From the NCBI GenBank assembly GCA_002189035.1, contig CM007989.1, forward strand, positions 7,607,501 through 7,671,500: a stretch of 64,000 nucleotides of DNA. The letters run 5' to 3'. The translations under genes and the position numbers were made by a program. Shown here piece by piece: positions 1 to 64,000 of the stretch. Within the stretch, counting starts at the first letter, position 1, and every line of letters starts with the position of its first letter. Below the pieces are notes generated by a model. That model made no database searches, was not told where the DNA came from, and was given only the letters and a program-made list of their open reading frames with translations. The DNA comes from Utricularia gibba (taxonomy: Eukaryota > Streptophyta > Magnoliopsida > Lamiales > Lentibulariaceae).

Positions 1-181
1 TGGAGGGAAGATCCACTCAAAAGTGAATTTGTTTTGTGGAGATTTCAAAGAAATCAGATCGTCCATAAGAGGTAAACCACCATCTCCTGAATGCACTATG
101 CGTACATCTGTTCTGGAGACAATTCAGCATTGGTGGTTCGAGTGCAGAGTCGCTCAAGAGTTGCAAGAAATTTCATTTTCC
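1..181 (+). other. Open coding-like frame at left edge, unassigned
   Basis: One forward frame is open from base 2 to a TGA at 179-181 (about 59 residues), with cysteine and tryptophan pairs typical of real protein (for example the stretch IQHWWFECRVAQ). It could be the last exon of a gene that begins left of the window. I do not recognise the family, and no splice site or start is visible, so this may be chance. Confidence 0.2.
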
Positions 182-500
182 AATGGTGGCTGATAGAGAG
201 ACCTCAAGATTAGTTCACTTAGACATGGCAATCCTGCTCTCTCAGATGGTACAACTCGGTGGTGCTAAGCTGGAGCTGCGTGGTGCAGGGGTAAGGAGGC
301 AATGGCAGGTTTTGATTCGAGGGATGGTGCCCTTGCCATGTGGGAAACCCAGTCCTATGCACTTTTGTGGATTCAAAAAAGGAAGTGACTTGGGTAGTAT
401 CGCCAAAAGATGGTGCCAGCAGCTATGCTACTGTGCAGTTTACTGTTAGCTAAAAAAGCTACCTTCCATTGTCTTCGCGTGTTTCAGCTTTGAAGCGAAG
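182..500. other. Spacer upstream of the dioxygenase gene
   Basis: No supportable gene. A short open frame (183-449) has no recognisable family features. The region probably holds the promoter and 5' leader of the dioxygenase gene that starts at 501. Confidence 0.4.
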
Positions 501-1679
501 ATGTCAATTCCAACCGTCGATCTTTCCGATTTGTTCACAGAAAACGGCGACGATGGTGTACGGAAGAAGGCCACGGATACCATTAGAGAAGCCTGCTCCC
601 AGTATGGCTTCTTCCAGATCATCAACCATGGAATTCCAATTCACCTCATGACCCGAGGTCTACAACTATCAAGAGCGTTTTTTGAGTTACCAATTGAAGA
701 GAAGCTTGAATACAGCCCCAACCCCACTGCCCCTCTCCCGGCTGGTTACAGCAAGCAGCCAGAGAAGTCACTGGACAAAAACGAGTACCTGTTGATGTTC
801 TCACCTGAATCTGATTTCTGCGTTTTGCCCAACAGTCCTGCGTGCTTTGGGTATGTGAATATTTATCATGCTACATGCTAGCATATTATTGCTTCAAATG
901 TTGGATCTATGATCCAATATAGCTTTTTGACAGGTATTGACCTTTTCTTTCAATGGGTTGAATTAAATGTCTTGCCTTCTTTTCATTCTAGACAAACCCT
1001 GGTGGAGATGTTCACGAAATTACAGAAACTAGGAGAATTGATGGAGAAAACTCTGAATGATTGCATGGGACTGCCACCTGGTTTTCTCAGAGAATATAAC
1101 AGTGACAGAAGTTGGGATTTCATGGTGGCTTTGCGCTATTTTCCGGCTACCGGTGATGACATAAATGGCTTATTTGAACACCAAGACGCCAATGTCATCA
1201 CATTTGTAATCCAGGACAATGTCGGAGGGCTTGAGGTCCTGAAGGACAGGGAATGGATTCCTGTGGTTCCGGCAGAAGGAACCATTGTTGTCAACTTGGG
1301 CGATGTTATTCAGGCAAAAATTATCAACCCTTTAGCAATTTTATAAGATGCACTAAAGCTGTGATGCGATTATACGAATTACATATAAACTGCACAGGAT
1401 GCTTGATTGCAGGTTTTGAGCAACAAGTTCAAAAGCGCGACGCATAGAGTTTTGAGATGCAAAGAAATGAGTCGCCATTCATTCGCCTTCTTCTACAACA
1501 TTGAAGGCAACAAGTGGATCGAGCCGCTGCGTGCCTTCACTAGTGACGTTGGGGAGTCGCCCAAGTACAGGGGATTCGCTTATAAGGATTACCAGGCACT
1601 GAGAATGAGGAACAAGACCCACCCACCTGCCAGACCTGAGGATGCCATCAACATAGACCACTATGCAGTTTCCATGTAA
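501..1679 (+). CDS. 2-oxoglutarate/Fe(II)-dependent dioxygenase
   Basis: Three exons are read: 501-850, 992-1313 and 1413-1679. They join in frame to 312 residues, normal for the soluble plant 2OG-Fe(II) oxygenase family. The N-terminal DIOX_N segment carries the hallmark YGFFQIINHGIP. The catalytic jelly-roll has the iron-binding triad (H and D in EHQDAN, then H in ATHRVL) and the RxS motif that binds 2-oxoglutarate (SRHSFAFF). The protein resembles proteins annotated flavonol synthase/flavanone 3-hydroxylase-like, but the substrate cannot be read from sequence. The second intron (1314-1412) begins with GC rather than GT (CAG|GCAAAA). No in-frame GT donor precedes the stop that follows, so it appears to be a GC-AG intron. 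The start at 501 is the first ATG giving the conserved PTVDLSDL start of the family. Confidence 0.9.
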
Positions 1680-2064
1680 TGTCTTGTGATATGCGTTCAT
1701 GAACATAAAAGTCTGGTGCTTGGTTCGATTCAAGCTGTGGCTGCTATCCTGGGACTGCCATGTATCCAAAGATCACTTCTTTATCAGTTTGTGTTTTTGA
1801 GCTCTGTTGAAATTCAAGCTCTTGTCTTTATTTTTGTTTGGATTCCCCAGGCGGGGAGGGGGTGCCATAAATGCAATATATTTAACTTTCCCAATCCATA
1901 AAGTTTTACCTCCTCCGGTTGTGCCCTAGCTAACTTGTTCTTCTTGTGTAGCTGTGAGGCGACGCGACGATCATCATGGTAATTGGTAATATCTGTGGAT
2001 GTTTGTAACTATGGACGCTTTCGCTTATCCGGGTTTACATGTCACCGTTGAGTAGGACAGCAGG
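1680..2064. other. Intergenic, 3' UTR of dioxygenase and leader of next gene
   Basis: No further gene is supported. The first half should be the dioxygenase 3' UTR. An ATG followed directly by a GT donor-like sequence near 1977 gives the wrong frame if spliced to the next gene, so it was not used. Confidence 0.4.
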
Positions 2065-3012
2065 ATGTACGATCACAGATTCCAGCGGACTGATCAGTGG
2101 ATGCCCGTCTATTCTTGGCTCGAGTCGCTGGATACGGATGAAGTGATCAAGTCCAAGGATGTCGCTGATTGGTTGACGGCGAACCCAGAAATCAGGGATC
2201 ACTTGTATGCACGGCATTCGCGGTATCATTTGATGCACTACATCAAGAAGTGCCATGTCAAAATCCTGAAGCGGAAGGAAAAGCAGGTCGTTTTACTTCA
2301 GATGCTCTACATTTTTGCTGGGCTTGTCTGTTTGTGCGCTTGAGCTTGCGTTCAGTTACAATGTGGAAAAGTGAGATGAGAAACATGCTTTGTTTTATGA
2401 ATTTGCCAGGCGTCATGATGTATGAGTTTTCTGGTGAACAGGCATGTCGTCTGCTTAGATAGTTTGAGAAGAGTTTATGGCTCCTGAAAGTGTTAACTGA
2501 AACATTGACTTGACCCCTCATTATTCCATGCCTGTCTTATTGAGAAATTGCCAGAAAGCATCTTAGCTTACATTTTTGTCTTCGACATTTGAAATCTTTC
2601 TGCATTAGTACTCTGTTGGTCCATCGTTGTGAACATTCCAATATCCAACCATAGGGATTGATCGTTGCAAAACTCCCGCCCAAGATTGGTCAGAGTTCTG
2701 AGTTGAAGGACCCTGGTTCACCCCATTATTCTGGTAAACCTGACATTGGTTTCTTTGACAAGAATGGTCATTCTTATCCTAATGAGGTTCTAATTCATGC
2801 AGGCAACAACTTGAGTGGCATCCCGAAGAACAGCGATCTATACAAGGCGAAGCACGCCGAAGCATTGCACAAATATGAGATGTAAGTATTGATCCTATAT
2901 ATTGGTACTTTTTTTTTTCTTTTCTGTATAATATGCCCACTTGTCTCATTTTTCCAGTTTGGTAGAGCTGGAGAAACAACTTCTTCCGCTCTTTGATAAA
3001 GGTGAAAGCTAA
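2065..3012 (+). CDS. Conserved plant protein of unknown function, 167 aa
   Basis: Three exons (2065-2286, 2655-2881, 2958-3012) join in frame with consensus GT-AG junctions to a 167-residue soluble protein. I do not recognise a named domain. The first half is rich in Trp, His and Tyr (WMPVYSWLESLDTDEV; ADWLTANPEIRDHLYARHSR) and looks like a helical fold. The middle contains a basic patch (KRKEKQ) at the first exon junction, then a Pro/Gly-rich stretch. The C-terminus is a short amphipathic helix (LVELEKQLLPLF). There is no signal peptide or membrane segment. The clean splice phases and low-complexity-free sequence argue for a real gene. The start is the first ATG after an in-frame stop. Confidence 0.7.
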
Positions 3013-3367
3013 GATACTTAAGCTCTCCATATCTGTTCACGTAGTTCTGGTACTACTCTGCAAATCTGTGTAGATGATGGAACCATCATTCCTGTGAGAC
3101 GTAGTGTGATATCTGTTGTACAGAATATGTAACTACTGCTTGGGAATTTGTTGGTTGGGCTCTACATACAGCAAAATTGCAACCTCGATTTTATTTCAAA
3201 GAATTGAACGCTTGTTATATGAAAATCACATGAGTCACCCTTTGAATCTTGAGATGAATATCTTCATAATCAACCCTGCCTGGTAAGTGCTAGTGAATGC
3301 TAAGCTACTTGTGGTTGACACCCGAAATTAAATGGAAGTTACACAACTCAAAATAGGTGTTTTCCAT
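3013..3367. other. Convergent 3' ends
   Basis: The spacer lies between two genes transcribed towards each other. It should contain both 3' UTRs. No other structure was seen. Confidence 0.4.
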
Positions 3368-6300
3368 TCAATGGCTCAGGGACTGAGCATCTCTTACAAC
3401 CTTAATGAAGACATCCTCCAGCGTTGTGTCAACCAACCCCAGGCCTTGACTTCGAACCTTCTCTTTGCACGCTCTACTGCTCCAAAGACATCAGCTATCT
3501 GTATTTCCTGCTTTGGAAGCTCAAATTTCTGGGTGCCTGATAATCTGTAGACTCTAACTGCATTTGAACTGAGGCCATGGACCATGTTTTCAACATCTTC
3601 TTCGTGATCCGGGGACGTAGTTATAGTCAACACGTATGAGCCTCCATATCTTAACTTAAGCTATCAAGGGAAAGTTAGAGCAGTGAGCACAAAGATGAGC
3701 AATCAAAACTTGCATTTGGGTTGCATAACCTTTCATTTTCACCAATAAGATAAAAAACAGCACTACCTCTTTTGGCTCTCCAATGCACTGTAAACTTCCA
3801 TCCTTGAAAATGCCAAGACGATCACACAAGTGCTCAGCCTCTTCCATTGAATGTGCTGAAAAAAATAATAAGTGTGAGTGCAACAACAAGCAAAGGTTAG
3901 GTTATTTCTCTCTTTCTGCAGATGGAGACTGAATCTACTTGTGAGAATTATGGCTCTGTTTTGTTTTGACTGCATCACTACGTCCCAGAGCAGGTTTCTT
4001 GAATTGGGATCAAGTCCTGTGCTAGGCTCATCCATATAAACCACCTTGGGTCACCAATGAGTGAAATTGCGACACTGAGCCTCCTCTTCATGCCTCCACT
4101 ATATTTTCCAGCTTCTTTGTCTGCTACATGAAGTAAGTTCACACTTCTAAGGGAATCCTCCACTGCCTGTATGAGCACAGAGAGCATATCAATGACAAGA
4201 GTCTATAATCAGTTCGAAGCTAAATACTTTTTTGAAAGATTGTCTAACTTTTTGCAGTGCAGCCCCTTTCAGATTTTTAAGTCTTCCATAGAAAAGAAGA
4301 TGCTCCCTTCCTGACAAAGTTTCCCAGAGCACGCTGCAAAATTTAGTACACCACTAGTTAAAAAATTCATCAAAATCGCACTGTTCAGTTCATATGGCTG
4401 TAATGCTTACTCGTGCTGAGGGCACACACCAGTGCTGCTGTATATTCTATCCTTATCCGTCTGTATATCCAGTCCATTGATATATGCAGTTCCTGAACTC
4501 GGCTTTACAAGGCCAATCATCTGCTTGAAATGGAAGAGATGAACGAATTTCAAAGTGAAGACATTCTTCAAAGTAAACTCAGGTGCAGTTCACTGACCAT
4601 ATTGATGAAGGATGTTTTGCCTGCACCATTGGAACCAAGTATTCCAAAACATTCTCCTTTCTCCATGGCAAGAGAAACCCCTCTAACTGCATACGTATCC
4701 GGGCGTCCATCCCTTCCTTTATAGACTTTTTCAATATCATTACAGATGACGGCTTGGTTTGCGGATGATTCAAGTAACTTTTGCACCCTTTCCCTCTGAG
4801 CAGAACGCAAGTTAATGAGAAAATAGAAGGATAATGATCTTACCAACCTCCAATGCCACAGCTTACCTCCTGCTCAACATCAAGCTTGTTCATCTGAAAA
4901 TAAACCTTGGAACTTTGCATTCCATAACTTTCTTCGTGGGAAGATGGTACGAACTTCTTCTTCAGCCTTCGCGGCAAGAATGAAAAAGGGCTACTTCCAG
5001 ATGAAACACGCCGATCTAGACAAAGTGCAGCACCTAGAAAGATTAGCCACTCTACCCCAATGATGATCAAGACGTTTTTCATTCCATTATTACTGGAATT
5101 TAAATCCCTCCATTGCATCCCCCTCTTTCCTGTATAAGTTCCACTGAAGGAATACAGCGAAAGGTCGTAAAGCCCACGATAAAGTGAAAATCCAGGGTAT
5201 AGTTCCATGGCGATTATTGCAGCTTCTGCAACAAAATACTAATCATAACTGTGCAGAGTTTTATAACAAGGTTCTTAGGTTCATGAGAAAATTAGCTTAC
5301 TTGAAAATGAAGAATTTTGAAGAAAGAACTGGAAAAGGAAGCCGCCCAACAGACCATTTCCAAACACAATCAAGTAACCCACAACTGAATGTTTCAACTT
5401 GTGAAAGGTTATTAAACTGTTAAGGCACAACCAATGAAAGATATTTTGCAAAGCTTTTCTCAGACTGAGGGCAAACCTGTAGCAGTCCTCACACATGAAA
5501 ACCAATCAGCGGCGAGAAAAGCCAAAGCAATTTGCAAGTTTATATACAAGAAATAGAACACGAACTGGATGCAATAATCATTTGAAGAGAAGAATTTTAG
5601 TCCTGCAGATCAAAAAGTATTTCTGAGAACATGGAACTCAAAGCTAATTCTTTCATTCCTTCTCATAAATTAAATAGTGTACAGTAGAGATTACCTACTA
5701 GGCATCCAAATACTACAAAGCACAGCGTATATAATACGGATAGTGCAAGAAAATAGCAATAAGATATCAACCAATACGGTCCATCACCAAGACCATGCAT
5801 TTTCATCATGATTCTTAGCCTGTTTTCCTTCTCGTATACCAAGTTTATCAAAATAACCTAGACGAAGCCAAGCCAATAACTATAATGAGCATGCCTAAAA
5901 ACAAAATAATAATAAAAAGAGAAGAGAATTTAAGAACTACTCACTGGGAAGAGTTGCAGAATAACCCAAGTGAAAAAGAGAGGCCCAAGGATAGAAGAAA
6001 AATCCAACCTGAGAACAGCCTCAGACTTTGGCATTTCTTTCACAAACTCAATAGGCATCTGTGTACCTGCTCCGAGAAGGAGTTGAATATACGCATTCGA
6101 TACCTGCAAGAGCAACAGAAAATTATAGTTGGCGGGGATGGAGTAGAAAGTTTCATAGTCAGGAACTGGGATATATACCCCAGATTGCTTCTGTACATAC
6201 CAAGTTTACTGAACGAGGCACCCTTGTGAGTGCAGTAGGCTGAGTTGCGCTTTTATCCTTGTATGTAGAATTGTACCATATTGTAACATTGAACAGTCCT

Positions 6301-7646
6301 CCATTTGAAGTCATAAAATCATAAGCTGCCAAACAATTTGAGGATTCAGGACATTAGAGGGGTAGAGGGTGGCTTTTTCGTGTGGTGTGTTATACAACAC
6401 TCTCTGACATCAAACCTGTTACATATTCATTGATCTTTCTTGCTGAGTTCCCCTTACGGTAACCCTTGTAAAGCTCGTTATTGATTTCTGCTGAAGTATT
6501 GCGCCACAAAAATAAACTCTGAGTGCATCGCAAATCTGCATTCCCACAAAATGGTTTCAGAGAACAGACCTATTCTATAGCAAGTCATAGAAGTTCAGTG
6601 GCAGAATCTACCTTGGGATATTGTAGTAAAACCTAAAGGGAGAGAAAACTCTAACTGAGAGTTTGAATCACAGCGAGGTTGAAAATAATCAACAGGAACA
6701 CCCGAAAAGAGAGCTGGCTCAAGATAATTGAAGTACTGAGGCGATGTCTCAGTACCCTGAAAAGAAAGATATGCTCAGTTGAGCCCAGGGATATCATTAC
6801 AACACAGGAGGAGTAACGAACCAAGGCATTGTATGCTAAGCTGTAAATTGGATCAGACAGATTCACACTGAAGGGCCTGGCCATCATATTTCCAAGCACA
6901 CCTAAGATGAGCAGACATTTGGATCATGTAAGCATCAACCTGGTAATCATGATAATGATAATAACAGGATGAAGACACATACGCTGAGCAAATGTCTCGT
7001 TACTCCCTGTAATAAGCAGCGTTGCAGGACAAGTTCCTGTACTTCTGCAAGAATCATCAGGCAAGTCCCCATGCGATGAAGAATCTGTACGAACTGCACG
7101 ATATCCTGGTGCAGGGACTTGGAGCAACACAGGCCATTCGGGAGGATGAGGAATGGCACAGGATCTTACTTGATGCAATGTCGAATATTCAACTCCACAT
7201 TTTCTAACACACTGACCATTTCCAGCAGTATCCACACATGCACAGCCACATCTGTTTGATGGCTTGTCTAATGCAAGTTCAACCATCCTTTGGATGAGAA
7301 CAAGCAACACACAGAGCATAAGTGGAATTATGACGAGTCCGAGGTTTGAACTAATGTTCCGCTTCTGCATGAAAAATTAAGTCGCCTCAGAGTACATCAG
7401 CATGCGTGGAAAACCAGAAATTACAGTTGAATAGGATTAAGATCACAGAAATCTTTATGGCTTCTGTGATTAAAAAGCTCCATACAAATGTTTTTAATAA
7501 TTGAAAAATGGTTTGGCTCCCAGTGAAGAAGACATCTGAAAAACAATCAATCTCATTAGAGAACAAGAAAATGAATAGAACAAACTCGCCTGGAAAGTCA
7601 GCTTCTTTCTCAGCAAAGCATTGGCCTGAGTGCAAAAGCTCGACAT
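3368..7646 (-). CDS. ABC transporter A family, half-size (ABCA2-12 type)
   Basis: A many-exon gene for a half-size ABCA (ABC2 homologue) transporter, a membrane lipid/acyl exporter family. The start at 7646 gives a 19-residue first exon (MSSFCTQANALLRKKLTFQ), followed by the first membrane helix (LGLVIIPLMLCVLLVLI). A long Cys-rich extracytosolic loop and a block of further membrane segments around 6100-5000 follow. The nucleotide-binding domain then has Walker A (GSNGAGKTS, about 4630), the Q-loop region, signature YSGGMKRRLS (about 4100), Walker B (VVYMDEPSTGLDP, about 4030) and the H-loop HSMEEAE (about 3850). Intron 1 starts with GC (CAG|GCGAGT). Two single-base losses break the frame: one between the signature and Walker B near 4046, and one in the last exon near 3437-3440. 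As read, the second gives a stop at 3394; restored, the stop is at 3368. These look like sequencing errors, but a recent pseudogene is possible. Confidence 0.88.
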
Positions 7647-8474
7647 CTCTTCCAAGAGTCTGAAACTTGTGGAAAGTTAGAAGAACTAAAACTACGTAAA
7701 AGGTATGTTTTTTAGCACATAATATTTTATACATGAAAAAACTAAAGTCAACACCTACAAAAAAAAACAATGTGGCTTGTGCTCCACCTAGCGTTTATGA
7801 AATTAATGGAACTACTTTAACCCAAACCTACTGTCGGATTTTCAACTGTTGTACAGTACTTTTTACCGTTCCCATATGGCAAATACCCCAAGTTTTCAAC
7901 TCATTACAAATTCGTACACCTGAATAGCAATGGAGTGTAGCCTAATTTTCCTTCTACTTTTTGTTGATAAAGTATTCATGATCAGCTTCCATTGTAGGCC
8001 AAGCGTGAAACTCCATTTGTGTGTGTTGTGACATGGGTTTTAGTACAAACAGGATCAATCTTAATGCTATATTGTAGACAAGCAAATTGGATATTACCTA
8101 AAAGTCGAAATTCCAAGTGCCTCGGCAGGAACGTCAGCAGAAGATTCCTACAATAAATGACTTGCCCAATCCGCCTCTGCGTTAGTTTCATCTTCTTCCT
8201 CTTGACTTTTTAACACAAAGATAGTTTCTTTAAAGAAAATATCAAAATACACAGATCATAAAAGGCTCAACCATGAGTAAATTAAGATCAGGCGTACATG
8301 GACAAAATGGGAGAACAAATGATTATCAATTTGGCCCCAAGGGTTTCGTCAAAATACAATTGTGACCACAGCCCGCCAGTGCGGGCCAAATTCAAACCGG
8401 CGAACTGCAGTCAGGTTGAGTACGAAGCATCTTCCCTGTTCGCAAGGAGTCGTCGTTCGTTCTTGACACACCAA
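7647..8474. promoter_or_regulatory. Divergent promoter region, ABCA / SPC25
   Basis: 828 bp lie between the two start codons of oppositely transcribed genes, so both promoters and leaders must be here. An open frame on the minus strand (7982-8191) has no ABCA-like sequence and was not taken as an exon. No specific element was identified with confidence. Confidence 0.45.
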
Positions 8475-10096
8475 ATGAAGAAATCAGATGACAGAGACAC
8501 GCTTACGAAGGTTGCGGAAGCGAGGCTAGTATGCGACCGGAAAATATCTCTGCAAAAGGCGAAAATCGACTCCTTGCACACTTCCTACGTGAATCTTTTC
8601 GAATCTGCGAAGTCCACTGCCCAGCGGACCACTGAACTTCAAGGCAAAACCTTCTCGTTTCACTGTTCATTTTCTTCCTCCGGACGGCTGCTCTTTTTTT
8701 TACTTTCTGAATGCACCGCGTTTCCGCAGAGAAATTGGGAAAGCTTAAAAGCGAATTGAGGGAAGACGAAGATAATCTGGAAGAGGCTCATGCTGGTATT
8801 CTTCTACGCCAATTGCGGGAAAAAAAATCTCTTTCAATGTGCTGGGTTTAAATCTCTGCTTCCCGATTATGCTTCAATTAGGTTAATCAGCACCATTGCA
8901 GATCAGTCTTTTTTGCTGTTGCAATGCAGCCCTTTCTTTTTCAAGATGAATTGGAAATTTTGTTGTGTATAACAACAATTTTCCTTCTTGTTGCGCATGG
9001 AACATCTCATGTGTCCTTGCATATCTCCAGTCAGGGCACGGAAAGAGGCGAAACGAGTAGCAATTGCAGAGTCCCTAGCTGCAATGAAAGAGAAAAATGC
9101 TGATTTAAAACGGGTTGTGGAAGAACAGAGAGCAATCAAGAACAAATACGCTGCCCTGATATCCCAACAGTCAGAAGGTGTGCCTGCCTGCAGAACCTTC
9201 ATGTCATGATATTTGATAAATACTGTACTAGTTTCATCCATTGTAGGTCTCTGAGGTGGGTATAATCTTTCGCTTTTGTCATATAGTGCTGGCTGATTTC
9301 CAGGAGAAGTGCAATCAGAGCAAAGAACACATGGAACTGATGGAGGAGGCTATCTCATGGTATAACAGAGCTCTCGGTTTTCGTATTGAAAATGGCCATG
9401 GTGAGTGTTTGCTACAGAAGTTGACCCTGATGAGGTTTTGTTTTCTCAACTTCTTTCCTTTTGTCAAGGTGTGAAATTCATATTCACAAACATCAGTCCA
9501 CAGAACACAGACAAAGAGTGCTCCTTTGTGATTGCTCTGGAGGGCAATACTTACAGTGGTATGTAAGACCATTAGCACCTGTCTCTTGCATTTTTCTTCT
9601 AGAGAGCTTCTAACCTGAAGCTGGTGTTTCTCCCCAGTCCTTGAGTGCAATCCATCTGTAGAGACACAAGAGCTTGTGGAAGAGCTGAACAAAAGCAATG
9701 ACCTCTTCAAATTTGTCAGGATCATGCGACAGAAATTTCAAGAAGCAGAAGGTGCATCCTCACATGTTTAGATCTGGTCATGTTTGCTCATGTTCCTACA
9801 CAAGATTCACTTCAGGGAAACTTGCTTGTATCCTCATTCGTTAATCTACGAGAACATAAACAATGATGGCTTATTCAGGAATTCCTATCCCCTGCTCATC
9901 AAATGAGGCACAGTCTCTGGATGTCTCTCTGGCCACTCCTGTTGTCCAAATCTCAACTGGTCACAGACGGGGGTCTCCATGCAAGATGAAGGGACTTCAT
10001 TCTACTGAGTCCAAAAGCAGTACAAGGGAGGTGCTTGAAGGCCATGATGTTCGATCACCGGGATCTCGCCGTTCTGCTCGTCTTCAGGGTGCTTGA
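8475..10096 (+). CDS. SPC25: Kinetochore protein SPC25 (NDC80 complex)
   Basis: Encodes the SPC25 subunit, which dimerises with SPC24 and anchors the NDC80 complex to the inner kinetochore. Exons read: 8475-8643, 8730-8795, 9031-9179, a 9-base exon 9247-9255, 9304-9400, 9469-9558, 9638-9751 and 9879-10096. Together they make 303 residues in frame. The N-terminal half is coiled coil (RKEAKRVAIAESLAAMKEKN). The globular domain begins at EAISWYNRALGFRIENGHG and runs through ECSFVIAL and the C-terminal helix ELNKSNDLFKFVRIMRQKF. A basic low-complexity tail ends SARLQGA. The first intron starts with GC (AAG|GCAAAA). The 9-base exon is inferred from phase and from family length. An upstream ATG at 8298 is in frame, but 8475 matches the family start better. 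Confidence 0.88.
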
Positions 10097-10448
10097 AAGC
10101 ATCCACATCCATCCGATTACCACCCTTGAAATCCCCACAATGTTGATGATGGTTTGGAACCAAGGGGCACATCCCCAGCTTGAAATTTCCAGAAATTGTA
10201 CTCGCAAACTTCAGAGCACTCGATTAATGAACATCAATGCATCAAAGTTTCCGTTGGCAACTTTTGCCAAGTTCCAAGGGCTTGGATACACGGGTCATAT
10301 TATGGGCCCAAGATAAAGTGGATCCGAAAGTTCTTTCCTCACGGCCCACTGCCACTTGCCGAAGGATAGCCAAACCAGGCAGGACGACTGCGATATACTT
10401 AAGACAGCTCAGATGATGTGATCGGATTCATCGTCCAACCCATGATCG
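10097..10448. other. Spacer between SPC25 and ALDH12
   Basis: A tandem spacer that should hold the SPC25 3' UTR and the ALDH12 promoter/leader. A short open frame (10035-10316) is a shadow of the last SPC25 exon. Confidence 0.4.
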
Positions 10449-13400
10449 ATGATGAATGCTTTACTGATAAACAGAGCTTTGCGAAAAGCTGCGCCTTCTT
10501 TGGATGGCATCAGTGTCTCGAGGTAAATACAGAAACAAGTTGTATATTGGAACCTGAATATTGTTTTCATTATACTGTTGTCTGCATGATGTTATTGGGC
10601 ATCCTTCGTGTATGATGAGAGGGAATCAACGATTTCATGACGCTGAAATCGATTTGGACTTCTTTGAAATAAAATTTTAAAAAGTATATGGGATACGGAA
10701 AGAAGCTCTGTTAATGTAGTTCTCTGTGATATCGAGAGGAGAAATGTCTGAATACATACATTTTTACATCATCATTATCTGGCTGTCACATGCGGATTCA
10801 CCAGGTTTTATCGGCTGCTATCTTTTGCCACCGTAAATGCAGAGGAGGTATCAGGCTCCCGGCCTGCTGAGGTTCTTAACTTAGGTGCGCATCCTGATTC
10901 CTGAAGCTTTATTATCGATTTTTCAACTGCACTTGTGTCGATATTACCAAGTTAAAGAATCGGTTCCTTACCCTTCTTGGAATGCTTTGGTCTAGAAATT
11001 TTTACTCATTTTTATTTTAAGTTATATGAAAGTAACTTAAAAAAAAAAAACAATTCATATGCATGCTCTCCTGAGGGTTATGTGACCTAGTGATCTCCCT
11101 TCTAGTCAAGGGAAGTTGGAGTAAATCCTCTAGCTGGAACACAATAGTAGATCCTTTAAACGGAGAATCCTTCATTAAGGTTGCTGAAGTAGATGATAAA
11201 GGATTGCAGGTATTTGATTTTTGGCACGAAGCGCCTCAAATAAATTCGTATTAAGTGGATCTCTATTTGTGCAGCACTTTGTTGAGAGCCTCTCTCAATG
11301 CCCCAAACATGGTTTACACAATCCCTTTAAGGCCCCAGAAAGGTATACGAGATAAGAGCATTACATGATTAATTTTTTTTATACTGTTCCAGTGTTGCTG
11401 ATACTTATATGTATAGGTTGCATTGAGAATTTTAACTTAAACCATATTTTCCAGGTATCTCATGCTTGGAGAAGTGTCATCAAAAGCAGCTTACAAGCTT
11501 TCCTTACCAGAGGTGATCTCTTGGATTGAAGAAAGTCACGAGCATCTAGCATGTGAATGGCTGTCCTCTCTACATGTGGAGTAACCATGGTTCTTTTCGC
11601 TAGTAGGTCTCTAACTTCTTTGCCAAACTGATTCAACGAGTGAGCCCAAAGAGTTATCAGCAGGCTCTTGGTGAAGTTATTGTCACTCAGAAGTTTCTGG
11701 AAAATTTCAGTGGCGATCAGGTAATCATTCGCCACCACCGGAACCACCACATCGTCTGCCACTCATTTCCATCTTATATTAAAAAACTTTTTTGAGTATT
11801 TTGTGCAGGTCCGTTTCCTTGCTAGGTCATTTGCCGTACCTGGAAATCATCTGGGCCAGCAAAGTCATGGTTTTAGGTGGCCTTATGGACCCGTAAGTTC
11901 ATGTGCAGGGAATACTAGTTGGAGGGTTGATGATCAAAGCAGTATATGAACCAAAAACTGCAAAAAAAATTTTTAATAGGGATGGCTGTAAGGTGATATT
12001 GACAGTGGAACTGCTTTTCTAGGTTGCGATCATTACTCCTTTCAATTTTCCTTTAGAAATCCCTGTACTTCAACTAATGGGCGCTTTGTATATGGGGAAC
12101 AAGCCACTTCTCAAAGTTGACAGCAAGGTGAATATCTCATATGGCTGGTGTGTTTTTATCAACTCTGATTATGTTTTGGTATACACGAATACTTTATCCT
12201 ATTTCTTTATCCTATTTTCTAGGTCTGCATAGTGATGGAACAAATGCTCCGCCTACTCCATGAATGTGGTTTGCCTGCTGAGGATGTTGATTTTGTCAAT
12301 TCTGATGGCATGGTTATGAATAAGCTTCTGCTCGAGGTGCTCTTTTCTTATTTCCACTAGTGGAATGGTATTCTTCTGCAGGCACAATCTATACATTTCT
12401 ACTGTCTCAGGCGCAACCTCGCATGACTCTCTTCACCGGAAGCTCTAGAGTTGCTGAGAAGCTGTCCGGAGACTTGAGGGGTAGAATCAAGCTGGAAGAT
12501 GCTGGATTTGATTGGAAGATTCTTGGCCCTGACGTCCAAGAGGTGGTTCACTTCTCATGCTTTATCTTGTCTTCGCATCAGTTTTACTTGGAGTATATTT
12601 TACCAGGTGGATTATGTTGCCTGGGTTTGTGACCAAGATGCATACGCATGCAGTGGTCAGAAGTGCTCGGCGCAGTCAATTCTCTTCATGCACCAAGTAC
12701 GACTTTTGTTTCCCAACTACTGCAAAGTGAAAAAATGAGAGATGTACGATAAAATGCATTATATCGCTGCTCATACCTGTGCAGAACTGGAGTGAAAGTT
12801 CCCTTGTGCGGAAGTTGACTGATCTCGCCTCTAGGAGGAAGCTCGACGATCTAACTGTTGGCCCTGTTCTGACTGTAGGTTTTATTACTACCCCAGAAAC
12901 TAAAACAGAGAATTCAGTCGACTCACTCTACCAGTTGTGGTTTTCTCCTGCAGATCACAACGCAGAGAATGCTTGATCACTTGAAGAAGTTGCTGGAGAT
13001 CAAGGGAGCGAAGCTCCTATTTGGTGGGAAAGCTCTGGGAAACCACTCCATTCCAGCCATATATGGCGCCATTGAACCCACTGCTGTTTTCGTGCCACTG
13101 GAAGAGATCTTGAAGGATGAAAACTACGGACTCGTGACTAAAGAAATCTTCGGACCATTCCAGGTATGAAACCAAAGAATCTTCCTCCGGCATTCGTCTC
13201 GCACAATGCAGGCATGACGTTAAGCACCTTTCCCGCAGATCATCACGGAATACAAACACCAGCAGCTTCCGTCGGTGCTCGACGCGCTTGAGCGTATGCA
13301 AGCGCATTTAACCGCCGCAGTAGTTTCCAACGACCCCTTGTTTCAGCAGGTACCCAAACGGACGAAGTGCTTCTTCATTCTTTTTCTTTTTTTGAGGTAT

Positions 13401-13638
13401 TGATGGTCCGAATCCACAGGAGGTGATCGGAAATTCAGTGAACGGAACGACGTATGTCGGTTTGAGAGCGAGAACGACAGGAGCTCCTCAGAATCATTGG
13501 TTTGGGCCCGCCGGAGATCCTCGAGGAGCCGGAATCGGGACACCGGAGGCCATAAAACTCGTGTGGTCTTGCCATCGAGAGGTTATATATGACATAGGCC
13601 CCCTGCCGGTCAACTGGACCACTCCCCCTTCCACCTGA
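10449..13638 (+). CDS. P5CDH: Delta-1-pyrroline-5-carboxylate dehydrogenase, mitochondrial (ALDH12)
   Basis: Oxidises pyrroline-5-carboxylate/glutamate semialdehyde to glutamate with NAD+, the second step of proline breakdown in mitochondria. The product is collinear with plant ALDH12A1 over its whole length and free of frame breaks. Exon 1 (10449-10522) encodes a presequence (MMNALLINRALRKAAPSL) rich in Arg and Leu and lacking acidic residues until its end. It splices with a phase-2 junction to 10805. Family landmarks follow in order: SQCPKHGLHNPFK, PGNHLGQQSHG, ITPFNFPLEIP, MGNKPLLKVDSK, MTLFTGSSRVAEKL, the active-site Cys region ACSGQKCSAQS, KEIFGPFQ, and GTTYVGLRARTTGAPQNHWF near the C-terminus. 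The protein ends in PPST, as in other plants. The start is the first ATG after an in-frame TGA. About 550 residues. Confidence 0.95.
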
Positions 13639-14019
13639 GAATGGAATTTCAGGTTCCATTTGCGGAAATATTTCACAGAATGTTGTTGACTCGTTCGGAG
13701 ACAAGGAATAAATAAATTCCAGAGAAATTATAATGAATTTATTATTCGACTTAATTATTTTCATTACATAAAATAATTTTTTATTATATTTTTAAATTAT
13801 TATTTAAACGAATTAAACTCATTTTTGATTTAATTATAATTGAATCGGATTTTAAAGGTTGATTGCCAGTATGGCCCAGGCCCACGTGTGATTCTTTTGA
13901 TGGGCTGGCCGGCTCCCCTCAATTTAGAGGTGTAAACATTGGAAAAGAAGACTCTGCAATCTGTTGCAGTATTTCTTCTCGTGTTGGAAGGCTTCGTCGA
14001 GGGAGGGGATTTTCGAGGG
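13639..14019. other. AT-rich spacer upstream of YLPM1-like gene
   Basis: Bases 13700-13860 are strongly AT-rich. The GC content rises again at 13870 towards the leader of the next gene. No gene is supported. Confidence 0.4.
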
Positions 14020-17000
14020 ATGGAGTACAATACTTGGCGCCCATGGCAGCCGTCCGGAAGTTTCTGCCCCGTTTGTTCAAACTCTCACTTTCCGTTCTGT
14101 CCGCCTCCTCCACCCATCCAGCAGTACTACAGGCCTCCTCCTCCGCCCTTTCCATCGGATCAATTCTTTCCCGGTGCAGTGCCCGCGCCACCTATTCCGT
14201 ACAATCACTATGCCCACCATCCCCCTGTGAATCCTTATCCTCCATCAGCCGTGTATCCTTCGCCGCGACCCTGGAACGCCCACTCAACTCTAGGTGGTGA
14301 TTATGGGAATTCCAATTGTGAGGTGGATGTTGAGGGGGTAGTCGTATTGGTGTGAAGAGAATGCGTCTTGAAACATTTGGCGATGATGCGAGGAGATTAA
14401 GACTGGTTCGCGATCATGGGGTTAAGGGGCATAGCATGAACAGGAACTACAATGGTGGAGAGCATGCCTCTGTGTGCAATTCTTCCATTTCAGTTGCACA
14501 GCAGCACAATCTTGGAGACAGGGATAAGGTGATTGCAGGTAGTACTAATGCTCATGGAATAGATGGATTGAAAATGTTGGATCCGTCAGGTAGGAATAAT
14601 GCGAATCTCGCTTCTGAATGTGCATCTTACGCGGATACGAGGCAAAGAAATTCATCTGGAAACTGGGACTTTAACAATCAAGGTTTTCATTCCAATATGC
14701 CTAATTCAGCTACGTATGCTTTCCAAAATAATAAAACCTATATGCATCCGGTGAATGAACACCCCACACAATTTGCTTCTCCCATACCGTCTCTTTCCGT
14801 CGAACCATCAAGATATCCTTTCCCTGGTAATACTGGTTCATTGAAACCTGGACCTAGGGCCTTATTCCCTGTTGTTCTGGATTCTGGAGCATCTCATGCG
14901 TCGCGTGGCATAGCCTCTGAAGCCACTGGATCAGCTTCCTTACACTATCCTAGCCCAGGAAGTACTCATTCTGGTGTTTTCCGTGCTAAGGTTTGCTGCT
15001 TACTGATAATTTGCATGCCATGGAATTTAAGTTTTTAGGCTTGATGAATACAATTTCTAGTGATATGACAAGGTTACTGTGCATTCCAAGTTTTATGTTT
15101 AATACTTTTTCTTTCAGGAAAATCAAGGCTTAAAACTTGCTTCTGCTGATAATATCAAGAGCGAGACAGCAGAGCTTTCTTCCAAGCTTGCCCCACTCGG
15201 CAGGCCAACACTCGTTGATGCCTCTCATATATTAAAGCATCCATATCGTGCTAACGGGCCAGATAATATTGTTATAATCCTGCGTGGGCTCCCAGGTTAT
15301 TGTTAGATATTTTCATTTACAATTTTTTTTCCTGTTTCCCCTATCATACTTACTATATCATCTATTGGTTTATGGATTTTGCACGCGGATTTCAACTGTG
15401 ACCGCTGTTTTATACATTTTTGGCTCTATCAGGTGCATTTCTGTATGTCTGAGTAATGAGATGATCTTGATAATTCAGGAAGTGGAAAAAGCTATTTAGC
15501 TAAAGTTTTGCGTGACCTTGAGGTTGAAAATGGTGGCTCCGCTCCAAGGATTCATTCCATGGATGAATATTTCATGAATGAAATCGAGAAGGTTCTATGA
15601 TTTGCATCCTTTGTTGCTTTTTTAAAGTCGCAGAAACATTTCTTTATGTTTCTTTTACAGTGCGTTATCTTAATTTTGAGGTTTTGACCTTTTTCATGGC
15701 ATTATTCAATAAATAAGATGCCTTTTTTTTCAAACTTGTAGGTTGAGGAGAGTGATAAATCCAGTATTTCTGGTACTAGTAGGACCAAAAAGCCTACTAA
15801 GCAGAAGGTCATGGAGTACGTATATGAACCCGAGATGGAAGAGGTACAATAAAGGTTTTGTTATAAGTTATTGACATTTAGGGTCCCGACCTGTTAAATT
15901 TCTGCAAACCAACGCGCGAGTAGCAAAATTTTTTTCATCACATAAAAATAACCTGTAATGATGTGTGCTTGTTTTACATAGGGCAAGTACTCATGTCATG
16001 CCAGCATATATATTTTTGAGTGTAATATGCTTCTTTTTGAAAAATATCATCTTTTATAAAAATACACGTGAGTGATGAAGTCACTTGATTCTTTGATTAA
16101 TCTTATATAGCTCTCTGATTTTGTAACTTTCAGGTCTACCGATCTAGCATGTTGAAGGCATTTAAAAAGTCCCTTGATGAGGGAGTGTTCCCTTTTGTTA
16201 TTGGTATGGGTGTTTACTTTAATACTGTATACGATTTTGATGTGCAGTTCATTTATAATCATGAGTGTTTCTCTGTGCTTATGATATCCTTTTCGGGATT
16301 CGTTTTCTGTATTCTTCATAGATGTAGTTGAAATTTATAATTGATATGTGACCATCCTTGCCCCAAAAAGATTAAATTAGAAAAAGTTATTCTGTAAGTC
16401 AAGTCGACCATGAGTTTGACTAACTCCAGATGCAGTTTATATAGCTATATTGACCCATTTGTTGGTGGTATTTGTTCCTCATCTTAGTGGATGACCGCAA
16501 TCTGCGGGTAGCTGATTTTGCTCAGTTTTGGGCAACTGCAAAGGTATACACTCCACTCCTATTTCAAGGGGGGTTTCTGCCAGTCTTGTTATCATACATA
16601 GGATTAGGATTTTTTATTTTTGCAAATTATTCCCCCTCTTTTGTCAGGTAACCATGCATGCTATACACCAATTGGCTGTAGGAAGAACGAGCCTACTATT
16701 ACTATATTGTGTCTTTCTACAGTATTTAATCACTGTTTGCATCTTCCAATAGGGTGCTTTTTTTAAAAAATCCTTTAACACATACCATTAGATGTCCTTT
16801 AATCATCCTCCACAACTCTAACCTTACTCCCTTCCTGTAACCAAGCAGTGGGAAGGATGAAGCCTAGTGTTTTCTCTTTGCTCCCCATTTAAGATTTCTG
16901 ATAATCTATCTTATGTATGTTTTTATAGGATTAACTGATATTTAACTTTTTGTCATTTAAAAATGGTAGGATGTTCCTGTAAACGTGCAATAACCATCAT

Positions 17001-19271
17001 TTACAGCGATCTTATGCTTGATAGATTAGATTTAAAGGACTTATTTGTCATAAAACATTTCCAGTGTGATCTGCCCAACCACTTTTCAACGTATTTTTCC
17101 ATTTATAGTTAGCAATTTATGACCTTCTCCATTCATAATTATGAAATACAACCTTTTTCTTGTGAACACTTCCTGCAGTGTATTTTTCTGGGGTTCATAT
17201 GTTTATAGTGTGGGAATGTGACATCTGTGTCTGTTTTGTACCAAGAATTCTATTGATGACCTCCCATGAACATGCTGTTATGTTGCTTCTTGTGCTTGTT
17301 ATCTCATTACTCTGCTTCATTCATGTGATGGATAGAATCCTGCTTATTAGTTTCATGCTTCAGCATGAATACTCTGCTTATTACTCCTTTTCTTTTCCCA
17401 GAGTTCGGGCTATGAGGTCTATTTACTGGAAGCAACCTACAAGGACCCAGCAGTGAGTTTTTTTCGTGCTAATTGTGCTTTCAAATTTTTCTCCCATACT
17501 GAAGAGTTCAGTTATTTTTTTCAGATGTCTAACAAATAAGAAATTGGGATGGGTTTATCTTTAGTCAGTTGAAATACTTTTAGCGAAAGAAAATACTGAG
17601 TTTTCTTTGATGAAGGGATGTGCGGCAAGGAATGTTCATGGTTTCACGCTGGAGGACATACAAAAAATGGCTAACCAATGGGAGGATGCATCTTCCTTGT
17701 ATATGAGACTAGATGCCAAGGTATGCATGTTTCTTTTGTTTCTAAGTTTTAACTGATACAAGAATAAAAAACAATTATTGACATAATGATAATTTTATGA
17801 AGTCCAAACTCCTAACATCAAGGTTTGTATATGGCAGTCACTGCTTCATGGTGATTCTTTGGAGGGAATTGTATTCAAGAGGTAATTGGTTTTTTTTTTT
17901 TTTCCTTCACGTGTTGATCTTGGGAGTGCACAGTTAAATTGATTTATTCTGTATGGCAATGTATTAATTTTTTTGAACATTATGCTCTTTTATATTTTGC
18001 TACTCCCTGATTATAATTCTGGGGTTTTCATGTGATATGCTCGTGGGAAATCATAATGGTTCGCACTTGCAGTCTCTATGTACTGTTTTCCTTGTCATGT
18101 CTGTCTTATCTAGTTTTTTTAGTTGAGCTTGAAAAGTACGCATACCTAAGAAGTCAGAATGCATGTCATTTTCCATCTTCACTTATCATATATAGCCTTG
18201 AGTATTCGTTATTGATTCAGGTTGACATGGATACAGAAGAAACAAATTGTAGTGATGAGCTTGCTGACTCCGGAGGTACAAAGAACGATTATTCTGGAGC
18301 GCCCACTGAAGCTGAAGTATCCAGTAATGGTATATATTCGGATGAGTAGTTTATCTTTGCGTTGGAGATTCTCCCTCTATAACATTGTCACACGTGCACA
18401 CACATTGCATAGCACAAAACCTGCACCGTATGTGCACTTTGAGATAGAAAAATTACCTCCAGTGGAAATCTGTCCCGTATATCATTCTCCAATTCTAATG
18501 TAATACCTGCTTTTTTTAAATAAACTAGGTATATTAAGAGGGGAATTTGTTGAAGACAATACAGTGGAACCCGTGAAAGAATTGGAAGAGAGTAAATGGT
18601 CAAATGATTTGGATGATGAAGTTGCCGATCATACTGAAGCAGCAGTTGGAAGCTCAAGTACCATCTCCATTGTAACGAAACATTTCGGCAAGCAAGGTAA
18701 ATCTGTGCGTTGGGCTGACCAGGTAAAGCTTTTGACACTGTTCTGTAGAGATGATTGCCTGCTAATAGATTATGCTTGTGTGCCACTCATCATTGTTTCT
18801 CGTGTGCCAATGCTGCCGATCTGCATATGCGATTAAATCATCTTCTGTTGCATCGAGTTTGCATCACATGCTTCTTCCTTTGTAATGCACAACAACAAGC
18901 CTACTAGGTACCTATCCGTGTTGGTTTTTCAGAACGGCAGCATTGGCTTCTCAATAGGTGCTGGAAAGGTGGCGTACGTGTCTCTGATGATCGGCCCTGG
19001 TTCTGGATACAACTATGTAAGATGCTTGCCCCATCACTGCTTGATTTGTGGGTTGTGTTATTTCGTTCTTGTGTAGTTATGCTGCAATTTAATTCGTTGG
19101 TTACAGAAGTCGAATCCATTGCCAGAGGAAGAGAAGTTGAGTTGGAGGAATGTGGAATCGAGAAAGCAAAGTGTGTTCCAAGATCAGCTGCGCGCTGAGC
19201 GGGAGTCATTCAGAGCGGTGTTCGACGAGAGGAGGCACCATCGTTTCACTGCAGAGGACGACCAGTCGTGA
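14020..19271 (+). CDS. YLPM1/ZAP3-like P-loop protein
   Basis: Plant homologue of YLP-motif protein 1, a nuclear P-loop protein of poorly known function. The start at 14020 (MEYNTWRPWQPS) opens a Pro/Tyr-rich N-terminus (PPPPPIQQYYRPPPPP). A low-complexity Ser/Asn region follows. The kinase-like P-loop core then begins with IILRGLPG|SGKSYLAKVL, whose Walker A is split by an intron at about 15295-15479. Further family blocks are HSMDEYF, EPEMEEVYRSSMLKAF, DDRNLRVADFAQFW, YEVYLLEATYKDP|GCAARNVHGFT, then an acidic linker and the C-terminal block HFGKQGKSVRWADQ and WRNVESRKQSVFQDQLRAERESF. A single-base loss in the G run 14334-14338 shifts the frame in exon 1. A second, less certain one lies near 17878, at the exon end before EVDMDTEE. 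Confidence 0.85.
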
Positions 19272-19906
19272 GACGAGGCACCGAACCCTAAACGCCTTGC
19301 AAGTCCGGTGCGTCGTGTTGTATTTTTGGTCGTGCCCGGTTATGCGGCTGCCGGCGGCATGGGATGGAAATGGGATTGCTGATTGCTGTAAGCAATATTA
19401 TAATATACAAGGAGCTGTCTTGGGGGAAAAAGAAAAAAAGATGAAAATGATCGCTGCGAATGGCTATACTCTTATATTAATTTACATCCGTCAAACACAT
19501 TATCAAATTGATTTTATTTAAAATTTAAGAAAATTATTTTAAATGTAAAAAAAAAGTTAAAATTACAATTTAAGTACGATTACCATCATTTTTTTGTATT
19601 TAGAATTATTCTAATACAACAATTAAATTTACTGCATTTTTAATTATTTAATATGTATATATAAATAATTACGCCGAAAAGCCTCTTTTTGGGTTTCTTT
19701 ATTTTTATTTTTTATTTTTGTTTCCCTAGAATCTTCAGTCGACATATTTAAAGCGAAACCGAAATGGAAGAAAGACAGTTGAGGAGGGAAGAGGAAGGCC
19801 CCGCCACCATCCCGCGGAGATTGAAAGGGATCGGAGAAAACGATGAAGCTGCACGGAAATTTGCAGGATTTTGAAGTTTGAATCCTTGGTGATAGGAAAG
19901 GAAAAA
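19272..19906. other. Spacer between YLPM1-like gene and SCAR
   Basis: A short GC-rich tail is followed by a very AT-rich stretch (about 19490-19700). The presumed SCAR leader follows (19735-19906). No gene is supported. Confidence 0.4.
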
Positions 19907-22900
19907 ATGCCGATGAGCAGATACCAGATAAGGAGCGAGTACGGTTTATCCGATCCGGAGCTGTACCGCGCTGCCGACAAGGATGATCCCGAGGCTTTGC
20001 TCGAGGGAGTCGCGATGGCCGGATTGGTTGGCGTGCTTCGCCAGCTTGGAGATCTGGCTGAGTTAGTTCGTGTATTATTGAATTCGTTGATAGGTTTTTT
20101 ATACAAGGATTGGTTAATTTGAGAGTTTGGATTTTCTCTCGTGTTGTACTTTCAACTCATGCCGCAATTCGTATCCATTTTTGAACTTCCAACAAATTGA
20201 ACTTCTTAATATGCATGTGAATTAGATGCGGTTAGTCTTGCATTTAGTTTTCTTTATAGCTTTAGGTTTTAGGAGATTGCGTCGGAGTTCTTGAGTTGCA
20301 GTGGTTAAAAAATTTAATGAGGTTTCTGGTTTATTTTTGCTTTTACCTTTCCGATTTTTGTGCTCCCTGCCTATTTCTCCAGTGTTGCTGTATCTTGATA
20401 CTAATGCGTGCTCTTGATGACAAGACACTTGGAAGCTATCTTTGATTTGTCATTGTGGTTCTTCAAGGTTTGCTGCAGAAATTTTTCATGATCTGCATGA
20501 AGAAGTCATGGTGACTGCTGCAAGAGGGCATGACATAATGATCCGGGTGCAGGAACTTGAGGCCGAGGTTCCTTCCATTGAGAGAGCATTTCTTTTCCAG
20601 ACTGATCATTCATCTTTCTTCTATAATGCTGGTATTTTCCTTTTTTCTGATTCTTGTTATTAAACCCACCAACCGCCTTTAGTTGTTTTCTAGGATGTAT
20701 CTTTTTCATGAATACCTCGTTTTGCCCCATGATAACTGTTTTCTGGCACTTGTAAGATTTACTGATTATCAAGCACTCTGTTCTGTAAGTTAGTATTTTC
20801 CTCGAATAGTTTCTCAACATAAGTTTCTTCTCAAGCGGTTCTTTATAGTTTCTCTTGTTTCAATGAGTTGACTCTTGCAAATAAAAGCATTATGTTCCAG
20901 GTGTTGATTGGCATCCCGAGTTTAGGGAAAATAAGAATCATGCAGCATTTGAGGATATGCCTAGATTCGTTATGAATTCCTATCAAGATTGCAGAGGACC
21001 TCCTCAACTGTTTCTTCTTGACAAGTATCATAAGCTCTTCACCAATTTGTTTTCTGTTACGAAACTGCTGTGGCATCCCAAAACTCAATGGTTGCTTTTA
21101 GGTATGATACTGGGGGAGATGGAGCATGTCTAAAACGTTACACTGATCCCGCTTTTTTCAAAGTAGCAACATCAAGGAGCAGTACTGATGGCCTGTCAAA
21201 TAACAAGACCCGAAAAGCAAAGGTATGACAGTTGAAATTGAAATGCACATAACCAAGCAATGTTTAATTAAGAAAAATATGGGTTCCTAGGCATCTGAAA
21301 TTTTTCCAAGTCAAACTATTACTATTTTTTGTCATCTTATCTTTACATGTATTAATTTCCATTGTGATGCTACCAACCTAATCATTTTTTTGATCTCCAT
21401 TTCCATTTATTATCCACATAAAGCACAAAAGAGGGCCACATTTAGATAATGGCGCTGCAGCTGTTGCTCTAATGCAGTCCAATCCAAAGTGAGACTATCC
21501 TATTTTGCTTCACATACCTTTTCTTGCTTAAAGTTTGAAATCAGATGTCACAATTTTTTTTTTTTGGTTGGTATAGACTCCATCAGCTCTTTCTTGAGGA
21601 GCCCATTAATAAAACTGTTCACAAGCCCGGTCGTGTGAAACTGAAAAAGAGGCTCAATGGGTTTCCCTTTGATACGAAATCTGGAAAGAGTTATATGGAA
21701 AAGTTATTTATCACTCCTGTGGAGCATGAGATGCATTTTAGAGTCTCCAGGAGCTCGCCACTGCGGTTGCCTACTAATGTTTGTAGTGAATTTGATCCTG
21801 AAATTCCTGAAGTACGACCAGTCAGTCCTCTCAGGAAAATAACTCAGAGAATAAAAAGTTGTCCGCAACCTGATGAAGCAGGAACAACGCAGAATGAACT
21901 CATGTATGTCAATAATGATGCTTCTACTGATGAAACATGTCAGGGCTACAATTTACTTACCACAGTTGATGAGAGCAGCGAAACAGATATACATTTGGAT
22001 GGTGCAAGACAACAGGCGGACAGCATGATATGTGTGCCGCTTGACACTGCCAGTGGTATAGATGATAATCCTGCCACACCTCCACTTGTGGAGTTGGGAG
22101 GGGAAAACCATGACCTGCGACTGAAGAATGATTGGAGCTCCTCGTTCTTTCAGAGGCAATTTTCTGTCTCAAATCTCGAAAATTGTTACTCCCAGCCATC
22201 AGATTCTCACGCTATTACAAGTTCATTTAATTATGAAGACGAGAGCTATCCAGCAAGAAATTCTAACTTTATATCTACTCTCGTGAAAAGGACATCAGTG
22301 AGAAACTCATTCACAGACAGAACTTCCCTTGAAACGGTTAAGAAAAGTTGTTCAGCAGATGAGTTTCTAGAATCCTCTGTCTCTCATGACAATTATCAGA
22401 ACATGGTCGTGCTTAACAACAGCGGGCACAATGTTGAGCTGCTGGATATGGTCCCCATGAGCAATGATCCCTTGTGTAGTTTACCGCATTCTGACTCAGA
22501 AGAAGTTTCCAGTGAGGTTCAATCAAAGGGATGCATGTCAAATGAAGTCGCTTCTGTCTTGGACCCCATAAAGGAGAGTGGCCTCATCTTGGGTTCTACT
22601 TCTACTAAAAACAGGAGTTCTGATATGCAGCTGCAAGCGAATTCTGGCATACTGAACGAATCAAATTCTGTGAATTCAGCCAGTACATCTGTGGTGTCAG
22701 AGTATAATTCGGTTTCATCAACATCTCATTCACTTCGTGAAGATAACGATGACCAAGAGGTTTTGAAGCCAATGAAGAGCTCTCCTCTCTTGTCCCACAC
22801 TTGTGATGTTCTTCATCAGAGTATAGTTGACAGTGAAGAAAGAATTCTTTCCTCTAAGATGGTCGGGGTGGACGTGGTGTTGACATTCAAGATTGTTCAG

Positions 22901-25561
22901 CAATTACAGCTTGCAAGTACACTGAAACAGGCTTTGATGGCAATAGCACACAATTAACAATCCGTATTGGAGAAACGCTGGAAAATCTATCGTATTCTGA
23001 GGGCTTGAATGGTCTTTCTGCTTCTCAGGATTGTTTTTCTCGTGCTGTGGAGGCCTCCACTGATTTTATTGAGTCATGTTCACCACATTCAGAAATTGAC
23101 TCTAATGATACCCTTCCTTATGCACGTGATACATATGATGGTCAGGAGACACATGCTGTTACTCGAGATAATTTTCTTGTATCACCCTTCTCTTCTGGAA
23201 GTGAAAAGTCCCGGAGCAATAGAGAAACAGATGTTATTTTGAACAATGGTTTTGTGGATTTTGACAAACCATGTACTCCCCTTTGCAATTCTATGGATAT
23301 TGCAGGGATGTCCAGGATAAAGGGAAAGGACGCCATCGAAGCAAATAGAAATTCCCCAGGGTTTGACTTGACTGAGGCTTCCGGCCCAGCTGATGCAGAA
23401 GTTTCTAGTTATTCTATAAGAGAGAATTCCATATTGCCTGTTGAACCAGAAGATTTTGCTGCAAATCCTGTTTCTAGGTTTTCAGATGTAGGCGGGGATA
23501 TTCTTGCTGGTGACTATAGGCATCCTCAAATGAACCATCTTTCCAATAAATCTGAAGTAATTGAGAGTTCTTGTAGGGACCGTGCTGATAGCAGGTTCAC
23601 TGAGTGGAATAATTATAGTACGGTTGCTACAAATGATAATAGTGATTTCTCATGCAGCGAAACTAATATCAGGAATTTAGTATATGTTGAATCTCCTGAT
23701 GCTCTGGATTCTAACCTTGATACTGTAATTGAAAACTCATGTGACCACATGGATGCTACCTCAAGTAAGCAGCACCATTTCTTGGATGAAGGCCAGCATT
23801 CCTTGCTGCAGAGTGCTCAGCAAAGTGAAATATATTATGCTGACACTTTATGTGTTAACGAGGGTACTGTGATACAAGAAGGGCAGAGCTCACCTCCTTA
23901 TCATCTCGAGAACAAGATCATTTTTTCAAGTGAAACCCATGGTCGAACTTCTGTTTTGGAAAATCAAGGAAACATGGTCAAAAACGTCCCTGGATTTCCA
24001 AAGGAAACATCAAATTTCGCTTCCCCGCTCCGTGATGAAGATAAGGTCACTTTAAATGAAACACCACCTCTCCCTCCTTTACCTCCTTTTAAATGGAGGG
24101 TGGGAAGGCTACCACATTTCCCTGTAGGTAGCAGAGAGCTAGCCAATGACAACAGGCCACTCTCTGCAGAAATATTCATGCCTTCTCCATCTTGTGATGC
24201 AATGTCTTTGGGTGAAGAGATTAGCTGTTCTACTCATTCGGTTGATGTCAGCTCACAGGTTCAGCCGAGGTCTCCTGTTTCCGGGCCCAGCTTGATTCAC
24301 ACAACATTCCCTCATCATCCACCAGTGATCGAGCCAAGGGAGCAGCAACAGCTTTCCTACATGGTTGGTGAGGTAGGGAAACAAAGCAAGTTCCTTCCTT
24401 CAGAAATCACCATTCCTGATAAATCTAGTGCTGCGTCAGAAGAGGAGAGCATTAACCAAAGTTCCTCACTTTCCGAGGCTACCTCAGTTCATGCCCTTGA
24501 TCTAACACCAGAAGCGGAAAGCAAGGAGCAACAGCACTCTTTGGTGGTGATGAAACAGGCAGTAAATCATGAAGAGTCAGTCCCTGCAAAAATATCCATG
24601 CAAGCTGCATCTGGTGATGCTACAGCTTCCATTGAAAAGATCAGCTCTTCTGCAAGTCATCTTTCATCAGATATGAAATTTAAAGAAGGGAATGCTGAGC
24701 AGGGTTCATCTGCAGATGCGGAATTGGACAAGACCCCGTGCTCTCCAGAAGTTTTCACCGTTGCTGTCCGCGGTGTTGCTACCACATCTCTAGTTGAACA
24801 TGGAAACTGTTCTGCAGCTCCAGTCATCCCTGGAACCAAATCAAAAGAAGAGAAAGCCGAAAAAAGCTCAGCTGTGGAGGCTGACTTGATCCACACACAT
24901 CCCCGGCCAGAGATGGAAAGCAAGAAGGTTCCTGTCGATACCTCAGATGTTGTTGATGAAAACGCATATGAGGGAGTGGCGAATAAAGGAAAACTGCCGC
25001 GGCCTCGTAATCCTCTGATTGATGCTGTTTCTGTTCTCGATAGGAGCAAAGTGAGTTTCCTCGTATCTTTTTGCTATCAGTCATTAAGACCCTATCAACA
25101 CGTCTGAATCTTGATACTCAACATTACCTCGCAGCTACGCAAAGTATTACAGAATGATGGAGCTCAGGCGCCCAAGTTACCTGAAAGAGACTCACTCTTG
25201 GAGGAAATAAGGACTAAGGTACTCACCAACTGAAACCACACTCACATTTACGCTCTTCTGACCCGCGTTCCGCGTGGTTGCAGTCCTTCAATTTGAAACC
25301 TGCAGTGGGATCCAGACCCCGAGTCGAACCTCCACGAACCAATCTCCAGGTCGCTGCTATTCTAGAAAGAGTAAATACGATCCGTCAGGTGTGCACACCG
25401 TTTCTTCCTTCCTATAACAATGAACCCTTCTTCAACCATCATCCTCTCTCTTGAAAAATGTATCCACATCCTTCTACTGAACAAATGAAATGCTGCTGCT
25501 TCTGCTGCTGCAGGCGTGCGCAGGCAGTGATGAAGATGAGGAAAACTGGAGCGACTCGTGA
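19907..25561 (+). CDS. SCAR: SCAR/WAVE family actin-nucleation regulator
   Basis: Subunit of the WAVE regulatory complex that activates ARP2/3 to nucleate branched actin. The start at 19907 gives [20 protein letters not shown]. The SCAR homology domain continues through [62 protein letters not shown] and [14 protein letters not shown]. One giant exon (21577-25050) encodes a disordered Ser/Asp/Glu-rich middle with a proline cluster ([11 protein letters not shown], about 24065). The C-terminal VCA end is made by three small exons: a WH2-like helix ([17 protein letters not shown]), a linker, and the acidic tail [12 protein letters not shown] with its Trp. About 1,400 residues, in the range of long plant SCARs. 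A single-base loss in the G run 22865-22868 splits the giant exon into two open frames (ending 22957, resuming before 23005). Confidence 0.93.
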
Positions 25562-26466
25562 TGTGGAAAAACACAGGGAGTAGACAGGGCAGGCAGGGTA
25601 AAGGGTAAAGTGTGAAGTTATGGAATCATTCTTACGGTGTTGTGTTTGTAAATACAGTTGAAAGCAAAGCTGCATGTCGAAGCAACACTCCCGGAATCAG
25701 AAGGGCGTGTCTGTTTCCAGGTAAACAGTAGATTGATTGTGTATCGTGAAATTTGCTTTTGGTGTTAACCTTCTGGCGAGAAAAAATTACAGTGATTGCG
25801 TGGCTGCAAATTATTGGCTCTGCTGTCTTTTGTCAGGAAGCAGGGAAAGCTTTTGGCGATTGTTCTAAAAAACAGCCAGGTTACACTTAACTTGATGAAA
25901 ATGATAGAATGGATATGCTCATTATGAGAAATAGCCGCACATGATAAAATCTGAAAGCATGTCATTTTTGCTTTGGGGGAGGTTAGATTAAAATAATATT
26001 ATTTTATGTTCTTAAATCAAACATCAAGTTTATTTATGCATGTTGTTAATTCATGTTTACTAAAGATATTATTTTATGTGAATAATGAAATAAATATTTA
26101 TTTATAGAATCTATTGAATATATTTTTAATTTCAATCATAAAATATGTATTTATGAAATATACTTATCAATTAATAAAATTAATCATTAAAGTACCTTAA
26201 ACAAGATAGCTTAGAAGGGAAAAAAAAAATGGATTGAACCAACAACAAATGATAATAGATACACCGGCAAGACGTGGGCGACCAAAATTCAGTTCAAATT
26301 CAAAACTTGGACTCGAAGTAGCTGCCCGACGGGGACGCGACGACCATGGAGGAGAACCAAGTTCTTCTCATTACAAATGACTGACGCTAACATTAAATAA
26401 CGGGGCCCAACCCCCTCCAGGCAACCGCACTTGCATAAGACATGCTGCCGTCACCTGGAAGATCCC
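25562..26466. other. Convergent spacer SCAR / importin beta
   Basis: Holds the 3' UTRs of two converging genes. Bases 25980-26220 are strongly AT-rich. No gene or repeat is recognised. Confidence 0.4.
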
Positions 26467-29204
26467 TCAGCCCTGAGTCGAAAACGCACGCGAGATCATC
26501 CCCTGCGCCCACACAGCCGTTTCCTTGAGCTGTTCGTCGTCCGATTGAAGGCCTTCATTCAACAAGTCGGAGCAGAACTTGGTGTCCTTGAAGAGCCCCT
26601 TGATGTTCGGCCCCAGGGCGTCTGCCAAGTCGCCCAACACCGCAACGGTCGCCTTCGTCACGCTCTCGTCCCTGGAAGCAACCAAGACAAGACACCAACC
26701 AGTTAGAACCAGGAACATATAGTTGTAGTAGTACACGTGATTGATATGTGGTAGAGAGGAGCCAGAGAGGCAGCCAGCCACCTTTGTTGATCCCTAGCAA
26801 CTAACTCAATGAACTGGAGGAGGTGAGTCGCATGGGGCAGCATCAGCTCAGCCCTCGAGTTCTTGAACCCTTGAAGAATTCCAGAGTAGGCCTCGAAGAT
26901 GCTGCGCCTGAGCTGGTTGCAATAGTCCACCATCTCCTCATCACCATTGCCCATATGCGCACACACTTCTGATGCGCTTTGCATCATCGGCAACGCATAG
27001 TTGATGTACTTCTCAAAATGGGGACCGATCGCCAGGGCGATGTCTCCGAAGCAGGAGAAGATGGGAGGCTTTACCGACCGGTGCAATTCAGCGCTCGAAA
27101 GATCCTTCAGAAGAAGGGTCATGATTCCGTCGCAGAACGGAAGTATCTTGTCATCCAACGCACGGCATATGTCCCCAACCACTCCGACCGAGATGGCACA
27201 AACTTGGTACTCCTCAAAGTTCTGTAAACCCATTTCCAAATACTTGTAGAACTCCTGCATGTACTTCAAAAATTCCGAACCTACGGCGTATGCCAACGCA
27301 CCAATCGCCAGCATAGCTTCTTCGTGAACCGTAGAACTATGGCAGGCAAACACCTTTAGGAACAGCACCATGATTTGGTCTGCTACCTGCAGTAAGCTGG
27401 GCTTGGTATCATCAACGCTACTAAGTTTCTGAATGATAACCTGGAGAGAACCACATAGAGAAGCTTGCAGGTCCCCTTGCTTTTCCTTGTTCTCCAATGA
27501 TAGAATTTGGAGACTGAACGTCTGCTCCAATTTGGACATGATGGCAGTTAAAAGATTGGAAATTATATGCGACGTCTCCGAAAGGTTTGCACACCTCACA
27601 ACCTCGTTCAGGGTCTCGTATGCTGAAGACCGTAATTTAGAATCACTTCCATCTGTTCGGTCAGCGGTAGATAGTAAACTACTAAGGATGTCTGGAATGT
27701 ATGGGGTCAGGAGGGAAGAACTGGGACCGGAATCCTCGTATCCTTGTGCAAGAAAATAGATAGCACCGCAGACCTTTTCGGCGACACGTGGAGTATCTTT
27801 GATACTTTCCAATAACACCACCAGAATCCGCTGGAGATTAGCAGGAGTGATCACAGAGAAACCAGCGGCTGGTGAATGTAGCAACTCAAAGATACGACTG
27901 AGGGTCCATGCAGTGGTATCCTTGACGTGACTGTTTTCATCCTTCATTGCATTCAGCAGAAAGTCCAAGCCAGCATTCACCATCGGTGATAGCTTCTCAA
28001 CACTTGGTCCCTCAAGAATAGAACCGAAGGCATAGGTAGCTGCCTCCCTTGATCGCCAGTCGGTCTTTGAAATATTTGCTTCGACGAAGGGCATTACAAG
28101 AGGTACAACAGCATCACCAGCGGTTCTAGAAACAAGACAAAGGCACGTTCCACCCGCCATGGAAATATTCCAAATTTCATCCTCCTGATCGTGGTCCTCA
28201 TCCTGTTTCAGGAGAGTCTCCAGCAACATAGGCACCAAGGTTGGAAGCGCCTTTACAATAAATTGAGAATGGGGAACAGTTGAATCTCCAGATGAGCCAA
28301 CTGCATACTCTTCTTGCAGATCTAATTCTTCATCACAAATAGAGCTCCAAAACTCTATAGCTTGAAGAGCTACAGGCTCTTCATCTCCTTTCACTGCATT
28401 CGATGTAAGCTCAAAGAGCTTGTGCATGTAAGGCTGAAGAACTGCATAGTATGTAGACGCAATTGAGACGAGGCACTCAAAAGCAGCCTGCCGGATGTCT
28501 GCCTCTTTTGCGGAGGCAGCTTCACATATCACCTTCATTATATAGTTTCTCTCCATCTCGTTATTGAAGTTGGTGCGAGCAAAATCAAGAGCGTTACACA
28601 GTGCTTTAGTGGCAGCAAGACGGACTTCATGATTTAGCTCTGACACATTCATTCCCTGAACAACAGCCGTAAGGATAGCATTTACTTCATCCTGGACCAG
28701 ATCATCATCAGTTATCTCCTCACAAACATAGCCAAGACACTCCATGGTAGCTTGCTTCAGTAATGAGGGGCTCTCTGGCCGAGTCATATTAGTAAGCAGT
28801 GATCCAACAAGTTCTGGCCATTCCTTCCGCGGAATTTCGATTGAAGCTATCTTAGCAACCACCTGAGCGGCAGTATGGCTTGCCTCTCGCACAGAAGAAC
28901 CAAGGGTTTTTAAGAGAGAACTTTTAATTTGCGTTTTATGAGAAATTTCAATCCCAACCCATTGCTGCACAAGATGATCTTTTCTTGAAGCTTCTTTGGC
29001 GTCTAGAGAATTCTTTAGGATAATACCAGCAAGTCGACGAGACTCAGGAGGCTTTCCATCATTTGAGAGCTCAACTGACAATGACAGAAGAAAACCTGGA
29101 AGGTTTTGATCACGGAACTGACCAAGGATTGTCTCCGCATCCGTACGAGTTTTCGGATCCGGTGATTGAGCAGATAACAAGTACTGCGTGATCTCCAACG
29201 CCAT
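26467..29204 (-). CDS. KPNB1: Importin subunit beta-1 (karyopherin beta)
   Basis: Nuclear import receptor that carries the importin-alpha/cargo complex through the pore and releases it on RanGTP. Two exons (29204-26782 and 26671-26467) join at phase 2 to give 875 residues, the normal size. The reading frame is unbroken over 2.4 kb. The N-terminus MALEITQYLLSAQSPD and the RRLAGIILKNSLDAK block are family hallmarks. The rest is a HEAT-repeat superhelix (for example DTTAWTLSRIFELLHSP, MLAIGALAYAVGSEF). The protein ends in AVWAQGMISRAFSTQG. An in-frame ATG at 29249 exists, but a CAG acceptor (TTTTTTGCAG) just before the 29204 ATG suggests that the upstream part is a 5' UTR intron. Confidence 0.96.
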
Positions 29205-30277
29205 TTTTTGCTGCAAAAAACATACGCATCTGTTGTAATCGTCTTCCATATTACTTCACATTTTCAGCCAAAACAAGCACAGATGACAGATCAAATCAGA
29301 TGTAAAACGCACAAGCCATTTCTTATTCAATACAAAAAACCGCAATATCAGTTCCAAAACAACTGCGAAATGCACCAAAATAACGAGTTCAATTCGCCTA
29401 CTCGACGCAGCTTGCTACGAAACACTTCAGAAAAAAGAAATCTCCGAACAATCGGAACCTACCGGAACAGATCTCACGCCTTTTTTACCTTTATCTAAAA
29501 AAAAGAAGCAAAGATAGTGAAAATCCACCTCGTCAACCTGCAAATAAAAGCACACTTCAAGCTAGCTAGGGTTTCCCGCCAGCTCCTTCGCCACACACAG
29601 TTTCTTCAAATCAACAACAATACGAGGCCTTTCAATCCGAGCTCGGGATCGCAGTTCTACCAGGTCTCTGAGCAAGGCGAGGAAAGAGAGGGAAAAGCAG
29701 AAATTTCGAATTAGCAGAACCACCGCAACGGAGGGCAAGGCGAGCGCAGGCTCCGCTTTTAAAACCCTAAACTTCGTATTTTCCACTCTCCCTCTCAACG
29801 GAATGGACCTGAGGACTTCCGAATGAATGGGCTTATTGTCCCCAATGCCCACTCTTAATTTGTTTATTTTTAAAAATAATTTAATCAGCAATATATTTGA
29901 GTAATTCGTAAGCACAGTTTACGTAATTACAATTAAAAGAATATTTTATGAATATATTTTATAAATATACATTTAAAATTTTACTATTTCAATAAATAAT
30001 ATTTGTAGTAGTGTTTTAGAATTCGGAATTAAATCTAATTTAATTTCAACTCATGATTTTTTGGGTTCAATTGAATAATTTTTATGAAAACAAAAATTCA
30101 AAAATTATATAATTATTTTATAAATTACACATTTATTGAAAAAAAAAAGATAAATCAAATAGACGTATTTATCAACATACCCATGTTTGAAAATATGAAC
30201 AAACTTAACAATTGAGTAAAATGCATTTTCAATTGAAGGTATTTTAGAACGCAAACTCTGAATGAGGAACACGTCTG
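29205..30277. promoter_or_regulatory. Importin beta promoter/5' UTR with TTTCCCGCC and telo-box motifs
   Basis: The 5' leader of importin beta, with a likely leader intron ending at 29211, lies here. An E2F-type TTTCCCGCC occurs at 29572-29580 and an AAACCCTAA telo-box at about 29762-29770. Both elements are frequent in promoters of plant growth and cell-cycle genes; their use here is inferred. Bases 29860-30240 are AT-rich and lead to the 3' end of the TBL gene. Confidence 0.4.
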
Positions 30278-31883
30278 CTACAACAGATGGGCGTAAAGGA
30301 TTCGATTCCAGGTGTCCGGGACACCAGGCAAGCACCAGTGTATGCAATCGGCGTAGTGCAGGGGGTCTGCCCTGTCTTTCTCTGACAGCAATTTGCCTCC
30401 CAGCTCTGTGTAAACTGATGTGTGGGCATCGATCCTGTACTCAGAGAGCTGCGTTATGTTGATCAAAGTCACTGGAACCTTCATCTTTCCGATGATTCCA
30501 GCAACCACTGTCATCATGCGCTTGTCGGAGCCACTCCCCCAGTATCGCTTCCGGGTCACCGGCTTCGTCTCGTTGAAGCACTTAACCCCCCCTGCATTTC
30601 CCCAGTCCGCGCTCCTAGAGGAAGCAATTACATTCCTTGTGTTTTTGGAATGAACAGATGTTGGCAAGGTAGGTATATATGTACCTTTGGTGTGTTGGGG
30701 ACATTGTCGTGAAGAACACTCTGGTGGTGTTGGGATTTACATTTGAATCCACCCAATTTGCCCAGGTTTTCAGCGCCAGGGTGTAGGATACAGCAGCTTC
30801 TAGTTCCTGGTATCCATCTTCTCCATTGGCAAATGATCCCCATCTGAAGCAGGTACATCGTTATGCATCTGTTTCTAGGATCATCTAAAGCATAAGCTGC
30901 ATGCTGATGCTTACAGTGACTTGATCTTGCGGCCGGTCATCCACCAAACGTAGGTATTGAAGACGAGGATGTCGGCTCCCAGCCAGTGCTTTGCGTGCTT
31001 AGCGACTGTATCCACTCTCATAATTCTCTTCTCAGCATCTGTAATTATGGGAACATCTGTGTTGGATTCCACCAGGAATGGTGCCCAGTAGAACTCAATG
31101 GTCGCGTTGTACTCCTGATAGATTTCACAAGCAACTCATGGAAACAGTGCTCATTTGTAAGCAGTATGAATGCAAGTGTGCACAACCTTTGCCTTGAAAG
31201 TGGAGCGTGCTCGCCCTCGTTTCATGGATTTTTGAGCTGGAGGGATCACAGCTTCCACAAGACAAACGAAGGATTGCCATTGCCCTCGCTGTAGAGAATC
31301 CCCAACGAACATCAGCCTCTTCCCCTGAAGACTCTGCAATGCCTTCTTGGGATCAAATCTGGAAGCAAACATTAGTCAGAATACGAATGCATTCTGCATC
31401 CTACGTAGATGCACACTGACCGAGGTAAGATGCAGTCATCAGGCTGCCACTCCCAGTGCAGGTAATCAGAATCTAGTCTTCCATTCTTGGAACATGTAAC
31501 CTGTCTGTCCAAATAGGGACATGTGGTGTCTGAATACAAGGGTTGAATTGAACGGTTGAAGATCCAGTTACCATTAACCAGGGTGCACTCCTTCGCATCA
31601 AACACAAAACGATCATCTGCTGCATAATTTATACTATCCCCATCGACATCTCTGCTATCTGACAGAGGGCAAACACAACATCATCTCAGTTAGAATTAAC
31701 ATCTCATGCAATACATATCCAAGCAACATTACATGTTACGGCTGTATTGACAACCGCTCGCTTTTTGGTGCAGGACGTGAGCTCGAAAGAACGATAAGTC
31801 AGTTTTTCTGTGAACATGAGGATACCCACAAGAGCAAATGCAGAGAATATGACTGTAAGTATTGGCATGGTTACCTTTCCCAT
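30278..31883 (-). CDS. Trichome birefringence-like (TBL) polysaccharide O-acetyltransferase
   Basis: A Golgi type II membrane enzyme of the TBL/PC-esterase family, ESK1-like, that acetylates wall polysaccharide (xylan for close relatives). The first exon encodes a short cytosolic start and one membrane anchor (MPILTVIFSAFALVGILMF). The TBL domain follows: CTLVNGNWIFN, YLDRQVTC, HWEWQPDDC, then the catalytic GDS block LMFVGDSLQRGQWQSFVC, VFNTYVWWMTG, and the C-terminal DxxH block HYADCIHWCLPGVPDTWN. Exons 2-6 join cleanly. The junction of exon 1 with the exon beginning near 31661 does not keep frame with the obvious GCC|GTAACA donor. A weaker donor, or another lost base, must be invoked. An in-frame ATG at 31919 is an alternative start. 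The specific substrate is inferred. Confidence 0.88.
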
Positions 31884-34508
31884 GGTACAATGAATGAGCG
31901 AAATCAGGTTTGAAAACACTTATAATATTATACCTGTAGTGTGCTTATATGATTGTTGCTGAGGATTGAAGCTAAAGCAACTTTTGGCAGATGAACAAGG
32001 CCATCTCACTTTGCCTATCTCTCCTTTTCTTGTCACTGCAGTGAAGAGATGGTCCACCAACCAAGCAGAAAATAGACATTCCAAGTAGGTCAATTTCCTC
32101 CAAAGACTTGAGGGAAAACATTAGGTGGAGTTTGGACAACGAGATAGTTTGAAAAATTCAATACCTAAATCCTTGATTCCATTATCTAGGCCCTGGGGAT
32201 TTGTTTGCCAACCGCGCCATCACAGCTTCCTGCCTTGTAAATGAACACAGTTCTCTAAATTCTGCATCATTAACTGAGATACCCATACCACACCCACACC
32301 CACACCCGCCCTTCGTTCCCACACGCAAACAGAGGTGCATTTACTGAGAAACTTCCGTACTCTGTTGCCCAGAGAATCCAGTGATGAGAGCGATGGTTTC
32401 ATGGTGGACGCAATCATTCGATTCGCCCCTGTTGTGTTGAAACCTGTTTCAGCAAAATCCATCCAAAAACTGAAACGGGCACCACAACAAAACCATGATG
32501 ATCCCCGCAAAGCCATTCCCTCCGCTCCAATCCCCAAATCCACGTCACATACTTGCCGAACCCCATCACCTCTTCCTTCGCCACGCCCCAGAAATCAAAC
32601 CTTCGTTCTTTTCCTGAGTTTCCACAGCACAGATCTCCCTCAATGCCTGAACCCCAACTCGGTACTCCAGCAAGTTCCAACGTAACCAGCTTCAAAAAAA
32701 AAAACAAAACAATAAACATATTAATTAAATATACATTAAATTACGAAAGTAGATATTTTTCGTTTTTTAAAAAACTACTATTTATGGTACGAGACGCAAC
32801 CCCACGAATTATAGATATTCCAACGGTGGCAGTTGCCCTAACTAAACACACCTTTGTAATAAATTTATTTGAGAGAGATTAAACACATTTAATAACTAAG
32901 ATTAAACAAAAGCTTCAGGGTTACAGTTCTCTAATTGTAAGGGGCCCACCAAAAATAAAAACTCCAATTAATGCCAACATTTAATTCTATTGATGGGAAA
33001 AAAAGTGTTGAGAATATATGTATCCAAAAGCTATTGAATCCCACTTCACACAATCTTTTTTAATTTTTTTTGTAAACAAAATACCTAAATATTTTAATTC
33101 CAACTACAAATTTGAATAATACATATTTTATATAATTTTAATTAAACCCTATCATAATTAATATTTTACTTGGGCAATTCAATACCTATATTGATATTTT
33201 TTATTTTTTAATGATAAAAAATTTAGAAATATGTAATTATGCATATAAAATTTAAATGATACATACAATTCTTCAAATTAATTATTGAATTAAAAAATAT
33301 CTATTCATATCAACTTAAATTATCAAATATATTAGTATTTATCATATGTAATCATTGTTAGCTTATAAATTATATTTTATTTAGTAATTTGGATGATAAA
33401 TATTCAATTTATTTGAATTATTTAGCATTTATTCGAACTTTTAATTGCTCACCACTATTCCATGTGATTCAGTTGTGTTGAAAAAGAAAGCATAGAGATC
33501 AATCAATCTTCCATGACTCAGAGAGACATGAGTGTAATATACTAAAACAAGTGTCCCCTAACTCACTATCCTTATCAATCATCATCTTTTATACATTTGG
33601 TATCCTATTTCGAATACGTAATCCCGAAATTCTTATGAAATCAAATTAGACGCATACGAATACCAAAATATTGAAAACTTTCATATTTGATTCACTAAAT
33701 CGAAAAACTATTGGAAAAGAATACGAAATTTAGCACGTAATGGAAATTTGTTTTTTCGTGAATTGGATTGAATCGAATCGAAAATAGAATAAACATGTGT
33801 TTAATTGAATTTGTATGTGAAACGCGAAATACTTATACAAGCAAAGGAAATGAATGAAAACTGAATGCTTTTTCTTTTCTTTTCTTCAGTCAAGACTACG
33901 CCTTCATCATAGAAAGCGAGGTATGGTATAGTGTGGGTATGGTACGGTACGCTCCCCGTAGATGAGCTTTAGTTTCTCTCTCACGCACAATACACACACT
34001 GACAGACCACACAGAAAATCTGTCTGTGGTGCTGGTGCTTCAATTGGCAAAGAGGTAAAGTTGGTATAATACGTTGGCTGGCCATTGAACCCTTTTCCTT
34101 TATCCCGCTTAAAGCTACTCAATTTCTGCTGTTTTTACTTCCTTTTAACCACGTTTTCGTCTCACGGTTCACCCCTCCTTCTTCTTCGTCTTGTTCAGAT
34201 TTGGGAATAAGTAAGTTGCAGAGAAGAAGTTGGGTGTATTTTCTTCCTCAGACTTTCTTGGGGTTGTTCAGAATTTGTTGAATGATCACGTTGCTTCTGT
34301 AACCTGGGTTGCTTTATTCTGTGGTGTCCAGAAAGTCGATTCTTATTTTTTTCCTCCCCGACTTCTTCTTCGGTTCTTTTTCTCGTTTCCCGAGAACGAT
34401 ATTCATTTTCTACGGCAGTTCTTCCAGAAAAATCACCTGATCTTCTCTTCCCATCTTCCTCTGTGACCATTAAGAGCAACAGCAAGCTGCGATCTGATTG
34501 GTTTGAAG
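31884..34508. other. 2.6-kb divergent spacer TBL / NAC, mostly AT-rich
   Basis: Bases 32220-32720 have moderate GC and carry overlapping minus-strand open frames (32220-32543 and 32414-32719). I cannot assign these to a family. A CCCACA short repeat lies at 32288-32307. Bases 32700-33900 are AT-rich with no recognised element. The last 600 bases, with pyrimidine-rich tracts, should be the NAC promoter and leader. Confidence 0.35.
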
Positions 34509-36967
34509 ATGGAGGACAATAACCCCTTGTGCGGATCCAAACACTGTCCCGGCTGCGGCCATAAACTCGATGGAAAACCAGTGAGTTCCTCCTCCTCGGT
34601 CTTTCTTTCTGTCCTTCTTCTTCCTAAGATGGTGGTGTGGTGTAAGGATTGGGTGGGGTTGCCGGCGGGGTGAAGTTTGATCCCACCGACCAAGAACTGA
34701 TCGAGCATCTGGAAGCTAAAGCTCAAGGGAAGGAGTCCAAATCTCATCCCTTGATCGACGAGTTCATTCCGACCATCGACGGCGAAGACGGGATCTGCTA
34801 TACCCATCCCGAGAAGCTCCCTGGTTCGTATTTTTCTTAGCAACACGCACCCTACACACAGTCCCGATGGATCGATCGTGTGTGTTTAGACTTAAGTCGC
34901 CTGGGTTGGTAACCTAACCTTACTTTGCTTCATCAACCATCCAATCAAGCAAACTCTTCTCTCCTTGTCAGAAAGTAACTGTAAATTCTCAGAACTGAGA
35001 ATCAGTTAGGGTTTTTCATTTTTGTGTTTTCGTTTGCAGGAGTGACGAGAGATGGTTTGAGTAGGCACTTCTTTCACCGGCCGTCGAAAGCATACACGAC
35101 GGGGACACGGAAGAGGAGGAAAATACAAACGGAGTGCGATCTTCAAGGGGCGAGACACGGTGGCACAAGACCGGGAAAACGAGGCCGGTGATGGCAAACG
35201 GCAAGCAAAAGGGTGCAAGAAGATACTGGTTTTGTACACCAATTTCGGGAAAAACAGGAAACCGGAAAAAACCAACTGGGTAATGCACCAGTACCATTTA
35301 GGGAAGCATGAGGAGGAGAAAGAAGGTGAGCTTGTTGTTTCGAAGATCTTCTACCAGACTCAGCCACGTCAGTGCAATTGGTCGGAGAGAATCTCCGGCG
35401 GGGTCGCCGCCAGCGCTGCTGTTACCGACAGCGGCGGCAGCTCCTCATCCCGAAAAGATGAGTTCGCTGCAGCGGCAGGTAATCTAGCAGCGATTCCGGG
35501 TTACAATGCACCTGATATACATCGCCATTTCGGGTTTCTCCCCGTCTCCTTCGACCAGGTAAAAAATGGAATTTATAATATTCCCCGCATACAGTAACAT
35601 CGTGTGTTACGTAAATATTGGTGGGGCGTTTTTGCACAGGGTGACAGGATCGGAGAAGCTTCCATCGGACGGGAAGCAGGCGGAGGCGCGTGCGAGGACG
35701 TGATCGGAGAGCCACGCCTTCATCACCCTCAGCAGCAGCAGCAACGACACCAAATTAGCACAGCCTTCAACATACGCAGGCCATCGCATTCCGTCTCCAC
35801 GATCATCTCGCCGGCGTCCATGAACATGATCCTCGATCAAGATCACTCCTTTGATGTCATCAACCTCCCCCATCAAAGTTTCCAGGTTTTGCCTTTTCAC
35901 TCATTCTTGTCGCGCCCCCGACATGAAATCATTCACGAACCCCATCCCTTTTCTTGCATGCTTATCATGATCACCCCCACGTCATCACACCATCCATTCT
36001 TTCTAACCCTAAATCCCTTATTCCTGCATTTCCACAGCCCCCGCCGCAGCCACCTCCGCCGGCGCCGCCGCAGCATCACAAACTGGGAGGGCGCTCAACC
36101 TCTGGATTGGAGGAAATCATCATGGGATGCACTTCAAGTGACATTAAAGAAGTAAGTAACTTCCAAATGCACTTTTTTTCTTCCCCCCCACGTGACAAAC
36201 CCTACACCTTACGCAAATCTACCCCCTCAAGCAGCATGACAGAGAAAAAAAAAAGGGCAAAAGTACAAACCACCAAACCATGTGTTGGTCTGTGTGGGTG
36301 AGAAAATAACCGTTTTTTATTTTTGAAAAAGTATTTTTTTAATAAAAATATTTAATAGGGAAAAGCAGTTACTTTTCTAAACATCTACTAATCTACTATC
36401 TTATTCCTGTAAACTATCTTCAAAACAAGAAAAAAAGCAGAGAAGAGAAAACCCTTTTTCTTTTTTAGTCATCCCCTTTCTTTATCTCTGTGCTCTTTAA
36501 CTTCGATCCCATTCCCATCCCTTTCTTCATTCAAACAGCTACATGGTTTTGAGATCCAGACAATGAAGTCTTTCAGCTTGTGCCTTACCGTATAAACATA
36601 GCAGAGGCTTCTGAGTTTGTGCCAGAAACTGGCTCCAAGAGCAAGTCTGCACATTTCTGATACTCTCTTGCCATTCAAAAAGCGCAAAGGGTGTGCGCCA
36701 TGAACACTTATTCCTTCTGTTGATAAAGAACTATGGATAGGAAAGGAACCCTGAGCCCTTTTCCCCTTTGGCATCCTAAGAGACCATTTTTTTTTATTTG
36801 TTTGTTTGTTTGCTTCTCAGGTGGATTTTGTGTATGTTTTACTGATAAACGCGAAACTGGAACCTCATTTGTTGCAGGAATCGACGATGGGGAACCAACA
36901 GGAAGCGGAGTGGTTGAAGTATTCGACGTTTTGGCCGGAGCCGGACAGCCACGATCATCATGGATAG
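34509..36967 (+). CDS. NAC075: NAC transcription factor, NAC075 type
   Basis: DNA-binding NAC transcription factor of the clade holding Arabidopsis NAC075, whose relatives act in vascular/secondary-wall and flowering control. Six exons are read: 34509-34580, 34647-34823, 35040-35558, 35640-35885, 36038-36151 and 36878-36967. An N-terminal CPGCGHKL motif precedes the NAC domain ([77 protein letters not shown]). The C-terminal region has Gln/His and Pro runs, then [17 protein letters not shown]. It ends in [21 protein letters not shown], matching the clade. The NAC domain is broken by three single-base losses, all in G runs: 34667-34670, 35147-35150 and 35211-35213. Restoring each one returns the family sequence. 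Confidence 0.9.
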
Positions 36968-38479
36968 CCCCGATCGGAGACCAGAACTGAAAACGGCGCC
37001 GTCAGCCGTCACCGCCGTCTCAGGTGACCCTACACTGCTCATGCTATTACAATGAGGAGAAAACTGATGCTTGAAAAGGGTGAAGAAGCGAGGGCAACGT
37101 TACTACAGAGTACAGACGGACAGACAACAAGCATCAGGAAGGAATCTGGAGCAGGCGGTCATGGCTGTTCAGCTATTTGATTATTATTTCTACTTATTCG
37201 CATATAACGAAGATTATATAGATTTTAATGCGTTTTCCACCGAAAATGACAATTTTCACAATATAAAAATTTTAAAAAATTCATTACTCAGATATCTAAT
37301 AATATCATAATTTAATTTTTTAATTGCATTTTTAATATACTTGGATTCATGCATTGTTATAAAAACCACAGTTGAATCGAGTTTGAACTATTTTAGAATA
37401 GGAGCCGTTCATAATAACGATTTAATCAAATTCAAAATATTTTAAAATATATAAAATCAATTACGATCTACTCATAGTTAAATTGCGATTGAATTATAAT
37501 TAGACTGTAATCAAATTATCCAAATTTTATTTTTTTATGAAAAACGAGTGATTCAATCACAAATTAAACTATACTTGAACACTTTTAATTGGATGAAAAA
37601 TGTAGAATTCATTTGATAGTAGGGTATTAATATACTTAAATATTTAAATATAGTATAATTGAGTATGTTGTATATACTAAATTTTATATAATATTTGATA
37701 TCTGATAATAAAAGTTCAAGTATATGATTGATATAGATATAATCAAACCCCTTTCTTCCATTTGTGTATACCATCTACATCTTCAAAAAATAAATATGTG
37801 AGTAATATAGTTATACAAGATTAACATATGTATATATATATATATTAAAAAATTGTGATATATGAATAATGAAACATTAATTTATATGTAAATTTGATTA
37901 CACTCATAGAACATGGTTTATAGTTGTAATACAAAAAAAATTCTTGAATTTAAATCATAAAAAAATTAAATTGGAACCTGATAATTTTGATATAAAAAAT
38001 TAAATAATTTTAAAAAAGAAGGAAATTTCAAAACTGGGGTTGTCTCAACTGAATTAAAAAATTCGAATTGAATATTAATTTACCACAAATTGATTATGTT
38101 ATAGAGAATAAGAAATAATATAATATTTTATAATAATAATATTATTATTTTCAAACACGTGTTACAATTTAATTCTAGGAAAACCCAAAAATTGAGTAGG
38201 GACAGCAGCCGTATGCACTAAATTAGGATTGGACTGTATAGAAAGTGACAACATACAATAATAGTAATAATAATAATAATAGTAATAGTAATAGTAGTAG
38301 TAGACTAGTAGTCCGCCGGAGGGGTAGTGGAGGAGAGGTAAAGCAGGGGGATGTCTTGTCCAAAGCGGGGCCATGCGAGCTTGTAAGAAAACGATTCCTC
38401 TTAAATCTCGTGGCTGGAGTTAGACGTGGACGCCTGAAGCAAAATGATACCCGCAATTAATGGAAGTGCCGGCGGCGCT
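36968..38479. other. AT-rich convergent spacer NAC / LRR
   Basis: Strongly AT-rich from 37190 to 38250, with a short (TA)n run at 37831-37845 and a trinucleotide repeat at 38257-38303. No coding sequence or recognisable transposon end was found. Confidence 0.4.
38257..38303. repeat. Imperfect ATA/GTA trinucleotide microsatellite
   Basis: A tract of about 47 bases made of AAT/AGT-type triplets that shift from ATA-rich to GTA-rich units along its length. It lies about 180 bases past the LRR gene stop codon, possibly in its 3' UTR. Confidence 0.8.
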
Positions 38480-39685
38480 TCACGGGCTCGGTGTCGCCGC
38501 CGCGGTTTCAAGCCCGCCCACGATCGACCCACAGACCAGCGGCTTTGTCAACGGGTTTCTCAGGCAGCTCAATCCGTCGCCGGGGTTGGAGGAGCACTCT
38601 GGCGGAGGGCGTTGCATCCCTTTGCCTGGAATGCAGTTGAACGAGAAATCGAATCCCACGTCCCTGAAAGTAAGCCTCTCGCAGTCTTGATTGAACCCGG
38701 AAAAGAAATTGGCTGAAACGGTTAAGTTGATGAGGTTCCTCAAGGAACAGAGGAGTTCGGGGAGCTCCCCGGAGAGCTTATTGTTGGCGAAATTGAGGAC
38801 TTCGATCCCACTGAGACAAGTCAGGGAGTCGGGTAAATGGCCGCTGAGTGAATTGGAGCTCACGTCCAATACTTGGAGATCAGTCCACAGCCCAATTCCT
38901 TCAGGGACGCAGCCAGTGAGTTTGTTGTTCAGAAACAAGATTTCTTTGACCCCCACGTAGCTGAAAGTAAAAGGAATGTTCCCACTGAGCTTATTGTTGG
39001 CAAAGTTCATGACAGAAGCAGGGGAACTAGCTAAATTTTCAGGGATTTCACCATCAAACAGATTGTTGTTGAGAAAAATCGCGTCCAGTTTCTTGTTGAA
39101 GAGCTCCATGGGAAGTGGCCCAGAGAAGTAATTGAATCTGAGGTCCAAGTAGAGGAGATTGGGGATATACAGAATCGCAGCAGGGAAGGATCCTGAGAAA
39201 CGGTTGTTGCTGAGATCTAATTCAGTGAGCGAACTCAAATCTCTCAGAGAAAAAGGGATTGTCCCCGAGAATCTGTTGCTGTTGAGATGCAGAATGGACA
39301 AATCCGTGAGATACGACAGCTCTCCAACCAAGCTCCCTTGAAGATTTCCATGGTTTAGATCTATAGCCGCAACAATCCTTCCAGTGGGATTCCCCAGCAA
39401 GTCTTGAGAATCAGCACAAAACACTCCTTTATAAGAACAAACATCCGAACCAACCCAAGTACTCAAAATGCCCGAAGGATCATCAGTAATTGCAGACTTC
39501 CAAGCTTGAAGAGCAGCGTACGGTGAACCCGTGCGTCCGAAAGGGTCTCCCGGCGGGCTATTTCCTTCCCCCAGCCACAGATTTCCACCCCCGCCGCCGC
39601 CGATGGGGACCCCAACTGAAAGCGCGGATCGCACCAGCGCCGTTGCATGGAGAAGCAAAACAAGAAAACAAGCACAGTTTTCCAT
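38480..39685 (-). CDS. Secreted leucine-rich-repeat protein, At4g06744 type
   Basis: Single-exon gene of 401 residues. The start at 39685 gives a signal peptide (CACFLVLLLHATALV). A Gly-rich linker and an LRR N-terminal cap (AALQAWKSAITDDP..WVGSDVCSYKGVFC) follow. About ten plant-type repeats come next (LTELDLSNNRFSGSFP; IFLNNNLFDGEIP; VLNFANNKLSGELP), then a Cys-containing C-terminal cap (FNCIPGKGMQRPPPEC). The LRR domain is like that of leucine-rich-repeat extensins, but there is no Ser-Pro repeat tail, so it matches uncharacterised At4g06744-type proteins. An apoplastic or wall-bound role is inferred. A longer in-frame ATG at 39754 would bury the signal peptide and was not chosen. Confidence 0.9.
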   Translation of the reverse strand: MENCACFLVLLLHATALVRSALSVGVPIGGGGGGNLWLGEGNSPPGDPFGRTGSPYAALQAWKSAITDDPSGILSTWVGSDVCSYKGVFCADSQDLLGNPTGRIVAAIDLNHGNLQGSLVGELSYLTDLSILHLNSNRFSGTIPFSLRDLSSLTELDLSNNRFSGSFPAAILYIPNLLYLDLRFNYFSGPLPMELFNKKLDAIFLNNNLFDGEIPENLASSPASVMNFANNKLSGNIPFTFSYVGVKEILFLNNKLTGCVPEGIGLWTDLQVLDVSSNSLSGHLPDSLTCLSGIEVLNFANNKLSGELPELLCSLRNLINLTVSANFFSGFNQDCERLTFRDVGFDFSFNCIPGKGMQRPPPECSSNPGDGLSCLRNPLTKPLVCGSIVGGLETAAATPSP

Positions 39686-41873
39686 ACGCCGGGGAACGGG
39701 AACGCGATTCCGGGGAGCCGTAGCGCGTACTGTAGAAAGGAAACCGGAATTCAAATCAACGTTTCTTCCGCAAACTTATTTTAATTATATTATTTTTTCC
39801 TTTACCAGCTTGAAAAATGTATTATACAAACTTCAGAATTTTAAATATATTTATTATAAATTCCAGCTGTAATTCTTTCGTTTGTGGGCCAGCCCCGCCG
39901 CATTATGATTGGACACGCACGCTCCCGCCAAATCTATCTGCGTGGTCGGCATTCTTGCAACCAACAAGCTATGTACACAAGGATGCACCTAATTAATATT
40001 TTTAAATAAATTCAAAAAAATATTCGAAATAAACAGTTTATTTTAAAATATTTTTTTACAGAAAATAATATGATTAGGATATTGTATTTAGAAGTTATTA
40101 AGTAATTAAAACTACGATTTAAATACTTCTACATAAATAAATTCAACATAATTAAATATATTATAAATTTCAATGCATACTTTTATTTTAAATCATATAA
40201 TTACTATTTAAATAAAGTGCCACCAGAGTATTTAATGTATATAAATGATATGGTAAATTATTAAAAAAGGATGGTAAATATCTGAATTCAACCCGACAAA
40301 TTTAGAACAAGTTTCGAGAGTGTGATATAGATATTGTGAATCATCACGGTTTGATGTGCATGTGTATTCGTATTCGTATTTTTAAGATTTATTTTCTCAA
40401 ATTTTATTTTTCCATTTGGTCATCGTAAAAAAAAATTCACTGCCCCTAATGTGTTTGGCATATAAGTACTATTTTGAAATGATGATTAAATTGATCGAAT
40501 TATGATTAGATGATGATTTATTGTTTTCATTTTAAAATAATTTGAATTTAATCCAATCATTTTGGTTAACTCAAATTCAACTTATGACTGCATAAAAAAA
40601 GGGTTCTAAAACAATAGTAACTAGGGCGTGTTAAAGCCGAAGACGTGAAATTGGGTAATTGAAGAGTTGAAAATGACTTGGGGTTTTTGCACAGGAGGCC
40701 TCATAAAACCTCGTATTTTCACCGGGTGGTCCTTCCCATGTAGTCGACGGGAGTGAGTGAGTGAGCGACGGAGCGACGTCGGCAGGAAAAATCCGACGTG
40801 CAGCAGTCCAAGTTCCGCCGCCTCGCGCAGGTCTCCCGCCGTTTTGAGTCCGCCCCTTCGAACGAATGCTTAGGTCCCTTTGGTGAGATGCAATTGGATT
40901 GACTTTTATTTAGGATAAAAAAATCATTTTTTCAGAAATAGAAAAAATTAAACTTTTTCTTTAAATTTATTTTTATCCTTTATTATATTATTTTAATGAA
41001 TTAATTTTTACTTATACATAATTTAACCATCAAATTAAACATATAATCAATATTTAATTTTGTGCGTAGCGTAAACCTTTCATTTAAATCCAACAAAACA
41101 CATCTTTAGTTTTTAGGTTGAGTGAAGTGAGGCCAAAGGTAGAAAATGGAAATGATAATAATTAATTTTAAAGATTGATATTTAAATATCACTCATATGA
41201 AATATAAATCCATCTAATTTATTAATTTAATTAACTTTATGATATCAAATATAATATAATTTTTTATTTGAAAATTTTTTAGTACTATTATCTATTATTG
41301 AAATTTCGATAATATTTATACATAAATTTAGCCATAACTTTTTTTTATGAAACACATCATATTTTTTATTAAATAATATTCTCTAAAAAACCATACTCAT
41401 GTTTTTTAATTCATTCCTTTTTATACACATTAATCATATTTATATCTAACCTGAAATAAATTAAAATACAATATCAAGCAACATTATTGGCATGCAATCC
41501 AATGTGCGTGGCGATTAAGCTCTAGACTTGGATCATTAGCAAAACGACCAGATCAAGAAAGAGAACCAGCAAACATGTTGAGAAAGTTGGAGCATCACCA
41601 GATAAAACCATCAAAGTGGAGGGAGGGGAAGAATCATGACATGCTCATGCTGAGTCGAAATACAAGTTTCCATCACCAAATAAGCCAACACACAAAGTGC
41701 ACAGATTTGATCATATAAAGTAAAGCTGTCCGTAAATACTGGTAGCCAGACTTTTCTCCTCCTGCCAAGAATCCACATGTTGAAAAGTGCAAACCATAGA
41801 GCAGAAAGTGAAACAGCGGCTTTAGAGTTGATAGTGCATATGTGAATAAAACATGAGAAATCTTACCTAGTGA
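39686..41873. other. 2.2-kb AT-rich spacer with one GC-rich island
   Basis: Mostly AT-rich. The LRR promoter side holds an E2F-like TCCCGCCAAA near 39927. A GC-rich island at about 40680-40880 contains GAGT repeats and a short open stretch (VQQSKFRRLAQVSRRFE) that may be a gene relic. Bases 41500-41870 should hold the profilin 3' UTR. Nothing else is recognised. Confidence 0.35.
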
Positions 41874-43175
41874 TTAAAGCCCCTGCTCAATGAGGTAATC
41901 ACCTATCCTCTCAACAAGCACGTTGCATTGGCCTGGAGCCATGGGCTCATCATAGATGCCAATGATTAGGGCAAGCCCGGTTTTCTTTATTGTTGCGCCA
42001 CCAGCTCCCTAGCCCAAAATCAATATATCAATGTAATGAGATGATGCAAACGGTCAGAAGACAAACTTGGTGGGAAACATATACAATTCTGAGTACTGGC
42101 ACATCTTAACTTAGAAAACGATCTACAAGTGAACAAAGGCATCTGAAAAGTGCCAGGGAATTCGATGCTAATCTACTGTACCAAACTTCATTCCATAAAT
42201 GATATCGGAAGCTTCAACTTTTATCTTGCATCATGCCGATGCAATCTTAATGAGAAGGGGATATGATAAGGTTGCAAAGAGAGGAGCAGATTTCGACATT
42301 TGAAAGGAGCAATTTTCACTTACAATAGAGGAGTGTCAACATACCTTCTTCCCTCGAATGACTGCCCCAGGCTCGCCTTGAATCACCATGTATTTAATTC
42401 CCCCAATGTACAAACCTGTAGGGGCTAGTGTGCCAGGAGCTTCAAAGTCGCTCAACACAGCAGTTAGCTCCTCATGCTTGAACTGCATTAGTATGATTCA
42501 AGAGATAGATATAATCTTTTGCAGATAAAAACTGAAAACTTGTCGACGAAACATCAGGCTATTGCTAACGATTAAAAATTGAATGCAACAAGCATCTTTC
42601 TGATTGAAAATAAATTTTCTAATGCATTCAAAGAAACCAAAAGTTCTCACAAGCATCGCCACATGATGGTAGGTGTTGAGTTAAAGATGATCACTTTCAA
42701 CCAAATAAAATATAATGCAAACAAAGAACAGACTTTCGGACCAGATCAGGCTATAAAGAAAATCAAACAAGCTCTGATAATAGATCTGGAAGCCAGATCA
42801 GGCTATACAAGAACTGCTAGATCAAATTACTTCAGAATTAATATAAACATATCTAATTTCAAAAAAACCTAAAAAATTCAAATCAAGTAAAACGAAGTCA
42901 AAAATTGGCTGGAGCAAAGGACACTGAAAAATCAGACTTAATTTCAAGAAATCCCAAATTGAATCTGCCAGCCCAATTAAATTCGAATCAAAATCAATAA
43001 CAAAGCACCAGATCCAGAAAAGCAACACATTCGGTAATTAAACAAGGCGAACCACTGGGAAAGTTGCGCTCTGGGCCCAGACGCTGCCGTCATGGCCTAT
43101 AATGGCAGCGGAAGTAAGGCGGCAGCCTTCATAATCGGCCATCAAATGGTCGTCGATGTAGGTTTGCCACGACAT
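41874..43175 (-). CDS. PRF: Profilin
   Basis: Actin-monomer and poly-proline binding protein, also a known pan-allergen family. Three exons (43175-43053, 42482-42345 and 42008-41874) join at phase 0 to 131 residues, exactly the usual plant length. Hallmarks are the N-terminal [46 protein letters not shown], the GKKGAGG loop and the C-terminal helix [15 protein letters not shown]. The conserved three-exon structure of plant profilins is kept. The first donor (GTG|GTTCGC) is a weak consensus but gives the right frame and length. Frame is intact throughout. Confidence 0.97.
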
Positions 43176-43600
43176 GGTTGAGAGTCGACGACAAAAAATA
43201 CGCCTTGCTGCTGAAGTGCGAAAATGGTGATGCACGACTGCGAACGGAACTTTATGCTGACGAGTCGAGCATCTTGACCATGAAAAGACTATTTCACCCC
43301 TCCCGTTTACTCCTCGGTCGCGTATGAGAGATTTCAAATATTCCTCCACGATTTCCTCCCCATTGCTTGTACGGGAGGGCTCAACCGTAATTACAGAGTG
43401 TCGGTATTTTCTCTCTCCACGAAACGGGTTTAAATTTCAAAATTTCTCATAAGCTTTTGTTCTTCGCAAAATTCTCCGCCATTTTCCGTTGGAATCTCCG
43501 TTTCTTGTTGGGAGCGTGACGGCCACGCCCGCGAACGGCGGTTTCTCTGAGCTCCGCGGCTTGAGTGAACGGTTTTGGAATCTGAGAACCGTGAACGCTG
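43176..43600. promoter_or_regulatory. Divergent promoter, profilin / SPC24
   Basis: 425 bp separate two start codons of divergent genes. The region is GC-balanced and must contain both promoters and leaders. No consensus element stands out. Confidence 0.45.
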
Positions 43601-44633
43601 ATGGGGGAAGCATCTAGATCAATGAATCTGGAGGAATTGATGGAGTACGAGAAAAAATTGGTTGATTTCTTGAAGGAAGATAACGACATACTTAGCTTCA
43701 AGCATTTCTTCCGGCAATCCGGAGTGTTTCTAACTCAATGCGAAAAAGATTTCAACCAAACTCAAAGGTCGATTGAAGGTTAGTAGTTTTAGCATTTCTT
43801 AAGATTCTAGGTAGTTTCAGGTAAACTCCATCTACTGTCACTCTAGGAGAATGATTTTTCTATAGGAGCGAGATCAAATTCGTGTGCTTGCAACTCTGTC
43901 GGTTCTTTTAGTATTTTTTCTTACCGATAAGTGTCCCAGAGTATGAGAGGAGAATTACTTCATGTGTACGGAGGGTTTTGGCCTTAGAACCTGAGAGTGA
44001 TTCGGATAAAGAACTGGAGATGCTCGAAATGGAGCTGGAGCAAGAGAAACAGTTCGAGAAGACACTCAGAAAAGAGCTTAGATATGTATTGATAGTTTTT
44101 GGGTTATCATCTCTTACCTTATGTCAGCAACTAACTACTTTTTTTGAAACAAACACAGAAACTATCGATGAAAAAGAGGACCTGAAGCGACAAATGGAAT
44201 CCATTGAAGAAAAAAATCGGAATTTGAGGAAGATTGCGAGAGATGAATTGAAACTTGAGTAATGAAAATCTTCTCACAATGTTAATTCGCGTTGCTATCT
44301 TGGGGAGTATTGATGGATGCATTTTCCTTTTGCTTTACAGAAACAAGTTGTCAATGCATGCGTCTGTAACAAAAGTGGTGCCAAACATGAAAGATCCATC
44401 AAAAGTATCAGGCTGTATCCCTTTCCATCTTGATTGCAATTTTTACCGGATGTGCCTATGTTTTTTGAAATTTGCATACTGTTGATCATGTGCATGGATT
44501 TTCCATTTAACTCGAAATCCTAGATATTGTGGATAGGCAAAAGAAGAATGCCAACAAATTCGATGTGGATTTGCAGCAGATATCTTCATATGATTCTTGT
44601 GACCATATATGGAAGTTGATAAACTCTTCTTGA
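43601..44633 (+). CDS. SPC24: Kinetochore protein SPC24 (NDC80 complex)
   Basis: Partner of SPC25 in the NDC80 complex. Exon 1 (43601-43778) encodes the N-terminal helix (NLEELMEYEKKLVDFLKEDN). Coiled coil follows (ELEMLEMELEQEKQFEKTLRKELR, then KEDLKRQMESIEEKNRNL). The globular domain is clear: LSMHASVTKVVPNM, KVSG|YIVDRQKKNANKFDVD and SYDSCDHIWKLI, ending at TGA 44631-44633. The donor after KVSG is GGCT|GTATCC. The acceptor that best continues exon 1 (43987) joins directly to EPESDSDKELE. About 20 coiled-coil residues found in Arabidopsis SPC24 have no visible exon here. The internal junction around 44085-44155 is uncertain because the intron is open in frame. Confidence 0.82.
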
Positions 44634-45866
44634 CCGTTGATTAATAATGTGTATGGAGTGTATGGAGTGTATGTAGCATTTTCAGTGTACACTGGATTGT
44701 ATTTGTGTTTGCAGTTCATATGAATTCCGAATATTTTAATGCATTTTTTTTCTTGTTAAATTTGAATGCGTTAGTGGTCTGAACAGGAGCACGGAGCTCT
44801 ACATTCAGGTTTTAGGTTTAATAGATGATCCATTTGAAGTATGTGGTGTTAGCACAATAAATTTAGTTTATAGCACTTTATGGGAAGTGCGTTGTTACAG
44901 AGGCAGCATATCATTAGGTAGAAATTAATATATTCTGAAGCTCCTAAATTTGCAGCACCCCCATTGTCCATTTTTTTCAAGTTGTTACATGTTAATCTGT
45001 GCATCCGGGGCTTGAAGAATTTTCCAACTTGGAAGTTTTGGCATCAAACAGCAGTCGTCTACAAGCAGTGAGTGAGCTACCTCCTTTCTGAAATTTGCAA
45101 ATGTAGCTCATGAAATTCTCACAATCCTGCATAAAACGTACAGGCCTACGCTATGTTGCGGATCTGCCCATGGGTTGGGAGGGAGAAGAGAGCATAAGAT
45201 CTCAAATCTTGAAGAGGGAAGTGGCTGAAAACAGCCCAAGGAACGAACTTGTGTGGCGAATCAAGCGCAGCTGTTTTGACAGCATATTCGTCCTCCACAT
45301 GCAGGTGACTAGAAAAGCAAGCACATTCACAAAATGAGCAAGATGGTATCTTTATCCTTTTGGTTTATTTACCTTGCCTCCAATGTCATTGTTGTAGGAG
45401 CCACCATACGCATTGGATCCAAATCTAGAGACTGGACTGTTAGTTGTCAGCGTTTTGTTTTTTGAAGTTGTGGTGGAACGCAGTTCATTTCATCTGGATC
45501 GTGCTCAAAATGAGACCTGACATATGCTGTCGGAATCTGAGTAGACCTGACATAGATTACGAAGGGCATGAACTGATTTATACGTGTATCGATGTATTAT
45601 ATGGGTAGTTGATTGAAATGATATGGGAGTTAATTAAGAATGATGGAAGCTGACTGATTGTGGTTCTGGTGCGGCAATTGAGTTCAAGGTAGATGAGGTG
45701 TCGAGATTGATGACTAGGACAACACAGCAATGTCGTACGGTACAGGTGGAGGTGGGGAAGCACAAACCAAGACTCCACTGGTAAAGAGTGGATTTTCGCC
45801 AAGCGGGAGTTGGAGAAAGAATGCGACGGGGCGACGGCGGCGGTCATTCTTCGACACACGAACACC
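44634..45866. other. Spacer SPC24 / PBL8 with a coding-like stretch
   Basis: Bases 44634-45000 look like 3' UTR and spacer. A stretch at about 45130-45306 reads as plausible protein on the plus strand and is listed separately. Bases 45600-45866 are probably the kinase leader. Confidence 0.35.
45002..45306 (+). other. Unassigned coding-like exons
   Basis: An open frame (about 45002-45069) reads LEEFSNLEVLASNSSRLQA up to a GTGAGT donor. After a possible acceptor (GTACAG, about 45140) another reads LRYVADLPMGWEGEESIR, continues to SPRNELVWRIKRSCFD and ends at CAG|GTGACT. Composition and splice-like borders suggest exons of a small gene or a relic. The two do not join in frame with the nearest sites, and I cannot name a family. 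Confidence 0.25.
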
Positions 45867-47638
45867 ATGGGAAATTGCGGTACTAGGGAGGAATCAGCGG
45901 TTGTCGTTACTGCCCATCAAGGTAACCATTTATCAGACCTATTCTCCTAATCGTCTGTCAGATCTGCTTTACTTTTCCGACGACCCCACTGTTTGTTTTC
46001 GATTTCTTCTGGTCGCAGCTCCGGAGTTACCTTCTTTGCCGTCCAGAAACCAGGGTACGGAGAGGAAACACGGTGGCTTGATTTCAGATCTGAGCGAACC
46101 TTCGACGCCCCGTAACGTTGAGGATTTCAATAGAAATTCTATGTTATACACGCATGTCATTGCTTTCACTCTGTTTGAACTAGAAACTATCACTAAGAGT
46201 TTCCGTTCTGATTACATTCTTGGGGAGGGCGGTTTTGGAACCGTCTACAAGGGCTATATTGATGAGAATGTCAGGGTTGGCCTGAAATCCTTGCCTGTTG
46301 CAGTCAAAGTGCTTAATAAAGAAGGCCATCAAGGTCACCGTGAGTGGCTGGTGCGTCTTTTCATCATACTTGAAATCTTCCATGTTGCAGGCTTTCTTTT
46401 CAGTGTCACCACCTGAATATGATTTGTAATTGCTTGCTTCCAGACTGAGGTCAACTTTCTTGGGCAGCTGAGGCATCCTAATTTAGTGAAGTTGATTGGA
46501 TATTGTTGTGAGGATGATCACAGGTTGCTTGTTTATGAGTTCATGTTCCGAGGGAGCCTCGCAAACCATCTGTTTCGCAGTAAGCGCATTGTTTTTTTTT
46601 CCCTTCCAGATAGTGATGCTCTATGGTGGCCTATTCTTGGTCTAATGCTTCAGCGACTTACAGAAACAGCTGCTCCCTTGTCTTGGAAACAAAGGATGAT
46701 GATTGCTCTTGGGCTGCAAAGGGGCTTGCATTCCTTCACAATGCGGAAAAGCCTGTTATATACCGTGATTTCAAAACCTCTAATATTCTGCTGGACTCGG
46801 TTAGTTCATCAGATGGAATCTTTAAGTTTCTGTTCGTTCCAGGGAAATGGGTCTTGCTGTGTGTTTCATTGTGCATCTGCATTGTTTCCGAGGAAAACTG
46901 TTAAAAAGTGCATTCTTACAGGATTATATGGCCAAGTTATCTGATTTTGGGTTAGCAAAAGCTGGACCCCAGGGGGATGAGACGCATGTTTCTACCCGTG
47001 TTATGGGTACCTATGGTTATGCTGCACCAGAATATGTCATGACTGGTACTCACCCTTCTTTGCAGCTTTGATCAAACTTGCCTTCAACGCATCACAATCA
47101 CTTGCAAACAATCTCTACATTTTTATTCCTGCTGTTGATCGTGTTGTTGATACACAGGGCACCTTACTGCTAGGAGTGATGTCTACAGCTTTGGGGTTGT
47201 TCTTTTGGAGCTGCTAACCGGCAGGAAGTCTGTGGACAAGACAAGGCCGAGCAAGGAACAATGGTTGGTCGATTGGGCGAGGCCAAAATTAAACGACAAG
47301 AGAAAGATGCTGCAAATCATAGACCCGAGACTAGAGAATCAGTACTCAGTACGAGCAGCCAGAAAGCAGGTAGCTTGGCATACTACTGCCTCAGCCAAAA
47401 CCCCAAGGCAAGACCCTTGATGAGTGATGTGGTGGAGACTCTGGAGCCTTTACAATGTGATGGCGGTTATGACATCTCATCATCACCCTCATCAGCCCCC
47501 ACTCTCCTATGCAGCAACAGCCCCTTTGTCACAAGAAGGGTTCCTGATTACCGGATGCATCGACAATTGGCCAGCACGGTTGGAGGTGTCGGTCAGAATG
47601 GCTCACCGGGTTTCCACGCTGCTTGCCAAGTTAGATGA
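45867..47638 (+). CDS. PBL8: Receptor-like cytoplasmic kinase VII, PBL8-like
   Basis: Ser/Thr kinase of RLCK subfamily VII, membrane-attached. The start at 45867 gives MGNCGTREE, an N-myristoylation Gly2 with adjacent Cys4 for palmitoylation. A Ser/Pro segment (LSEPSTPR) precedes the kinase: G-loop [18 protein letters not shown] lysine, [19 protein letters not shown], catalytic loop [70 protein letters not shown]. The C-terminal tail keeps PDYRMHR and ends CQVR, as in Arabidopsis PBL8. Two single-base losses break the frame: one in the GGG at 46711-46713 (before [10 protein letters not shown]), one at about 47366 (in the last helix). Conservation continues on both sides. These kinases relay immune and developmental receptor signals. 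Confidence 0.92.
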
Positions 47639-48210
47639 GGAACTGGTGGTATTGTATGATGAATGAATGCATCGTGTTCCTATTCCCCGGCCTTCCCTTT
47701 TAGGTGGATGGGGGAATATGGCCCTGGCCTTTGGATTTCTATTGCAAGGAAAACTCCTTGGTTTTTTGTCCATTTGCAGATTTCCACCCTTTCCATGCCT
47801 CTGTGCTCTCTTCTTTCTGGATCACATTCAGAAATATACAGGAAAAATCATAGAATCTAAGAGGGAGATCAGCCAGGCCTCCTGCAACACCCAGCCTGCA
47901 TAAAATTCAAAATGAACAGGTCTATGTGATCCGTTTCCAGTTACCAGTTTCAGGTTCGATATCGAATCAACTCTCTGTGTGAACTTCTAGTTCATGGGCT
48001 GATCACACTAAACTAACATGATAATGCTCCAACAAAACAATGGTAATCTGTCTTCCCGAGACAAGGGAAGACTACAGTGGTTCAGCTATTTTGAAACATC
48101 AAGCCCAAACCAGCACCATCAAATAAGTGTGCGGTACTTCAAAATGAATAAATAATGGTTCTTGTATCCATCACTATTTCATGCTAATACCTGCAAAAGT
48201 TTGGCCTGCA
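47639..48210. other. Convergent spacer PBL8 / PECT1
   Basis: Holds the 3' UTRs of two converging genes. No other feature is seen. Confidence 0.4.
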
Positions 48211-50920
<2,710 letters not shown>

Positions 50921-51959
50921 TTTCTGGACCAACCCAAAAAATCTCAAATTTGGAGGCAAGATGCTATTCCGCCCCAAGAAGTCAACATATTTATGCATCC
51001 ATAATTTTTTTAATGATTTTTTTCTCCCTTAAAATCAAGTTTTTAAAATTTCAATTTTACTAATAAATATAATTATTTTTATTAAAATTCTAGTAATCTT
51101 CTCCTTCTTTTCAGTCCTAGTCATCATCAAATCTTTTATGCTAAAATTAAAGGGTTAATATGAGATTATAGCAAATATAATTCAAAATTATCATTTTTTA
51201 GATTAAATTTATTTTTATACAATTTTTTTAGAAATATAAATCTTAAATTTGCATATAATTAAAAATTAATAAATTCGATTCAAAGTAAATTCATAATTAT
51301 ATTGAATTCATTTTTATAACATTAATCCAACTAGTATTTATTCAATTTTTCATATTTTTATACTTTTTTTGAAAACATAAATGATTCTTATTTAATGAGA
51401 ATGCTTTGTAGATTATCTCATGTGAAGAATATGCTGAGATGCCAAGACAACCATCCTAGCCTAGTCTCATCAATGATGTAATAGATTTGGGAAAGTTTGG
51501 TGGGAATATGGGAATAATTTTTTTGTCATGAAGTTTCCTTATTACTAACTACATATGATTATAGAATTATTAATGTACACTAAACTCTAAATCCTAAATC
51601 TTATTATTATATGCATGTACGATATCATTAGTTTTGATCACAAATCTTTTATGATTTTACGTTTTATCAATCATTTTTCTAATGGTTACTCATCCTAAAA
51701 GTTTTTTGAATTAACAATACTTAATTTTAATATTCCTATCAATAAAATCTCATATTCAAAAGATTTATATGATTATTTTATTTAATCTCTTCATCTACTT
51801 TATACTTGATTTCTTTATCTCCCCATCACTTCCTTGGGCTTGTGATTTGTATATGGCAAATGCAAGTTATGAGATTAAGTATGCAAGGAGCATGTGGTGA
51901 TGATACAAATACTTTCTTACAAGAGGATGAATACACCATGAGGATTGTCTACAGGCACA
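50921..51959. other. AT-rich spacer PECT1 / CAF1
   Basis: 1 kb, strongly AT-rich from 51000. The PECT1 promoter side is at the left and the CAF1 3' UTR at the right. No gene or repeat is identified. Confidence 0.4.
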
Positions 51960-54821
51960 TCAAGCTAGTAATCTAGCAAGCTCATCAACCCTCAGGCTTC
52001 CATGGGGAGTTGCACCAAGGTGTTCAGCTTGAACGAATTCCAGTCTTCGAGTTTTTGAAGTCTTCCTTCTGCTATCTCGCTTCCCAGAAAGTGTGATTGC
52101 TCCTGTGCTTGCAATTGTCTCAGGTTGTTTTGGTTCTGAATCACCTGAATCTTGTACCTTGTTTTTCTGGGAGCTGTTGTTCTTGGGTTGCATCTCAAAG
52201 ATGGGACCGGGTGGCGCAGTTTTGTCGAATGCAACTGCTTCTTTTAAGATGAAATCAGCATCCAGTCTATGATTCTGGAAAACAATTGCCATCCCATTTT
52301 CTATTGCTTGCTTCCTGAGCAGTAAAATCTCATCAACACACCGGTTACTAACAAGGGATTCAGCTTTCACTGGGGATGGGGAGTGTGCCAAAATTTCTTG
52401 GAATTCAGAATCTGCTAATCTTGCAACAGAGTCTTCTGAGAAAGCTATTTTGCTTTCTGTGGTTTCATCTGTGGCATCATGTGGTGGCACCATAGACCCC
52501 CTGGATCCGTTTATTCTCTCGTCGGCCAACATCGAAGAAATTGTTTCATCACCCACAACTGCGGTTTCAAGATCAACCAATTCACTGTCCAGTAGAGATT
52601 CCTCATGGTCAGTCTCTTGCAAATCTGAGAGAGTCACCACTGGTGACATTTCAGGAGCTGTTGAATGGGTTTCTTTATGTGAGGAGTCATCAGGAGAAGA
52701 TGCTGTTTCTATAGCATTGGAGTTCATTCCTAAAGAATCCCTCGTACATACGATGATTCATTGGGATATGACTTTGTTCCTAAAGAATCGGCGGCCACCA
52801 CTGGAGATGATGATGTTGTGGAAGCCAAAGAATCAAGTTTTGCTTGGGATGATTCATTTCGAGTCGGACTATGTTCAATGGAGGACTTCCACTCTCTCCC
52901 CCTCCACATTAGAATGTGTTCCCGTTCAAAGGAAATTAATACACAAGGGACAAGATCCTGCAGCAGAAGAAGTATTATCAGCGAGAGGAAGAAAATATGC
53001 TTGAAACAGATGGCACCAGTCTCAACCGATATACCTGGAGTTTAGCACCTATTTTCTTGAAGTCTGAGGGATTCAACCCTTCACAGTTGATTCGAACCAG
53101 TTCGCAGGCCTCAAACGCCTCACGAACATGCCTCACAAGGTTAGAATAGAGCCCATTTTTTGCTGCAAGTCACATGAACAAAGATTCATATGTAGTTGAT
53201 CAATGATATGGGAGAAGAGACCATTGCATCACGTACCAAGTTTGCATATTGGTGTAAGTTCACGCCCTTTTGTTCGCATCTCACGTGCTTCATCTAAAGT
53301 TAAACCCTCAGGAACGTGTTTCACCAACCTTGGGTACACTGGAGCAGCCGGCTTCCACAGCATAAGAGGAAAGCGAGGTCGTGTTTTATGGTTATAGTTT
53401 CTTCCCCGGAAAAGGTATATCACCCCACCCCTGTTGAAGATAATCTTGCCTCCAGTCTTTTCCTGCAGAAGCTCATCGTCTCAAACCATTCTACTACAAA
53501 AACTTGCATAAGCTGAAAAGGTGAACAGGATCAACGGATTGAAAAACAGGCAATGAACTGTCTGCCCTTACCAAAGCTATCAAACACCATTGATAAACTG
53601 TTTTCAGAATATAAGAAAAATACGCAGAAAAGCAAGCAGAACATACCGACCTCAAGTTGTTCACAGATGTTGTCCATGTCCACCGTGCATACGCCTATGC
53701 ATTTTATTTTGCAGACCCTTCTACGCTTCCAAAGGGCATGAATATTTTCCAACATGTTATGTGTTAAGCCATCTCTACCTGAGTATAAAACATACGATGA
53801 TCAGCCCCGCAAAGCATGTCTGGGCTTGACACTTTGTGAAGAAAACACGAGTTCATGAACAAAACCAAAATGTAAGCAGATTTCTTTGGAAGAGAAACTG
53901 CTACAATACACTGAATGGAAATACCTTTGTCTTTTCAATGTGGCATCTTGTTAGGATTTCTAGATATTGAACTCGAACTTTGTATCAAAAAAGTGATCTA
54001 TGTAAGAACAAGAACAAAGAGCATACCCATATTCAACTGCCGCCTGGACTTTTTGCAGCTATGGATGAGTTCAAAAATTTCTTCCTTTGTCAATGGCTCA
54101 CCAATTATTTCTTCTCGCGAAATGACATACTTTGGCCCTGAGTCCGGAAGAAAGGGTCCCGGCGCCTGGACTGGCTTCACACCCTTCTTCTGAGGCGGCA
54201 ACTTAAACGAATCTAACTCAGGTAATGCCTTTTTTGCCATAGGCTTCTTCCCCATCCATGGCTTCGGCATTGTTGTGGGACCAAATGGAGACACTAACGG
54301 CTCCCGTAACTTAACAGGCTTCACCTTAGGCGTCTCAGTGTAACTGTACTGATACACGAATGGCGCACCCGGCAATTCGTAAGAAACTCCACTTTCATCT
54401 ATTCGGAAATTGGCTTGAGGGGATGTTTCGTTTTCCTTTCCATGCTCAGTCGGAGGGAGTTTTCGGGATCTCAGAATGGGTCTGAAGGCCGGATGCACAG
54501 GAGAAGAATCTGGAGGCTTGGAGTATTTAGAAGCTTTCCCTGGTATCGACGGCGACGAGGGGCTGACGGCGTGCCAGTGGATTTATGGGTAACGGGGTGA
54601 GGTGGAGCTGGGTTGTAGTTATGGGATATAGCGATGGCGGCGTCGAAGCGTTTCTCAAAGCGGATTCGGTCTTCCAGTTCTTTCTGCGTGCGCTGACGGA
54701 GGTTGAATTTCCTAGCGTTGGCATTGTCCCACCGCGAAAACCGGATTTCGGTGACCGGGCGGTGAGGTTGTGGGCGGAGCTGCAGCGGCGAAAAGAATGG
54801 GAATTGCGTTTCCAGAGCCAT
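51960..54821 (-). CDS. CAF1: CRS2-associated factor 1, chloroplast group II intron splicing
   Basis: Chloroplast CRM-domain protein that, with CRS2, splices a subset of group IIB introns. The start at 54821 ([18 protein letters not shown]) looks like a transit peptide. A family-specific region follows ([36 protein letters not shown]). Two CRM domains come next: the first around 53760-53400 ([35 protein letters not shown]), the second around 53160-52930 ([22 protein letters not shown]). The C-terminal tail is acidic and disordered. Single-base losses near 54534 (in exon 1, before [11 protein letters not shown]) and at 52739-52741 (before [11 protein letters not shown]) break the frame; both lie next to G/C runs on the coding strand. 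Confidence 0.92.
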
Positions 54822-55010
54822 CTTCGGTTTTCCGTACCACCCCTCCAATTTAGTGGAAATTGGGTTTGGGTTCTTTTCTTTTTTTTTTTTTAAATTCAGG
54901 AGGTGGTGTATATCATCAACGCAGTTACCTCCTAATCATTACAAGTACGAAAGAGAAGGAGAGCGGCCTGAATCTGCAGCCCACCGTAGGGTTGGCCGAA
55001 GGCAGCGACA
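54822..55010. promoter_or_regulatory. 189-bp divergent promoter CAF1 / glyoxalase I
   Basis: Only 189 bases separate the two start codons, so both leaders and the core promoters share this space. It contains a T run at about 54879-54892. Both products appear plastid-targeted. Shared regulation is an inference. Confidence 0.55.
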
Positions 55011-57960
55011 ATGATGAGGATAATTCCGATGGCGTCTACGATTAAGCCTTCGCTCTCCTCACGGGGATTCGTTGTTCCGTTATCCTTGTATTCCAATACG
55101 TTTCATCTGAATGGTACACTTCTTCGCAGGGGTTTGATTATGCTCCTTTTCTTTCTGGGCGTGGTATTCTTGTTTGAATTTTCTGAATTCTGTTAGAAAA
55201 AAAGATAAAAACTTCAGCTTCTAAAGAAGTCCTGTTGTGTAATCTCGAGGAAGTGATTTGCTGATCCCCTTCTTGCGAATCATTTTGATGCTGCTATGCT
55301 AAGGTTCATTCTCGTTTTGATAAGTCTCTGACGGAGTTCCGTGCTTCGCAAAGTCCTTGAGCTATTTTGAGGATTAGTGGCTTGTTGGTCATTCTGTTTC
55401 TTCTATTTTCTCACCTTTGTGCATTCCTTCTTAATTACTGTTCGGTGATAGAATTTGTGACACACATACAGTAACTACTGTATGATGGCTGCAATCAAAT
55501 GGGGAATATTTTGATGAGTTATCTGAGTGTGATCAGGGTCATTTACGGCTGCAAGAAAGGTGCAACCTTTTGGTCTTCGAACGTTTAAGCAATTCAAAGG
55601 AACAACTGGCTGTACATTAGCTAGCGCTGGTGGTGGCTCAGTGCAGGCAGCTACTACTACGACACAAGAAAATATTTTGGAATGGGTTAAGAAGGACAAC
55701 AGGAGAATGCTGCATGTTGTCTATCGAGTTGGGGACCTGGACAGAACAATAAAGTATGTACATTTAAAGGTGCCACATATTTGGTTTTCTACATAGGACT
55801 ATTACTCATATGTGATTAACTGGCGCAGATTTTACACCGAGTGCCTTGGAATGAAACTGCTCAGGAAGCGTGACATTCCAGAGGAAAGATATACTAATGC
55901 TTTTCTTGGCTATGGATCAGAAGATTCTCACTTCGTAATTGAACTCACCTACAGTAAGTTGTTTTCTAAAGGGGCTTCTTATGCTCAATAAAAATGTGGT
56001 TCATTTACTGTTTGGTCAATGTCCTCACCATCAGCCTTATGATTTCATCTGTTCTTTTCTAGATTATGGAATTGATAAATATGATATTGGATCTGGATTT
56101 GGTCATTTTGGGATCGCAGTAGATGATGTAAGTTGCTAATTTTCTCTTCATTTTGTTGTTCTTATTAAATACAGTGATGGGAATAATGATAGTGAAATGA
56201 AATATTTCTCTTCTGTGTTTCTGATCACCTGAATTGTGCAACATTGGGTATGACTCTATAGCACGCACTTTGAGTTTCTTCTCATCTTTAAAAAACATCG
56301 GTAATGACAATATAAGTTGTATGCAGAATTAGATGAATGGGTTTCTCTGTCTTTCTGATAATCGTTTTCAAAAAAAAAAAATAATAAGCCAGCTTCTTTG
56401 CTTCATTAGTGGCAGGAAACGCATATCTGAATTCAATTATGCAAAAAAGTAATAAATGATCTATCCTTGTGTTGCAATCCGATATATGACTTCAAGTGAC
56501 CGTGGATGCTTCAAAAAAGTGCCAAGGGTCTTGTTATTGGGCCTGCCAAGTACTTGTTTATTATTGATCAAAGAGTCCCTTGTTGCATGCTGAGTCGTAG
56601 CCTAGTGAGGTGTATATTATATATGGTGTCTGTTGCCTAATAAACTGCAAATCTCGGAGTTGTAGAAACATGCAAAGTATTTGAGGGGAAATCCTGTAAT
56701 CTGCTTAGGAGGTAGATGTTGGCATATATTTGCCACTGATACTTTAGTTGTGGTACATTTCTTTCTAAAACAAAACGCCCCTTCTCCTTTCTTCTGTCTT
56801 ACTTTTGTGGCTTCCATTGTTGCTACTGATCGTTCCATTGCATGAAAGGTTGCAAAGACTGTTGATCTCATCAAAGCCAAGGGAGGTAAGGTAACCCGAG
56901 AACCTGGACCTGTCAAAGGTGGAAATACTGTTATTGCATTCATTGAAGACCCTGATGGTTACAAGTTTGAACTTTTGGAACGGAATCCTACTCCGGAGCC
57001 TTTATGTCAAGTAATGCTTCGTGTTGGAAACCTCGATCAATCCATTGAATTTTATGAGAAGGTAATGGCTGCTGAATGAAAGTGAAATTTTCTGCTCTTG
57101 TTTTATCGTGTCCATCCAAGTCCGAAACAAACATTCTTCATTAGGCATATGGCATGGAGCTCTTACGCAAGCGGGACAATCCTGAATACAAGGTAAATAC
57201 TATAGGGTGGAAAGCTTTGTACTCTCTTCTACCTTCTTGTATGACACGATCAAGTCCTGATTTCTGATTAGACTTTTATGATTGTTCAGTATACAATAGC
57301 GATGATGGGCTATGGTGCTGAAGATAAAAATGCTGTAATGGAGTTGACCTACAACTACGGTGTTACCGAGTATGAGAAAGGAAATGCTTATGCTCAGGTT
57401 ACCCTCCTCAACCCAGGATCTTCTCTTCCTTCTGAGTTCTCATTAATCAGTTTGAGGATCTTAAATTCCTGAATTTATTTTTTTTTCTCCAGATTGCAAT
57501 AGGGACAGATGATGTTTATGGTACTGCAGAGGCAATTAGACTATGCGGTGGGAAAATCACAAGGGAACCTGGACCATTGCCCGGCATTAACACCAAGATT
57601 ACGGCATGCCTTGATCCTGATGGTTGGAAGACGGTAATGTCCTCACTTCCAAATAGTTTTTTTCTAGTTGGAATCCAAAGGTGAAAAAATAAGCTGTTGT
57701 GTGTAGTTACATGCCTCTTATGATAGTATCAATGAACTCGCCATGATCTCCTGCTTTTCCTTCAGCAACACACATATGCACTTTGTTTCCCCCTGTGCGA
57801 GTGTGAGCTAACCAGCATTTGTTTGTGCAATCCCTTGTCATGTTGTTCTGCTAAATACAGATGCTGTGAATCTGCCACAGAAATGCCCCTCATGAGAATC
57901 ATCTTTTGGATGTTGCAGGTGTTTGTTGATAATGTGGACTTTCTCAAGGAGCTTGAGTGA
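55011..57960 (+). CDS. GLXI: Lactoylglutathione lyase (glyoxalase I), plastid type
   Basis: Isomerises the methylglyoxal-glutathione hemithioacetal to S-lactoylglutathione. Exon 1 gives a basic, Ser-rich transit peptide ([20 protein letters not shown]). A second ATG at 55029 (MASTIKPS) is an equally good start. Two tandem glyoxalase domains follow. Domain 1 has [54 protein letters not shown] and GFGHFGIAV. Domain 2 has [45 protein letters not shown] and [14 protein letters not shown]. The double-domain, Ni2+-type architecture is the usual one in plants. All introns are GT-AG and frame is intact. Confidence 0.95.
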
Positions 57961-58429
57961 GAAAAGCAAACCACCTATAGATACACTCTTGCAATAGCCC
58001 TTTCATAGGCCATAGATCGATTCAATCTGCTGTGTTCAGGTTTTGGCCTTGTACATTAGATTTCTTGGCCACAGGAAACAATGATGCTGTCTTCGTATTC
58101 TTTGTTTAAGCAAAAATGCAAGCCTGTTTTCAATGCCAATGTCCAATGTCCAATCCAGAACATTATACAGCAACTCGGTAAAAAAACTGATAGGAAACAA
58201 GCACTTGGACAAGACGTCTCTAACCCTGTAACAGGCTCCAATACGAAGAGAAACAAATGTGTATGAATGATGCTTCTGTAGAATACTGATCTGTATGTTC
58301 CCTTTTGCTATGCTCTTTAGTTAGCAGTCAGATGAGAATTGCAGCAGCAGTAGGAAGAAATTGAAAGGAAAAATGCGACAGCCCCCAAGTGCACCAGCAC
58401 AAGCAGAAATGACCAGGTAACAGCACCTA
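57961..58429. other. Convergent spacer glyoxalase I / zinc-finger gene
   Basis: 3' UTRs of two converging genes. No separate feature is seen. Confidence 0.4.
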
Positions 58430-60179
58430 TTAAAGTGCATCTCTTCTGATAACTCTGCGGTCTTCATGCCACTGATCCATGTAAACATCATGCCGGTATT
58501 TCTTGGGTGGAGGTCCACCTCTCACTGGAGATCGGCTCCTATTTCGAATATATGGCCAGTCATGAGATGGAGATGACAACCTACCCCATACTCTCTCCTG
58601 TCATTGTAGTAGTTATCACTTCGGCGACTTGTGTGAGTCCAGCCTCCTGGTAAAGGCCGATCATACCCGTACCTATTCCTAGGATCAGCACCAGGATGGA
58701 ATCTGCCTTCATGCCTGTTAGGGTGTCCAGTAGGTCTGAAGTCTCTTGGAAGAATATCTCTCTGCCAACTGGGAGGAGGGGAATGGTATCTACCATTCGG
58801 AATCCTCCTTGGAGAAGAATCAAACACAGGAGAAGGCACATGGTGCCGTGGTACAGACGGATTACCAGAATATCCACCTCTCTTAGGACTCATAGATGAT
58901 GCAAAACGAGGCCTACTACAGTTGTTGCAGCGCTCTCGCCTTGCGAAATTCAAGTTGTTGCACCTGCCAGATGGGAAGACTATATAACAATGAAAAACAT
59001 GGTTTGTGATCATTGAGATGCAATAACCAAATAGCTGACCAAACATGGAAACTCACGAGGGATCTGTGCATATCCAATCTCCTTCCCTTGGGCGAACATT
59101 TGGATTATTTCGGGAAGGTCCCTCTCCTCTTGCTGGTCCAGGAACACGACTGGATCGAACATATGGTCTCCTGTCGAACCCAGAGTCCCTTCCCCGGTTG
59201 TAAGAGGGTGAAAAATCACGATATCTACCTGAATCTCTTCCACTGCCAAATCTGCGATTCCCTGAATCTCTGCCATTGTCAAATTCATGATTCAGAGGTG
59301 AACTGACAGTGCGTTCCAGCCCTGGACTTACTCGGTTGATTGGATCCCTATGATGCGTGGGAGAGAAAGAATCTGCCTGTAGCTTACGCCCTGGAAATTT
59401 ACATGAAGATGAAGTTGCATAAGTAGAAGCCGCCAAGAACAACGTTTCTTTAGGAGCAACCATGCAACATGAGAAATGCTTGAACGCAGCTAAATTATGC
59501 CAGCCCAAGGTAACTACCGACCAAGCACTGACTTCTGAGTGACAAGTAAAATGTACTATAGTTGCCCAAACTCGTATGATAAAATGATATCACGAAACTT
59601 CAAACCACCGTAGAACATACCAAAAGCCAGCCAATATGCTACAGCCAGGAATCGATCGTAGCATGCCCAGTAGTTAATCAACCACGATCACAAATTCACA
59701 ACGAATTCTCATTTCAACAATGCACATCAACGCAACTAGAGTCTGCTTAAACTACAAGCCTGATTCCCTGAGCAATCAAATCTCTTAATCAAGTTTCAGT
59801 TCCTCATACATGGGTAGCTCATTCAGGTTTTTAATAATTGAGAATAACACCCAAAACCGTGACCATCATAGTCTTCAACTTGAAATTCTCAGGGAATGAA
59901 CCTACGAATTATTCAGCTACAACCAGATGAACATTTCAATGCACATTGCACCACCATCAAAATGCCTTTGACCAAAGAAAACAAGAAAGTAAAGAGGCTC
60001 AAACCGCGGGGATCGTAGCGATCGTGGTGCCCATGCCGGTGAACTTCGTCAGATTCGTAATCGGCACCCACACCTGCCCTATCACTACCCACTCCTTCGC
60101 CACTGACGCTCGGCCGAACGACGAGGCTGCTAAGTAGCGGCTGGCGGGGAGTCTCTTGATCGTTCCTTCGTGTTCCCAT
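58430..60179 (-). CDS. RanBP2-type zinc-finger, Arg-rich RNA-binding protein
   Basis: Three exons. Exon 1 (from 60179) is disordered (MGTRRNDQETPRQP) and ends in DRYDPRG. Exon 2 is rich in RDSGR/RG repeats and ends in GDWICTDPS. Exon 3 completes the zinc finger: CTDPS|C..LNF..RERCNNC fits the RanBP2 pattern W-x-C-x4-C-x3-N-x6-C-x2-C. The rest is Arg/Pro/Ser/Tyr-rich. This resembles plant TAF15/ZRANB2-like proteins that bind single-stranded RNA; the exact orthologue is not claimed. As read, exon 3 ends early because of a one-base loss in the C run 58584-58587. Restored, it continues with RLSSPSHDWPYIRNRSRSP to a TAA at 58430. Confidence 0.8.
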
Positions 60180-61114
60180 TCTACTCGTCGGGAGCGGCGC
60201 AGAACTGGAACCCTAATTGTACGGAATTCGGACAAAAGCTCCTCAGGCACCGGAACATTTGCTCACTCGTGGAAACAGAACCCCAACCACGATAATATTA
60301 ATATGCAGGATATATTATTTTTTAAAATACAAAAATCTTTTATTACAAACCGGTCCCCAAAAATTCTGCATGTACTAACGCGAACCGGACCTCCGATCCA
60401 GTTCACCGTGGGTGATACAAGAGAAGCGTCACAGAGAGGAAACCGCGAAGCACTTTTTTCGATCTGCGTCTTCTGCGGGAGGGTGGTAGTTACTTGAGCA
60501 TCTTGGCAATGGCAGCATTGAAGAATCCTTCTCTGTCAGTGGTTTTTTAGAGCGACAGGGTCGTGGCTTTGGAATAAACAGACAACGCAATGAACGCAAG
60601 TTTTGAGCTTCATTGCTCGTGTTCTTGAACGCTCATATAAATTTCTGTCGCCAATTTCAGCGATGGTTTTTTCCCTCGAATGCTTTGAGGGGTAGAATGG
60701 AACGAACCTGCCATACAGAAGTTCTCTAGATTTTCCAGTTATGCGTTTTCTACATCAAAAGCCACAGACTTCCTTGTTAGAAGCTCCAGCTTCTTCTTTC
60801 AGATTGAACTCTGGGTCACTTGACAGGTGAGATCAAATGTGTGGGGAACAAAAACTGTACAGATGAAAATGGGGAAGCCATCTTGGTGCAATAGGTAGAT
60901 TAAGTTAACTGAAATACGGATTAAAACGGGGGTTGGATTAAAACCAGCAAATTTGTCATTTTTGTTAACTTTGAGGCCAATAATCATTGATGCCCAAGAA
61001 GATCAAACATGGGGAAATGTGGATATAGCAATGATACGAAACTAGTTTCAGGAGAATTCTGGGTCTGCATCTGACCCATGACTAGCAATGAGGTAACTAC
61101 TATAACTATAATCG
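60180..61114. other. Spacer between zinc-finger and TRIAP1-like genes
   Basis: About 935 bases that should include the zinc-finger promoter and the TRIAP1-like 3' UTR. Short open frames here have no recognisable protein features. Confidence 0.4.
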
Positions 61115-61568
61115 TTAAGAGCCACCGGTGGGATTCTCAAATCCTCTTCCGGGGTTCAGCCCCAAACCCCCATCAGCTTCCAGTAGCCCTCGCAGCTGCT
61201 TGTCATCCAAATGCCGCTGGAAAAAAGCAGAAACAGGAGCAGAAAATTGACTCAAATGGAATTTAGCTCGAGGAGAAGAAGGGGTGCCTCACCGATAAAC
61301 ACTCTCTGTAATTCTTCCACTCCAAAAGGCAGTCTTGTGTATTCCAATCACTCTTCAGGAACTTCTCAGAGTACCACCTGTGGATCAATCCCAGATCAAG
61401 GTGGTCAAAAAGCTGGGAGCTCAAAACGAAATGTACAAACATTTATAAGAAATTGAAGAACTTGAAAAATGCGTACTTGTTGAAGCAGTTGTGGTAAGCA
61501 GCTCTGAGGTGGGCGCAAGGAGCAGTCGCCAAAGAAGACAGTGCCTTCTTCTCTCTCACGATCCCCAT
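61115..61568 (-). CDS. TRIAP1/Mdm35-like twin CX9C protein (At4g33100 type)
   Basis: Three small exons (61568-61477, 61377-61293 and 61216-61115) join with consensus GT-AG sites to exactly 92 residues, the length of the Arabidopsis relative. The start is MGIVREKKALSS. The twin CX9C motif of intermembrane-space proteins is complete: C-AHLRAAYHN-C in exon 1 and C-LLEWKNYRE-C in exon 2. The latter is followed by LS and, in exon 3, RHLDDKQLRGLLEADGG. The Mdm35/TRIAP1 family binds PRELI/Ups proteins and supports phospholipid transfer in mitochondria; this role is by homology. If the last donor (TCG|GTGAGG) were not used, a stop at 61263 would give a 68-residue protein with an aberrant tail. Confidence 0.88.
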
Positions 61569-62015
61569 CTTTAATCACATACTTGTAGTGTAAGAATGGC
61601 TGAATGTTGAGAGGCTTTCTTCGCCGCAACTCATGTCCCCGTATAGATGCAGTGTCTCGTCTCGTGAGCCTGTAGGAGATTCTGCTTTCCTCTCCTTTGT
61701 GGGTTTTTACAGCACAGGTGTGGAGAATTGGGCCACTACCCACAATCCCATATCATGGTTACTGACAAGTGACGAAGTTGGGGTTTTTGAAAGGGAACAA
61801 GTTGAGTGAGCCCAATAGAAAGAGTCAAATTCCTCGTTCCAGAACTTTGCGTGTACCGGAAAAATGGATATAAGAAGTACATTGTTGGAGGGCGGCATGA
61901 TTTCCTAGCTCCTCTAACAGTAGAAGTCGTACCCGGAGCGTAATCCTGTTATTAATTCTTTTGGAATCACGGAGCAGAGTATCCCAAGGGTTAACAGATC
62001 GCCTGGACGACGACG
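61569..62015. promoter_or_regulatory. Divergent promoter TRIAP1-like / APM1
   Basis: 447 bp lie between the start codons of the two divergent genes. It should hold both promoters. Minus-strand open frames here are leader shadows. Confidence 0.4.
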
Positions 62016-62421
62016 ATGGAACAGAAGCCGAAGCACTCGGAATTCAAAGGGCAGCCACGTCTCCCCAAATTTGCTGTTCCGAAAAGATACGATCTGAAGC
62101 TGAAGCCTGATCTCGTCGCATGCAATTTTTCAGGAGGAGTTCGAGTATCGGTCGACGTCGTCTCTGCTACCAAGTTCCTTGTTCTCAACGCTTCGGAACT
62201 TTCTGTTGAGCCCAGTTCTGTTGCATTCACATCTGATGATAAGGTGATACGCCTGAAGTCGTTTTAAACTCGAAACGTCCGAAAGTTTCAATTTTTTCAC
62301 GATTGGTTTCTATTGTTTGGGGAACTGAAACTAGTGCGATGGAAGGGTGAGATCTGTTTTCAGTCCTTTTTTGGTCTATCTGAAAGATAATGTGATTGCA
62401 TTGGTGCTGGTTAAAATAGGC

Positions 62422-62453
<32 letters not shown>

Positions 62454-64000
62454 GTCATTTTCTCTAAACAAAAGACTCGAGCTTTTGCCTTTCAGTGAAG
62501 CTCCGTCCATTGCTATCATATGTTTGTAAATTTATTTGAGCTTGTTGCTTATGCTCAGGTGTTTAAGCCTGTGGACGTGGAGTTATATGAAGAGGATGAG
62601 ATAGTGGTCCTGGAGTTCAGCGAAAATCTGCCAACTGGGCTTGGGGTTCTGAGCGTTGAATTCGTTGGAACTCTGAATGACAGGATGAAAGGTTTCTACA
62701 GAAGGTAAGTTGTTCGGCTTTATTGATGTCTCTTCCTTCATGTGCTTTATCTTCTAGAAACTGTTTTACTTTGTGTTATGTTTTCAATAAATCGTCTTCA
62801 TTCTAATTTCAGCTCCTATGAGCACAATGGTGAGAAGAAAAATATGGCTGTCACACAGTTTGAGCCAGCTGACGCTCGCAGGTGCTTTCCCTGTTGGGAT
62901 GAGCCTTCGTGGAAGGTACCAGATGGTTTTTTCATTCCTTTCTCACGTAAAATAATGATTGTATTTATCCTGTGCTTTCTGGTCCTAAACACAAATTGAA
63001 TTTAGTTCTTGAAGCTTCATTCACAATCCCCATGGCAAACCAACTGATCGTATCTTTATTTCTACATCCCTTTGAACTCAGGCTACTTTTAAGATAACAC
63101 TTGAGGTACCTTCAGAACTTGTGGCACTTTCCAATATGCCAATCCTCGAGGAGAAGGAGAATGAAAAGCTTAAAACAGTGTACTATCAAGAATCTCCAAT
63201 CATGTCAACATATTTAGTTGCAGTTGTTGTTGGCCACTTCGACTATCTAGAAGATCATACACCTGATGGTATGGACATACATTCATCTTTTTTGTTGATT
63301 TCTTTCAAATTTGCATTGTTCTCTGATGAAGAAAGTTGCCCCTCAGGAGTCCTTGTTAGAGTGTACGGCCAAGTAGGAAAAGCTAGTCAAGGAAAATTTG
63401 CACTGGATGTTGCAGTTAAAACACTTGGACTTTATAAAGAGTATGCACTTCATCATTTTTCTGGCAGTAATTGCTTGTCTTCACCATATGTGTGAATCCC
63501 ATCTTAAACTGAATAATATTTCAGGTACTTTGCAGTACCATATACACTCCCTAAGTTGGACATGGTTGCTATTCCTGATTTTGCTGCTGGGGCCATGGAG
63601 AACTATGGGTTGGTCACCTACCGAGAAACAGCATTGCTCTATGATGAGAAGCATTCCGCAGCTGCAAACAAGCAAAGGGTAAAATTTAGAAATTGAAAAT
63701 ATTTCAAATTTCCTAAATCACCTATATATTTTGTCTATTGCCTAGCATGTGAGTGGTGCTGTTACTATCGCCTCAGGTTGCAACTGTTGTAGCTCATGAA
63801 CTAGCACATCAGTGGTTTGGAAACCTTGTGACAATGGAATGGTGGACACATCTTTGGTTGAATGAGGGATTTGCTACCTGGGTATCACGTTCTACTCAAG
63901 TTAAACATTTCTAATTATGCAAAGGCAATTAAAAAATCATTAATCTTGGTTTTGGAAAATAGGTTAGCTATTTAGCTGCCGATACCCTGTTCCCAGATTG
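62016..64000 (+). CDS. APM1: Aminopeptidase M1 (puromycin-sensitive type), 5' part
   Basis: M1-family zinc aminopeptidase, tied in Arabidopsis to auxin transport and cell-cycle progression. The start at 62016 ([20 protein letters not shown]) leads into the N-terminal beta domain ([21 protein letters not shown]). The substrate-binding [16 protein letters not shown] block comes next. The exopeptidase motif AGAMENYGL lies at about 63590, and the zinc site [10 protein letters not shown] with the distal Glu in LWLNEGFA at about 63800-63880. Introns are GT-AG and frame is intact. The gene runs off the right edge after [10 protein letters not shown], so roughly the C-terminal half is missing from this window. 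Confidence 0.95.
62427..62453. repeat. (CT)n microsatellite in APM1 intron 1
   Basis: A run of about 13 CT units inside the first APM1 intron (62244-62557), upstream of the exon starting [10 protein letters not shown]. Confidence 0.9.

Follow-up and report, generated by a model that had tools for sequence, protein, structure and literature searches.

The single-base frame breaks that interrupt conserved exons in a 64,000-nucleotide stretch of the Utricularia gibba genome (the window) are in all likelihood consensus errors. The genes themselves are probably undamaged in the plant, and the assembly consensus appears to have dropped one base from short G/C runs. The initial annotation had listed twelve such breaks, all of which are present in the sequence; eight were confirmed against duplicated genes, and the other four are likely from frame handover.

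The window comprises bases 7,607,501-7,671,500 of contig C1 in an assembly of 100.09 Mb in 516 contigs. The N50 among the contigs met was about 3.45 Mb, and one contig measured 6.82 Mb. The source is probably the 2017 PacBio-only HGAP assembly of U. gibba, which agrees with it in size, N50 and the presence of one large contig but differs in contig count; a review of that assembly gives HGAP, 88-fold coverage, 581 contigs and an N50 of 3.4 Mb (PMC5793159), and a 6.8 Mb unitig is also on record (PMC8333044). Four of the 23 contigs met are exact multiples of 500 bases long, which suggests that the consensus caller or the polishing step worked in fixed windows.

Frame breaks in the window and their duplicates

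Much of the window is duplicated on contig C496 (156-202 kb), which provides a test inside the same assembly; C416 carries a duplicate of the ABCA gene, and C213 a paralogue of importin beta. Two comparisons were made: a plain DNA alignment of the window with its duplicate from the same assembly, and a codon alignment of the window with C496 or C416 that allowed frameshifts in either copy. The breaks, with an additional difference in the PBL8-like gene, are as follows.

3437..3440, minus strand: ABCA exon, one base missing at CCCC (presumably C5 shortened to C4); the C416 duplicate is one base longer and the frame resumes VDTTLEDVFIKVVRDAQ
4041..4047, minus strand: ABCA exon, one base missing, GACCC|AAGG; DNA alignment plus frames against the C416 duplicate
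14334..14338, plus strand: YLPM1-like exon, one base missing at GGGGG (presumably G6 shortened to G5); frame handover only
22865..22868, plus strand: SCAR exon, one base missing at GGGG (presumably G5 shortened to G4); the C496 duplicate is continuous
34667..34670, plus strand: NAC exon, one base missing at GGGG; codon and DNA alignment against the duplicate, with a paralogue on C2 in agreement
35147..35150, plus strand: NAC exon, one base missing at GGGG; codon and DNA alignment against the duplicate
35211..35213, plus strand: NAC exon, one base missing at GGG; alignments against the duplicate, with paralogues on C409 and C2 in agreement
46711..46713, plus strand: PBL8-like kinase exon, GGGG of the duplicate shortened to GGG by the loss of one base; DNA alignment plus frames
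47358..47360, plus strand: PBL8-like kinase exon, one base missing, AGC|CAG, outside any run of at least three; codon and DNA alignment
47610..47620, plus strand: PBL8-like C-terminal tail, in which the window has one net additional base or lacks two when compared with the C496 duplicate; codon alignment
52739..52741, minus strand: CAF1 exon, one base missing at CCC; frame handover only
54534..54585, minus strand: CAF1 N-terminal exon, one base missing within the interval; frame handover
58584..58587, minus strand: RanBP2-type zinc finger gene, loss of one base at CCCC; frame handover to RLSSPSHDWPYIRNRSRSPVRGGPPPKKYR

The runs lie at the positions originally given for them, with two corrections: the second PBL8 break is at 47358-47360 rather than 47366, and the CAF1 break placed at about 54534 is better described as an interval. 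At all eight tested sites of the original list, the duplicate kept one frame and the window was short by exactly one base. The plain DNA alignment showed the duplicate to be one base longer at seven of them, the SCAR alignment being more diverged, and the codon alignment placed the loss in the window at six (NAC 34667, 35147 and 35211; ABCA 3437; SCAR 22865; PBL8 at about 47359). PBL8 46711 and ABCA 4046 were assigned from the DNA alignment plus the frames. The codon alignment had drifted into the neighbouring intron at PBL8 46711, and the frames decided the assignment: the duplicate can be read as canonical kinase sequence, and the frame of the window is lost at GGG. Two additional NAC paralogues support the loss at 35211, and one of them also supports that at 34667. 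A further one-base difference near 35891, in a weakly conserved stretch of the NAC C-terminus, looks like a loss in the duplicate.

The YLPM1-like gene, CAF1 (two sites) and the zinc finger gene were judged by frame logic. Here, one open frame yields to a second in which a plausible protein carries on; the zinc finger protein, for example, continues into RSRSPVRGGPPPKKYR. These four breaks are likely one-base losses as well, yet less certain than the eight tested ones as they have no informative duplicate. The CAF1 interval from about 54534 to 54585 contains CCC (54538-54540) and GGGG (54560-54563), of which GGGG is the more likely place of the loss.

The initial annotation had described each break as a loss and never a gain, which holds for all eight tested sites on its list. 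The PBL8-like tail, absent from that list, is the one case against it: near 47615 the window has a net additional base or two losses, and LLAKLDE continues in another frame. Conservation of the tail is poor, and the change may lie in either copy.

Programmed frameshifting at the break points, or introns missing from the annotation, might in principle mimic such losses. One apparent GRAS gene split (C4, L078) is indeed an ordinary intron, and the ABCA break at 4046 coincides with an intron, about 86 bases long, that interrupts the ABC domain of the C416 duplicate (L064, C416:266500-276000, bases about 5887-5970) and is absent from the window copy at 4041-4047. That difference is an intron gain or loss after the duplication, and it makes ABCA 4046 a less clean site. 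However, the frames abut or overlap at the tested sites, so that no intron would fit between them; the duplicates run on without a break, and a G/C run is the only signal common to the sites. We therefore give this explanation hardly any weight.

Run context and selection

For the eight tested breaks, we evaluated the sequence context over aligned coding sequence totalling 15.3 kb. Seven breaks touch a G/C run of at least three bases, although such runs make up only 9.2% of coding positions (p = 4e-7). The claim that nearly all breaks fall in G/C runs was thus borne out, with PBL8 47359, outside any run of at least three, as the exception. Among runs with an inferred length of at least four, seven of 70 G/C runs were broken as opposed to none of 149 A/T runs (Fisher p = 2.8e-4). 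Presuming that the missing base belonged to the run, about 29% of 5-base G/C runs, 5% of 4-base runs and 0.5% of 3-base runs, by inferred true length, were short by one. The identity of the lost base is deduced, since most losses are at third codon positions. G/C runs of at least six bases were also depleted in the window, with three seen against about 9-13 expected under Markov models, and long A/T runs in the window showed no depletion against such models. In 184 kb elsewhere in the assembly, G/C-run depletion was clear only from seven bases upward.

Real mutational slippage at G/C runs, for instance in a clonal plant with weak mismatch repair, would likewise alter runs by single bases, and at equal length a G/C run is less stable than an A/T run. 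However, slippage should also strike the longer and commoner A/T runs and add gains, neither of which was seen, and essential genes would be broken. We consider slippage highly improbable; equally so is a plant that truly carries many one-base G/C-run losses in a slippage-prone clonal genome with its essential genes somehow working.

The exons had also been reported to be conserved beyond the breaks, unlike those of decaying pseudogenes. This was the case for three genes, with dN/dS against the duplicate beyond the breaks of 0.04 for NAC, 0.10 for PBL8 and 0.12 for ABCA, close to the 0.07 of a clean LRX gene. SCAR, with 0.37 before the break and 0.66 after it, is under weak constraint downstream and, being loosely constrained, says little on selection. 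The importin beta gene, named as a clean neighbour in the initial annotation, proved free of breaks, as did the LRX-type gene, profilin and glyoxalase I. The profilin gene lies at 41874-43181 on the minus strand of the window, and its duplicate on C496 is intact.

Another scenario is that the frameshifts are real and recent, in newly broken pseudogenes that are tolerated since many have a duplicate. ABCA, SCAR, NAC and PBL8 do have duplicates, and recent breaks would keep dN/dS low: selection was not relaxed beyond the lesion in NAC, PBL8 and ABCA, but a very recent lesion would not show such relaxation. On the other hand, the mixture of stops, gains and losses expected of old pseudogene decay was absent from the broken coding exons in the duplicate alignments, which contain almost only one-base losses. 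We regard this scenario as very unlikely, also in view of the CAF1 and GRAS genes described below.

Losses elsewhere in the genome

The losses are distributed genome-wide and independently of gene function, as GRAS genes, the SCAR duplicate and a CAF1 paralogue on other contigs are affected. The C496 duplicate of SCAR bears its own one-base loss in exon 1, near 157690, opposite position 19975 of the window (GCCCCGAT). For CAF1, no close duplicate was found; its sole clear paralogue, probably CAF2, lies on C328 (L091, C328:1897850-1898250) and lacks one base at a C run close to the N-terminus. Losing chloroplast splicing factors such as CAF1 and its paralogue should cripple a green plant, which makes a real loss of both implausible and argues against real frameshifts.

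GRAS genes are mostly intronless. Among the 36 GRAS genes that could be judged, a count that excludes further fragments, 25 have an unbroken domain and 11, on many contigs, are interrupted by a total of 13 one-base losses, most of them at G/C runs. Six losses were confirmed in codon alignments to an intact paralogue and two more between two related genes with one break each; the remaining ones were read from the frames by eye. The intron-split gene on C4 mentioned above was rejected as a loss. Five genes break at or beside the conserved PGGPP motif (PGGPPxxRITG), mostly where the codons (e.g., GGC CCC CC) build a C5-C7 or G5 run, and four intact paralogues spell the motif with other codons. 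Such recurrent breakage of long, codon-made runs fits undercalling of G/C runs. Two of the GRAS losses (CAGCG, AAGCG) involve no more than a GG pair. Real frameshifts would make about 30% of the judged GRAS genes newly broken.

The density of losses was 5e-4 per coding base in the window and 3e-4 in the GRAS genes, the former being biased upward because the window was picked for looking broken. Seven histone H4 genes were intact, in a sample of just 2.2 kb.

We also considered whether the reported DCL3 truncation of U. gibba could be the same artefact and rejected this idea. A weak PAZ match at C213:2761103-2761288, without a Dicer-dimer match nearby, is by elimination possibly the published truncated DCL3. 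The truncation does not look like an artefact, given the missing Dicer-dimer match and the 5' RACE by which the authors verified it (PMC8333044).

Probable undercalling of G/C runs in a long-read assembly

Homopolymer undercalling in a long-read assembly, the cause put forward in the initial annotation, is supported by losses that are nearly one-directional, located at G/C runs and spread over other contigs, by intact selection on both sides of the breaks in three genes and by the apparent match to a PacBio/HGAP assembly. The true G/C runs would be three to six bases long, mostly four to five, and each would have been undercalled by one base, so that the plant DNA would carry the extra base, with PacBio consensus calling as the probable cause. 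Two points do not fit undercalling by single losses: PBL8 47359 lies outside any run of at least three, and PBL8 at about 47615 has a net extra base or two losses. Counts of gene losses, pseudogenes and shortened proteins derived from this reference would be misleading, with about one third of the judged GRAS genes bearing a one-base loss. The sites in the window and in the GRAS genes are ready test points for comparing the assembly with accurate reads.

The pattern resembles that of long-read-only assemblies (PacBio RSII, HGAP/Quiver), in which one-base indels at short homopolymers likewise split conserved frames (Watson and Warr 2019, cited in PMC12007338). Plant BACs assembled with HGAP/Quiver and sequenced deeper had error rates of 2.0e-5 to 5.7e-5 (PMC5873921). 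The rate observed here is about 5- to 25-fold above these published rates, and undercalling leaves the rate itself unexplained. Besides this 5 to 25 times higher density, the U. gibba assembly differs from the plant BACs in the kind of error: indels between two assemblies of the BACs were not specifically in homopolymers (PMC5873921), whereas those found here are almost only losses and almost only in a G/C context.
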